Positions 1 to 64,000 of a DNA stretch of 64,000 nt are shown piece after piece (the first letter of the stretch is position 1; each line of letters begins with the position of its first letter). Origin of the DNA: Tetradesmus obliquus (taxonomy: Eukaryota; Chlorophyta; Chlorophyceae; Sphaeropleales; Scenedesmaceae); assembly GCA_030272155.1 (NCBI GenBank), contig CP126206.1, forward strand, positions 2,728,001-2,792,000, written 5' to 3'. The position numbers and the translations under genes were made by a program. The notes under the pieces are model-generated. The model saw only the letters and a list, made by a program, of their open reading frames with translations, was not told where the DNA came from and ran no database searches.

Positions 1-32
1 CCGCAAGGCGCGCCATCTACTCTTGTACGCGC
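1..32 (-). repeat. Echo of the last ALYREF exon end
   Basis: This short stretch repeats the last codons and stop of the ALYREF final exon (functional copy near 95-120) in the same orientation, just past the gene. It is degenerate and cut by the window edge. It belongs to the junction-echo class seen throughout the window. Confidence 0.5.
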
Positions 33-102
33 TGGCTGCTGTAAGCACCAGCTGCTGCAGGCACTGCTTCCTGCAAGCGCAGATCGCTGCAAAGCGCCCC
101 AT

Positions 103-2888
103 CTACTCCTGCATGAAGTCGCCCTGGGGTGCGCCCCTGCCCCTGAAGCTGCCACCTGCTGCCGCTGCTGCTGCTGCCTGCTGCGCCTGCCTGCTGACAC
201 TGCAGCAGCAACACACATGGCAGTGGCGAGGGCAGCGCAAATTTAAATGTAAGAGGGTGCGCAGTAGCAAAAGGGTGATGGAGCAGGTGTGGCAGAGAAT
301 GCTTGCACCCTGGCCGGTGTTGCGGCAACTCAATTAGCAGGCTGCACGCCCCACCAACACAGCCCGCAGCACTGCCAGGTACCAGTCTAGACAGCAGTAG
401 CGAGCACTGACGCGTGGCGCTGGCAAGCCCTGCCTGCAGCAGAACCACATGCGACTGCACGACAACCTGCAGCCAGCCTCGCACTTGATGCCGCTGCTGC
501 GCGCCTTCATCTGTGTGCGCGCACAATACTGCGCTCCCACCACCATGATGCACACAGCAATGAAACAGCCTCGCCGACACAGCCTAAACCACAGCGGCCG
601 CACTCACTTGATGCCGCTGCTGAGGGTCTTAAATGTGCCCCGGGGCACTGCGCTCTCCACGACCTCGATGCTTACGACAAGAAGTCAACAGCCTCAGTAA
701 GGCGCAAGCACAGCAACTGCACTCACTTGATGCCGCTGCTGAGGGTCTTGAAGGTGCCCCGCGGCACTGCGTTCTCCACAACCTCGATGCTCAATGCTGA
801 GAACAACAACAATGACAGCCTCAGTAAAGGAAACTGCTGCGGCCGCACTCACTTGATGCCGCTGCTGAGGGTCTTGAAGGTGCCCCGGGGCACTGCGCTC
901 TCCACGACCTCGATGCTCATCTTCTTGTTGTCCAGGGCCACGTTGTTGTAGCGGTTGAACGCCGCCAGCGCGTCGCTGCGCTTCTCAAACACCACATATG
1001 CTGTGCCCATGGAGCGCCCGCTGCAAGCGCAAAGAAAAGTGAGCACAACAATGTCAGCACAACACGAAGTAAGCCATGTGCGAACGGCGAACGGTACGGT
1101 GATCATGGGGAGCCCGCTGCAACAAACAAAGAAACAGGAGGTGGGAGGCAGGCAGCAGGTGTAAGGTCAGCGCAGTGATCTTCTTGTTGTCCAGGGCCAC
1201 GTCGATGTAGCGGCTGAACGCCGCCAGCGCGTCGCTGCGCTTCTCAAAGACCACATATGCGGTGCCCATGGAGCGCCCGCTGCAAGTGAGAAGACAGTAC
1301 ATAAAACAGCAGCAAGCAGGCGATATGTCAGCAAGGCACATACAGGCCAGTTTGTCGTAGTGGATGCCGGAGTCCTTGATGGTGCCCACTGTGCTTAGTC
1401 ACCACAACGCCCTGATACACACACGCGCCAGCGCACCTCTTGATGTAACACACAAGCCAGAGTCCTTCATGAGGCAGACACCAAGATCTAATGAAAAGAG
1501 AAATGCCGACAACAAACTCATCAGCAGTCTCACCTCTTATCGTAGTGGATGCCAAAGTCCTTGATGGTGCCCACGCGCATGCCACGCAGTCGCACCGACT
1601 CTAGCACAAACACACGCTGGAGTGCTGTGCCCGCATGTCGAACACAACATTCACAGTATGCTCAGGTGATTGACAACATGAAGCAGTGCAGCTCATCGCA
1701 CCTCTTGTCGTAGTGGATGCCTGAGTCCTTGATGGTGCCGACTGTGCCGAATAGCTCCTGGATGTCCTCGTCAGTCACCTTGAAGTCCAAGTTGGAGATG
1801 AAGCTGCGAACGTGACACAGCAGCAGCAGCAGCAGCAGCATGTGTCAGTGGCGGCAGCAGCACGTGATGTGCTCGCAGGTCACCTCAAATAAGCGGGTCA
1901 GAGGTGAAGCTGCAGGGGGTAGGCAGGTATGAGCGCATGGCAAGTTCACAGCCGGATCTAATCCATCGTGACACGGCACGCTGGCAACAGGACTGCCAGA
2001 TCAACAACAGCAGCTGCAGTGGAACAACTCGAGACACATCACAACCACTCACAGCTTGGAGGATGTGCTGCTTGAAACCACGGAGCCGTCAAAGAGGTCG
2101 TTCTGCCACTTGCCGGACTGCGGCGCTGGTGCTGCTGCTGCAGGCACGGCAGCAACAGCAGCAGCAGGCGCAGCCATGGGCATGCCGCCTCCCATGCCTG
2201 CTGCCATACCCATGGGGCCCATACCCATGCCCATAGGGGCGTGGTAGGGGGCCTGCTGCATCATGCCGGGGTGCATGTTGCCCATGAATCGAGTCTGCAT
2301 GCCGCGTGGCATGCCCATACCCATGCCCCTGCCTCCCAAGCCACCCCTGCCTGCCATAGGAGCCATACGCATGCCCATGCCCCTGCCTCCTGCTGGGCCC
2401 CTTCCGCCCATCTGCGGGCGAGCGCCAGCGCGTGGCACGACGCGAACATCGGGCTGGCTCTTGGGCCGCTGCTGCTGCTGCGATCGGGAAAGGCAGGGGC
2501 AGGGGGTGCGCGGGCAAAAGTCAGGTGGTTGACAAGGACAACTGTTAGGGTCTACAGGTCCCGCAAAGCAGCAGAGCATGTATAACTAAACAGTAATTAT
2601 GCTTCTGAGCATCGTACACAGCGATCGCATGGCCCTGCGCACCTTGCCAGCACCAGGCTTGGCTACACCGCCCTTGGGCTTCAGCTGTACGCCAGTGCCC
2701 TTCTTTTGCTGGCCAACTGCAGGCTTGGCTGCTCCCTTGCCCCCTGCACCCTTCTGCTGCGTGCCCGGCTTTCCAGCCTGCTGCTTCTTCTGCGCGCCAG
2801 GCTTGCCTCCAGCCTGCTTGCCTGCTGGCTTTGTGCGGCCTGATTTCTTGATCAGGTCATCCAGGGACATGTCCAGCTTGTTTGACAT
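103..2888 (-). CDS. ALYREF: ALY/REF mRNA-export adaptor (THO complex subunit 4)
   Basis: Spliced model of five exons: 2888-2643, 2477-2053, 1803-1702, 1020-853 and 199-103, with a 345-aa product and whole phase. The start is set by the family's N-terminal UAP56-binding motif (MSNKLDMSLDDLIKKS). A basic G/K/Q stretch follows, then a Met/Gly/Arg-rich RG segment (about residues 90-200), KWQNDLFDG, one RRM from about 224 to 300 (LFISNLDF as RNP2, GTAYVVFE as RNP1), and a C-terminal GGSFRGRG tail ending at the stop at 103-105. ALY/REF proteins bind spliced mRNA in the nucleus, contact the helicase UAP56 and hand mRNA to the export receptor. What is odd is the introns: those around the RRM exons hold several partial copies of the RRM exon ends with working-looking splice sites. 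The last, short exon is the least certain. Confidence 0.88.
481..795 (-). repeat. Three echoes of the ALYREF RRM exon 3' end
   Basis: The end of exon 4 (functional donor at 853/852) recurs with equivalent ends at 728, 609 and 486, so the steps are 125, 119 and 123 bp. The first two copies keep about 65-70 bp of exon and the donor GTGAGTGC; the outermost keeps only about 30 bp. All are in sense orientation inside intron 4. Each intact donor could act as an alternative 5' splice site. Confidence 0.85.
1109..1279 (-). repeat. Echoes of the ALYREF RRM exon 5' end
   Basis: The acceptor and first part of exon 4 (functional start 1020) recur at 1279, with about 100 bp of exon reading GRSMGTAYVVFEKRSD and onwards with few changes. 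A short remnant lies at about 1119. The copy at 1279 has an intact CAG acceptor and an open frame, but no matching 3' end follows it. Confidence 0.85.
1348..1575 (-). repeat. Echoes of the ALYREF exon 3 end
   Basis: The exon 3 end encoding IHYDKR (functional end 1702) recurs with ends near 1534, 1437 and 1348. The copy at 1534 keeps a GTGAGA donor, the one at 1437 is worn but keeps GTGCGC, and the one at 1348 has lost the donor GT. All lie in intron 3 in sense orientation. Confidence 0.8.
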
Positions 2889-3594
2889 GTTGACGGGTCG
2901 ATCGAGAAGAAGTAAAGAGCAGAGTGTGTTGCACAACAACGAACACCTTCGATCTGTAAAGCTAGTCAGTGCAGGTGATAAGGCAATGCTTGTCGTGCCT
3001 TTGGCGTACAGCTGAGTTCAAGGCACGGAGTACTGTCACCACAGCTTTGTCATTTCGCACCTCTGCTGGGGTTTTATAGCTGCGCTGATTGCTCCTTAAC
3101 CTGTTTACACTTTATTAACGTTGCTCTAGTACCTGTTTAGTTGTTCTTCTGCTTGTCAGAGGCTGCTGGTGTCACCCAGTCTTCTGCTGGACTTCAGCTT
3201 GCCTGTTGCTGAATACGTGTGTTCCGATCCCAGGCTTGCAGCCACCAGCTGTTGTGGGTGCTTCTGTGTCCAGATTGCCCCTAGCTGTGCAGGCAGGCAA
3301 CACAGCACAGCAGTAGATCCAGACCTGCCCTCCACTGCAGCGGGTCATTCAGCTGCACACAGCACTGCTGCCGCATCTGCATCGTACGGTCACATGCTGA
3401 CAGCCTGAAGCACAACAAAGATCCTGGTGCGTAGCAAAGCAGCTGGAGGGGAGGCGCTGGCGCTGGCAGTGACAATTTGCCATCGAAGTGTGCTCAGCGG
3501 AGCACTTGCAGCCTAGCAGAGCACATTGGCTGGCGCTGTCAGCTGCATTGCTGTGGGCCTCATCCCTCTGACCAGCCATTCAACAAGCACCTGA

Positions 3595-3632
<38 letters not shown>

Positions 3633-4100
3633 CGCAGCAGCGACAACAGCATCTGATAGCTGGTGTTAGCGCTGAGGTTCACACACACCAGCCCAGCGCA
3701 GCCGCCCGCGAAGCAGCATACCCGTTGCTGTGCGATTAAACAGCAGCACGTGCAGCAGCCAAGGCCACGTGTAAATTGGCCTGAAGATCTGCAGCTGCAG
3801 AGAGAGAGACCAGGGGCGCAAGTACACAGCACAAGCAGGCAGCAGCAGGCTTGCAAAGCTGAGGACGGCCACGCAGCTGGGCCCCTTGGAGCCGTGTGAA
3901 CAGTGAAGCAGTGCGGGCAGTGTGAATGACAGATGGGCCAGGCAGCAGTATGTGTGCCTCACAATAAACGGTTGCTTTGTAGACAGCAGCAGCAGCAGCT
4001 AAGGACACGAACTCTTCGAGTGGAAGTAGCAACACGCATAGAACAGCAACGGCAAGCCGGAAGCAGCAGCACGCACTGCGGCGTAAGACAGTAGGCAAGC
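2889..4100. other. Divergent intergenic region between ALYREF and the SR-CCCH gene
   Basis: This 1.2-kb stretch has no supportable gene. It separates two divergently transcribed genes and must hold both promoters and 5' UTRs. The part near 3000-3160 is less GC-rich than its surroundings. A pure CAG array sits at about 3599-3630. I could not identify a TATA box with confidence. Confidence 0.6.
3599..3630. repeat. (CAG)n microsatellite
   Basis: About ten uninterrupted CAG units lie upstream of the SR-CCCH gene. The array is in no gene model and probably lies in its promoter or 5' UTR. Confidence 0.85.
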
Positions 4101-5071
4101 ATGTCAGACAGCCAGCGCAATGGCGGCAGGGCAGGCCGAGACGGTGGCGGCAACAGGGAGGTGCCAGGCAGGGAGCAAGACAGCAGCCGCGGCAGAGACC
4201 GCCCACGCACTGCACCGCAGCAGCAGCAGCAGCAGCAGCAGCGGCCACGCTCGCCACCGCGCAGCAGCAGAGGTGACAACAGAGACAGAGACCGCCGCAG
4301 GCCGCTGTCACCTGGCAGGCGCCTGCCGCCGTCCCCCAGGCACCGAGAGCCGTCCCGCGAGCAGCAGCAGCAGCAGCAGCGGCGTCCTGAGTGGGACGAG
4401 CGGCAGCAGCGAGGGCCGCCGTCCCCACACGGGCCGCTGCCGGCCCTGCACAGCTTCCCACGGGACAGGGACAGGGACAGGGATGGCCCGAGGGATGGCC
4501 CTGGTCGTGTAGGCGGTGGTAGTTACAGGGACGGTCCTGCTTGGGACAGCAGGGACAGGGACAGGGGCCCAGGGCCGGGGGCTTTTCCTCACAGAGAGCC
4601 ACCGCGGGACGGCAGAGATCCTCACAGGGACTACTGGGACAGGGACAGGGACAGGGACAGAGATAGGGACAGGGACAGTGGCGGCTACAGAGGGCCACCA
4701 GGTGGCCCCAGGCCCTTTGCAGACGGCTGGCGCGGCGGTGGTGGTGTGCCGCCTCCCGCTGTAGCGCGAGAGCGCAGCAGCAGCCGCGAGCGCGGCCGGG
4801 GGCCGCCACAGCAGCAGCAGCAGCAGCAGCAGCATGGTGTGAACGCTGGCGTTGAGGGCGGCAATGCGTTTATGCTGCTGGAGCGCTTCTTGAGCAAGCA
4901 CGAAGCCTTGAGGGTGAGTGGGCATGCAGCTGCCGCGTGTACACCCATGCTCAACCCTGCTGCTGTTGTCGCTGCTGTTCTGCACACCACAAGCTCACGC
5001 ACAGGCCACAATTGCCCCAAGCCCAGCCAACGAGAACACGGTGCACCTCCAGTACTAATAACATAGTTACC

Positions 5072-5109
<38 letters not shown>

Positions 5110-5208
5110 TTGTTTTTCTCGCAGGCTACCATCGCCCCAAGTGCCAGCCAACGTGCACATGGTGCACCTTCTGTGCCGATAACATTCTCACCCCTGCTGC
5201 TGCTGCTG

Positions 5209-5242
<34 letters not shown>

Positions 5243-8176
5243 GCTGCCTATTTGTACAAGCGCAGGCCACCATTGCCCCAAGCGCAGCCAATGTGAACAC
5301 GGTGCACCTGCAGCGCAACGACGCGCTCGGCTTCATCATCGTGCAGCAGTGGCTGGCGCAGCACCTGCGGCTGGAGCTGCAGCTGCTGGCAGGCACATAT
5401 GTGCTAGTGCCTGCGCATGACATCCCGTTGCTTGGTGGGTTGCATAAGAGGTGTGGCTTGCATATTAGTGAGCAGCAGCTGCACACCTAGGGCGGCAGCT
5501 GCAGCTGCTGCCCGGCACATATGCGCTGTGCCCATACATGACATCTCCATGGTTGGTGGGTTAGCACAGAGGTGTAGCTTGCCACACTAGTCAGCTGCAG
5601 CTGCAGTGGCTTGCACAGCACCCAGGGTGTCAGCTGCAGCTGCCGGCAAGCAGATATGTGCGGGTGCCTGCGCACGGCATCGCGCTGCTTGGTGAGTTGC
5701 GGCCGTTACTGCTGCTGCTGCTGCTGCCAGGTGATGGCGGCGATGCGGAGCGTGCAGCGATCCCTCTGCGGGTGCGGCAGGTGGCTGCAGTGGAGCTGCC
5801 GCCAGCAGGCTTGCAGCAGCAGCAGCAGCAGCAGCAGCAGGCTGCTGCGTCGGCGCTGGTGCTGCTGGAGGGTGGCGGGGAGGTGGCTGCTGGGCGGCTG
5901 GTTGAGGCGCCGCTGACAGACATGACGATCGTGCCAGGTCACCAGGTGAGAGAGAGTGAGAGCAAGTGAGAAGGAGTGAGGATGTGTGAGGGATTTTGAG
6001 AGAGCAAGTGACTCAGAGGGTGGTGGAATTGGAGGCGGCGCTGACAGACATGACGATCGTGCCAGGTCACCAGGTGAGAGTCTGTTGGTCGTGGTGTCTT
6101 ATGTCTGCTAATCTCGTGGTGTCCCGTATCTGCTTATAGTAGAGTCCCATGCCTGCTGATCTCGGAGTGTGCTGCTGCATGTGCTGTGCTGCTGTATGCG
6201 CTGCGCGCCTTCTTGCGCGCAGGAGCAGTGCTGCGAGGTGGCTGTGCTGCAGTGCCAACAACCGCTGGCAGATTGGGCAGATGGTGCGGCAATGGCTTTA
6301 TTGGCCCTGCTGTGTGCTTGCTGCTTTCCTTTGCGCGCGCAGGAGCTGTGCTGCGAGCTGGCGTCGCTGCAGTGCGAGCAGATGGTGCCGCTGCTGACGC
6401 TGCAGCAGCTGGCGCACACGGTGTGGCGGCTGCAGCTGTGCACCGACTTGGAGGGCATGATCGCCGCATCTCACAAGGTGAGCTGTTTCCTTTCTTGATC
6501 AGCCAAGCAAAAGTACAAGGCATCTTGGGTTGAACGCTCGCTTCCATGTATGACGTGTGGCGGCTGCAGCTGGGCACAGACCTGGAGGGCATGATCACCG
6601 CTTTTGACAAGGTCAGCCGTAGTTTTTTCCTTTGTTTTTCTACAAGCAATAGTACAAGGCTTCTTGGTTTGGATATTTGCTTCCATGTATGTGTATGACG
6701 TGTGGCGGCTGCAGCTGTGCACCGACTTGAGGGCATGATTGCCGCCTTTGACAAGGTGAGCCACCTCTTACAAACCGCGCTGGCGTTTGGATGTTTCTTT
6801 CCATGTACATATGTTTCAGCGCTGCACAGACCTGGAGGGCATAGTCACCGCCTTTGACAAGGTGACCCATTCACGCCGCGCTGCGCTGACACTCACTGGT
6901 GCTGTCTGCTGATGTCTGGTCATGCTGCACATGCCTGCGCTGCGCTGTGCGCTGCTGCCCTGATGGTGCTGCGCTGCTGTTGTAGCATGCTGCATGTGCC
7001 TGCGCTGCGCTGCCTTGCGCTGGCACGTGCCCGTTCTGTTCGCTGCATGTGTCTGCAGCGGCAGCAGCAGGGCCTGCGCAGTATGCGCCTGGATGCGGAC
7101 ACAGAGCGCAAAGCTGACATACAAATCGCTTCTCTGCTGCTGTTATGCAACATGCCTGCAGGAGCCTAGACGCCGCAGCCACGCAGCATATGACGCCACT
7201 GCTGACTGCCCTGCTGCTGACCATGTGGCTATGCTGCTGTGCTGCTGTTGCCTCAAGCCCCTGCAGGAGCAGCAGCATAGCCTGAGTGAGCTCGGCCTGG
7301 AAGCGGACACGCAGCACAAATCAATGCTGCTGACTGCACTGCCGCTGACTGTGCTGCTGTGCTGCTGTTGTTGGCTCATGCCTCTGCAGGAGCAGCAGAA
7401 CCTGAGTGAGCTGGGCATGGACGCAGACACGAAAGCCAATGCAGCCGCCAACAGCTACGCGATGATGCGGGCTCGCATCCAGCAGCTGCCACAGCCCGCC
7501 TTCATCACAGAGGTGAGGCGCGCATTTGCTTTCCTTTCATAACCCAGCTTGGGCTCAGAGCATGTGGCTGCGCACTCCTCATTTTGTGCTGAAGATATTA
7601 ATTGCTCGGCTGCCGCTGCAAGTGCTAGCGTTTGTGAAGCAGCAGCGTAGGGGCCTGGAGGGGCTCCAGCTGCGGCTTATTCTGGTTCTGACCGCCCCAT
7701 GCACTGCTGGTATTTTTGTGCGCTGCTGCTGCAGGTGCTGGCCTGCCTGAGGAGCTACCTCATTAGAAGCTGATGTGCTAACGATTTTGATAACTCTGTT
7801 TTGTGTATTGCTGCAGGTGCTGGCGTATGTGGAGCAGAAGCCGAGGGGCCCTGAAGGCCTCAAGCAGCGGCTGAATTTTGGTAACAACCAATCCATGCGC
7901 TGCTGCTATAATTGTGTGTGCGCTGCTGCTGCAGGTACTGGCATATGTGGAGCAGCAGCCTGGCCGCATCGAGGAGCTATCGCACCAAATGCTTATGTGT
8001 TGGTGTTCTCTAATGTTTATATTTGGCTGTATTTGGCTGCTGCTGCAGGTGCTGGCGTATGTGGAGCAGCAGCCGGGGGGGCCTGAGGGCCTGAAGCAGC
8101 GGCTGGAGGCAATGGACGCCACCTGGCAGCAGTACAGGCAGGACATGATGGCAGGCAAGCTGCCGCAGCATCTGCC

Positions 8177-8211
<35 letters not shown>

Positions 8212-10019
8212 GCTTTTTGGGTGCCATGGCGCCAGCTCCTGCAGCAGCAGCAGCAGCAGCAGCAGCAGTGGGTGAGAGCTTCGGCAACATGCAGCACCTA
8301 GATCTGCAGCAGCAGCAGCAGCCATACAGCCAGCAACAGCCTCAGCAGCAGCAGCTGCTGCCAGGGGCTGGCTCGGTAGGGTTTGATGCTGGCGGCGGCG
8401 GCTTAGGCCCTGGTTTAGGGTTTGATGAGGACCACTTGTTTGATGACCCTACAGGCCTAGGAGGGCTGTCTCCTCTCTCTCATGCTGTGGCTGCTGCTCC
8501 ATCAAGGACCATTGCAGCACCTGCTGTGCTTCAGGGGCAAGGCAGCCTAGGGTTTGGCATGGCTGCCGGCGGCGGTTTGGGCGGTGCTGGCGTGGGCAGC
8601 TTCCAGACGCCTACACAGCAGCAGCAGCAGCGGCAGCAGCGGCAGCAGTTTGGTTCAGGGCCGCCGTCTGGAGGAGGGTTTGGTGGTATGATGCAGCAGC
8701 AGCAGCAGCACCCTGCAGATTTGCAGGCATTCATGACAAAGTATGACAGCAGCGGCGGCGGCGACAGGGCAGTGGGGCGCAGCAGCATGAGCGGATCTGG
8801 GTTGCTAGATGCAGCAGCAGCAGCAGGTGGTGGTGGCGGTAGTGGCGGTGGGGCAGGGCCGAGCGCAGATTACAGCTACTGGGTACAGCAGGGCGACAGG
8901 ACAGCAGCACAGAAAGACCCCCGCACACGCAGAGCTCAGGGACTCATGATGCAGACAACAGCATCCGCATCTGCTGCTGCTGCTGCTGGCCGCCCTCAGG
9001 GTCCGGGGGGTTTAGGGTTTAGCCACGGCATGGCGCCACCTGGTGGTCAAACCCTGAACCCTGCAGGCAGCGGCGGCGGTTTTGGCTGGGAGGGCCCGCC
9101 AGCTGGCAGCTTTGCTGTGCCCCCAGGGCTAGGCAGTGGCGGTTTTGCAAGCCAGCAGCAGCAGCAGCAGCGGCCTGGCGGCAGCAGCGCAGGTGCTGCC
9201 AGGGTGTCTGTGTTAGACCGGCTGGGACCTGCAAATGCAGATGACAGCCAGCAGCAGCAGCAGCAGCAGCGGCCGCGCAGCAGCAGGCATGAGTCGCCGC
9301 AGCCTTTGCGTGGTGGCAGCGGCAGCAGCAAGCGTGGCCGCAGTCCTGAGCTGCATGCCAAGCGCGGCAGGGAGACCAGTAGAGACAGGGACAGGAAGCG
9401 CAAGGAAGCTGACCAAGACAGGGAGAGAGCCAGCAGCAGGTGGGTTTGCTGTGCTTGTATCAGCACACTGTTGCAGTGGTGCAAAGCGGGTGCTGCGCGC
9501 ATGCATGTCTCTGCTCAAGCATGTGCATGTTTGCAGGACCATGCATGCACTCTCGCTAGGCGCGCAGCAGCTGCTGCCTTCTGCCTCTGCACCTTGTGTC
9601 ACACGTAATCGCCAGGTGGAGCTGCACCTTGTGTCACACGTAATCGCCAGGTGGAGCTGCACCTTGTGTCACACGTAATCGCCAGGTGGAGCTGCACCTT
9701 GTGTCACACGTAATCGCCAGGTGGAGCTGCAGTGGTGCTGCCATTGCAGCGCTGCGTGACATGCTGTTAACTATGTCACGGTTGCTGCTGCTGCCCCTGC
9801 TGCTTGCAATGCTTGCAGGGACCGTGGCCGCAGCAGTGGCAGCAAGCGGCAGCAGCGTAGCAGGAGCAGGAGCAGAAGCAAAGGCCGCAGCCCCGCACGC
9901 CCGCCAGGCAGCAGCAGCAGCAAACATGCAAACCATGCTGGCAACAGCACGCGAGACAAGGACCGACAGGACCCCAGACCGGCAGCACGGGAGCGCAGCA
10001 GGGATTGTGAGAAGGCCCC

Positions 10020-10052
<33 letters not shown>

Positions 10053-12738
10053 CAAAGATTCTGGCGGCCGAGACAAGGCTGCTGCTGGCAGCGGCGGCGG
10101 CAGCGGCAGCAGCAGGGATAAGGAGAAGGACAGGGACCGGGATAAAGCCCACAGCAAAGATGGCAAGGGAACTGTCAAGCAAGTGCATGTCAGCAGGCCC
10201 CCACCGCCTGAGGTAGCAGACATCTTGCAAAGGCTGCTGCCCCAAGGCCCGCACAGCGCTGAGAAGGGCAGCAGGCAAGCCTTAGAGCGCCTCCGCAGCC
10301 GCAGCCGCAGCCGCAGCCGCAGCGCAGAGCGCCGCAGGAGCAAGCGCAGCCGGGGGATCTCACCTCCTCCTGTTGCACGCTCGCCGCGCGACGCGGCAGC
10401 AGCAGCAGCAGCGGCGGCGGCGGCTGGGCCGGGTTTCAGGGTTGGCAGCCCTGCTGCGCCGCGAGTGGACTTGAAGGAGGCCCGGCGGCGCTTTGCTGGG
10501 CGGCTGGAGGGCGCTGACGCGCTGTTTGGGCAGGTGTCGGCGGAGGCTGAAACACGGGAGTGGCTGCACAGGTGGGCGTGCTGCTGTGCATGTGACTGCA
10601 GAACCCGTGGTGTGCATCATCAAGTGGATGTTGTCTCCTGGCTGCATGGCCTGCTGCGCCTGGAGCGCACTTGTTGCATTGTTGTTACATCATGAACATC
10701 CACACTTCCAGCGTTCACTCTACAGCCCTGGTGCTGTGTGTGCTGTGCAGTGTGCATGCTGCCTGCAGGCTGGCTGACCTAATGCACAGGAAGCGCATTC
10801 ACAGCAATGACACATCAGCAACAATCATCGCTTGCAGCTTGCACTCTTCAACCCTGGTGCTGTGTGTGCTGCGTGCTGCCTGCAGGCTGGCTGACATGCT
10901 GCGCAGGGAGCGCACGCACAGCGTCCACCTGGGCATGATTGTCCGCCACATGCCCATACCCATGGAGGTGAGCGCAAGAGTGTTTGATGCAATGCTAATG
11001 GCAGAAACATTGCATTAGCTGTGGTTTGCTTGCAGCTGGGTGTCATTGTCCGCCACCTGCCGATACTTATGGAGGTGAGGGCAAGTTTTTTGATTAGATG
11101 TTTGTGCAGACAAACAGCATTGTGCTTTGTGTACACCTGGGGGTCATTGTGCCTGCGCTGCCTGTGTTCGCCTGATCCCATTGCCCATATCACACAAATG
11201 CAACAGGTGTACAAGCGCTGGGGCGGCGTGAACAGTTTCCTGTCCCTGCACCTCGCGCTGACCTACCAGCCCGCCACCAAGCTGGCGGGCCTGCTGGAGG
11301 GCGTTGACCTTACATATGTTTCCAACTTGCGTTTGTTTCCACGCCACCTGGTGTGCAGGCACTGGCACGGCATCTTTTGTCTTGCTTCCTGGCGCTGACG
11401 CATGCTCAACACTGCCTGTGCCTGCCTGGTTTGAACATGTACTTGCTCAAATTTTAATGCTCGCAGGTGTACAAGCGCTGGGGCGGCGTGAACAGGTTCG
11501 TGTCGCTGCACCCCGCGCTGACCTACCAGCCCGCTACCAAGCTGGTGGCCCTGTGTTGTATATGGGACACCTCATGCCCATGCCTGCGTCCTGCGGCTCA
11601 CAGGTGCACCGGCGCTGGCGCAGCATCTGCTCTTTCCTCTTGCTGCAGCACACATTGCTAAATGCTGAGGGCTGCCTGTGTCTGCCGTGCTTTTGCTATG
11701 TACAACAGGTGTACAAGCGCTGGGGCGGCGTGAACGCCTTCCTGTCGCTGCACCCCGCACTCACCTTCCAGCCTGCCACCAAGCTGGCGGGCTTGCTGGA
11801 GGGCATCGACTTTTGTTTCGTTGACACGCCACCTTGTGCGCAGGCACTGGCGCGGCCACTTTCGGCTTCCTGGCATTGACACATGCTTAATAATGCCTGT
11901 GCCGGCCTGCTTTGTACCTGCTCGTGTGTTATTCCCGCAGGTGTACAAGCGCTGGGGTGGCGTGAACGCCTTCCTTTCACTGCACCCCGCGCTGACCTTC
12001 CAGCCCGCCACCAAGAAGGTGGGCCTGCTGGAGGGCATTGACCTAGATGCAGTGCCCATGCTGCCACCTCCAAGCCGCGAGCAGCAGCAGCAGCAGTGGC
12101 GGGAGCCGCCTGGCAGGCGCGGTGAGTCGCCGGGCGGTGGCCCCGGCAGGTTTAGGCATGAGGGGCCACCGCCGCCGCATTGGGAGAGAGGCGGGCCACT
12201 CTCACCGCAGCAGCAGCCGCAGCAGGGGCGATTTGGTGGGGGCTTCTCTGGCAGCGGCGGCGGCAGCAGGGGCAGGAGCAGGAGCCCTGGCGGCGGCCGG
12301 CCTGCAGCAGCAGCAGCAGTGATCCCGGCGCTGCAGCTGGCGCAAGAAGACCCTGCAGCTCGGGAGCTGCGGGAGCAGGTGCTTGCGTTTGCGAGCTCGC
12401 TGCGGCAGCAGCTGGCCACAAACCTTCCGGAGCATCAATTGGAGCTTGCGGAGGCTTATGCGCTGCTGCCGCTGCAGCTGCGAGATAAAGTGTCTCCCGG
12501 CTCGCCAGTCGACATGCAGAAGTTCCTGGAAGATAACATCGGGGGCGTCAAGGTGGTGCGGCAAGACGGCCGCATGCTGGTGCAGGGGCTGGAGCCGGGC
12601 CAAAACCGCGAGCCGCAGCCGCCGCGGCAGTGCGCGTACTGGGATGCAGGCAGCTGGCTGGGGTGCTTCAAAGCAGCGCGCTGCAACTTCAGGCATGCGC
12701 TGGGGCCGTCTGACAGGGACCTGAAGATGTGGATCTAG
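4101..12738 (+). CDS. SR-like RS/Q-rich nuclear protein with C-terminal CCCH zinc finger
   Basis: Nine-exon model: 4101-4913, 5266-5434, 5731-5945, 6343-6477, 7390-7512, 8049-9439, 9819-10571, 10886-10967 and 11941-12738. It gives 1,492 aa with all phases consistent. The N-terminus is rich in RD/DR repeats and poly-Q. Two unrecognised folded segments follow (exons 2-5, about residues 272-485), then a Gly/Gln-rich disordered region, an RS domain (near 10290-10360), and a final exon with a conserved-looking N-terminal stretch (VYKRWGGVNAFLSLHPAL) and a CCCH finger (C1458-X10-C-X5-C-X3-H1479). RS plus CCCH architecture is typical of nuclear RNA-processing factors; the exact role is inferred only. 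I do not recognise an orthologue. At least six of the eight introns carry junction echoes of the flanking exons. Confidence 0.75.
5005..5172 (+). repeat. Two echoes of SR-CCCH exon 2 start
   Basis: The acceptor and first 40-50 bp of exon 2 (functional start 5266) occur earlier at 5005 and 5125, so the steps are 120 and 141 bp. All three keep an AG acceptor. CTG arrays at about 5075-5104 and 5197-5240 separate them. The copies encode variants of ATIAPSAANVNTVHL. Confidence 0.88.
5497..5691 (+). repeat. Two echoes of SR-CCCH exon 2 end
   Basis: The 3' end of exon 2 (functional end 5434, encoding LAGTYVLVPAHDIPLL) recurs with ends at about 5554 and 5691, so the steps are 120 and 137 bp. The last copy keeps an exact GTGAGT donor and reads well, so it could compete as an alternative exon end. 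Confidence 0.85.
6036..6073 (+). repeat. Echo of SR-CCCH exon 3 end
   Basis: About 38 bp of the exon 3 end (functional end 5945) is repeated with its GTGAGAG donor, 128 bp downstream. The copy is nearly perfect, which suggests a recent event. Confidence 0.88.
6223..6262 (+). repeat. Echo of SR-CCCH exon 4 start
   Basis: The acceptor and about 35 bp of exon 4 (functional start 6343) are present 120 bp upstream. The intron just before each copy is also alike (GCGCGCAG), so intron and exon were copied together. Confidence 0.85.
6551..6861 (+). repeat. Three echoes of SR-CCCH exon 4 end
   Basis: The exon 4 end encoding WRLQL.TDLEGMI (functional end 6477) recurs with ends at 6611, 6755 and 6861, so the steps are 134, 144 and 106 bp. 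Each copy keeps an AAG/GT donor. The outer copies read AFDK where the model exon reads ASHK, so it is not certain which copy is ancestral. Confidence 0.87.
7059..7320 (+). repeat. Three echoes of SR-CCCH exon 5 start
   Basis: The acceptor and 5' end of exon 5 (functional start 7390, QEQQNLSELGMDADT) occur at 7267, 7162 and 7059, so the steps are 123, 105 and 103 bp. The copies at 7267 and 7059 are the better preserved; the one at 7162 is short. Confidence 0.82.
7622..7980 (+). repeat. Four echoes of SR-CCCH exon 6 start
   Basis: The acceptor and first part of exon 6 (functional start 8049, VLAYVEQQPGGPEGL) recur at 7935, 7817, 7735 and 7622, so the steps are 114, 118, 82 and 113 bp. Copies at 7935 and 7817 keep CTGCAG acceptors and an open frame for about 15-20 codons. 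The 7735 copy is only a few codons long. Confidence 0.87.
9590..9731 (+). repeat. 35-bp minisatellite, four near-identical units, in SR-CCCH intron 6
   Basis: The core ACACGTAATCGCC recurs at 9601, 9636, 9671 and 9706, an exact 35-bp period with identical units. Each unit contains CCAGGTGGAGCTGCA, which has an AG/GT junction. The array lies in the intron between 9439 and 9819. Perfect identity points to recent expansion. Confidence 0.93.
10769..10800 (+). repeat. Echo of SR-CCCH exon 8 start
   Basis: The acceptor and about 30 bp of exon 8 (functional start 10886) are repeated 117 bp upstream, with the same CTGCCTGCAG acceptor and a variant of RLADMLRRERTH. Confidence 0.85.
11036..11074 (+). 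repeat. Echo of SR-CCCH exon 8 end
   Basis: About 38 bp of the exon 8 end (functional end 10967) recurs 107 bp downstream with an intact GAG/GTGAGG donor. Confidence 0.85.
11207..11880 (+). repeat. Three long echoes of the last SR-CCCH exon start, about 240-bp units
   Basis: The first 70-105 bp of exon 9 (functional start 11941) recur at 11709, 11467 and 11207, so the steps are 232, 242 and 260 bp. Intron sequence between copies is also repeated (around 11340, 11600 and 11840), so the whole segment is a tandem array of intron plus exon start. Every copy keeps a CAG acceptor and an open frame encoding VYKRWGGVN and onwards. No clear donor follows the upstream copies. Confidence 0.9.
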
Positions 12739-14736
12739 TGAGATTTGCTTTGGGGCTTCTGCAGGGCGTGGGAGTGTCAAGGCGTGGGGCATTTGAGGGG
12801 CTGTACAGTGCTTTACAGCTGCACATGTGCAGCAGACGTGTGTGCAGCTGTGGATCGTGCGGGAGCTGTGCGGGATTTGGTGTAGAGCTGTGGGGCAGCT
12901 GCTGAGCTCCTCTCCAAACGTCCCACTGCAGCTTCTGGCACGGCTTGTGGTCGCCGTCTGGCATGCATCTCATTCTGAAGATGTGTATCCAGTGGTTACC
13001 AGTGGTATGGAGTGGGCGGCAGCTGTGTAGAAAAAGCATGTACTGTCACGTTGTGAATGTTTTGAGGAGCTTGCAGGAGTTGTAAGACGGTTGGTTGTAG
13101 TGGGCGGTAAAGGAGTTGGTGTAAAGCTGTACAGACAATGTGAGGCAACGCCACGTCACTTCATATGTCGCTGAGTTCCCTCAACTTGATGGCAGCGGTG
13201 CGCGCTAAATGTCAGCGTTATGTTGGGTGGCATTGGATGAGGGCTTGACTGCATGGTGTTGGTGAGCGTCATGACAGCTCAGCAATTCGCCACAACTAGG
13301 TGCCACTTGGTCATGCGTCCAGTCGTGTACATACGTGGTTGGTGCACAAGCCTGCAACTGCCCTAGAAGGGAGGATCTGATGCCTCTGTGATGCACGTGT
13401 ACAGTGCTGTATGGCCAGCAACTTGCTTGAAGCAGAAGTTACTGTGAGGCAGAAGTGCATCTGACAGGCCTGAGGTTGCCTGCAACTCGTCGTTCTGTGG
13501 GACGTGGCTCATCTCGAAGTGATTGTATGCGTCCTAGGTAATGATCATTACAGCGATAGGGAGGGCGGCACACTGCACACAAGACGCACCATGACCGGCA
13601 TACAGTGTCTGCTGCTGCTGTCAATGATTGACAGGCCTTGACGGTGCTGTGTCAACAGGAGCTTCGACTACACAGCAGATCTTCGCAGGAGCAGCATGCA
13701 AATGCTTGCCATGAACTGACATGGCAAGCAGGCATCTGCTGCATGTCAGTCTGCAGATGAACGGTGGAACGGAGTCATCATCACTCGGTGTCCAACTACT
13801 GTCAGTCGTAAAACTCCTTCTATCATGTCGAAATGTCTAATTAAACATCGCAGGAAAACGTGCACAGGCACAGGCAGCCGTGCCGATTCTTGCGAGGCCC
13901 TCCGCTGAATTTCAGGTTGAAAACGAACGGCGAAGGCTTCAAACCTGTCGCTGTGGTGCGTGGAACGGCAACTCGCACGATACTGAAGGTATAAGATAGG
14001 ACCCAATCAACTCTGCATGCCCTTGGGATGCACAGTTTGCCAGCTTACGAAGCAGTTCGCCGATGCAGTGACGTGCATACATGTCCGGTACACGAGGATC
14101 GGTACACGTGTAGCTCTGCCTGGCTATAAAGCACTAGTAACTTAGCTGCCGATGTTCATCGCCAACAACAGAACAACATTTCGCTTCAGCGCAAAACCAT
14201 CCGAAGACCAGACTCACGCGTGCGTAAGAGCAAGAAATCACGAGACTAGCCTAGTAGGTGAGCTTTACAAACAGCATGCCACGCTAGCGTTCTAAGCAGA
14301 CAGGTCGATATATCTTAATCATCAAGCAAGACATCCAGCGCTCATGTTCAGCTTGATGTTGAATCAGTTGCTCAACCGAACTCATCAACCTGCATGCCTG
14401 CACATGCTGCAAAACTATAGGTTGAACTTTGTTTATGATGTGCACAGCCAGGGCTGTTAGCGTCGACAGCAATGCAGCGGGTGTCGTGAACAGGCGGACT
14501 CGCTCAGGCTTTTCGAGCTGAACGAGCTCTTCTGTAACGGAAGAGAACCCAGTGTCCTAGAATACCCTACCTTATGTACTTGTCATTAGCCCACATGCTT
14601 CACAGCACCACCATTGCGTCCCATCATTGTCTCAAGGTGAACCCGCCCTCCCGAGAGGTCCTCATAGAGTCAGTTCGCTAATTGCGTTCTACGTGCTGTT
14701 CTGCTTGCAGGTGCTATCGTTCTACAGCGCGCCATC
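12739..14736. other. Intergenic region after the SR-CCCH gene
   Basis: This 2-kb stretch contains the 3' UTR of the SR-CCCH gene (TGTAA motifs at 13081 and 13120) and the promoter of the phospholipase gene. Base composition is more even than in the neighbouring genes. I found no supportable gene or repeat. An intron in the phospholipase 5' UTR is possible (GTGAAC near 14637, GCAG before 14711). Confidence 0.6.
13081..13124 (+). terminator. Candidate poly(A) signals of the SR-CCCH gene
   Basis: TGTAA occurs at 13081-13085 and 13120-13124, about 340-390 bp past the stop. TGTAA is the usual chlorophyte poly(A) signal; which one is used cannot be told from sequence. Confidence 0.45.
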
Positions 14737-15471
14737 ATGAACCCGACTTCAGCCTTCATCTGCACAATACTGGCCGCAGCAGCTGCAGCACATGCTGCAG
14801 CAGCTGCTGACGCGCCAGCAGATGCTGCAGCAGCTAGTATTGCCTCAACGGCAGGGCTCTGCTACTTTGTGGCTGAGGAACACTCCCTCAAGTTTGGAAC
14901 CTCTGTCCCTGCTGAGCTGGCCCTCACTGCACCAAGCTGCCTCCTCAACGCACGGACCAACACGTGCCCTGGCACAGCCATTCGGATGGTTGTGACAGCT
15001 GGGCAGGCGCAGTGTGAGTGCATGCTTGGCTATACTCTGGCTGACACAGGCGACTGCGTGCCAGCCACCATGCCACCTACAGTTTCTGAAGCCTTTGGGC
15101 GCCCAGCTTCAAGTGAGGTGACACCACAGGGTTGGCCTGCCATACCTGTGCCTCTCTATGGCAACTGGTGTGGCCCTGGATATCCCGCAACTGGCAAGAA
15201 CCCCCCAACCATTGACGCGTTGGATGTCTGCTGCAGAACACACGACAAATGCTACGACTCTGAGGGCATGGACCGCTGCAAGTGTGACTTGGCGGTTGTA
15301 TCTTGCTTCAGCGCTGCCAGTAAGAACACCAGGCTCACCCAGTATGCCAGGAACTGGGCATCTGGAGCTGCTGGGGCTTTCTCCAACTTCAGCTGCAAGT
15401 GCAAGAACGGGTTCAAATGCAGCTATGTGTTCAACGCAAATTCATGCTGTGCTAAGAACCGCGGCGTTTAG
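14737..15471 (+). CDS. Secreted phospholipase A2
   Basis: A single-exon 244-aa protein. The N-terminus (MNPTSAFICTILAA followed by Ala-rich sequence) looks like a signal peptide cut near residues 20-25. Residues 68-107 carry a Cys-rich motif resembling an EGF-like module (C68, C77, C93, C95, C107). The catalytic domain has the Ca2+-binding loop YGNWCGPG (141-148) and the sPLA2 active-site motif CCRTHDKCY (165-173) with H169 and D170 as the expected catalytic pair and Ca2+ ligand. Many further cysteines fit the disulphide-rich fold. sPLA2 enzymes hydrolyse the sn-2 ester of glycerophospholipids outside the cell or in the secretory route, giving a free fatty acid and a lysophospholipid. It is the only confidently modelled intron-less coding region here and shows no echoes. 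Confidence 0.9.
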   Translation: MNPTSAFICTILAAAAAAHAAAAADAPADAAAASIASTAGLCYFVAEEHSLKFGTSVPAELALTAPSCLLNARTNTCPGTAIRMVVTAGQAQCECMLGYTLADTGDCVPATMPPTVSEAFGRPASSEVTPQGWPAIPVPLYGNWCGPGYPATGKNPPTIDALDVCCRTHDKCYDSEGMDRCKCDLAVVSCFSAASKNTRLTQYARNWASGAAGAFSNFSCKCKNGFKCSYVFNANSCCAKNRGV

Positions 15472-15814
15472 GCTGAGCCTCTGTCCGACAGCTGTCTGCA
15501 GACGTCCTGGTTTGCAGCTCGTCGCCTGATCCTCCGGTGCTCGCTATCTGTACAAATTGTGCGTGCTGCCACACTTGATTCAGCGGTGGTGCTTGCGATG
15601 CGTCAGTCCACGTATGTACACAGCGGTTGAGATGTTGAGAATTCAGGCGCAATTCAATGTCACTGCGTGCTCTACTTGAAAACTTATCCAGGTTGTGCTG
15701 GTGCTGCCCTATGGCAGTGCCCATGTTTAACTGAACCAGTGCTTTGATAACTGCCAGCGCACTGGCGTGGCGCTGGCCACTGAGGCTCTGCCCAGCCAAA
15801 AGAAGTGAGATCAA

Positions 15815-15819
15815 TGTAA
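15815..15819 (+). terminator. Candidate poly(A) signal of the phospholipase gene
   Basis: TGTAA lies 344 bp past the stop codon, a plausible chlorophyte poly(A) signal. Confidence 0.45.
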
Positions 15820-17834
15820 ATCACCGTTTGTCTAACAGGTTTGCCTATCGCATTCTTACGTTCCATTGTCCGGCTGACTGAAACCTGCGCAGCATCTAGC
15901 ATGGTAGTTGGCGCATGATGCAGCACCTGCCTCTCACACCTCTATCTTGGAGTCGAGCATCACATTTGTAGTGTTTGCAGTATGCATGCTCTCTGTTTGA
16001 CCCTGATGCGCATCGTGTTATGAGTCATCGCTGCACATGCTGAGGGGCAGGGCGCATGTGAGCGCTATCATAGCATTGAGTCAACACATTCCAGACCACG
16101 GCTCATTGGATGGCGGTGCAAGCATTTTCAGTCGCTGGGTAGCGGCGCTGTGCAGCCACCACTGCATGTCGATTGTGCTGGCGATGCAAGGCACCCCACT
16201 GATATGTGTTTGAATCTGACAGCTCTGTTTACATGACATGGTGTTCCTACATGTTGGCACGGTTCCGCCTTGAAAGCAGTCTGTTTGGGTGGCTGCAGTG
16301 CCACACTGTACAGAACCTTTCAAACCACAGTTTTTTTTGCAGCTAGCAGGATGTTGTCCACTTGTGGTTGGTGCTGCTGCTGCTGCTGCTGGTGCATGTG
16401 CTTTTGCAATGCAGCACTGCACAGTGTGCGCTGCCGAATGTTCTTGTGAGATGCTGCTTGGCGTAGTGCGCGCTGGTGACTGTTCTGACTGAGTTCGACT
16501 TGCTGTAGTGCATGCGGCTGACTGATCTGGTGAACCGCGGCTTGCCGCGGTGTCCACTGCTGGCTGTTCTGGTTACTGCTTGACGCAGTGTGCGCTTCTG
16601 ACTGTTTTGGTCGAATGCTGCTTGGCGCAGTGTGCGCTGCTGGCTGTTCTGGTTGAATGCTGCTTGGCGCAGTGTCCACTGCTGGCTGCTTTGGTGGAAT
16701 GCTGCTTGACGCAGTGTGCAGTGCTGGCAAACCTGCTTGTGTGCTGCTTGGTGAATGTGCACTGCCGTTGGTTGTAGGGGATTGTGGCTTGGCGTAGCGT
16801 GCGTTGCTGGCTGTTCGTGAGCATCACGTACTTAGCCATGGTGCAACGCAACGTCGTGCTGTTCCCGCTGGCTCTGGTGACCGAGGGGTATCATGCGTGA
16901 GCACCTGTGCTGTGCGGCAGCGCAGTGTAGTGCTGCTGGTGGCGACTGAAGTCGCATGTTTAAGCACTGCTGGACCAACGGTAGGTCCCTCCCATGAGTT
17001 TGATGTATGTGCAGAGAAGCTGTCCCTTGTGTCAATGTCAACTCCAACCACTGAAAACCTCGGACAGCCCTGCTATGGCGTCGTTTTACAGCAGATCAAT
17101 TGTAACCTGTTTTGCATTCTCTGCCTCTGCTGAGTGCCAAGAGCCCTCTCACCCTGCACAGGGCCCCTGTTGTCATCAAGGCTACCCAACAGCATGATGC
17201 CAGAATAACATTGAATGTAGCATAATAAACGGCACCAGCGTGCCATATGCAATGTGTATGTTGTGACACGCTGTGCAGAGTCCGCATGCCAGCAGCGGTT
17301 CCAAGATAGATGACATGTGCTGCAGGAGATGCTCCTGCTTCAACTTCGTGCCATGCATGGGGGGTTTCTGTCAGCAGCAGCATAACAGCAGCTGCGTCCC
17401 CTGCCAGCTGCACAGCCTTTGCAACCCCTGCAGAGCCGAGTCACATGCACAGAATCCGCCTTCAGCAAGCATTCAATTGCTGGAATTCCTGCATGTTCAA
17501 AGACGTGCGCCTGCAGCTGCTAGCAGCAGCAGAGCACAGCGCCTGACCGCCTGGCTGCTTGCAAAGCTGGGATATGTGCACAAGCTGGGAAGCTTTGTGT
17601 GCAGCAAATTGCTGATTGGCCACGAAGAGGGACTAACACACCACAGCGTTGATGATATACAATGTACTACATTGCTGTAGTACAACATTAGCTCAAGGTG
17701 TCTCAAACAGCGCAAGGACTACAGTAGTAACGATGAACTCCATCCCACATAACGCCAACCCACAAAACGATGGGTACCCATTCACACAAGCTGCCCCGGC
17801 CGCCAACCAGTCGGCAAGCTACCAAGCGCCAGCA
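15820..17834. other. Intergenic region between phospholipase and giant PLAT gene
   Basis: The two genes converge here. I see a 42-bp minisatellite (described separately) and otherwise no supportable gene. Open frames on both strands in 16080-16850 follow from the repeat. Confidence 0.6.
16340..16830. repeat. 42-bp degenerate minisatellite
   Basis: A unit of about 42 bp (core GCTGCTTGGCGCAGTGTGCGCTGCTGGCTGTTCTGGT, given here only by its two halves' theme GCTGCTTGGCGCAG and TGGCTGTTCTGGT) recurs about ten times. The central copies (16560-16730) are closest; the flanks decay. On the minus strand it reads as 14-residue repeats of the type TLRQAAFNQNSQQR, but no start, promoter or splice context makes this a convincing gene. 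Confidence 0.85.
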
Positions 17835-18044
17835 CTATACACCTCCACCCGCAGCAGCCAGCCGCACCTGCAGCTGCTCCAGGCGCCGCAGCAGCCGCCG
17901 CCTGTCCTCCCCCCTCAGCCTTGCATTGCCCGGCGTGGATTGCAACATATACAACGGTACGAAACCTTGACGCCAGCAGTCAGATAACTCAATGCAGGCC
18001 GCACCAGCGCCAGCACTGGTAGCACTCATCCGCACGCATACCAC
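17835..18044 (-). repeat. Echo of the giant PLAT gene's last coding segment
   Basis: Just past the stop at 18058 the minus strand again encodes a relative of the last residues (GLSGEDRGVLQRRLAQLQ in the gene; ARLRGEDRRRLLRRLEQLQ here) in the same orientation. It is diverged and has no clear acceptor, so it looks like a non-functional tandem copy in the 3' UTR. Confidence 0.75.
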
Positions 18045-18057
18045 GCACCACTACAAC

Positions 18058-18868
18058 TCAGCCTGAGGCAGCCAGCCGCGCCTGCAGCTGCGCCAACCGC
18101 CGCTGCAGCACCCCCCGGTCCTCCCCACTCAGCCCCGCGTTGCCATCCAGCTGCCCCTGCAGCTCTGCTGCCTCCACCTGCACTGCCTCAGCATCTCCCC
18201 GCTTGCTAATCTTCGGCTTACTCAGCAGCACGGCCCGGCCCCGGCCCCTGACCACCCAGCCGTTGTTATTAACGCTGTTACTGAAGCTGTAGCTGACGCC
18301 CTTCAGTGCAGCCTCCACCACCATTTTTTCCAGGCACCAGCCGCCGCCAATGCTGCTGCCCTCTGGCTCATGCCACAGCAGCAGCGCGGCCACCTCACCC
18401 AGATCACCTGCCTCTGACAGAACTGTGAAGGACTCAACGCTGCCTCTATCAAAGGAGCCGCGGGCGCGGGGCAGCTCCGCATGCAGCAGCACAGGGCCCA
18501 GTGCGCCTTCACTGCTGCTGCTGTTGGGAATTGTTGCTGCTGCTTGCCGGCCAGCAGACGAGGGCTGTGCACCGCGAGGAGCCGATCCCGTGCTGCTGCT
18601 GCTGCTAGATGCTGCTGCTTGCTGGGCAGCAAGCGAGGGCTGGCCAGTATGCATAGCATTAGGAGGAGCTGGCCCCAGCAGCTGCAGCACGACCCGCTGC
18701 CCTGCCGGCAGCCCTGCACTGATCCTGTCTGCTGTGAAGAGCTGCAGGCGGTACGCTGCTGCCTTGTGGGTGGGCTTTGACGCCACAAGCTGCACTGGTG
18801 TCAGTACACCGCTGCCACTGAAGGACTCGGCGCCAGACTGCATGTCGACTGTAGGTGTTGGGTTCCAT

Positions 18869-18901
<33 letters not shown>

Positions 18902-20191
18902 AACAAATTGACGTCCTGCTGCAAGCTGTCGCTGCTGCTGCTGTGCATAAGCGTCTGGTAGCTGGCTGCATCTGGCGGCGCCTGCAGTGAGGTGAACTCG
19001 CCACCACCCTGCACAGCAGCACACACAGAGCGGCAGCAATGGCAGTTGGTGTGTTGAGCTGCGCTTGCAACTGGCTCATGCTGATGCTGCACAGTAACAA
19101 CAGTCATATCATGTCCCGCATACACACCAATAACCGTCCTCAGCTGTGCCTCCAGCAGCTGCGCATCCTTGGTGAAGCTCTCCGCATTGTACACAACAGC
19201 TAGCTTCACATTCTGTGTCTAACACCTTCCAACACTCACCAAGTAACACACCAAAAGAAGTGCAGCCACCTCACCTGTGCCTCCAGTAGCTGCTCCTCTG
19301 TGAAGCTCTCCACGCTGCTGCTGTCACCATCCTCGCTGCCACACATCAACAAATTGTGTGCATGCCTGTCACACATAATTTCTACTGAAGCCTCACCTGT
19401 GCCTCCAGCAACTGCTCTTGCTAAGGAGAACTCCCCCCACCCTACACAACAGCTCGCCTCACACAAGCATCGCAGCCCGCACAGCTTCAAGAATCTTAAG
19501 ATATTGCAGCAGCCTCACCGCGCCTCCAGTAGCTGTTCTTCCTCAGAATAACTCCCCCCACCCTACACAACAGCTCGCCTCACACAAGCATCGCAGCCCG
19601 CACAGCTTCAAGAATCTTAAGATATTGCAGCAGCCTCACCGCGCCTCCAGTAGCTGTTCTTCTCCAGAATAACTCCCCCCACTCTACACAACAGCTTGCG
19701 TCACACATGCATCGCACCCCGCACAGGTTCAAGAAACTGAAGACACTGCAGCAGCCTCACCTGTGCCTCCAGTAGCTGCTCTTCCGTAAAGCTCTCCACG
19801 CTGCTGCTGTCGTCATCCTCACTGCCACAGCCCACACCGCCAAACTCCAGCTGCTGCACCCACTCACAAAACCGCACAGCCTTGGCAGGGCTTCCAGCCC
19901 TGTTGCTTCCGGGTATAGCAGCTACCTCCAGCTGCCGCAAGCCTGCAACCAGACTGTCGTCTGTCGCTGCTGCTGCTGCTTCTGACTCACTAGCTGTGGC
20001 AGCAGCCGCCTCTGCTGCTGCATCCTGCTGCTGTGGTTGGCCCCCCTCATCATCCCCAGTGAGGGACGCCTTGGGGGTAGGCAGCCGCTGCCTCACCCGG
20101 CCCTGACTCGAGCTCGAGTCCTGCCTGCTGACCTTCCTGCTGCTGTCACTGTCCAGCGGCTGCGCTATTTGGCCATCTGTATCAGAGGCAG

Positions 20192-20222
<31 letters not shown>

Positions 20223-23200
20223 TGGTTCGCTGCTGCTGTCCTGGTCCCAGTCTATCAGCGGCACTAGTTTTACTGTCCCAGCACTTCCAGAGACCCTCCT
20301 GCTGCCCTTTGCAGCAGCAGCAGCAGCAGCAGCAGTGCTGGCTGTGCCAGCTGCAGCCTTTGTGGGCGAGGCAGCATGCCGCTGATGCAGCAGCAGCGGC
20401 TGGCAGCTATCACCGGCGGCAGGCGCATGCAGCAGATGCTCACTGTACGGCGGAGGGTCTGACAGAACTGGAGCGTCTGCTGCTGCTGCTGCTGCAAGTG
20501 GTGCTGTTGCTGCTGCTGCTGCCTGCCGCCCGGCGGCTGGGCTGCTGCGCACAGTGCCGCCTATGCTGCCTCCAGTTGCTGCAACACCCTCAGCATCACT
20601 GCTGCAAGCCCTGCGCAGCAACAGCTGCGGCCTGCTGCTGCTGCTGCTGCTGCTGCCTAAACCTGTTACTGCATGTCCTACAATGGGGGACCCGGGTGCT
20701 GCTGCTGGCATCATATCTGGCTCACAGCTGTGTGCCCTGCGCACCGCCAGCAGCTGCCGCAAGTGCTGCTGCTGCTGCTGAGGCTGCGTCTGTGCCTGGC
20801 AGCAGCGCGGGGAGCCTCTGTGCTTCAATTCGATGTCGTCTAGCGGTGCTGCTGCTGCCAGTGCTGCCGTCTCTGCTGCATCTTCTTCTGAAGAGCACGA
20901 GGCAGTTGATGACGGTGCAGACGCATCCACAGCTGCTGAGTCGCCATTGGTGGTGACCGACGCTGACATGGCGGCGGCTGCATCATATGCAGCAGCACAT
21001 GCTCGCTGCTGCTGCTGCCCCTGCTGCAAAGGTCCCTGCTGCGCAGCATCTGGCTGCCGCAGCTGCTGCTGCTGCTGCTGCAGCTCCCAGGCACCCTCCT
21101 CCAGCTGCTGCTGCTGCTGCTCCTGCTGGTGCTGCTGCCAGCTGAGTGTGCGCCGCGGCCAGAGCTGCCTGTCCTGCTGCTCAAGTACCTTTGCTGCCGG
21201 CATGTAGGTGAACACATCACTGTCATGCTGCTGGTCTGCCTGCTGACTAGACAGCGGGGTGAAGCTTTGCAGCTCATCGTTATATGAGACATCGCAGCGC
21301 TGCGCTTGCAGCAGCCGGATCGCCGGCAGCTGCACTGCAGGCTGCTGCTGCTGCTGCTGCCAGCCTCCCGGATGCTGTAGATCTTCTTGCTGCTGCTGCT
21401 GTTGCTGCTGGGGGTCAAGTGGTGCACACCCTGCATCTTGCAGCTGGTTATGCTGCTGCTGCTGCTGCGGCCAGATGTCATCTATGCTGGCTGCTGCAGC
21501 TGCTGCTCCTAGCTGCAGCCCACCCTCTGCAAAGCCATCATCAAATGGGTTGTTGCTGCCATTGGGAGGTAATGCTGCCTCAGCTGCTGCTGCTGCTGGC
21601 ATTGCAGCACCACATGCAGCAGCGGCATCAAATGCGACTGCAAAGGGGTTGTTGGAGCGGTTGGCCGTGGGCAGGATGCTGCTGTTCTCAAGTTCCTGCA
21701 GAGCTGGCGCTGCTAGCGCTAATCGTCCCGAAGCACCCGCCATGTGATGCTGCTGCTGCTCGGTTTGCTGCTGCTGCTGCCTCGCAGAGTGCTGCCGGAG
21801 ACTGGCAGCACTCAGAGCTGGCAGTGGGCAGTTCTCCTGGATGCCACTTGCCACCATCCTCAGCTGCCTCGCCCCACCCACCCCGCCACCCTTGATCCAC
21901 ACCGTGCCGCTGCTGCTGCCGCTGCTGCTCACTGCAAACTGCCACCACTCGCCTGATCTCACGTGCTGCAGCAGCAGCCACTCCAACAGCCACGCTGATG
22001 CATAGCCCCGCCCATCATGCCAGATGCTGATACTGCTGAAACCTGAGGGCTCGTGGTTGTTCAAACAGATCCAGTCATGCTGTGTGCTGCCAGTGGGGAG
22101 GCTGCAGCGGGCTCCGTTTGCTAGCTGCAGCTGGTGGCTGGTGCCTGAGGCTGCTCCTGTGAGACTGAGGCTGACCTGAAGGCGTTGGCATGCAGGTGGG
22201 TGCAGTGGGCAGTAGTTGAATACAATTGCAAGCAAGGCATGCAGGAGCAGGTGCCGGAGGCTGCTCCTGTGAGGCCGAGGCTGACCTGGAAGCACATTGA
22301 CAGTTGAATGCAGTCGACATATGTTTAGTGGAGTGCAACTGCGATGCAGTTGGTGGCTGGTGCCTGAGGCTGCGCGGATTCAACTGAGGCTGACCTGGCA
22401 GCAGATTGGCAGTTGAAATCAGTTGGCAAAGAATGTTCAGTTCAGTGCAAGTGTGATGCAACAGGCAACTGGCCGTGTTGGTCATGGCAGAACACACACA
22501 GGCTGGAGACAGCTATCCTAAAACTGCGGCGCAACTGCGTCGGCGCCTGCTGTGGTCCTGTGTGGAGTTGGCTGCTGCAGCAGCCTGTGCCAGCGCAGCC
22601 CCTGAAATGCTTGGCAATGCGCTTGCGCAGCGCTTTGATCATCAGCAAGGATGCGTGCCAAACGTACCGCCTGCTTGTAAGGGCAATACATTGTTGATAT
22701 GCCTATTTGGTGCAGAGACGCTACATTGCAGGACAAGCGTGTAAGGACACTCTGACAAACCATATACACTTGCTGTTTGTTACCAAGTGTGTATCATCAT
22801 CAAAGCAACCGGAAACAGAGCAGGTAGCCAGTCAGGGCGCAATCCGCTGCTCACCAGCCATAGCAATCATGCAGCTATAGCCAACAGCTGCTGCCAGCTG
22901 TTCAGAGCTGCAAGTGCGCCACCCAGATTAACAGACATTGATGGATCCGGCCGATTAGGGCTTCAATGCAGCCTACCCACCCAAACAAAAAATGCCGTGC
23001 AACAAGCTGTGGCGCGCTGCGAGTGTGCATGACCACACTACTACTGTGCACATCAAATTGATGATGATGATCTGCCGGAGCAGAGCACAGGAGCGGCACA
23101 CACAGGAGGAGCAGGGCAGGCTGCTGCTCAAGCAGCAGCATGCTGCCGCTCACCTGTTTGTTGCTGGCTACGTTGGTCACCACAATGGATTGCAACAATT

Positions 23201-25947
23201 GTAACACCTGAGATTGAGCTGCAGCTGTCTAGGCAGTTCTACTGGCACCACACAGCACCTCCCAATGGAGTGATTGCGCAGAAGCCAGGAACTTGGCGCC
23301 AAGGCACACGCAGCGGCCCAAATAGCAGTCATGAACGTTGTGCTGAGCATGCGCTGCGCATGTTAAGCACAGTCACAGTGCAGGTGGGTAACAAAGGCCC
23401 AGAAAAACCCTCATATCAGGGCACAGAAGGCAGTACAAGTAACACATGCATACTGCTAGTGGTGTGTTGCTGACTGCCTGCAGCTGGCTGCCAAAGCGGT
23501 GCCTTAGATCAGCAGCTGCGGAAAGCCAGCAACGCATGTATGCAAACCACGCACAACCAGAACGCCTGCACTATTAACCCTACTACTACTAGCTCAAAAG
23601 CCTTGCGCCTGTTTGTGTGAAGTCACCCCGTTAATCACATGTGAGGAACAGCATGAGCTGGCCGGCCTACTCTACCCCAGGAGGAATTTAGTAAAAGCAC
23701 GGCTCTCCAAAACTGTTGGTGCTGTCACAGGCGATATATGTGCGGTGGGCGAAGTGCTCCCATCGCCAAATGCACGCGTTAGCCAGGCGCGCACAATTGC
23801 ACGCCCATCGCTCCACGAATCCATTGCTTGTGGTTTAATTGCAGACTGCGTGAGGTTCGACCACACACAGCCAAGCCATGTAGTTGAGCCACAATTGAGC
23901 CAGCAGCAGCCCTCATCGGCTTACCCTGGTGCGCGTGCCAGCTCCGTGCTTGCTGCTGGTGTGCAGGGCCAGGCGGTAGCTGCCAGCGCCAGCAAGCCAT
24001 GCTGCAGGCGGCGGCTCACCAAGCCAGGCAGCAGCAGCAGCAGCAGCAGCACTGTCTTCATCAAGCTGCTGCTCGCCGTCTGTCTCAAGGTCCACACTGC
24101 CGCTGCTGCAGCAGCTGCAGCCGTTGTCACTGCCGCTGACGCAATCTGCGCTATCCTCGGCATCACAGCCAGCTGCAATGCTCCATGCGTTACCGCCGCC
24201 GCCTGCTGCTGCCTCAGACTGCTGCAGCGCGCTAGGCTGGTTCAGCAGCTTACTCTCTGTGCCATCGCCGCTGCTGTGGCTGCCGTCCTGCAGTGCATTT
24301 GCCTGGAGTGCTCCACCCAGACTCCTGCTGCTGCTGCTAAGCTTCCCAGTCAGTGGCTGTGCTGATAGTGCTGGTACTGCCGTAGCTGCAGCTGGTACTG
24401 CCTGCAGCACGCCAGCTGCCGGCTCGCTGTAAGCAGCGCCTTGCTGCACAAAGGTGCCCTGACTGTTGTGTGCTGCAGCTGCTGCCAGCTCTTCTTCATA
24501 GTCATCTCCATCTTCTGATCCACAGTAGTCATCATAGGGATCATACGGCTGGTAGCCAGCGCCTGCAGTGGGATGGTGTGCAAAAACAGCCACGCAAGGT
24601 AAAAAGAGATTGAGCAAGGATACAGCCCGCATTTATCATCATAGGGATCATATGGCTCATAGCCAGCACCTGCAGTGAGGCAGGTGTGGTGGGTGCAGGC
24701 ACAGCCACACGGCGTCAGCCCTGCCCTGCTGCTGAAGCAACAGCGGCATCATCTGAATCAACTGCGCTGCAGAGTGTGTGCTGCACTACGTTGCACTGCA
24801 GCACACACAACAACTCACGCTACTGCTGCTGCTGCTGCTGTGCGCACTGCTCACCTCCCGTCATGCGCATCACTGGCAGCTCGTCATCGCTGCCAAATGA
24901 CGCCTCGCCGTCATCCAGGTAGCCGCCGCCACCATCATTATCATCACCATCACCACCTCCCCCTTGGCCCTTCACTGCTCACCTCCTGTCATGCGCATCA
25001 CCGGCAGCTCATCATCGCTGCCAAATGACGTCCTGCCGTCATCCAGGTAGCCGCCACCACCATCATTATCACCATCATCATTGCCCCCCTCACTACTTCG
25101 CAGCCAGCTGGCACCTCCATCCAGCTCATGCGCCAGCTCCTGCAGCCCCTGCTGCTGCTGCTGCTGCTGCTGACCTGGCTGCCGCCACTGCTGCTGCTGC
25201 TGCACTGGCCGAGGGTTGCCTGCGAGGGATAGCTCCTCAGCGCCCGCAGCAGCAGGGTTGGTGTACTCCACAAATGCAGAGCGCTCCACTTCCTCCTCCT
25301 CAGCCTCACTCGCGCAGTAGCTGCTGCTGATCGCGCTGCTGGCGTCACTGCTGCTGTCACAAGGCACCAAGCTGCCCACGAGCTGCTGCGCCCCTGCTGC
25401 TGCTGCTGCAGGTGGATCTCGCGCAGCAGCTGCTGCAGCAGCAGCTGGCTGCCATGCTTTGTCTGTTACATTGGACTCCAGCAGGTCACTGTCTGCCTCG
25501 GAACCTTCCAGATCAAGTGGTGCTCCAGTTGACAGCTCAGCAAAGCTTAACCCTGGGCTCAACGGCGCCACACCTGGCTGCTGCTGCTGCTGCTGCCAGC
25601 CCAGGTGTGCTGTTGCCCCTGACAGATCACCATGCACTCCAGCCTGAGTGTGTAGTGGGCTCACAGGGGAGGACCAGGCTGAAGATTGGTTGGAGGCAAT
25701 TGCTGCAGTGTCAGAGTAGGCATAGCCAGCATAGCTGCCAGCTGCTGGCGAGCCGGGCGCACTGCACTGAAGTTCACAGTCCACATCACTGTGCGCAGCG
25801 CTGTGAAGTTCACTGTGAGGGTCGTCACTGCCAAAGTCGCTGCCGCCGTTGCTTGCTGCTGCTTCCGCGGCACCAAATGCGCCCTGGATGGCTGCTACCG
25901 CCTGCAGCTTGAGCAAAGGCGGCTCGGGACTGCTGTGCCTGCTCGCG

Positions 25948-25988
<41 letters not shown>

Positions 25989-28900
25989 GTGTGGCGCGCC
26001 TGCTGTTGCATCTGCAGCTGCTGCTTGACCATAGCTGTGTCCAGCATGCACGTCTGCCGCAGGCGCTTCTCTGGCGCTGGCAGCAGCAGCGGCTGCCGAG
26101 TGCAGCGCTGCGGCAGCAGCAGCACTCGATGCAACCGCCAGCCGTGAGGGTGTAGCAGCAGGTGTCACTCCTGGTGTCACTCCTGCTGCTGACTTAGTAG
26201 GAGTGGCAGCAGGAGCACATGGCGCTGCTACTGGCGGGGACCAAGGAGCCATAGGCAGCGGAGGCAAGCCAGCGCCGCTGCTGATGCGCGCTCTCATTGC
26301 ACTGCTGATTTGGCTGAGGCCACCCTCGCTGCTGCTGCTGCCGTCGTCACTGCTGCTGCTGCTGTGCCGCACACCTGCTGCTGGTGTTGCTGCATCTCGC
26401 TCGTCCTCCTCAAAAGTGGCATTTCTGTATACTGATAGCGGCGTGGATTGCACCAGCGGGCTCGCCGCTGCCACTGCTGCTGCTGTGTCAGCTGCGCCGT
26501 CGGCTTCTGCTGCTGCTACTGCTGCCGCAAACCCTAAGCCCTGCTGGGAAGAGCGCCCCATGCTGCGCAGCATTACATTGTCTGACACCCTAGGCGTGCG
26601 CGCGCTACCGCCCACCGACCCGGGGCCAGTTGCATGTGACAGCCGTGCAGCTGACATCACGGCACTGTGGCTTGCTGCTAGCATATCCGGGCTCGCCTGC
26701 TCTTCATCGTTAAACAGGCTGTTCTCAAAGATAGCGCTCTCACCCAGCGTGCTGCTGCATGCTGACAGGCCGCCGAGTGCAGCGCCAGCTGCTGTTGCTG
26801 CTGCTGCTATGCCGCCTGCTGAGGCTCGCAATGAACTGCGCTGCGAGCTTTGTCCTGACAACAGCTGCTGTAGGCCCTCGCCAGCAGGCAAACCTCCCTC
26901 GCTGACAGCAGCAGCAGCTGCCAGCACTGCTGCTGCTGCTGCCGCATCATCCTGCACAGATTCTGTGGCAGACATCCACGCATTGCTGCTGCTGCCGCGC
27001 ACGGCGTCCACTTCGACTGTGTCATACGCAGCAGCAGCTGCTGCTGCCTCCTTGAACGAAGGCGAGTTCAGGCTGTCAATGCTTGCGCGCATCTGCTGCT
27101 GCTGCTGCTGCTCAGGCTCCCAGTCACCACTAGAGCCAGTACGCCTCAAGCTGCGGCTGGCGCTATCGGCACGCCACTGCCGCCTGCTGCTGCGCTGCAA
27201 AGCTTCTGCTTCTCCTTCTGCATCTCCCCACGCTGCATTGTCTGTGACAGCTGCAGCTCCGCCAGCTGCTGCTGCGGCTGGAGAGGCCTGCGGCGTCAGC
27301 AGCAGCCCGTGTGACCTAACCAGCGCTGCAGGCGGGCTCAGCATCCCCACCTGCTGCTGCTGCTGAGTCAGTGCTGCTGCCCTGGCTGCCTGCAGCGCCG
27401 AAGGCAGCGATGGCAGGCTCTTGTGCACCAGCAGTGGCGGGGTGAGGCCTGCAGGGCCTGGGGAGCTGAGGGTTGAGGGCACAGGGCTGATGGGGCCGAT
27501 TGCTGCCAGAGCCTCCTCCAGATCCTCCCTCAGGGACTTGGCCTGCGTGGGGCAGCAGGAACAAGCAAACAAGCAGCAACAATGAAGGTGGCAGCAGCAG
27601 TGTCAGCCTAATAGAAGCACAGGTGGTGCACATACACAGATGCACACATGCCCTTGCACACGACCGCTCGGGCGCGCATGCTCGCAAGCAGTCAACCCAC
27701 TTTGGCGCTTGGGCGCATACCAATTCACAGACCACTTGCGCACAGAGGAACATGCAAGCACATCACTCGCATATGTTTACACTGAAGAATGCTGCGCCTG
27801 CGCATGTTTACAAAACAGCTGCAGGAACCACAGCATGCCCTGACAACTGTCTGCAACCACTTGTTGCTGTGCTACAAGCTGGGGCAACAAACGCCACAAG
27901 CACAAATGCAGAACAGGAACAAAAGACGCAAGCTGCATTCATTCTATCACTTCTTACGTATGCTGCATGGCGTGACGGCTACTTCAGAACCGCACATTAC
28001 AGCTCTCGCTCACCTTTTCAGTGGCCGTGGCTGCCTCCAGCAGTGCTGCCTTGGCATCATCTGCTGCCCGCGCCAGGTTGGCAGCTACATCCTGCACCTG
28101 GTGCTGCAGCTGCAGCATGTCCTGCTGCTGCTCATCCTCACGCGCCTGCAGCTCCAGCAGTTGCTGCTGCAGCTGCGGCAGCACCTGCAGGCGCTGCAGT
28201 GCAGCAGCAGCCGCCTGAGCGCTCGATTGCTGCTGCACATGCAGCAGCTGCAGCTCTTGCCGCGCCTGCTGCAGCTGCTGCTGCACCTGCGCCAGCGCAG
28301 CAGTTGATGCCTGGGACTGCTGCGACAGTGCAGCATCCTGCTGCTGCAGGTTGCGCAGCAGCTGCTGCAGCTGCTCAAGCTGCTGCTGGTGCGCTTGGTG
28401 CTGCTCGGAGAGTGCGGCAAGAGCTGCTGCGTCTTGCTTGGAGCCTGCTGCATGCTGGGCGGATAGTACGGTCTCCACCTGCAGGAGCAGCCACATGCGC
28501 GGCAGGCAGCATCCACATTGAGCACGCCATGCGCATGAACCTTCTGAAAGGAGCTCTACTTCACAGGCAGTTGCTGCAGCATGCATTGCAGACTCGCTCA
28601 CTGCACACTGCACACCATGCAGGTTATATGAAGTCAGCAAGCAGCCAAGCACCCCTAAGCAGTCAAGCACCCATACAATCATTCAAAATCCAAAAGAGCG
28701 GCTGACTGCTGGTCAATTGAAGCAACCCGTTGCACACACGCGCGCCCACCTTTTCCAGCGCGTCTGCCGCGGCTTCCTCAGCGCGCGCAGCAGCAGCCTT
28801 CCTTGATGCCTCCAGGATCTCCAAGTCCTCCAGCCGCTGCGTTGCATCACCCACACCATTCTGCATCTCCACGCGCAGCTCAAACAGCAGCTGCGACAGC

Positions 28901-31900
28901 TCATCCAGCTGCTTCTGCTGCTGCACGGTCTGCTCCGCTGCCGCAGCAGCCGCGCTGCCGCTGCTGCTGGCCACAGCACCCGACAGCTGCGCCAGGTGCT
29001 GCTGCAGCTCAGCAACAGCAGCTGCTGCTGCTGTAGCCTGCCGTGCTGCCTCAGATGCTGCTGGCAGCTGCGTCTCTAGCCGCTGCACTGCTGCTGCTGT
29101 CTCTTCATGGCTCTCGGCTGCATCCTTGGCTGCTGCGGCAGCGGCCGCAGCTTCAACTTGCGCCTGCTGCACATCAGCACGCAATGCGAGCAGCTCTGCT
29201 GACGCACCTGCAGCTGCTGCTGTTGATGCACTTGCCTGCGACTGCTCAAACTCCTGCCGCAGCTGCGCAACTGCTGCTGCCGCAACAGAGCCCTGCTGTG
29301 CTGCATCCCTTGCAGCAGCAGCTGCGCTCTCAACACTGTCTGCCAGCCCCTGCACATCCCGCCGCAGCACAACACCCGCTGTGACATCCAGCTGCACCTG
29401 GCTCTGCAGATCCTTCAGCGCAGCAGCAGTAGCTGCTGTCGACTGCTCAGCTTGCTGCCGCAGCTGATCCAAGCCTGCAGCAGCCTCTGCTGCTTGCTGT
29501 GCTGTGGCAGCTGCAGCCTCAGCCTGCGACCTGAGTGCAGCGGCCTCCTGGGCTGCTGCAGCAGCCTGCTTCTCTGCTGCTGCTACTGCCTCCTGCAGAG
29601 ATGGCAGGCACTCTACTGCTTCCATCGCCTTCCAGGCTGCAGCAGAAGCCTGCTGCACCTCCTGCTGCAGCTGCTGCACTGCCTCAGATGCTGCCGTGCT
29701 CTGCTGTGCTGCTGCTGCAGACTGCTGCAGCGCCTCACGCAACTGCTCTGCTTGGTCCTTGCCCTGCTGCGTTGCAGCAATGGCCTCAGCAGCAGCAGCA
29801 CCCACCTCCTGCTGCAGCTGGGCTACCTGTGTGTGCAGTTTCTGCAAGCAGAGCAGTGGCAGCAAGATGTGCGGCAGTGTAAGACAGAGCGTGAGTGCAA
29901 AAAGCATGCAGGCATGCAAGGCCTGCGCGCGCCCAACTAACGATTGCAACGATACCTGCAGAGCAATCAGCTGCGAGCGCGCGCTTGCAGCGCACAGAAC
30001 ACACACACGATACATAGACACGCGCGCACGCCATGCACAATGCATGTAACAGCGACACAAGCACACACATGCACACACTTTGCATATACATCAGCACATG
30101 AGCAGCCAACATGCGTGCACACAGACGCACACGCGCGCACTTGCCAACACGCGCACAGCACACACGCGCACAGGTGCGCTCAGGCTCACATGCAAAAAAG
30201 CGCACACACGCCTGCACACCCTCGCGTACACGCACCTGAACACACGCGCGCGCACACGTTAAGCGCGCGCACACACATGCACACACGGATACGGGCGTGC
30301 ACTGATGCACAACCAAAAGTACATGTGAGGCCACATGCTCTTGCACACGCACACATGCGTGCAGTTCAGCTACTTCCGCGTGCACGCGCATGCACATGCA
30401 CACACGCGCGCAAACAGAATTGTAACTGCACAAGCACATTCAGACGCGTGCGCGCACATGCCCATGCACATGTGCACGTGCACGCTGTGTGTGTGGTACA
30501 CACGAACCCGCGCTTGCACATGTGCATTCACATGCAGAGACACGCACGCGCAACCGCAGATGCACAGGTACGCCCGCACGCGTACGCGCGCACAAACACA
30601 AAGGTGCATGCGGACATACCCGCGCACATACACACGCGTGTGCAAAAACATGCACTCACACCAGCACACGTGTCAACCCAATGGGGCTCGCACACAAACA
30701 CGCACACGCAGATACACATACGCGCGCACACAAGTGCAAGCGCACGCGTGCGCAGATGCACACGCCCACACACACGGCCCACACACCCGCACACTTAACA
30801 CATTACATTGATATGTCACACGCGCGCACCCTTGCACGCCCACACACAAACACACGCACGCGTGCGCACATGTGCAAGCGCTGCGACATGAATGCTATAC
30901 AGCACGGCGCCCACTGCACGTGCAGACAATGCACATGCGCGCATGCGCGTGCGTGTGCACACACGCTCTTACACAAACGAATGCACATGCGCGCACAAAC
31001 CCACACGTTGGGCAGAAAAAATTCACTCGTAGACATGGGCAGCACACACATCCATTGAGGCACTCACTAGCAACAAACACACCAGCGAACGCGCCTCTGA
31101 TGCCCACATGCACAACATGAGTAATCCAGCTTGCACGCTGCAACACCACACAGCTAGCAGCCTGCTGCGCTTACCTTGAGTGTATGCGCCGGCATATCCT
31201 CCGGCTCCTGTGCTGCTGGGCGCAGCAGCTCCTGCTGCTTCAGCAGCTGCGCCTGCTCAGCAGCCTCTGCTGCCTTGTCAGCCGCTTGTTGTAGCTCTGA
31301 CTTCATGCCTGAGGTGTCCGCAGTGACCTGCTGCAGCTCGGAGCGCAGCTGTTCAACATTCGCAGCTGCTGCTTCCACTGCCTTTGCTGCAGCAGCCGCC
31401 TGTTCTCGAAGCTCAGGAGTCGACTGCGCTGCTGCTTGCGCTGCTGCTTGTGCTTGCTGCACAGCATCCTGAAGCTCGCGCATGCCTGCCGAAGTGTCCT
31501 CAGCTTGCCGGGCAGCTGCCGCTGCCGCCTGCTCCACCTGCTGCTGCAGCTGCGCAACGGCCGCAGACGCCTGCGTTGCCTGCTGCAGCGCTGTTGCCGT
31601 CTCTGAAGACTCCAGCAGCTGCGTAACTGCATCCGCTGCCACCTGACCTTGCTGCGCAGCTGCTGCGGCCTGCTGCACGTCCAGGCGCAGCTGCGGCAGC
31701 TGCTCTGCGACGTCCCTGCTCTGCTGCGCTGCATTGCTGGCAACTGAGGTGAAACTCTCAACCTCCAGCTGCAGCTGTGCCACTTGCTCGCGCAGATCCT
31801 GCAGGGGTGCAACAGGCAGCAGGAGATGGCAGCAGTGGCTTTCAAAATGCCGCATCAGACGAAGGCGCTGCAGCACACACGTTAGCATATGTGCCACTGA

Positions 31901-34900
31901 CACAGAGCTGCATGCTGTTGCCAGTGCCTTGGTGCTGTCTCACCCATAGACAACATCTATTAGCCAAGCCTCAGCAGCCCTCTGCAACCGTGCATGCCAC
32001 CTGCACTAACGTGCTAGTACTGCTTTTTTGCTGCTACTGCTGCTGCTGGCGCAGTGCCCCCTGCTGGTACGGTCCCCTGTTGCGCAAGCTACCCTAAATG
32101 TGCATATGCAATGCCACACGCACCTCCATTCCCTTCAGCGTCTCCTTCACGCCTGCAAGCTCCTCCTGCACCGCTGACAGCAGCGCAGGCTGCGCTGCGC
32201 CACCCTGGCCTGCTGCCTGCTGCTGATCAACTCCCTGCTGGGCCCCTCCTTCTGCTGCAAGTGCCTCCTGCATGCCTACTACAGCCTCAGCTAGGCCCTT
32301 GCGCACATCCTCACGCAGCTGCTGCAGCCCTTCTGAGGCATCTGCTGCTTTCTGCGCGGCCAGCTCTGTCTCTGCTGCAAGCCGGTTCACCACAAAGCGC
32401 AGCTCAGTCACTGCGCCTGCAGCATTCGCAGCAGCCACGCCAGGGCTAGACAGCAGCTCCTGTACTTTCTGTGTGAGCTGCTCGAGTGCTGCAGTGGCAG
32501 TGCTGCTCTGCTTGGATGCCGCCTCTGCCTCGGCTACTGCTGCCTGCGCGTGCTGCACAGCCTGGTGCAGCTCTGCAGCTGATGATCCACTGAAAGTGTC
32601 CTGCAGCTGCTGAAACTCTGCGCGTAGCTGCTCCAAGCTGGCTGTAGCTGCCTCTCCTGCAGCCGGCGCATCGGCTGCCTCACCACCCATGCTGCTCAGC
32701 AGCCGCTGCTCTGCGATGGTCTGCTCTGCCAGCTGCTGCTGCACTGCCTGCAGCTGAACCTGCAGCTCCTCAACTGCCTGGCTTGCTTTGCTGCCTTGCT
32801 CTGCGGCATCTGCTGCAGCCGCAACTTCAGCTTTCAGCTGCTCCACAGCAGCAGCGGCAGCAGCAGCAGCCTCAGCAGCCTGTTGCACATCTTCCTGCAG
32901 CTGCTCAACGGCAGCAGCCACTTCTTGCCCGCCACGCGCAGCACTTTCTGCTGATTTTGCTGCGCCCACCGCATCCTGTATACCCTGCTGCAGCTGCTCG
33001 ATCGCAGCCGCCACCTGCTTGCTCTGCTCTGCCGCTGCAGTCGCCTCTGCAGCAGCTGCCAGTGCCCGCTGAACTTCCATGCGCGCGTCTTCAGCAGTAT
33101 CATCTGCATTCTCTGCTGCTGCCTCTGCTGACCTGGCAGCCTCCAGTGCAGCTTGCACATCTGCCTGCAGCTGCTCCACCAGCTCTGCTGTGCTGCTGCT
33201 GAGTTCAGCAGCCTCAACAGCCTGCTGCACCTGCTGCTGCAGCTGCTCCAGCTGTTGCTTGTTCGCCGGTGCGGATGCCTCTGCTGCTTCTGCTGCCCAA
33301 ACTGCGGCCTGCGCTTGCTGCTGCTGGCGGCGCAGCTTGTCTTCCACCTGCACGCCAGCATAGCAGAAATTAAAGGTCTGTGAGCGAGCCTTGCAGTGAC
33401 AGAAGCAATGGCGTGTGGCTGTGGTGCAGTGCACTTGAAAGGCAGGCAACCAAGGCACGCATTGATCAGCATGCATCACATGTGTGCCGATGATGATCTG
33501 CAATGTCTATGACTGCACTGCATCAGGTGAGTGCACCACCGCGCACGCTGCCAGGCCAGCCATCAGCTGAAGAACAGCCCTCTTCCCAGAACGATCTGCT
33601 TGCACTATGCTGCGATGGGACAGTCCTGTACAACAGAACACCCCGCACTCACCATCTGCAACTGCAGGTCCAGCTGCAGCACCTGCTCAGCCAGCTGATC
33701 ATTGCCTTGCTGCAGCTTCTGCTCAAGCTCCTGCAGCTGCTGCGGCTGCACATGCTGCTGCTGCTGGCTGCTGCTGCTGCCATCTGTTAGGTCGTCCAGC
33801 CGAGACTGCAGCTCTACTACTTCCTGCTGCAGCGTGTTCAACTGCTGCTGTAATTCTTGGCGGCTCTGCGTGCACAACACCACGGAGCCAACTTGTTGTC
33901 AGCAGTTGACACTAAACAACATTGCAAGAGCTGCAGGAGTGCAGAATATGTCGTGCGCGCTGGAAGAAACTTCCAGCTAGCTGCTCTGTGTCGCTATGCA
34001 CTCGTAGTTCAACGCAGTCTGTGCTTGTTGTTGCCACTGCATCTCTGTGTCTAAAAAGCATCGCCCCTTCATTTCCTACATGCAGTCCCAGACATGCTGG
34101 TTGCACTTGCTTACATGCATGCACGCATATGCCTTCTGGGCTTGGTGCAGAGCTATCACCCCAGGAAAAGCATCAGCAGGCACAGGCTCACCGCATCGCG
34201 TGTGAAGCTGCCGGAGAGGCTGCTGCGGAACTCTGCAGCCGTGGGCGTGCCGCAGCGGCTGCTGCTGGATAAGTGGCCAGGCGCAAAGCGGCTGATGGCC
34301 GCGTTCAGCTGCTCCTCAAACTGCTCAATCCTGCAAGGCAGAAACATTGGCAGAAACCGGCAACACCGCTTGGGCTGTGGGTTTTGGATAGCGCTGATGG
34401 CAGCAGCAGAAGCAGCAACTGCTGCATGAATGCATTGCAAGTGCGCTCCAGGTGCTGCTTATGCACTACGCACGAGCGCAACAGATCAAGATGAAAAGGC
34501 AGCCGGCAAAGCACCCATCTACATGTCCTGCTACAGCAATCAACAGCACTAATACCAGCGTACCTGTTCTTCACAGTGGGTTGCATCTCCAGCAATGCTG
34601 CAGACGCCTCGCCGCTCTGTGCTGCAAGGTACATCTGCTGCTGCTGCTCCTCCAGCGCCGCCACACGCGCAGCGAGGCTGCCTAGATCCGCCTGCAGCTG
34701 GTCTGCGCCTGCAACCTGACCCTGCGCAGCAGCAGCAGCAGCAACAGCCGGGTGAGGACGGCGTGACAGCAGCGTAACATGGTGCTGCAGAGCCCACCAG
34801 ATTGCACACCTGGGGCAGAGCAAGCTCAGCATGCGCTGGCACTTGCGCTGACATCTGCACTGGCAATGCCAGTCTGGCATCTGCGCTAGCAGTTGGGTTA

Positions 34901-35232
34901 GGACCATGTAGCCCTCATGCAGCCAGACACGCAGTAGTGAGCGTGCTTCCCTATGAGCCAGCTCACGCACCTGACGCTGCTGCTGCTCGCCCTGCGCATC
35001 TCCCGCTGCATCGTCCAGCCCCGCATGCCGCGCCGCATAGTCCTCCTCCAGTATTGCCAGCCGAGCTTCCACTGCCCCGCACTGCAAGCCATCCAGCGGA
35101 GCCGCATCTGCTGCTGCCTGCTCCACGTCCTGCAGGCGCCGCTTCACGCTCTTCAGCTCGGCTTGCAGCGCTGCAAACTGCACCTCGTCTGCCACCTGGG
35201 AGATGCGGTGCTGCATGGGGCTCAGCAGCGGC

Positions 35233-35264
<32 letters not shown>

Positions 35265-38200
35265 AGGTGACGCGAAGGGCGAGGGGCTGCGGGCTGCTGC
35301 TGGGCTAGCAAGGCAGGCCTGCACAAGTGCATGGGCACCACAGAACAAGTTGGATTACAATATTAAAGACGAGGGTGTGGCCGTGGTTGAGCATGAGTGC
35401 GTGCAATGATGATCAAGTCAAAGCACCAGGCGCAGGCCCAACAGCAGACTTGCAAGCACCATGTACATGGAAACAAGTTACGGGCGGCACACATACATCA
35501 AGCATGCACATGCTGCTGCTAGCTTGCTGGTCAGCTCAATGGCAGCCTGCCATGCAGAAGGCTTCAAGCTGCTGCCTACGTGCTCACCTCTGCCTCCGCT
35601 GCGTCAGATGGCACCATGCTGGCAGGCTCTGGCAGCGAGAATGGCATGCATGGCGCGCGCTGCTGCTGCTGCTCAGCGCTGCAATCAGCACTGTCAGCGC
35701 TGCTTATCTGGCCCGCAGCGGGGCTGTCTTCTTCACAGCAGCTGGCTGCCATGCGCTCTGACTCAGGAAGTGTAGGCCATGGCACGCCAGCAGCTGCTGA
35801 CAGAGCTGCAGCCACAGACGCACACTGCTGCTGCTGTGTGCTTTGCTGCACAGAGGGCGCCATGTCTGCTGGCTCGCTGAAACCGACTGGAATGAAAGCA
35901 GCTGCACTGCCAGTACTTGTAGCGGCCTGCTGCTGCTGCTGACGCTGCAGATCATCCAGTTTGCGGCTGTGCTGCTGCTCCCGCTCCAGCAGCCCCTCCT
36001 GCTCCTCCTCAACATACTGCAGCAGCGACCAACATCACATCCCAGCAAAATGAGTCGATTTGCGCAGTGATGCGGAGTCGCACCGCAATATTTGTTTTGC
36101 TCAGACCCTCAATGCAGCGTGCGCTGAAGGATGGCAATATCCACAGCCTAAGCAAGCAACAGCACGCTGCGAAATACACAAATTGGCAAGCAGCAGCATC
36201 AGAGCACAGTGTAGTTTGTGCGCGCACCTGCAGCCTCAGCTGTAGCCCCTCCAGTCGCTCCAGCAGCTGGTCACTGCTGTCCTGCAGCATGACAGTGAAG
36301 GTGGACTCCTGCAGGACACAGAAGAGGCAGAAGATGACAGGAAGCATCAGCACTGCTGCCACTCACAGCCATGTCGGCCTTGCACGCAGTTTGACAAGAT
36401 AGCATGCACGCGCTACACATTGTACCAGGTTATGTGCAGAGTCAGACCTACAGCCCAAGCAAGCGCACGCCAGGATGACCGCACCCTACCTGCTGCCTCT
36501 GCCTCTGCTGCAGATCCTGAAGCTCTTGCTGCACCTCATCCAGCTGCTGCTGGCTGCTGCTGCTGTCTGGCCTGTCAACTGCCACATCAGCATTTGCCTG
36601 TTGCTGCTGCTGCTGCTGCATCTGCTCTGTGAGTTGCGCAAGGGCTGTCTGTTGCTGCTGCATCTGCTGATGCAGCTGCTGAAGCTCCTGCTGCAACTCC
36701 TGCCGGTGCTGCAGCTGCTCCATCTGCAGGTCAAGCTTCATGACATCACACTGCGCACCCAGCTGCTCTAAAGCATTTGCTTGCTGCCTGATGTCTGTGC
36801 GGCACTGCTGAACCTGCCGCTCCTGCTGCAGGCCCTGCAGCTGCTGTGTTGCCTCCTCAGAAGACCCGAACTTGCTGCTCTGCTCTGCCTGCTGCCTGAG
36901 TGCCTCAGACTGCTGCTCCAGGGCACCCAGCCGGGCCTGCAGCTGCTGAGCCAGCTGCTCAGCTGCAGCAGCACGCGCGTCTGCTGCAGCTGCTGCTTGC
37001 TGTGCAGCCTCCGACTGTGAGATTGCCTTGAGCAGCTGCCCCAGGTGCTCAGAATGTGACAGTTCTGGCATATGCCGGCTGCCCTGATCAGCAGCCGCTG
37101 CTGCTTCGCCTGCATTTGCTGCTGCCGCTGTCACTGCAGCAGCAGCAGCTGCGCCGTCCAAGGCCTTGACCTTTTGTGCGGCTTCCGCTGCTGCGGACTG
37201 CAGTGCTCGCTCAACAGCTGCAGCTATCTTGTCATGTAGCTCGCTGCCGACTGCATGCACAAATAGCATTGTGGCGGAACATGACAACTTGTGTTAGAAG
37301 TAGCAGGACAGAGAGAGCTTCACAGCTGGCTTCGAGCTCCCTCAGAATACGCAAGGGTTTTAGACTGCCGGCTGCTCTGAACTTTTGCTACTGCCAGCAC
37401 TCTTTTGCAACAGAGCATGTCCAGAAGCCAGCTATTGAAGGATGGAGGCAGCGCACCTGCTGCCATGGACTCCAGTTGAATTGGCAGCGGCTCACTGCTG
37501 ACAGGCAGATACCTGCCACCTAGGCTGCTCCTGCGTGAGCCTGCACAAACATTTAGGGGGGTGGCAGCAGCAGCAGCAGAGTAAGCTGTGATATGTGTGC
37601 TGTAATCAACGGCTGCTTGTGAATCTGCAAGGGAAGTCAACATGTTACGGATGCACTGCCATCCAGACAATGTTGCAGAAACAGTTCTGGTCACTCGTCA
37701 TGTGCGCACCTGCATCGCTGAAGTCCAGGTGTTGCCTTGGTGTCAAGCTTGGGAAGCGCCTCGACAGGCTTTGCACCAGTGGGTCAATGCCCTGCTGTTG
37801 CTGCTGCTGCAGCTGCTGCTGATATGCCAGGCTGCCTGCGGTGCTGTTACCAGCAGGTGCAGCAGGCCATGCGCTGATGCCGCCGTACTGTGAGCTGACC
37901 CGGGATGCAGAGGCACCGGTGTTGATCTGCATCACCTGCCCCAACTCTTGGCGCAGCCCACCCAACGATGTCTGCACGCAGCACAGGAGTAAGCAGGCGT
38001 TCTGTGTTGTCCACACTGTGACAGCTGCTGTTGCTGGTGATGGTGAGCACATTGAGGTCAAGCTGCAGCTGATGCAGCTTACATTTTTTGCATTTTGAGC
38101 GCAAAATCTCGTTATTCAGGGGTGCTCACCTCTGCAGACTGTATTTTAGCGGACAACCCACCGCCCTCCTTCTTCATGCTGTTCATCTTGTGCTGTCGAG

Positions 38201-38394
38201 CGAACTGCACACATGCAACTTGCTGTTTGAGCAAGCTGAGAGCTTATGAGTTCCTATAACTGATAGAAGGCTGATCCTTGAGCAGGTACTGCGAGCTGCT
38301 GTTTTCATTCAAGCCCTTGCAGCGTTTCCAGCACCTGATGGACGCTCAGCAGCTGTTCGACGTCATTGTTGGGCGTATCAATCTTCTTCTCCAT
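18058..38394 (-). CDS. Giant Ala/Gln-rich coiled-coil protein with two C-terminal PLAT/LH2 domains
   Basis: Nineteen-exon model, 4,220 aa, all phases whole: 38394-38335, 38204-38130, 37971-37710, 37624-37457, 37250-36490, 36308-36228, 36016-35588, 35318-34971, 34721-34564, 34330-34192, 33865-33653, 33347-32124, 31798-31175, 29841-28750, 28478-28014, 27542-24983, 24562-23925, 22175-19761, 19008-18058. The start is MEKKIDTPNNDVEQLL. Residues about 190-2030 form long Ala/Gln/Glu coiled coil. Residues 2034-3070 are low-complexity Ser/Ala with acidic patches. PLAT domain 1 spans the exon 17/18 junction (YRLALHTSSKHGAGTR ... HDGRGYASAWLLEWLLL) and PLAT domain 2 is in exon 19 (YRLQLFTADR ... GGWCLEKMVVEA). 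PLAT domains bind lipid or protein partners at membranes. Overall function is unknown. That this is one gene rests on phase and uniform strand, not transcripts. Confidence 0.7.
19144..19640 (-). repeat. Five-step echo ladder of PLAT-gene exon 18 end, 121-122 bp period
   Basis: The exon 18 end encoding SVESFTEEQLLEAQ (functional end 19761) recurs with ends at 19640, 19518, 19397, 19275 and 19144, so the steps are 121, 122, 121, 122 and 131 bp. All but the last keep a GT donor. The copies fill most of the 752-bp intron. Those at 19640 and 19518 are nearly identical to each other, so the ladder also grew internally. Confidence 0.93.
22285..22400 (-). repeat. Two echoes of PLAT-gene exon 18 start
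   Basis: The acceptor and first codons of exon 18 (functional start 22175, VSLSLTGAASG) recur at 22285 and 22394, so the steps are 110 and 109 bp. Both copies lie inside the 1.75-kb intron that splits PLAT domain 1 and keep CAG acceptors. Confidence 0.85.
24632..24672 (-). repeat. Echo of PLAT-gene exon 17 start
   Basis: The acceptor and the start GYQPYDPYDD of exon 17 (functional start 24562) recur 107 bp upstream in transcript terms (start 24669) as GYEPYDPYDD, with the CTGCAG acceptor kept. Confidence 0.87.
24855..24957 (-). repeat. Echo of PLAT-gene exon 16 end
   Basis: About 100 bp of the exon 16 end (functional end 24983, SDDELPVMRMTGG) recurs 128 bp further into the intron with a GTGAGC donor and very few changes. 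Confidence 0.9.
29985..31060. repeat. Alternating purine-pyrimidine CA/CG-rich tract in a PLAT-gene intron
   Basis: About 1 kb of the intron between exons 14 and 13 (29842-31174) consists largely of irregular CACACG/CGCGCACA runs on the plus strand. Alternating purine-pyrimidine DNA of this kind is known to favour Z-DNA. Open frames across it on several frames result from composition and are not genes. Confidence 0.9.
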
Positions 38395-39681
38395 GGCGTG
38401 GCACTCGTACTGGCCATCTATCAAGCCCAACAATCACCTGCCAGGCTGTTCACGGCATGTTGTTCATGCTTGTTACTTATTAATGCATCTTTGTTGCGGA
38501 AAGATGCGCTATCTAAACGCACAGAGCACCTGCTGGAGCCAGGATGGAGCAGTGAGTTTGACTGCCCGTCACGGACCCTGTGACAGCTGCCCGTTACAGG
38601 GCAGCAGGAACCGATCAGCCACGGAACTATTCTTTAAATTGAGATCGTTTCATTCTTATCACAATGGCATCCTTGAAGGCAGATGTACGGTGTCTTCGTC
38701 ATGCGACCGTTGACTGGCACATGCCCAGTGGGCACTGCCTGCACCACAATGTCATGTAAAGATGGACAGTCTAGCATAAAAAAAGCAAAGCTGCGCACCT
38801 TCAAAGCAAAGCTCGGCCAGAAGACCCCCCGCCCTGGGTCTCCCGGCGCTCCAAGTGGGCTGCACATGTAAGCACGTCCGTCCAGCAGCAAGGCATCATA
38901 TCATCATGCGAAGTTCTCACCTGTAGGCGCAGAGAAGATTACAGGGCAGGTTCGTTAGGGGTCCTTTGGCGGGACCACCTGTGACCCCTGCCCCCCGTCT
39001 TCAAGTAGTCCTGGGTAGGCCGTGGTGTAGGATCCAGTCATGACAAGGACACTCGCAGCGAAACACAGACAATCAAAAACCCACCGGGCATCAGTAAAAT
39101 TCAGTACTCGTTGTTGCATGTGGTCATGAGTGCACACAAGTAGTCACAGTGGGTACGTCAACGTCAGCGACGGCATGTGGATCTGTTTGGCGTTTGTGTT
39201 TGTTTGTTGTGTTGTGTGTGTGTTTGTGCTTGTTTGTTTTTTATTGTTTGTTTGTTTGTCGTTTGTTGTGTTGTTTGTTTGTTTGATTGTGTGTTTGTTC
39301 GGTGGTGTTTGTTGTTGCTGTTGGGCTGTGGCGGCGTCGTGGTGGTGTAGAGATGGACATGTGCCGAAGGCCTCACATCGGACCATGAGGGCTGATCCTC
39401 CAACACGAATACACATTACAACAAGCCGGTGTGCTGAAGCTCTCAGAGCAAGTTACCGTTTCAGCTGCCAGCACATCAACTGACCAGGTGCCGCACCACA
39501 ATGATCACCACAATGCCACTTTGTCACACTCAAATGCACTCGACTGCATCACGCACGCACAGTACGAGCCATGCATGCCAAGTAGCCATCACAGTTCGCC
39601 AGTTCAAAGCCAGCTACTGTTGCTGCACGAGCTCCTCAGTGGCTGTTGCAGCCCATGCGATCAACCATCTCCAGCTGTGGG
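38395..39681. other. Intergenic region between RPN7 and the giant PLAT gene
   Basis: It holds the 3' UTR of RPN7 (TTACA on plus, i.e. TGTAA in sense, at 39416-39420) and the promoter of the PLAT gene. A T/G-rich tract lies at about 39187-39330. Short open frames here (for example 38683-38871) show no family resemblance. Nothing else supportable. Confidence 0.55.
39187..39330. repeat. TTTG/TG-rich low-complexity tract
   Basis: Irregular TGTTTGTTTG repeats fill about 140 bp, quite unlike the GC-rich surroundings. The sense strand of the adjacent minus-strand genes is A/C-rich here. Confidence 0.9.
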
Positions 39682-42600
39682 TTAGTCCACGTCGATCACG
39701 CGGCTCAGCTTCTGCACCCTGTTGAGCAGCAGGTCGCCGCGCTTGATGGCCTCCAGGTACAGCGCGTTCTTGGCATCAGGCCTGCAGGACAGCCAAAACA
39801 ACTCATGAAGAAACCCATACAAAAAGCAGCCTGCGTTTGTCGTGATCAGCGCTTGACGGCCTCCAGGTACAGCGCCAGCAGGAGCGCCAGGCATCAGGAA
39901 AGTCACATCAAGAAACAGCAGCCAGCACATGATCAGCAGCGACTAGCATGCCTCTGAAGAAATGTCATGATGACCAATGCTAGTGCTCTACGACACCGCC
40001 GCACCTCTTGGTATCTATGGTGCCTGCCGCCTTGTCGATCTTGGCGCTGACGTGTAGTTCAGATGATAACAACAGTCATGACACCAGATAACCTGCAAAC
40101 CGCACCTCTTGGTCTCGATGATGCCTGCCACCTTGTCGATTTTGGCGCTGATGCGGCCAGCACAGATGAAGTCCGCCACCTGCGCAGCAGCAGCACAACA
40201 TGTACTGTGACAGAACAAGCTGCGTAGCAAGCACAGCGTAGGAAGCCAGCACGATGCAACCAGCTGCGCCAGCATGAGTGCTGATGCACGTCACACGTGT
40301 GCATCAGTTGGTGCCACAGGCGCTGTCAGCAGCCGGCACTGTCCACATGAAGTGGCACCACGAGGTGCGCCACCAACTGTTTGTTGCGTAACGCGTACAG
40401 CAGCCGCAGCAGCAGCAGCAGCGCAAAGCCAGCACCATATGGGACTGGTGTACACAATGATACATGTCATAAATGGTCACTAGGCTCACCTCAGTGTCCA
40501 GGAAGGGCAGGCCCACATCGAATGCTGTGGCCATGGACTCCAGCGTGACGCTCTTGTAGCTCTCCAGGAACTGCGGCAAGATATGAATAGACGGTAGCAG
40601 CAGGAGGGCAGCATACATGCAACAGCAGATCAGCAGCAGTGCGGGTGCATTTACAGAGCGGCATGACAGCCTTGTAGATATCTGGAACTGCAGCATGGAA
40701 GGCAGCAAGAGCAGTCAGTACAGTGCATCATCAGCATTACACGCATGCTACCAGCTAAGCCAAAGGCAATGACAAGGGCGGACGCAGTCGTTCAAGGCAA
40801 GGCAAGGCAAGGCCAAAGCACTGACAAGGCAGGAGGCAGCACACGGTAGAATGCACAATTTGCTTTGTGACAGATTAGGCTGAAGTAGCATCTCAAAGAA
40901 GGCTCACCTGGTTGTAGGCCACCAGGCGCACCTCGCGCATGTAGTAGCGCACGTGCGGGTGCGTGTACATGTCGGCGCGGATGATGTCAATCACGCCCAG
41001 CAGCGACTGCGCCAACAGCAGCAGCAGCAGCAGCAGGAGCAGCAGCAGCAGCGGTCAATGGGATAACAGGGGCCTGCTAGAGAGCACTCCTTACACAGAC
41101 CGGGCTGCAAGGGAGCAGCAGCCAGCATGCAGCTGACCCTCACCACTAACAGCGCACCCTGCCCAAGTTCACACCTATGTTCACAGAAGACTTCATGTGC
41201 TCACCCGAAAGAACTCCCTGTAGTTGCAGTCGTGCAGCGCGTTGAGGCAGGACTCCAGCGCCGGCACGTGCCCGATAACGCTGCGGATCTCTGGGCTGTC
41301 CACCACACGCTCCTTGAGCGCCACGCGGTCCAGGCTGACCAAGCTAGCCGCCACTGCGTAGCTCACGCAGCTTGTGTAGGTGAACAGCTCCGACCTGCAA
41401 GAATTGTGGTAAAACAGTCACAAAAAGGGCAGTGTGTTGGTGCCAATTAATCCAGGCTGACCAGGCTTGCTGCATAGCTCACACAGCTCGTGTAGGTGAA
41501 CAGCTCCGACCTGCGGGAGCGGATACATAGAGCAGGTCACTTGAGCACAGACAATTTGTGGAGTGTGTCAGCGCCATGCAGCCCAGGCTGCGGCTACGTA
41601 GCTCACGCACGAAGTGTAGCTGCAGAGCTTCGGGCTGCAGAAAAGGCTAGTGATACAGGTGAGCAAAAGGCAACTGCTGGATCTCATGAAAGGCATCGTG
41701 AGTTCACAGCGGCAACCGTGAGTGTGCCCTTCAGCATTCTATCCAGTGCCGGACAACTCCAACCCCAGACAATGAGGGCTGCAGACACTTGCTGTGCTCA
41801 CGTGGTGAAGGTCTGGATGGAGTCCAGCAGCAGCTCAGCGGCCCGCTTGAAGTCCCGGCTGTACATGGCAGCAACGCCCTCATACACCTGGCGGCAGCAG
41901 CAGCAGCAGCAGTAGTAGGATACTTAGACAAAGTAGTAACACAGGCAGGAGCGGCAGCGGGCTGATCCAGCATCCAAGTAGACCTTGATGCTTAGTCCTT
42001 GATGCTTGCTTTCAGCAACCACGAAACACCGATACGCCGGTTGGCAGCTTGCAGCTACGCGACAAGGAGTAGCATGCTGGGTGCTGAGCCAACAGGCCAT
42101 ACCTTGAGCTTGTTCTTGTGCTCCCAGTCGCCTCCCGCCTCGCAGATGGTCTTGGCATGCGCCAGCAGCTTCTTCACGCCGTGCCAGTCCTGGTACAGGA
42201 TGGCCAGCCTGCAGCAGCACGATGATTGCATGCAAGCATGAGCATAAACATTATATACACTGCAATGAAATGTGTGAACAGGCGCACAGCAGCTGCGGTC
42301 CATCAATCCACACACGCCAAGGCCACGCAACCTGTATATGCACAGACAGCAATTTCTACCATTCTGCGCGCAGGAGACAACAGAACAGCCGTCGCTGTGT
42401 CACCACTCAACCACGCACCGTATCTGCGCGAAGACCATGTCTGCCTTGGCGGCGCCACTGGCCGTCTTGCTTTCTGTGTCGCTGTAGGCTGCCGCTGTAC
42501 TGACACAATGTCTACCTTGCCAAGAACTCACAACATCAACAGGAAAACCATTTGCAAGGCTGAGTACACGACGGAGCGTGCGGAAGGAGCATCACCCGCT

Positions 42601-44699
42601 CACAGAAACCAAGGAAAAGGAAAGGTAAGCCAGCACTCAACCAACAGCCACGCACCGTATCTGCGCGAAGACCATGTCTGCCTTAGCGGCGCCACTGGCA
42701 GTCTTGCTTTCTGTGTCGCTGTAGGCTGCTGCTGCGCCCTCGCGGTCCCCGATGCTGCCCAGGAACGCAGCCTTGGCGGCAAGTGCGTCGCGCACCTCGG
42801 TCTCGCCAAGGTTCTCTTCAGCATCCTGCAGAAAGATGATGACAGACAACAAGGATCAGGCTTGAAAAGTGTGGCTATACCCAGCAAGTGCGTTGTGCGC
42901 CTGCGTTTCACCGAGGTTCTCTTCAGCATCCTGCAGGCATGACACAACCAGACAGACACAGACGCAAGGTTTGAACAAGGCCGCCGTAGCAGCGAGTGCG
43001 TCGCGCACCTCCGTCTCACCGAGGTTTTCCTCAGCATCCTGCAGTTGCCAAAGACAGACAGCAACACACATAAGGCTTGAGGAACGCAGCCTTGGCGGCA
43101 AGTGCATCGCGCACCTCGGTTTTACCAAGGTTCTCCTCAGCATCCTGCAGCAAGCACACAACCAGAGAGACACAGACGCAAGGTTTGGACAAGGCCACCT
43201 TAGCGACAAGCGCGTCACGCACTGCAAATTCACACTGAAGTTCTCTTCAGCATCCTGCAGCAGTGACACGCGCAGACAGTAACAGACACAAGGAGGCCCT
43301 GTCACACACTTGCTGCTGCATCGATGCTGCTGCTGCTGCTTGCACAAACGTCTGTGCACCAGCAGCACCTGCACGCCTGCCAGGGCAACGCGAGCCCGCA
43401 ATGGCCCACACATTGCAGCCCCAACGCCACTGCTTGACTGTGTGTCAAACTAAACAAAGGGACAGCAACCACCTTTTGGAGCATGGCGTCCATTGATCTG
43501 CGGTGCATTTGAGGCGCACCTAGACTAATGAGGCTAATTCTCCCAGGTGCTTTGCGTTGCTGGCTTGGCGCTGACGTTAACAATTGTTGGTGTTTCCGAT
43601 TGCTCCACTTGCTAGAGCATCCAACCCGCTATGCATGCAGCTTGAGTTCGGCTTGCAGCTCTTGCATCTGCTTTGCATTGCTGGCCTGCACCTCCTGCAA
43701 GCCTGTCAGGCGCAAGTGCGCCCCCCGCCTCCGCCATTGCCCTATACAACTGCCGTCTTGCGCGCTGCGCATGAACTCCGCTGCATCGGCTGCGCCCCTG
43801 CTAGACCATGTGCCAAACGTCATCAAAATGAGGTGGAATCCACACACCTCCCACACACTATCCACACACCATGCAAAGAGCCATGCATGTCCTTTGCAGT
43901 GCACACACCTTGATCTTTGCTGCAAGCTCCCCTAGCTGCTTTGCGTTGCTGGCCTGCATCTCCTGCAGCTTGCCCTGCTGTTGCACTAAGTGTCAAACCA
44001 AGAAGCATCAAGCAAACATGATGCGAAATGGTTCTACTATGACATGCATGTGCAGCACACCTTGATCTTTGCTGCCAGCTCCTCCAGCTGCTTTGCATTG
44101 CTGGCCTGCATCTCCTGCAGCTTGCCCTGCTGCAGCTCCCAGCCCAGCTCCCCGCATAAGTGCTCGTAGTAAGGGGCCAGGCCTGCAGGACAAATGCAAA
44201 TATGCACAAAAAGATGATGTTGTACAAGATTTTGTTGATGGCGTGAGTTGCAGGAACAGCAACACGAGGAAGGTGCAGCCCTGCTGCCCCAGAGCAGGCG
44301 ATGCTGCTGCTTGCTGGGGTTGGTACAGCCAGCAGTCAAGACAAATCTGGCAAAAGGCTTGACGTTGAATATTAAAATACAATTGTGCTGAGATCACGAA
44401 CATTGAGCCTGTGAGCTATGCCCAAACGCTTTTGAAAATACTAGTGCACCACAGAAGAGCAGCGCACACCTTTGCTGAAGATGGTTTGTAGGATCTGCGC
44501 CTGCAGCTTCGCTTTATCGACTCCAGCTATATCTGTCGACTTGAACAGGAAGACCTGCAAGGGTCCTGGCAGTTAGTACAGCTGCACGGGATGCACAGCT
44601 AAAAGCCATCAGCAGTACTAGCTGCATGCTATCCCAACCCGGCACCTGCTGCGCTAGCTCAAGCCGAAAATCTTGCTTCTCTGATTCGTTTTCTGTCAT
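39682..44699 (-). CDS. RPN7: 26S proteasome regulatory subunit RPN7 (PSMD6)
   Basis: Eleven exons: 44699-44646, 44554-44470, 44182-44061, 42825-42656, 42208-42103, 41887-41802, 41394-41205, 41006-40908, 40570-40490, 40179-40106, 39781-39682. They encode 388 aa; human PSMD6 is 389 aa. Recognised stretches in order are [69 protein letters not shown], the PCI-region stretch ([17 protein letters not shown] and on), [35 protein letters not shown] and the C-terminal [18 protein letters not shown]7 is a structural PCI subunit of the proteasome lid in cytosol and nucleus. It shares a 558-bp divergent promoter region with the asparaginase gene. Echo copies of exon ends sit in at least five of its introns. 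Confidence 0.95.
39838..40046 (-). repeat. Echoes of RPN7 exon 10 end and exon 11 start
   Basis: Within the last intron there is one copy of the exon 10 end (functional end 40106, copy end about 40005, step 101 bp, donor kept) and one partial copy of exon 11 (functional start 39781, copy at about 39898, step about 118 bp; its acceptor is lost). Confidence 0.78.
40794..40814. repeat. (AAGGC)n short tandem repeat
   Basis: About four pentamer units lie in RPN7 intron 8. Confidence 0.8.
41462..41636 (-). repeat. Two echoes of RPN7 exon 7 start
   Basis: The acceptor and about 45 bp of exon 7 (functional start 41394, [13 protein letters not shown]) recur at 41510 and 41634, so the steps are 116 and 124 bp. 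The nearer copy is almost perfect, the farther one worn. Confidence 0.9.
42405..42490 (-). repeat. Echo of RPN7 exon 4 end
   Basis: About 70 bp of the exon 4 end (functional end 42656) recurs with end at 42419, step 237 bp, and the GTGCGTGG donor kept. It is nearly identical to the functional copy. Confidence 0.92.
42880..43256 (-). repeat. Four echoes of RPN7 exon 4 start
   Basis: The acceptor and 40-65 bp of exon 4 (functional start 42825, [17 protein letters not shown]) recur at 42930, 43038, 43144 and 43256, so the steps are 105, 108, 106 and 112 bp. All keep CTGCAG. The farthest copy is the most diverged; intron between copies is also repeated. Confidence 0.93.
43626..43985 (-). repeat. 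Two echoes of RPN7 exon 3 end
   Basis: The exon 3 end (functional end 44061, [21 protein letters not shown]) recurs with ends at 43909 (step 152 bp, donor kept, near-identical) and about 43641 (step 268 bp, diverged, donor lost). Confidence 0.92.
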
Positions 44700-45257
44700 G
44701 ATCGATGGCAAATGTGGCCAAGTCGAAGCGCTGGTGCAAAGTGAAGTCAGTTGCGGTGGGTGCAAGACGTTGTGCTGCCTACGTGAGTACTTTAGTGTCG
44801 TTTCAACCACTTGTAACCTTGATCTCCCGCTTAAGCATCGATCCATCCATCTACGTGCAGTACACGTCCCTCTCGTTGTGCACTGTTCTGGCTAGGGCTC
44901 AGTGCCTGGACGGGGAACCGCAGGTCGCCGCAAATCCAAACAAGAAACTCAACAATATACAACAGAAACAACATCAGTATGAAGCGTGTGTATTGCAGCT
45001 ACACGTAATCGTGAACCCCCCAGGGGTGACCTGGCAAGACAGCAAATCTGCTTTGCTGAAGTGAGCTTTCCTACGCTAGCGTCGTTGGAAGCTTAGTACG
45101 TCGTGCAAGCATATGAAACAAGTTTAATACAACTACTCCGTATCAGCCGTGCGATGAAGTGTAGCAGAAGCAGTAGCATGTCACACTTCTCTGCCAGCTC
45201 AGGCCTTGGGCATGCTACCTGAACTCTAGGGCTGAGAGCGCCTACAAGCAGACCATC
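44700..45257. promoter_or_regulatory. Bidirectional promoter region RPN7/asparaginase
   Basis: The 558 bp between the divergent starts of RPN7 (-) and the asparaginase gene (+) must contain both promoters and 5' UTRs. I did not identify individual elements. Confidence 0.55.
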
Positions 45258-45513
45258 ATGTTACAAAAGGCTTTGATAGCATCCAGGGCATGCACTGCTG
45301 TGCACAGTGCCGCTTTAGGCAAAGCAGCGTGCCGCCAGTCATTCAGTCCTGGCACAATGCGTGCTGCTGGCTCATGGCCTGCAGCAGCCAGGCCTGCCAC
45401 TCCGCACAGGCAGTTTGGCATGCGCTTTGCCAGCTGTCGCGCTGTCAAGCCAGCAGGAGCAATTGCAGTGCCTGCGATGCAGCTCAGCGGCACTTGTGGG
45501 CATGAAGATATTT

Positions 45514-45544
<31 letters not shown>

Positions 45545-46684
45545 TCGGCACCAGCTTGTATCAGCAGCAGCAGCGGCGACTAATGCGGCTGTTGCGGCAG
45601 CAGATGCCGCATCTGCTGCGGAGCAGCCTCTCAACCCTAGAAGGCGTGTGCGAAGGAGCACCCGCTCTGCACGCCACACCCAAATCTTGAGCCCTGCTGA
45701 GCCATCTGCTGCACACTCCAATGAGGCTGCTGCTACTGCTGCTGCTGCTGCTGCTAGCGAAGCAGCTGCACAACATGCCAACAGCAGCGGCAGCAGCAGC
45801 GCTGCCACAAGCAGCAGCAGGAGCAGGAAGGCAGCAGCCCCTGCAAGCCGGCAAGCAGTGCAGCAACATGCACGCAGCAGGCGCAGCACCAGCAGCGGCA
45901 GCAGCAATGGCCACAGCGGCAGCAACGGGGTTGTGAGGGAGGTTGTGCAGGGCCCACATGTGACTGTGCCGCAGCCGTTGCCACATGTGCTGATCCTGCA
46001 CACAGGAGGCACGCTGGGCATGGACGTCAAGGTGGGCGCAAAGCTATGATTTTCAAACCTGATTTGAAATGTCAGATCGGCTACAAGTTGTATTCGTTTC
46101 GCCATGATTCCACGCACCCTTATCCAGAGCAAAGGGGATGCTAGGAGTACAAGTGTTCTCAGCTGGTGCACTCTGTCAGAACAATGAGTGGTGCAGCTGG
46201 TGCATGCAGTGACGCTGCCTCCTGCAGCAGCGCCTGGTGCCTCGTGCGTATTGCACATGCACAAGGCACATCACACTGGATTAAGCAGACAGTAACGCGC
46301 CGCGCTAAACAGGAAAAACCTTTCCCAAGGTCTGCACAAAATGTGACCATTGCATTACACAGGTGTAATTTCACATGTTACAGGAGAGTTTTGACGTGGA
46401 CCCAGAGGACCCCCACCACCTTCAAATCAAGAAGGGCACCGGCGGCATATACGGCGGTGAGCACTGCAGCGTTGGCATGCACGGTGGCCCACATGCTACC
46501 CTGCGACTTCTAGTCACATAGTATGTGTGGGCAGAGTCGAGAGATGTCGCTGCTGTGATGCTGATGTTGTCACAGTGCAGCTATGCTCCAGCTGCCCCTC
46601 GCAATGTGGCTGTGGGTGTAGCTGGCACTCCAACACCAGCTTGTCTCACCTGCGCTCCTTCGCCTCTATCTCTGCTGCTGCTGC

Positions 46685-46733
<49 letters not shown>

Positions 46734-46793
46734 GCTGGAACCTGGTGGCATGCTGGCCAAGCTTCTGCTGCACCTCATTGATTAGCCCAGAGA

Positions 46794-46826
<33 letters not shown>

Positions 46827-47754
46827 TGCTGCTGCCAGGGCTGGAGCCTGGTGACATGCTGGCCAACCTGTTCCAGCAGGTGCCCGAGCTGTGCCAGTTT
46901 GCAAACCTGGACCTGCAGGTGAGGCGCTTTATGAGTAAAAGTGCAAAGCTGGCTGCAGCGAGTTAATAACCAGGTGAGGAGGCAGCTGACGTGGCAGTTG
47001 CCTGAATTGTGCCAGTTTGCCAACCTGGACCTGCAGGTGAGAGAGAGGGTGGTGCGGGAAAGGGAAGGCAGTCTCATGCCTTCATGTGCTATTACTTGCC
47101 CTGCAACCAGTGCTGTTGCCACAGCAGTGTTTGCAACACGCCCTGGCTGATGCAGTGCGGCTGATGCGGTTGCTGACGCCTGCAGCGTGCTGCATCTGCT
47201 GACACTCCGCTGCCTGCTGCTGCTGCTGCTGCTGGCTGCTTCCCTGCTGCCTGCTGCTGCCGCTGCAGGTGGTGTTCAACAAGGACAGCAGCAGGGTGGG
47301 GCCCAAGGAGTGGGTGCAGATAGCTAAGATCCTGGACAGGAACAGGTGAGGGCAGCAGCAGGTACAGATAGCCAAGGTCCTCGGCAGCAGCATGGTGGGG
47401 CCCAAGGAGTGGAGGATCCTGGACAGGTATTGGTGGGTGGTGCAGCAGCAGGTACAGATAGGCAAGATCCTCGGCAGCAGCAGGGCGGGGCCCAAGGAAT
47501 GAAAGATCCTGGACAGGTATTGGTGGGTGGTGCAGCAGCAGGTACAGATAGGCAAGATCCTTGACAGGAATAGGTGACGGCAGGCAGGACAATGTGTATC
47601 GTGTGCCACAATGCCTTCCTGGTCATGCGCAGCGCCGACCACACACAAACAGATGTGTCATGTCAAGTGCGCTGCTGCTGCAGGCAGGCCTATGACATGT
47701 TCCTGGTGGTGCACGGCACCCACACAATGGCCTACACAGCCTCGCTACAATTTC

Positions 47755-47787
<33 letters not shown>

Positions 47788-50306
47788 CTACTTCAATTGA
47801 TTGCAGGCAAGCTTATGACGCGTTCCTGGTGGTGCATGGCACCGACACAATGGCTTACACAGCCTCAGCACTCAGCCTCATGCTGCAGGGCTTCAGGAAG
47901 CCCATCCTACTCACAGGTGCGGCTTCTGCTTCTTTGTTTGTGGAGCTGTGGGTTGTTGCTGTGTGCCGTTGATTCGTGTTGACAGATGCGTGCACTCCCT
48001 GATGCTGCAGGGTTGACGCAGCTTGTCAACAGGCGAGGCTGAACGTCTTGATGTGGCGACTGCTATGCATGTTGCTCTGGCACCCAACATACATGCCTGC
48101 TTGCATATGTGATGTGCCCCTGCAGGCAGCCAGCTGCCACTGGCTAGTCCGCGTAGTGACGCGCGGCAGAACTTGATTGACGCGCTGACCTGCGCCACCG
48201 CCGCCTACAGCCCTCCACATGTGGCTTTAAATGAGGTGGCGGTGTGCTTTGGGGGCAAGCTCATGCGCGGCAACAGGGCGCAAAAAGTGAACAGCAGCAA
48301 CTACCAGGTGCGGTGAGGAGTGGAAGTGAGGGTAGGGGTGCGCTGCTAGACAAGCAGCCGCCTGCTGCACGAGCATGCATGCGTGTGTTCCTGTTTGTGC
48401 GTGCCTGCATGCGTGATGTTGTCGTGCTCGCCGTGGCGCTACATACTGCTGCTGCTGCCACAACCACCGCCGCTGCCACCAGGCGTTTGACTCCCCCACC
48501 TACCCCCACCTGGCAGCGCTGGGCGTGGATGTGGAGTGGAATGAGCGCTACCTGCTGCGTGTGGAGGGAGGTTACAGGCCACGGTGAGCTGAGATTGCAG
48601 GGAGGCTTGCATGCTGGTGCGGCGGCGGCGGCAGCCCTGGCGGCGGGTGAAGCGCGGCTGCAGGAGCCGATGAGCTCTCTTACTCAAACAGCGCCCCTCA
48701 AAGCGTTCATGTGCTCACTACAGCCTTCCGTGCTGCATACGATGGCTGCTAGGGGCCCGGAAATGCTGCAAGCTGTGATGTTTGAATGGCCGCTGTGCAC
48801 CCGCAGGTTCCACCTGGAGCCATGTGTGATCCGCATCCCTTGTGGAGGGCCGCTGCAGCAAGGCACATAACCGTTGTACTGCTGCGCACCGGCCACACAC
48901 CATTTGCAGGTTCAGCCTGGAGCCGCGCACAATCCGCATCCTGATTTTGACCATGCGTTACAAGTCCTCACACACATATTATTCCTCGCCCGCAGGTTCA
49001 ACCTTGAGCCATGCGTCATCCGCATCCCAATTGTGCCAGGCAGCGACCCCCGCATTGCATACGGCGACCTGGCTGAGCGGGGCGTGAAGGGCGTCGTGCT
49101 GGAGGCGTTTGGAGTCGGCAACATGCCTGACCTGCCGCAGCAGGGCTGGATGCCGTGGCTGCGGCAGCAGACAAAGCAGGGGCTGCAGGTGGGTGGTGGA
49201 GGTGGCGTCATGCTGCACGACTGGGCTAGGTGTGTGCGCGGGTGTTGCAGCTGTTGGGGTCAAACACCTGTGTGTGTTAAGACGCCGCACACTGGGCTGG
49301 AAGTGCCGTGCCCGGCACCCACCTGTGCAAAGGGCGTCGTGCTGGAGGCGTTTGGCGTGGGCAACATGCCTGACTTGCCACAGCAGGGCTGGATGCCGTG
49401 GCTGCGGCAGCAGACCAAAAAGGGACTGCAGGTGCGCATGATGCCTTGCATCTTGCTGCGGCAACTGACGCAGTGGTTGAATGAGACTCGTGTGGACGCT
49501 AGACACCAAAACACGACCGGTTTCTGGCCAATACAGCCAGCTGCCAGCAATGATTATCTGCATATGCTTTACATGCTGGTGGCCTTTGGCGTTGGTAACG
49601 TGCCATGTTGAACATGCCTGACGTGCCTCAGCAGGGCTGGATGCCCTGGCTGCGCCAGCAGACATGGAAGGGCCTGCAGGTACACCACCAGAGGTTATGC
49701 TGTTCCACTCAATGGGTGTGTGTACACGTGCCTTCTATGGTGATGTGACTGGCTTAACTGGCTCTGTGAGCCGGCCAATTTTGTTTGTTGGCCATTCACT
49801 TCCGAAAGGGGCAGCGTCGCTCATTGCATCAAAAGCTTGCCATGCGCAGCCTGCTGCTGCTGCCGCAGGTGTACCTGGCCTCGCAGTGCCACCTGGGCCC
49901 CCTAAACTCCGAACTGTACCGCTCAGGGGCGCTGGCAGTACAGATGGGCGTGGAGGCTGGGCCTGCAAACAATTCAACTTTTCAGCTCAACCTGCCGCTG
50001 CTGCAGCTGCGGCAGCTGCCGCGGGTGTATCTGGCCACATGATGTCAATGATGCTGATGCAGCAATGCAAAACCCGATGCAACAATGCTGCTATGCACAC
50101 TGCATTGCCGCATGCAGGTGTACCTGGCCTCACAGTGCCACCTAGGGCCTCTAAATCCCGAGCTGTACCGCTCCGGGGCGCTGGCGGTACAGATGGGCGT
50201 GGAGGCGGGGCCTGCCATGACACCAGAGTGTGCTGTGGTGAAGATGATGCTGTGCCTTGCATACCCAGATATTCCTCTGGGGCTGCCGCTGGCTGGGGAG
50301 CTGTGA
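45258..50306 (+). CDS. L-asparaginase with long N-terminal extension
   Basis: Nine exons: 45258-46031, 46384-46456, 46839-46918, 47269-47345, 47807-47916, 48126-48307, 48483-48583, 48996-49188 and 50118-50306, giving 592 aa with consistent phase. The first about 240 residues are an Ala/Ser/Arg-rich extension whose start ([20 protein letters not shown]) looks like an organelle transit peptide. The catalytic domain opens with [16 protein letters not shown] (nucleophile T249 expected) and has the second signature [16 protein letters not shown] (T347, D348), then [18 protein letters not shown] and [13 protein letters not shown]. This is the bacterial-type (AnsA-like) asparaginase family that hydrolyses L-asparagine to aspartate and ammonia. 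A chloroplast or mitochondrial location is inference. Two near-identical copies of the last exon's start exist (49869 and 50118); only the second runs on to a stop. Confidence 0.9.
46733..46770 (+). repeat. Echo of asparaginase exon 3 start
   Basis: The CCAG acceptor and GLEPG.MLA start of exon 3 (functional 46839) occur 106 bp upstream. Both are preceded by CTG arrays (46674-46730 and 46795-46834). Confidence 0.88.
46983..47036 (+). repeat. Echo of asparaginase exon 3 end
   Basis: About 50 bp of the exon 3 end (functional end 46918, [12 protein letters not shown]) recurs 118 bp downstream with a CAG/GTGAGA donor. Confidence 0.9.
47355..47577 (+). repeat. Echoes of asparaginase exon 4
   Basis: Parts of exon 4 (functional end 47345; core GGGGCCCAAGGAGTGG and GATCCTGGACAGG) recur with ends at about 47426, 47516 and 47572. 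The middle copies repeat a block of roughly 90 bp. Frames differ between copies and none improves on the functional exon. Confidence 0.85.
47600..47755 (+). repeat. Two echoes of asparaginase exon 5 start
   Basis: Exon 5 (functional start 47807, encoding the active-site motif [13 protein letters not shown]) has a copy at 47684 (step 123 bp) that reads [13 protein letters not shown], so the catalytic Asp is His there. A shorter remnant lies at about 47600-47640. The 47684 copy keeps the acceptor but would give an inactive protein. Confidence 0.9.
48807..48947 (+). repeat. Two echoes of asparaginase exon 8 start
   Basis: The acceptor and the [11 protein letters not shown] start of exon 8 (functional 48996) recur at 48910 and 48807, so the steps are 86 and 103 bp, each with GCAG kept. 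Confidence 0.9.
49335..49679 (+). repeat. Two echoes of asparaginase exon 8 end
   Basis: About 95 bp of the exon 8 end (functional end 49188, [21 protein letters not shown]) recurs with ends at 49430 and 49679, so the steps are 242 and 249 bp. Donors GTGCGC and GTACAC are kept. The first copy has an open frame; the second has a small insertion that breaks it. Confidence 0.92.
49869..49980 (+). repeat. Upstream copy of asparaginase last exon start
   Basis: From its CAG acceptor, about 100 bp match the start of exon 9 (functional 50118, step 249 bp) with an intact frame for [13 protein letters not shown] and beyond. The copy then leaves homology without a clear donor, so using it would change or truncate the C-terminus. 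Confidence 0.9.
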
Positions 50307-50329
50307 CGTAACAGCAGTCATGTCTGTGC

Positions 50330-50835
50330 AAGTTCCGACGAGTGTGCTGTGGTGAAGATGATGCTTTGCCTGGCCTACCTGGACAGAACCCTGGGCCTGC
50401 CCCTGGCTGGCAAGCTGTAGTGTTGCAGCTCATTCTGGTTGTGGCGAGTTGAGGGCGCTGTGGTGCAGATGTTGCTGTGCCTTGCATATCCTTGCAACAG
50501 CCGCTGGCTGGTGTATAAGAACAAATTTTGGGTGCTGGTGTGCTCAATATGAAATTTCGTATTTGGCTGCGGCAAGTTGCCGCTCGAATGTGCGGTGGTC
50601 ACCACGGTGACGATGATGCTGTGCCTGGCCCACCTGGATACTTTCTGGGACTGCCGGTGGCTGGCGAGCTGTAGTTCAACTACAGGGTAGTAACCTGCAG
50701 CTGCGCCGCACAGGATGTAAGATGTTGCGTGTTGAATATGATGGGCCTCGTCATCAGATGTGCCTGACCTACCTGGCTGTCCCCTGGCCAGCCCCATGGG
50801 GTTGCCACTGGCTGGCCAGCTATTCAGGCCCGGTC
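50330..50835 (+). repeat. Four echoes of the asparaginase C-terminal coding end in the 3' region
   Basis: The final codons plus stop (functional stop 50304-50306, LPLAGEL) recur with equivalent ends at 50420, about 50518, 50674 and about 50825, so steps are about 114, 98, 156 and 150 bp. Copies grow less alike with distance. They lie past the stop, so they are in the 3' UTR or beyond it. Confidence 0.88.
50716..50720 (+). terminator. Candidate poly(A) signal of the asparaginase gene
   Basis: TGTAA lies 410 bp past the stop, among the 3' echoes. A second TGTAA occurs near 50858. Confidence 0.35.
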
Positions 50836-50971
50836 ATCATGTTATCTTAAAACTGAAATGTGTAACGTCAGTTACTGAAGTAACATGTGCTTGGTCTGAG
50901 AAAAAAGTAGCGTTGCTTGGTGTGCGGCCCAAGCCAGCACGCTGACAACAGCAGCCCACACAGCGAAAGCA

Positions 50972-51003
<32 letters not shown>
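50972..51003. repeat. (CCG)n microsatellite
   Basis: About ten CCG units run into CAG units, in the intergenic region after the asparaginase gene. Confidence 0.9.
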
Positions 51004-51643
51004 AGCAGCAGCAGCAACACAGGCTTGCGGGCGCTGGCATTGACAGCTGTGGTGTCAGCAGCAGCGGAAACAGCACGGGTACTGAACACTGACAGAGTTA
51101 TTAGGTGTAACAGCATCCTCATGCGCTGCTGCATCATGCCTGCTGTGTGCATGGCCATTGCCACTGCGGCCGGCAGCATGCATGCACTGCTGGTATCTCG
51201 AGATGTGTGGCCCCCACAGAACCCAGTTAGCTGTAGGAGTTGCCACGGGCGCTTAAGTAACGTCAAAACAGGCTGAATGGTACAATGTGGTTGCGGCAAC
51301 TCCCAATACGTCGCTTCCATAACGCTGTTCGCAGCAATGTCTCACGATCAAGATGGCACCTGTGCACCCACTGCAGGGTTGACAAGATAGGTTTAGGCAT
51401 GCCAAGCAGCGCGCAGACGTGTCTGCAAAGTTTTAAATAGTCTAAGGATAGGTTTAAACTTGCGTTTTACACACAATCTAGCGAATTGAACAACAGGAGC
51501 GGAGCTCACCGACCGAGACCATCTTTGACTCGTACTTTGAAGCTGCTTCTCTGCTCGCAACACGTTGAAAGGTTGCAGAGCTCTTTCATTACTCATCCGC
51601 CTGCCATTTCAGCCCTGGCACACACGTGAGGAGCACTATAGAT

Positions 51644-52600
51644 ATGCAGCAGCAGATGTACTCCCCAGCTTCCAGCCCTGGACCATCCTACAGCGACAGA
51701 GCTGTCTCCCCGAAGAAAGCTGGCTTCTTTGACTCCATTAAGCGGGCCTTACCGGCTGGAGGACGACCAGAGTCACCGGCATCATCGTTTGGGGGCAGCA
51801 TACTTGGCAGCGAGGCTGGAGCTGGAACTCCCAAGTCCCGCATGTTCCCCAGCTTCTCCAATGGACAGCGCAAGAGGGATATCATCAAGAAGCTGGAGGA
51901 AGAGATGAGCCTGATGCAGCTTCAGGTGTGAACCAACTCACTGATTGCTGAGCAGCAGCATCTGCCTGAGAGCTGTTGGTGGAGGCAGCAGCAGCAGCTC
52001 TGCTTTGATCACTACCTGTGCTACCGACAGGCGTCTCTTTGCAGCAGGCTGCACATCAGCCAGTGCATCCTGGCCTCTATGCATGGCGCTTGTATGCAAT
52101 GGTCCTGAATCAGCGTGGCATGACTGACCTGCAAGCCGCTTACCAAGCAGACCGTCTGGGCAGGCTCATCCCAGAGGGTGCCAAGCAGCAAGCATGCTGG
52201 GACACCGCATCTTGCAGTGCTGCTGTGCTGAGCATAAAACGTGACGCAGGACGGCAGCAGTAGCATGGGCCTGCACCACTGGCAGCTTATCGCAACGGCA
52301 AGTGAAAAGCATTGCAGGAGCGGCATGGCTCCCTAGCTTGCTGCACAAACTCACCACCTGCCCTGCACATGCCCGCTTGCAGGTGCGCCAGCAAGAGAGC
52401 ACCATCGCCAAGCTACAGCAGCAGCTGCAGCAGGAGCAGGCAGCCAGGCTTGATGCACAGGAGCGCCTCAACATGCAGCACTTCAAGGCCAACCTGCTGG
52501 CAGACATGATGGTGCTCAAGCTGCTTGACATTGAGCAGCAGGGGCAAGACACGCAGCCTGCGGCGCTGAAAGTAAAGCAGCAGGCACAGGGCCTGCGCTA

Positions 52601-52642
<42 letters not shown>

Positions 52643-52754
52643 TTCAGCTGGGCAGCAACAGCAGCAGGCAGCCCAGGGAGGCAGGCCAGCTGGGCAGCAG
52701 CAGCAAGGTGGGCTTGCAGCCGCGGGTGTACTGGAGGAGAGCTCATTTGAGTAA
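51644..52754 (+). CDS. Hypothetical 217-aa coiled-coil protein
   Basis: Two exons, 51644-51925 and 52383-52754, join in phase 0. The start ATG gives MQQQMYSPASSPGPSY. Residues 1-75 are Ser/Pro/Gly-rich with a short basic motif (SPKKAGFFDSIKRALP). Residues about 78-155 form a predicted coiled coil across the splice junction (KKLEEEMSLMQLQ/VRQQESTIAKLQQQLQQE). A helical segment (NLLADMMVLKLLDIEQQ) and a poly-Gln tail ending EESSFE follow. I do not recognise the family. The 457-bp intron shows no echoes, unlike the other spliced genes. A TGTAA motif at 52839 fits as poly(A) signal. Confidence 0.7.
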
Positions 52755-52838
52755 TGGTGCCGTATGTGGAGTCCAGCTTCAGTTAGGCATTGGTGGCAGT
52801 GTGCAGGTAGCACATGCATGGAACTTGCACATGCACAC

Positions 52839-52843
52839 TGTAA
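52839..52843 (+). terminator. Candidate poly(A) signal of the 217-aa gene
   Basis: TGTAA lies 85 bp past the stop codon. Confidence 0.45.
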
Positions 52844-54189
52844 TAGTTGAACTACTGTGGTGTCTGTGCACGCTGTGCATGGCCTCAGCTAAACTGCCAA
52901 CCCCACGTCAGGCAGTGGCTACTAGCCAGAGTAGGCTACTGTGCCGGGCTGGTGATGTCTAAATGAGCACTGGCAAAGCAATGCATCGGTTACTTTGTCT
53001 GAGGGATGTTGCTGCATGGCAGCCAAGCGGGCTGGTGCTGCCAGCTGCCTGCTTTGCAGTAACAGCACCACAAGTGGCGCATCATGGCCTGTACATCATG
53101 ACAACGCGCTGCCTGTTGGTGTATTTTGCACTAAGAGCAAGCTGTCGGGAAGGTGGGGTGCCGTTGTGCGCCGCAGTAAGACGTCTCTGTTTATAACATG
53201 AGAGATGTGGCGTGCAAGGGTGTGCATTGTGTTTTATGGTGCTCACTCTCCTTTTTCCAGTGGTCTCAGACCGTGTGTTCAACCTGTTGTGGCTCATACC
53301 ATGGTGCCAGGACCCACATGTCACTATCCTCTCTTTGTTGTTGTGGCGTCACGGCACGCCGCCAGCATGGAACTGCCACATGTCACTCAACGTGTGCACC
53401 GGCCCTGCAAACTTGCCGTTGCCAATGAATGAGACACAAGGTTACAAACTCAGCCTGCTGCACCGATACCTAAACAGCAAGATGGTTTTGAAGATCAGTG
53501 GCTTTTCCAAGGAAGGGCCGCAGCGGTGTCCTTGCTTGCACTTAAATTTGTGCAGGCACAAGTAATCACACGCGCACAGTACTGCAGGCATACTAGGCCT
53601 GAGCATCGCAGGCACAGAACAAACAGGCACAGTATTGCAGGCACATTGTGTCCTGGCGGGACACACCCGGCACAGCAATACAGGCATACAGCATCGCAGG
53701 CACAAAAGAAACCAGCCAGAGTACTGCAGACATGCTGCATCGCGGGCACCGTGCCTTTGGGCCAAACGCACCCAGCAAAGTAATGCAGGCAAAGCCAACA
53801 ACTCAAGCCAAAGAGCACCTTTCAGCTCAGCCAGTTTTGGAAATTTCCTGAGTGGCACAGGTACATGGTTGAACATGGCCTGACTGGGTGCATCATGCGC
53901 CATCGCTTTGCATGCACCTATCGCACTCGCGCATTACACGCAGCCAACAAGCTGTGCACTGGCCACCGCACTGTAGCACCCCATACGCAGACGCGAGCTA
54001 TGCTGACAGACACACAGTAATTCTGGCCCAAACTTCTCTTTCACACATCCAACTCTGCAACTTCCCACAAGCCCAAGGTGCTACTGCCGCCACTTGCCGT
54101 TAATCATTATTCAACAACTGCAGCCTGTACGCCAACACATCAGTGACGCCTCACACCGCTCACTGGCCGCCCTGCCGGCACAGTGCTGC
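52844..54189. other. Intergenic region with a degenerate minisatellite
   Basis: No supportable gene. From about 53570 to 53790 short related motifs (such as TACTGCAGGCATA, CATCGCAGGCACA, TATTGCAGGCACA) recur every 25-35 bp; this makes small open frames on both strands. The rest shows nothing I can name. Confidence 0.6.
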
Positions 54190-54345
54190 TCAGCTGCTGC
54201 GCGCGCGCTTTGATCTGCTGCATGATTCCTGGCGGCCTGCAGCGCTGCTGCTCGGGTCCAAAAACACCCCCTCCAAGGAGCTTGTCGGCCCCTGCAGCAC
54301 ACCCTGCTCGTGCACATAGCATGGACCTCTGAAGCCTGCCACAAG

Positions 54346-54386
<41 letters not shown>

Positions 54387-54399
54387 TTGCTGCTGCTGG

Positions 54400-54436
<37 letters not shown>

Positions 54437-54802
54437 CCTTCCTTGTACGCAGCTGCGTACTCCTTGTATGCATCACTCAGCAGGTGCAGCACCCTGCGCT
54501 TCTCGTGTGGCTCCAGCTGTGCTCCAATAGCTGGCAGCTGCACAGCCTTTACAACGAGCACATTCTGGTTAGCCGCTGTTTTGGGTGCTGTGCGTCCCTG
54601 CTGCTGCAGCAACTGCAGCAGCTTCTCAGGCTGCCGCAGCATACCCGCCACGTCCTTGACGCCAGTGCAAGCTGCCCAGGCGCTGAATGTGGCGATCACA
54701 GGCGCTGTACTGCCTCTGGGGCCCAAAGTACGCTGCAGCTGCTGCTGCAGCTCCGCCAGGCTCATGGGCGCAGCACGCCAGGTCCTCCTCTGCTGCTGCT
54801 GC

Positions 54803-54850
<48 letters not shown>

Positions 54851-55251
54851 GCAGCGCCAAAGGTGGTCAGTGTGTATACAAGTGCGCAAGCTCCTCCTGC
54901 AGTTTGCCCCAATGCGCTGATCCCCGCATTGGCTGCTGCTGCTGCTGCTGCTGGCAGCTGTTGGGACGCTGTTTTACCTCCAGCTGAGAGCTGTGCTGTT
55001 TGTGCAGATAGCGCGAGGTCAACTGCTACCCCAGGCATGGCTGCTGCAGCTGTGGGACAGTGCCCCTGCTGTGCCTGCATGTTGCTGAGCAGCGCGAGCT
55101 GCTGCTGTTGCTGGCCTGCGTGTTCTGCACCTACGAAGTGCAGAACGCTGCACCTACGAAGTGCAGAACGAGGCATGCAGAGTGCGGTCAGACATGATAC
55201 TGCGAGAAACGATTCAAGTTCTGCAGGCGCAGACACAGCCACATCAAGCAC
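54190..55251 (-). CDS. Hypothetical low-complexity protein (ends uncertain)
   Basis: A long minus-strand open frame of about 350 codons with poly-Q and poly-A runs surrounding two ordered-looking stretches: MSLAELQQQLQRTLGPRGS followed by VIATFSAWAACTGVKDVAGM, and VLVVKAVQLPAIGAQLEPHEKRR followed by LHLLSDAYKEYAAAYKEGK. The acceptor-like GTGCAG before 55251 suggests it is an internal or last exon. The 3' end is also open to doubt: another frame near 54140-54300 (GADKLLGGGVFGPEQQR ...) reads better and would end near 54142. I do not recognise the family. Expression evidence is needed to fix both ends. Confidence 0.45.
55122..55169. repeat. Tandem short palindrome
   Basis: GTTCTGCAC-CTACGAA-GTGCAGAAC is a perfect 9-bp inverted repeat with a 7-nt loop; it is followed at once by a second, slightly shortened copy (23-bp step). 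It lies in the open frame of the hypothetical gene and shifts its frame. Confidence 0.85.
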
Positions 55252-55444
55252 CTGCACGCCGCTGCTGCGCTGAACAGCTTGCCACCTGATAAACAGTGTA
55301 TCTTACCGAGCACCCGCAGGGATCAAGCAGCACTGGAGCCTCGTTGGCGTCGACGTGCTGTGTGGTGTCTGCTTAACTTGAGAGGCCTATGATCCACACA
55401 CACGTGACACACATGCGGAAATCAAGCACATTTGCAGCACTTAC

Positions 55445-55719
55445 GTGCTGCCAGAACCGACGAGCACGCTGTCCCTGCGTATGCCACTGATGTCTGTGGC
55501 AGTCGCCCGTGCGTACAGTGCAATGCGTGTGTTGAACTGCTTTCAGAGAATCGGACTTGGACATACCTTTATATGAACCCAAGCTGACTTGTCAAGCAAC
55601 ACTGACAAAGAGCACCCGCTCAACTTGCGGGTTGAACCCTGGAACCACAGCTTGTAGTCACTCCCCAGCATCTGAGGATACAACTCTTGAACCGTCCCAC
55701 CGATGACCTCATCTCCTTC
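55445..55719 (-). CDS. Candidate exons of an unrecognised gene
   Basis: The minus strand 55719-55567 reads as 51 open codons (from EGDEVIGGTVQELYPQML to SVLLDKSAWVHIK) bounded by an ACCAG acceptor and a GTATGT donor. A second open segment, 55536-55445, reads FNTRIALYARATATD and on to RRDSVLVGSGS and ends at a GTAAGT donor. The composition looks coding and unlike the low-complexity surroundings. The two are only 30 bp apart, so either the gap is an extremely short intron or one segment is spurious. How they join to the 54190-55251 frame is unclear. Partial copies of the first segment lie upstream at 56650-56710 and 57160-57215. Confidence 0.4.
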
Positions 55720-58220
55720 CTGGTGTCCATGTTGTTTGCCAAACACAGTGTGCCCTGCCAAGGCACCAGCTGAAGGCACTGCTGAATGGCAACGGTTTAC
55801 GTTTGACAGTTCACACATGTGCAACGGTTCAAACCTACTAGGGATACTTTTCGGGCCATTCCTGCTTGCACCATCAGCATCAGCTAGTTGCCATCCAAAT
55901 AGTGTTGAGGGCCCACTCAGCTGCTGGCTGAGGCCGCCTGGGGCAGTGGCAAGGCAAGCCCATATGGGCATGGGCCATGGGCATGGGCAAAGCGTGGCAG
56001 TATCTTGCAAAGGCAAATGCTAAGCTTCACCACATACCAAATCTGTATTTTTCACACTTCAAGATTCAAGGTGCAAACGCCCCAGCAGTGCAGCAGATGA
56101 CAGCTGTGGCAGAACTGCAGTGCAACGCAAGCTTCAGTACGTAAAGTCGTCCTCCTCTACTCCGAAAGGGGGACAAACTTTCACCTCACACAAATCCCTA
56201 TGAGATCACCGCCGTTGTAAGTTGGCAACTACTGCGATGATTGCAGATGCTTGTGTGGAGTAGTTCCAGCAGCACTGCTTACTGCGTATCGTACGACACA
56301 GAACGTGCACAGTACTAGGCACATGATGGCGTTGCATGGATGTTCAACTGCAAACTGATAGGCATAGATGCTTGATCAGAGGGTAGGAGGTCGCGCATCC
56401 GCCGTGTTGCGACAGCATCAGCTACGGCAGTTGAACCACAGCACACATCGCGATCACTGCTGCGGGCACCGGCACCCCCTCAAACAGGTATCAAATTAAT
56501 GCTGACAAGACGATTTTTCATGTTCCGTGCGCCATATCAGAAAAACCTGCTTCGTCACTGTCCGCACGGCTGCTCCAGTCATTTGCCCAGTCACTGTGTC
56601 AGTTCAGGCCGAAGGGTTCACGGCCTGCTCAGCTTACGGTGGGGCGGTATACAACTCCTGAACCGTCCCACCGATGATCTTAACTCCTTCCTGGTGTGCA
56701 TGTTGGTCGTGTCCTTCCAAGGCACCAGCTGAAGTGACTTCACCAGTGGTGCTGCTGCATTGCAGCACTGCTGAATGGCAAACGGTGTACGTTTGACAGT
56801 CCACAGACGTTAAAAGTTACTAGGGATGTGTTATCAGGCCAATCCTGCTTTTCTCAGCAAAATCAGCATCAGGCTGTTGCCATCCAAACAGTGTTGAGGG
56901 CCCCACTCAGCTGCTGGTTGAGCCAGAGGTGGCAGTCTCTTGCAAAGGCAATGCTTCACCACATGCCAAATCTGGGATTCTTAAATGTAAAGATGTCACG
57001 GTGCAAACGGCCTCAGCAGTGAAGCAGCTGGCAGCTGTGGCAGAACCTGCTTCGTCACTGTCCGCACCGCTTCTCCAGTCATTTGCCCAGTCACTGTGTC
57101 AAAGAGGGCGGAAGGGTTCACGGCCTGCGCAGCTTTCGGTAGGGCGGTATAGAGCCTTCATATACAACTCCTGAACCGTCCCACCGTCGACCTTAACTCC
57201 TTCCAGGTTTGCATGTTGTGCCTGTGCAGGACATGTCCTCAACGCCACTCTGGCTTGCATGCCATATGCTGCTGGTGCAACATCAACCAGTGAAAGTTGA
57301 GGTCAAACCAATACAGACTAACAAAGCAGCACCAGCAGCATCACACCATGCCCAGATAGGGTTGGACGCCAGCCAACCAGCCAACCAGCCAACCAGCCCA
57401 GACAATGGTCAGCTAGCTGTACCGTACAGCACAGCCTGTGTCACACGGTGTAAAATGACGAATTCTAGACAAAGCCAGGATGCCGAAGCACGCTGGTCAT
57501 GCACAGCTGCGCACCTTCAAGCCAGGTGTGACACTGTGTGCATGATGCGCCGCAGGGCAGAGCCATTGCATGCCAAGCTTGACCGTGAGTCCAAACAACA
57601 AAGTTCAGCAACGTTCGAGGTGCAAATGGTGTAAAACGCTTGACAAAGTTGCTGTCACTCGCACCACTGCAAAGGACGTTGCTGCATGCCGGTACTGCTG
57701 GCAGCGCTGCCATTCAAAACTTTGGACACCCACCCTAGCTGTGGTGGAATTGCGGTACAAACTGATGTAAAACGTTCCTCAACAATTTAAACCAACCATT
57801 CAGCCCTTCATGCGACGAAAGTCTTGAGCTTCCCAACCTCTACGCCTGCAGGCGTGAGACAGACTGCTCGTTCATGACTGCGCAGAGCTTGGCTCCTGCA
57901 TGACTATGCATGAATATTCAAGATTATTCCAACATCTACAAAACGTATTTGAGAAGAAATACTCGCGCATCGGCCACACTGCGATAGCATTCAAGACGAG
58001 GACGGTTACAGCACACGCCGCGGTCACTGCTGCCTGCACGGTTACCCCCTCATCTGGGTATTAAAAGCATTGTATTAGAATGGTTTCTCATATTCCGTGG
58101 TCCGTTTCTGCGGACAACGCGTATGCACGGTCCGCACTGCTGTTCTTGTCACTCGCCTGGTCACTGTGTCAATTGGGGCGGAAGGGTTCACGGCCTGCTC
58201 AGCTTACGGTGGGGCGGTAT
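55672..58220. repeat. Local repeat family in a gene-poor stretch
   Basis: Two blocks recur in the same orientation. Block 1 (core TCACGGCCTGCTCAGC followed by TACGGTGGGGCGGTAT) occurs at about 56385-56649, 57049-57158 and 57965-58220. Block 2 (core TGAACCGTCCCACCGATGA, then ACGTTTGACAGT and GCCATCCAAA.AGTGTTGAGGG) occurs at about 55672-56115, 56650-57048 and 57159-57230. The 56385 and 57049 copies are about 500-510 bp apart in shared parts. Block 2 starts inside the candidate exon at 55567-55719, so the family may be longer echoes of that exon with its flanks. No transposase, terminal repeats or target-site duplications were seen. Confidence 0.75.
57371..57397. repeat. (CCAACCAG)n short repeat
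   Basis: Three to four 8-bp units, in non-coding sequence. Confidence 0.8.
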
Positions 58221-58661
58221 TGAGGAAGCTGACAAAAGACATTGGCAAACGGACAAGCCACGAACATCACTGCCACAGCCCCCCATAGCAGCCAGAGAGG
58301 AGAGGTGGGCTGCCCACGCAAGAATTGCAGGTACAACTCACTGCCAGTGACGGGCTGCTGCCCAGTACCTGTAGTTCGTAAGTGACCTGGATAATGCACC
58401 TCATCCACAGCAGGAATATGTTACACACTCTGCAGCAGAAACGTTCGTCCAACTCCCAGGGGGTGCTTGACGTGCACTGGCAATCAGCGGCTGCCTGGCA
58501 GGCGGTGCTGCATTTTTGCAGCTCAAGTACATGCGGATAGGTGGCTCTGCAGTGCAGCACTGCCTGGCAGGCGCGATGCTGCCGCAGTGTACCACAGATT
58601 GTGCTGCTGCATGTGGCTATGTGATGCATCAGTGGCTGCTCAGGCTTCACAACACGTCGCG

Positions 58662-58705
58662 TGTCAGGTATGCTGCCAGCTCAGCTGCCGCAGTGCCTGG
58701 CAACT
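58662..58705 (-). repeat. Echo of the CFAP100 last exon
   Basis: A variant of the AELAAFLAR coding end of the last exon recurs about 166 bp downstream, beyond the stop. Confidence 0.65.
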
Positions 58706-58812
58706 GCAACGCTGACCATAGCGACTGCTAGTCCAAGCATCCGTGGACAACTCATATGAATCACTTGAAACGATGCATGCTGGGATTGGCCATTGCTGGA
58801 AGCTTGCATGCT

Positions 58813-59656
58813 TTACAGCAGGTCCCGTGCCAGGAATGCTGCCAGCTCCGCCTCCTCTGCATCCTCCTTGGTGGACTCAACCACCACCTGCAGCAGCAGC
58901 AGCGCCGCGGCGACGACACAGTGCAATGAGCACTTTGGAATAAACGACGCTGGGCATGTCACAACTTGAACACATCTGCAGGCCAGCAAGATAGCGCTTC
59001 CACACTGGTCAAGTACAGATACAGGTTATGCAAAACTCAGTCACGCGGGCACATCCTAAAGCAACTCGGCGAAGTTGCATGATAGCCGTTCAACTTGAAT
59101 AACAGCCCCGCCGCCCACCTTGCGTTGTGGCGGCCTGCTCCTGTACATGACAGGCTTGCCTGTCTTCTTGAACACCGGCGCAGCAGCGCGCTCCAGTGCC
59201 CGTGCCACGCGCGTCTCATGCTCTGCTCGTGCTGCTGCCAGCTTGTCCTCTCGAGCCACCTGGCGGCGCTCACGCTCACGGCCCTTCTCGGCTTCTGAGA
59301 CCTGCGACACAGTGAAGCACGACACACAGATAAAGGATATGTGCAATGTATGCTGCGCCACCTGGCGTCGTTCACGCTCGCTGCCCTTCTCGGCTCTGAG
59401 ACCTGCGGCAGCATCACAGGCATGACCACACTTGTCAGCGGTTTGCACGCTGCCAGCTTGTCCTCTCGAGCCACCTGGCGGCGCTCACGCTCACGGCCCT
59501 TCTCGGCTTCTGACACCTGCGGCATGCAGCAAAGCAGCAGCAGCAGTGGCAGCCACAATGTTGCGTTGGTGGCCTGCCAGTGATTGGGGAACCTTGTGTG
59601 CCACCTGGTGGCGCTCACGCTCGCGGCCCTTCTCAGCTTCTGACACCTGAATACAC

Positions 59657-59692
<36 letters not shown>

Positions 59693-62203
59693 ACAGCTGT
59701 GAACGGGGGCGTGCAGGAAGCCAGCTTGTCCTGGCAGCGTTCGCAGCCCTTCTCAGCTTCTGACACCTGAAATGTAGCGAGGGCAGCAGCTGCAGCTACC
59801 AAATGTTCCTGCGGCAGGCCACAACTGCCGCCAGCGCCTCCTTCACATCAACGATTTGGCTGCCTTAACCTATGTGCGCTGCCATTGTGCATGGCAACCA
59901 ACAGAAGCATGCACCCACCTGCTTCTGCGGCAAGCCCGCCACTGCTGCCAGCGCCTCCTCAAGAAACAAAGACTGGTGCCAGAATTGCACGTCTGCTTCA
60001 CACGCGCTGTCATTGTGCATGGCAGACAACCAAATCATGCACCCACCTGTTCTTGCGGCAGGCCCGCCACTGCCGCCAGCGCCTCCTTCACATCAACGAT
60101 ATGGCTTCCAACCTATGTGCGCTGCCATTGTGCATGGCAAGCAACATCATCATGCACCCACTCTTGCAGCAGGCCCGCCACTGCGGCCAGCGCCTCCTCC
60201 AGGTGCACCTGCTGGCTGCTTACTTGAAGACGCGCTTGCAAAGCTAGCTAAAGTGCGCAAGGACAGCAGCCGCAGCCACCTACCTGCTCTTGTGGCAGGC
60301 CCGCCACTGCAGCTAGCGCCTCCTCCAGGCGCACCTCGATGCTGGTCAGCATGGACAGCGTGGCCAGGCTGGCATCGGCGTCAAAGCCGCACCTGCAACA
60401 TGAAGCGCAATAATAGATGGACAATAGTCAGCCGGCAGACAGGAGCGTGCATCAGTGTAGGTTATGGACAGCGTGGCCGGGCTGGTGTCAGCGTCAAAGC
60501 CACACCTGCAGCAGACACAGGAAGACAACAGGCAGCAGGCAGACATGAGCGTACTCTAGCAGATGCATGGACAGCGTGGCCAGGCTGGCGTCAGCGTCAA
60601 AGCCGCACCTGCAGCGGAGACACAAAACAAGCAGACCAGTAAGCATATCAAGCAGCCAGCAAAGCAGGCACAGCATGGACAGCGTGGCCTGCAGCGGAAA
60701 ACAACACAGCACACAATTCAAGCATTGCCAGCTGCTGAACATTGAATGCGCGCAAGAGACACAGGCTGGCATATTGAACCAACCGCACGTGCAGCATGCC
60801 CAAGAAAGACGCCATGGCTGCCACAGTCCCTGCTCCTGCTGCTGCTCACCTTTGGTAGACCTGCGCCACCTTGCTGCTGAGCTCCTCCAATGACACCACC
60901 TCCCCGCCATCACCTGCTGCTGTTGCTGCATTCCCGTCTTCCTGGCTGCTGTTGGTGCCAGCACCGCGGCTTGCATTGGCACTGCTGCTGCTGCCACCGC
61001 CCAAGCACAGCCTGCTCTGCGCCACCTCGCCTTCTGCTGCCCTGGCTTTGAGCAGAGCTGCACGTGCAGAGGCTGCAGCGATGGCGCCTTCCAGCGCTGA
61101 TATCTGGCTCTGCAGCAGCAGCAGCAACATGCAGTGTTGAGTGATGTGAGCTTGTGAAAGAGCAAGCAATCTGAACACACATGCAGAAATGCAAGAGGCA
61201 TTGCCATGCTAAACCACGCTGAAGTTCTATTGTGCAATGAGGTGCATGTTCACGGCTGCAGCAGCTGCCAGATTGAAAGGCACCGAGCGCACCTGCAGCC
61301 CTGTCACTTCTGCATTCAGCTTCTCCTGCGTGGCCCTGCGCACACACTTACACACAGGTGGTGAAGCATCTGTGTAGAGCCAACAACTCGTTTGTTTCAC
61401 ATTTACAAAGCAGCAAGCTGGCCTGACAGACACACTGCCAAGGCCATGGTGTGAATGTGCGCATCAGCCTGGCTTGGTAGCCAAGCGGATGCTTGTGCAT
61501 CTTTTTGCAGCCCACGTCAGATTGTACGGTACTTGTGCAAATGTCACAGCTTACACAACTGCCACAGAACAATGCTAAAATGATGCACCTCTAGCCAGCT
61601 GAACCTGTAGTCTCCACGGATCTTACTCAGCTGCTCCTCACTCTCCAGCACAGTGACTGCTGCAAGTTCATGCACAGTGTATCCACAACAAGATAGACAA
61701 CAAAACTGATATGTGGCCCCACCTGTAGTGTCCGCGGATTTCCTCCAGCTGCTCCTCACTTTCCTGGCACACCTGGATGAGGAACAGGTTGGACTCCTCC
61801 AGGTCGGCATACACCTGCGTGGCAGCAGCATGCAGCAGCAGCAGATCGTCAGAAGCTGTACTGCCCTGCTGCGCACACAGCGTACCCCTTGTTTTGAAGC
61901 CAGGTTCTCACAGCACCCAAGCCTGGTCATGCCCGTCAACCCAGCATAGCATGCTACGCATGAACTCTCAAACAGCACAACACTTGTTACAGAGGTGACA
62001 GAGAGCAGTTCTGAAAAATGCAGTTCGTGTCAGTCACATCCGCACCTGCAGCAGCTGCTGTGGTGCTGTGAAGTACATGGACTCCAGACTGGAGCAGGCA
62101 CTGCTGCCAGCAGCAGAAGCAGCAGGTCCCGCCACGCCAGCAGCCGCAGAGGAGGCATCATCAAACACTGGAGGAGGAGGCTCTTTGGCTTTGTTGGCCT
62201 CCT

Positions 62204-62235
<32 letters not shown>

Positions 62236-63929
62236 GTTGGCACGAGGTGACAGGTTGTCATCACGTGGCTGTTGTGCTGCCACCCCCTTTTCGTTGCGTT
62301 CCAGCTGCGGTTCAGCCCCGGCCGCACTGCTGGCGGCATCCTCAAACTAGCATGACGTAACAGCCTATGACAGAAAATCACGCCTTGCCTTGAGTGCAGC
62401 TGTGGCCTCCTTGATCGCCCGCTCAGCCTGTTCTGCCTCCTGCTGCGTGTGTGCATTGCTGAAGTCCGCCTCCGCCTTTGACCGCGCTGCTGCGGCGGCC
62501 TCGCGCCGCGCCCGCAGTGCATCACACTCTGCACGCCACGCTGCCAGCTGCTCTTGGCGCCGTTGCTGCGTACAAAAAAAGGCAACAGGTATGAACAGGG
62601 TTGGCATGCTGGTTGCCTGGAGGTGCCTTGCTCCTTGGTAAGAAGAGCATGCACACACGAAACCTTCGATCTGTGTGAGTATCTTGCAGGTGCAGCCAGC
62701 TTGTGCCAGGACTTGGATGCGATGCTGTCTGGCAAGAGCTGAAATTGCGATGGCGCCACTTGCTGATGGTCACTGATGCACCTCCTGGCGTGCCGCTTGT
62801 GCCACAAACCACTCCTTGGGCGTGACACTGTCCAGGAACTCCTTATACCTGCAGCAGCAAGGAATCAGCGGCAGCAGCAGCCACACTGTCAGCTTCACTG
62901 TGAGCCGCATCAAGCCACATCACAATACACTGGGTGCAACAGCATTCAAAAACTCCTGCACTTGTACCTGCAGCGGCAAGGTGCATTTGGCAGCGTCCGC
63001 GCCAACCACACTGCAAGTTACGCAGTGGGCCGCATCAACACGCAAGTCACACCAGAGCAGTTGCAGCAATCAAGCACAGGTGCCATTAGCTGTCATCATC
63101 CTGTGCTGTGCTGGCCGATCTGGCCACAGCCCCACTCCCTGCAACCCTCCAGCACCTCCTCCTGCTTGTTGACCTTGTGGACAAACAACTTCAAGCACAA
63201 TGAGCTGACCACATGTCCTTGACATGTTATACATAGAACATCCTTATATATACAGTGCACGCACCTCCTGCAGTCCTCCAGCGCCTCCTCCTGCTTGTTG
63301 AGCTCACTGCGCAGCCCAGCAATGGCTGCATTCAGGCGCTTGATCTCCAGCGCCTGACGCAGCAGCAGCAGCAGCATTTAGGTGAGCAGCGCCCGATGCA
63401 GCCGCAACAGGCCGGCTGCTGCAGGACCACACTGTAGCCGGCTGGTCCCGGCGCTGTGCTAGGAGCGTCATCAAAACCTGGCCAACCACCCACAACCCAT
63501 ACGCAGCAAAGCTCATCCACTCAGCGCTGTCACTGTTATATCCATCAGTGTGCTGCATGCGGCTAAGGAGCACTGTCCCCACTGCCACCATCCCAGATGC
63601 ACTGCCCCATCACACCTTGTCCTGCTTGGCCTTCGCCTCTGTGTCTGCGCGCTCGAAGGCCTCCTGCACATCACTGTCAACAACCAGTATCCACTCTCCA
63701 CCCCACACAATCAGCCCCACACTGCCCTGCTTGGCCTTGGCCTCCGCGTCGCCATGCAACTGTACAGCATGCACAAGCGCCTGCCAACCCCACGCTCACA
63801 CGAATCAACACGCACCTTGTCCTGCTTGGCCTTTGCCTCTGTGTCAGCGCGCTTGATGGCCTCCTGCACCTTCTCGTCGTTCTCTTTCAAAAAGGCGTCA
63901 AAGCGCAGCCCGTCTTCCTCCAGCATCGC
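58813..63929 (-). CDS. CFAP100: CFAP100/MIA1 ciliary inner-arm regulator (5' end outside the window)
   Basis: Twelve exons: 63929-63816, 63353-63265, 62848-62782, 62565-62389, 62346-62284, 62201-62046, 61814-61723, 61335-61293, 61109-60850, 60392-60284, 59301-59119 and 58887-58813, giving 475 codons plus stop in phase. The N-terminal part is missing. Family signatures are the DUF4200-type coiled coil (LEEDGLRFDAFLKENDEK, EIKRLNAAIAGLRSELNK, YKEFLDSVTPKEWF), the YFTAPQQLLQ and YADLEESNLFLIQVCQESEE blocks, and FKKTGKPVMYRSRPP near the end. In Chlamydomonas MIA1 works with MIA2 in the axoneme to regulate inner dynein arms. The intron after 62389 starts with GC. If the last intron is kept, the protein ends at 59056 instead. 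Echoes flank nearly every exon. Confidence 0.87.
59340..59770 (-). repeat. Four echoes of CFAP100 penultimate exon start
   Basis: The acceptor and 40-70 bp of the exon (functional start 59301, VSEAEKGRERERRQVA) recur at 59402, 59516, 59646 and 59766, so the steps are 101, 114, 130 and 120 bp. All keep the AG. The copy at 59516 extends furthest, through REDKLAA. Confidence 0.93.
59800..60205 (-). repeat. Four echoes of a CFAP100 exon end
   Basis: The end of exon 60392-60284 (EEALAAVAGLPQEQ) recurs with ends at about 60159, 60047, 59919 and 59800, so the steps are 125, 112, 128 and 119 bp. Intron sequence (TGTGCGCTGCCATTGTGCAT and flanks) is repeated with them. The ladder ends where the ladder of the next exon's start begins. 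Confidence 0.92.
60460..60696 (-). repeat. Three echoes of a CFAP100 exon start
   Basis: The acceptor and the CGFDADASLATLSM start (functional 60392) recur at 60505, 60608 and, reduced, about 60689, so the steps are 113, 103 and about 81 bp. Confidence 0.9.
61592..61665 (-). repeat. Echo of a CFAP100 exon end
   Basis: The end of exon 61814-61723 (ESEEQLEEIRGHYR) recurs 118 bp downstream as ESEEQLSKIRGDYR with the CAG/GT donor kept. Confidence 0.88.
62945..62970 (-). repeat. Echo of a CFAP100 exon start
   Basis: The CTGCAG acceptor and first about 20 bp of exon 62848-62782 recur at 62967, a 119-bp step, in worn form. Confidence 0.65.
63118..63178 (-). repeat. Echo of a CFAP100 exon end
   Basis: The end of exon 63353-63265 (LNKQEEALEDCR) recurs about 129 bp downstream as VNKQEEVLEGCR; the donor is lost. 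Confidence 0.85.
63612..63755 (-). repeat. Two echoes of the first visible CFAP100 exon end
   Basis: The end RADTEAKAKQDK (functional end 63816) recurs with ends at about 63724 (donor lost) and 63616 (donor GTGTGA kept; reads VQEAFERADTEAKAKQDK), so the steps are about 92 and 108 bp. Confidence 0.87.
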
Positions 63930-64000
63930 CTGCAGGGCACGCAAAAAATGTGTGATGGGTTGAAGCAGCAGCAGCAGCAGCGCAGCTGTTGTGCAGGCAA
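63930..64000 (-). other. CFAP100 intron cut by the window edge
   Basis: Intron sequence upstream of the first visible exon, with a CAG/CTG array at about 63965-63982. Earlier exons lie outside the window. Confidence 0.6.

Follow-up and report, generated by a model that had tools for sequence, protein, structure and literature searches.

Splice-site-edged copies of exon ends in the introns of Tetradesmus obliquus

Tandemly duplicated and mutually exclusive exons are coding copies that carry splice sites and diverge in a coding-like manner, and in concerted evolution by ectopic gene conversion, coding parts are younger than their flanks. Intron gain by tandem duplication is described as arising when a segment that bears splice signals is duplicated directly, with no change to the peptide (PMC4974935, accessible part), and introners or introner-like elements as mobile, numerous, intron-associated repeats that are alike across genes (PMC7789003, accessible part). 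Here, we describe direct copies of exon ends within the introns of the green alga Tetradesmus obliquus, referred to as echoes, which share traits with each of these systems. Like tandem or mutually exclusive exons, echoes have splice sites and a coding-like divergence, but they are only partial exons, and the acceptor-side copies come without a donor. As in concerted evolution, their coding parts appear younger than their flanks; however, they join an exon end to partial intronic copies at many junctions, and the mosaic signal of conversion was not found in a runs test on 69 triplets, which has low power on short blocks (z −0.09). With tandem-duplication intron gain they have in common that they are direct duplicates with splice signals and do not change the peptide, yet they enlarge existing introns and create none: the protein continuity of our gene models runs via existing introns, within which the echoes sit. 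They are, moreover, periodic, numerous in each gene and often devoid of duplicated intron flanks. They resemble introners as intron-associated repeats in large number, but copy the local exon end. Finally, they share direct head-to-tail copies and a fixed step with tandem satellite arrays, with peaks near 120 and 245 bp, though broad; unlike in satellites, the similarity of most high-identity echoes is limited to the exon end and its splice site.

Within our literature coverage, outside of which most subscription papers lie, no title or abstract on splice-site-edged copies of exon ends was found. The accessible main text of PMC7590803 does not mention intron, exon or tandem, and the accessible part of PMC7955037 does not mention intron. 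In this study, we establish the existence, spread and period of the echoes, their splice-site edges and strong splice sites, their coding-like pattern and the decoupling of exon part and flank, and we discuss how they might have originated.

Extent and spacing of the echoes

The scanned assembly comprises 104.66 Mb in 17 contigs, and the window is the whole stretch of 64,000 nucleotides at C16:2,728,001-2,792,000. A genome search with the profile of the chaperonin family PF00118 gave 61 matches, which were used to train a small codon-based gene finder. Functional exons were first chosen by protein continuity and afterwards refined with the gene-finder model. The resulting set of 19 gene loci, with 100 introns and 200 junctions, is a non-random sample, composed of 14 CCT/Cpn60 gene segments at 10 places and five window genes. 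The asparaginase model is 100% identical, across 96% of its length, to the annotated T. obliquus protein OEZ86_010397, and the RPN7 model is matched without interruption, at 91% identity, by the protein P0241, whose contig is 1,605 bases long; the CCT-epsilon model differs from a T. obliquus record, within the alignment, only in a 15-residue insert and the unmodelled N-terminus. Outside the window, we sampled twenty 10-kb regions at fixed round coordinates, spread over all 17 contigs. The window features are listed below, with offsets in bp and percentages denoting identity.

45975..50306, plus strand: L-asparaginase gene, 9 modelled exons
45975-46031, 46384-46456, 46839-46918, 47269-47345, 47807-47916, plus strand: asparaginase exons 1-5
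48126-48307, 48483-48583, 48996-49188, 50118-50306, plus strand: asparaginase exons 6-9
47385..47588, plus strand: donor-side echoes of exon 47269-47345, offsets 99, 189, 231
47679..47743, plus strand: acceptor-side echo of exon 47807-47916, offset 123, 89.2%
48800..48844, plus strand: acceptor-side echo of exon 48996-49188, offset 189, 87.2%
49330..49434, plus strand: donor-side echo of exon 48996-49188, offset 243, 92.4%, sharp-edged
49611..49681, plus strand: second donor-side echo of exon 48996-49188, offset 491, 88.7%
49865..49966, plus strand: acceptor-side echo of the last asparaginase exon, 50118-50306, offset 249, 90.2%
50340..50672, plus strand: post-stop copies of the end of the last asparaginase exon, offsets 114, 225, 369
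41205..44554, minus strand: 26S proteasome RPN7/PSMD6-like gene, 6 modelled exons, homologues named RPN7
44470-44554, 44061-44182, 42656-42825, 42103-42208, 41802-41887, 41205-41394, minus strand: RPN7 exons
43638..43980, minus strand: donor-side echoes of exon 44061-44182 (43895-43980, 93.2%; 43638-43699, 82.3%)
42884..43293, minus strand: acceptor-side array of exon 42656-42825, offsets 110, 218, 324, 429
42408..42497, minus strand: donor-side echo of exon 42656-42825, offset 237, 95.6%, sharp-edged
41451..41514, minus strand: acceptor-side echo of exon 41205-41394, offset 116
853..2888, minus strand: RNA-binding gene, which we take to be ALYREF-like; modelled exons 2643-2888, 2053-2477, 1702-1803, 853-1020
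1352..1574, minus strand: donor-side echoes of exon 1702-1803 (1528-1574; 1352-1394, 95.3%)
1178..1294, minus strand: acceptor-side echo of exon 853-1020, offset 259, 93.2%
482..793, minus strand: last-exon copies past the modelled end of gene 853..2888, offsets 126, 245
6343..12728, plus strand: gene presumably of the CID/SR-rich type; modelled exons 6343-6477, 7390-7512, 8049-9439, 9819-10571, 10886-10967, 11941-12728
6555..6865, plus strand: donor-side echoes of exon 6343-6477, offsets 134, 279, 384
7199..7311, plus strand: acceptor-side echo of exon 7390-7512, offset 128
7608..7963, plus strand: acceptor-side echoes of exon 8049-9439, offsets 114, 195, 427
10687..10805, plus strand: acceptor-side echo of exon 10886-10967, offset 125
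11033..11150, plus strand: donor-side echo of exon 10886-10967, offset 107
11201..11810, plus strand: acceptor-side array of exon 11941-12728, offsets 260, 502, 734
58813..63929, minus strand: gene assumed to encode a coiled-coil protein, 9 modelled exons
63613..63750, minus strand: donor-side echoes of exon 63816-63929, offsets 95, 200
63138..63175, minus strand: donor-side echo of exon 63265-63353, offset 129
61603..61646, minus strand: donor-side echo of exon 61723-61814, offset 118
60565..60613, minus strand: acceptor-side echo of exon 60284-60392, offset 216, 95.9%, sharp-edged
59777..60090, minus strand: donor-side echoes of exon 60284-60392, offsets 237, 365, 482
59449..59649, minus strand: acceptor-side echoes of exon 59119-59301 (59449-59536, 93.2%; 59600-59649, 92.0%)
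19138..19829, minus strand according to the unconstrained gene-finder run: another array, stepping by 122 bp, in a gene outside the modelled set

Self-BLAST of the window yields 87 direct and 5 inverted repeat pairs, and Tandem Repeats Finder reports several arrays there with periods of 90-128 bp; an Rfam scan of the window gave 0 matches. When the window's first 60 kb and the 20 regions are combined, 235 direct and 9 inverted pairs are found, against 0 pairs in dinucleotide shuffles of the same DNA. The 20 regions alone contain 165 direct pairs at most 600 bp apart, present in 18 of them. These results confirm that exon-end copies in the introns of T. obliquus are real and extend well past the window. 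They bear out a preceding sequence-only reading of the window, according to which exon ends recur in neighbouring introns, locally, in direct orientation and tied to exon-intron borders; the excess over shuffled controls and the occurrence outside the window agree with it.

The 19 modelled loci contain 225 direct and 5 inverted pairs. After removal of 57 direct pairs without exon bases and 6 exon-exon pairs, 162 remain, of which 16 lie past gene ends and were excluded from the adjacent-intron statistics. The other 146 pairs connect a functional exon with a copy in the adjacent intron (78 on the donor side, 68 on the acceptor side), and 137 of them include one or more intron bases next to the junction. 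A direct copy of the neighbouring exon end, or several, is found at 82 of the 200 junctions and in 58 of the 100 introns; copies of exon-containing segments cover 13,152 of 50,621 intron bases (26%), and 37 of the 47 intron-intron pairs are echo-related, with 10 unrelated to echoes. About 70 copies in six genes had been counted by eye in the window; in the five modelled genes there, we find 41 adjacent-intron pairs and 6 past modelled gene ends, with a candidate at 17.7-22.5 kb excluded. Likewise, the statement that every intron-rich gene is affected holds for all five modelled window genes but not for every junction, since 23 of 58 window junctions have an echo, and a locus on C2 has no direct repeat (1 of the 19 modelled loci). 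The copies seen past a stop codon are real (e.g. starts 50340, 50451 and 50606). Furthermore, in a kinesin search, a family not used in training, the profile segment of about 260-289 is listed three times beside the match 263-326 on contig C2.

Among the adjacent pairs of the 19 loci, 57/146 are spaced at 80-150 bp and 37/146 at 200-290 bp. In the 20 regions and the window's first 60 kb, the offsets peak at 110-130 and 240-260 bp, in line with the steps originally read from the window (mostly 100-130 bp, some of about 240-260 bp). At 15 junctions, the nearest BLAST echo lies at 195-290 bp, and at 8 of these a decayed copy is found at about 100-130 bp; together with the peaks, these decayed members indicate arrays that repeat about every 120 bp and have lost members. 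Among the 118 junctions that lack a BLAST echo, copies are weakly enriched at 70-160 bp, not enriched at 190-340 bp and faintly enriched near 400 bp (z 2.4, 34 junctions). Copies at larger offsets reach deeper into the exon (rho 0.35). A decay of copies with distance, as once noted for the window, is no rule (offset versus exon-part identity: rho −0.06, p 0.46). In some arrays, it is the nearer copy that has decayed, an observation that counts against the explanation we favour below.

Retrocopying was rejected in the sequence-only reading and is rejected here, given that the copies carry splice sites and no neighbouring exons are joined. An introner or transposon is not supported either: of two stretches searched genome-wide, with very common words skipped, the filler 49186-49340 before the asparaginase echo 49330..49434 is unique in the genome, and 42480-42760 matches only itself and the echo 42408..42497, so that the same element was not found at many loci. 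An artefact, be it of assembly, of haplotype collapse or of gene modelling, would have to be considered because the gene models were built in this analysis and on the assembled sequence. It is hardly credible, however, as the models agree with annotated proteins, a separate T. obliquus record bears an echo-like insert of its own, and several diverged copies per junction occur on each of the 10 chaperonin-bearing contigs except C2.

Edges and divergence of the copies

The flank tests require an aligned junction, which is present in 133 of the 146 pairs for the junction-identity test and in 137 for the divergence and splice-site tests. In the 97 pairs whose exon parts are at least 0.88 identical, identity on the donor side is 1.0,.98,.92,.69 and.92 at positions +1 to +5, then.46,.37 and.38, and falls to about.30, which is background. 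On the acceptor side, it is.96,.93,.98,.76,.76 and.58 outward from the junction and then declines to about.33. Most high-identity copies consist of part of an exon and about 5 bp of splice site, after which similarity ends; this sharp edge is visible by eye in the best alignments, and the inner edge lies at arbitrary exon positions. Copies were initially thought to carry intron sequence with them, which is true for a minority only: in 60/97 pairs, the 50 bp past the splice site align no better than the flanks of other genes (|z| < 2). Flank z exceeds 3 in 23/97 pairs, the values forming a continuum rather than two clean classes, and some are complete tandem duplicates whose intron flanks align as well. 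In the 20 regions, a strong splice motif lies 2-8 bp inside the end in both copies of 15/56 sharp pairs (27%; 13 regions), against 11.7% with ends shifted inside the alignment; at the gene loci, both copies have a splice motif near the sharp end in 44/88 cases, against 6.2% with shifted ends.

One way to obtain such edges would be splice-site-aware copying, in which an RNA- or spliceosome-linked repair process puts exon ends cut at the splice site into the adjacent intron. The collapse of donor-side identity after +5 to near.30 is what this predicts, as is the frequency of intron extensions of 1-8 bp, found in 45% of 99 high-identity pairs and in 3.9% of simulated neutral duplications. By contrast, neither the period of about 120 bp with decayed intermediates nor the pairs with aligned flanks are predicted, and we know of no mechanism for a splice-site-aware copying of exon ends; we regard this explanation as unlikely.

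Plain neutral tandem duplication with subsequent decay, where short introns make most tolerated duplications junction-spanning, agrees with the tandem-like spacing and the direct, local copies. It also fits the aligned-flank pairs: where 25 or more intron bases are aligned, the intron part has diverged to the same extent (19.4%) as the third codon positions (18.3%). We passed simulated neutral duplications through the same BLAST pipeline, assuming a uniform substitution spectrum and taking the indel rate from the data, and the outcome matches the data neither in flank loss and edge position nor in codon ratio and indels. Flanks are unrelated in 61% of observed but 16% of simulated pairs, and the flank-exon correlation is 0.46 in the simulation versus an observed rho of 0.15 (p 0.09). 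The exon-echo mismatches amount to 164/146/521 at codon positions 1/2/3, and positions 1+2 have diverged 0.30 times as much as position 3 (bootstrap 0.23-0.37 over 79 junctions, 0.25-0.38 over 18 loci); the simulated ratio is 0.54-0.56, and at least 0.5 is expected for a free echo. Exonic gaps number 0.29 per 100 bases, against 1.39 simulated. Purely neutral tandem decay as the sole cause is therefore disfavoured by the simulations, and we consider it quite improbable. That CpG mutability alone causes the third-position bias was rejected: with CpG sites excluded, the ratio only rises from 0.30 to 0.365 and, against fourfold sites, is 0.27.

Differences between echoes are biased towards the third position as well (122/135/365), and changes private to a single echo (57/74/135) are less biased than those separating an exon from its echoes (14/8/68). 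Intact coding function is argued against by 21/27 exonic indels that are not multiples of three and by 8 changes that create stops, and without gene models, the 3-periodicity is weak (0.517 versus 0.471 expected, pairs of at least 85%). Across four flank classes, from clearly similar (26 pairs) to unrelated (52 pairs), divergence is 5.0, 5.2, 4.5 and 6.7% at positions 1+2 and 15.7, 18.4, 18.6 and 19.9% at position 3. This near-independence of the flank state implies that the exon part and the lost flank differ in age. Correspondingly, at 10 residues of 3 genes that are found only in T. obliquus, 15/18 echo observations match the exon, 2/18 have the residue of the relatives and 1/18 neither, which places the coalescence of most exon parts later than the separation of T. 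obliquus from those relatives. Echoes stay protein-like while the surrounding DNA drifts, a pattern for which simple duplication followed by decay offers no explanation. The view of the copies as plain DNA duplications is thus insufficient as a full account, because similarity in most high-identity copies goes no further than the splice site, and coding-like divergence is not expected of a passive duplicate; taken as a whole, the sequence-only interpretation is partly supported.

Splice sites of the echoes and their use as exons

Echo splice sites are strong. The median donor score is 6.96, compared to 8.09 for functional donors and −3.0 for other intron GTs, and the median acceptor score is 6.44, compared to 7.32 for functional acceptors and −1.3 for other intron AGs. 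Even where their flanks are unrelated, echo acceptors remain rich in pyrimidines, at a fraction of 0.66, compared to 0.69 at functional acceptors and 0.50 in the intron interior. Such values could reflect selection on echoes as decoy or regulatory splice sites, acting in unproductive splicing, intron retention or exon definition, and the scarcity of nonsynonymous changes and indels relative to free drift could have the same origin. A decoy function, however, does not predict the codon-position bias and sits poorly with the frame-breaking indels and new stops, and the low third-position divergence beside random flanks would need recent coalescence in addition. On balance, selection of this kind seems rather unlikely to us.

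Judged from sequence, echoes do not look usable as exons. Their distance to the functional site has no modulo 3 bias (p 0.41) and reading through them hits a stop in 105/137 cases; these frame and stop tests disfavour their use as alternative 5' or 3' splice sites. Acceptor-side echoes were rejected as cassette exons, since a strong donor is found at their inner edge in 0% of cases versus 9% at random intron places. Donor-side echoes have an acceptor-like inner edge above score 4 in 17% versus 10% at random intron places, so that single donor-side echoes may be cassette exons. The coding-like pattern, the strong outer splice sites and these inner acceptors would suit real alternative or mutually exclusive exons, and a T. 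obliquus CCT-epsilon record contains the 15-residue insert mentioned above, the last ten residues of which repeat the end of exon 10 of our model. Yet the inner donors, frame and stops argue against such exons, as does the annotated asparaginase protein, which contains no echo, and we hold them to be very improbable. The CCT-epsilon insert was not found in the locus of this assembly, whose own echo reads otherwise; this one case suggests that echoes may differ between T. obliquus records.

Origin and consequences

We tentatively favour an explanation in two stages, although we rate it at somewhat less than an even chance: the arrays would have arisen as junction-spanning tandem duplications of about 120 bp, whose exon parts were then kept similar by homology-limited exchange. 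Duplication units of about 80-150 bp that span junctions would repeatedly lengthen the introns, and copies past a stop would end up outside the coding region. Splicing would tolerate the copies because each remains intronic provided that the outermost splice site is chosen. Afterwards, the intronic parts would drift to randomness and some copies decay, while exonic part and splice site would be held similar by ectopic gene conversion or out-of-register recombination. Homology would limit this exchange, as nothing but exons and splice sites still aligns. The coding-like pattern of the copies would stem from functional templates, namely the exon and, probably, other alleles.

From these patterns, we infer that the sharp-edged copies were born in tandem, that exchange took place and that alleles served as templates. 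Conversion alone was rejected as the cause of the codon-position bias: in simulations with any mix of directions, the ratio of positions 1+2 to position 3 is at least 0.56, and the observed value of about 0.30 is attained only if roughly one in two nonsynonymous changes in the echoes is eliminated. Allelic templates or selection are therefore needed as an addition, and we hypothesize that other alleles may have served as the source of exchange. For a sister genome, a likely diploid state with alternate haplotype contigs has been reported (PMC7955037, accessible part).

A broader proposal, which we deem possible but doubtful, is a splicing-anchored process in which exon ends cut at the splice site would be copied into, or maintained in, the adjacent intron in steps of about 120 bp and at near coding quality. 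Introns would thereby hold a reserve of the exon ends beside them, which would trade sequence with the functional exon and cause the introns to grow. The mean intron length of T. obliquus is 462 bp, as opposed to 230, 302, 284 and 270 bp in four other algae (PMC5966456, Table 1 in the accessible part), and echo-driven growth, for which echoes would offer a concrete route, could help explain this value. Furthermore, echoes display conservation that ends at a splice site where no exon is evident, and they make it testable how splicing ignores strong exon-like sites about 120 bp away. They can also mislead gene annotation, as seen in the public T. obliquus protein with its echo-like insert and in our unconstrained gene-finder run, which called many echoes as exons.

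Intronic repeats other than echoes

Within an intron, a 35-bp unit recurs in about four perfect copies (window 9587-9731, + strand); exon sequence is absent from the unit, and the repeat belongs to a class of intronic repeats distinct from the echoes, i.e. the direct partial copies of exon ends with their splice sites. Read by eye, an alternation of CA and CG (cacacgcgcgcac) dominates a long stretch at window ~29900-31000, which apparently lies in a large intron.

Periodic arrays and dispersed copies

Intergenic sequence at window 16422-16816 harbors a diverged array with a 42/84-bp period that bears no relation to exons. At window 55678-58224, direct repeats of 70-86% identity are dispersed at offsets of 500-1570 bp and are perhaps the remains of a mobile element. 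On contig C17, at a locus found in the genome search for chaperonin family PF00118, a tandem array lies at about 7793-8949 near the contig end, with a period of ~170 bp and copies 86-90% identical, a candidate subtelomeric satellite.

A CCT-epsilon record and an open frame

The public T. obliquus CCT-epsilon protein P0001 (UniRef A0A383W8E2) carries a 15-residue insert duplicating an exon's end, which is absent from the CCT-epsilon locus of this assembly; the discrepancy reflects either an annotation error or a strain difference.

An uninterrupted long open frame spans window 14668-15468 (+), with 267 codons from stop to stop, and has no direct repeat pair among the pairs listed. It contains the motif CCRTHDKCYD, which presumably resembles that of secreted phospholipase A2, a candidate likeness.
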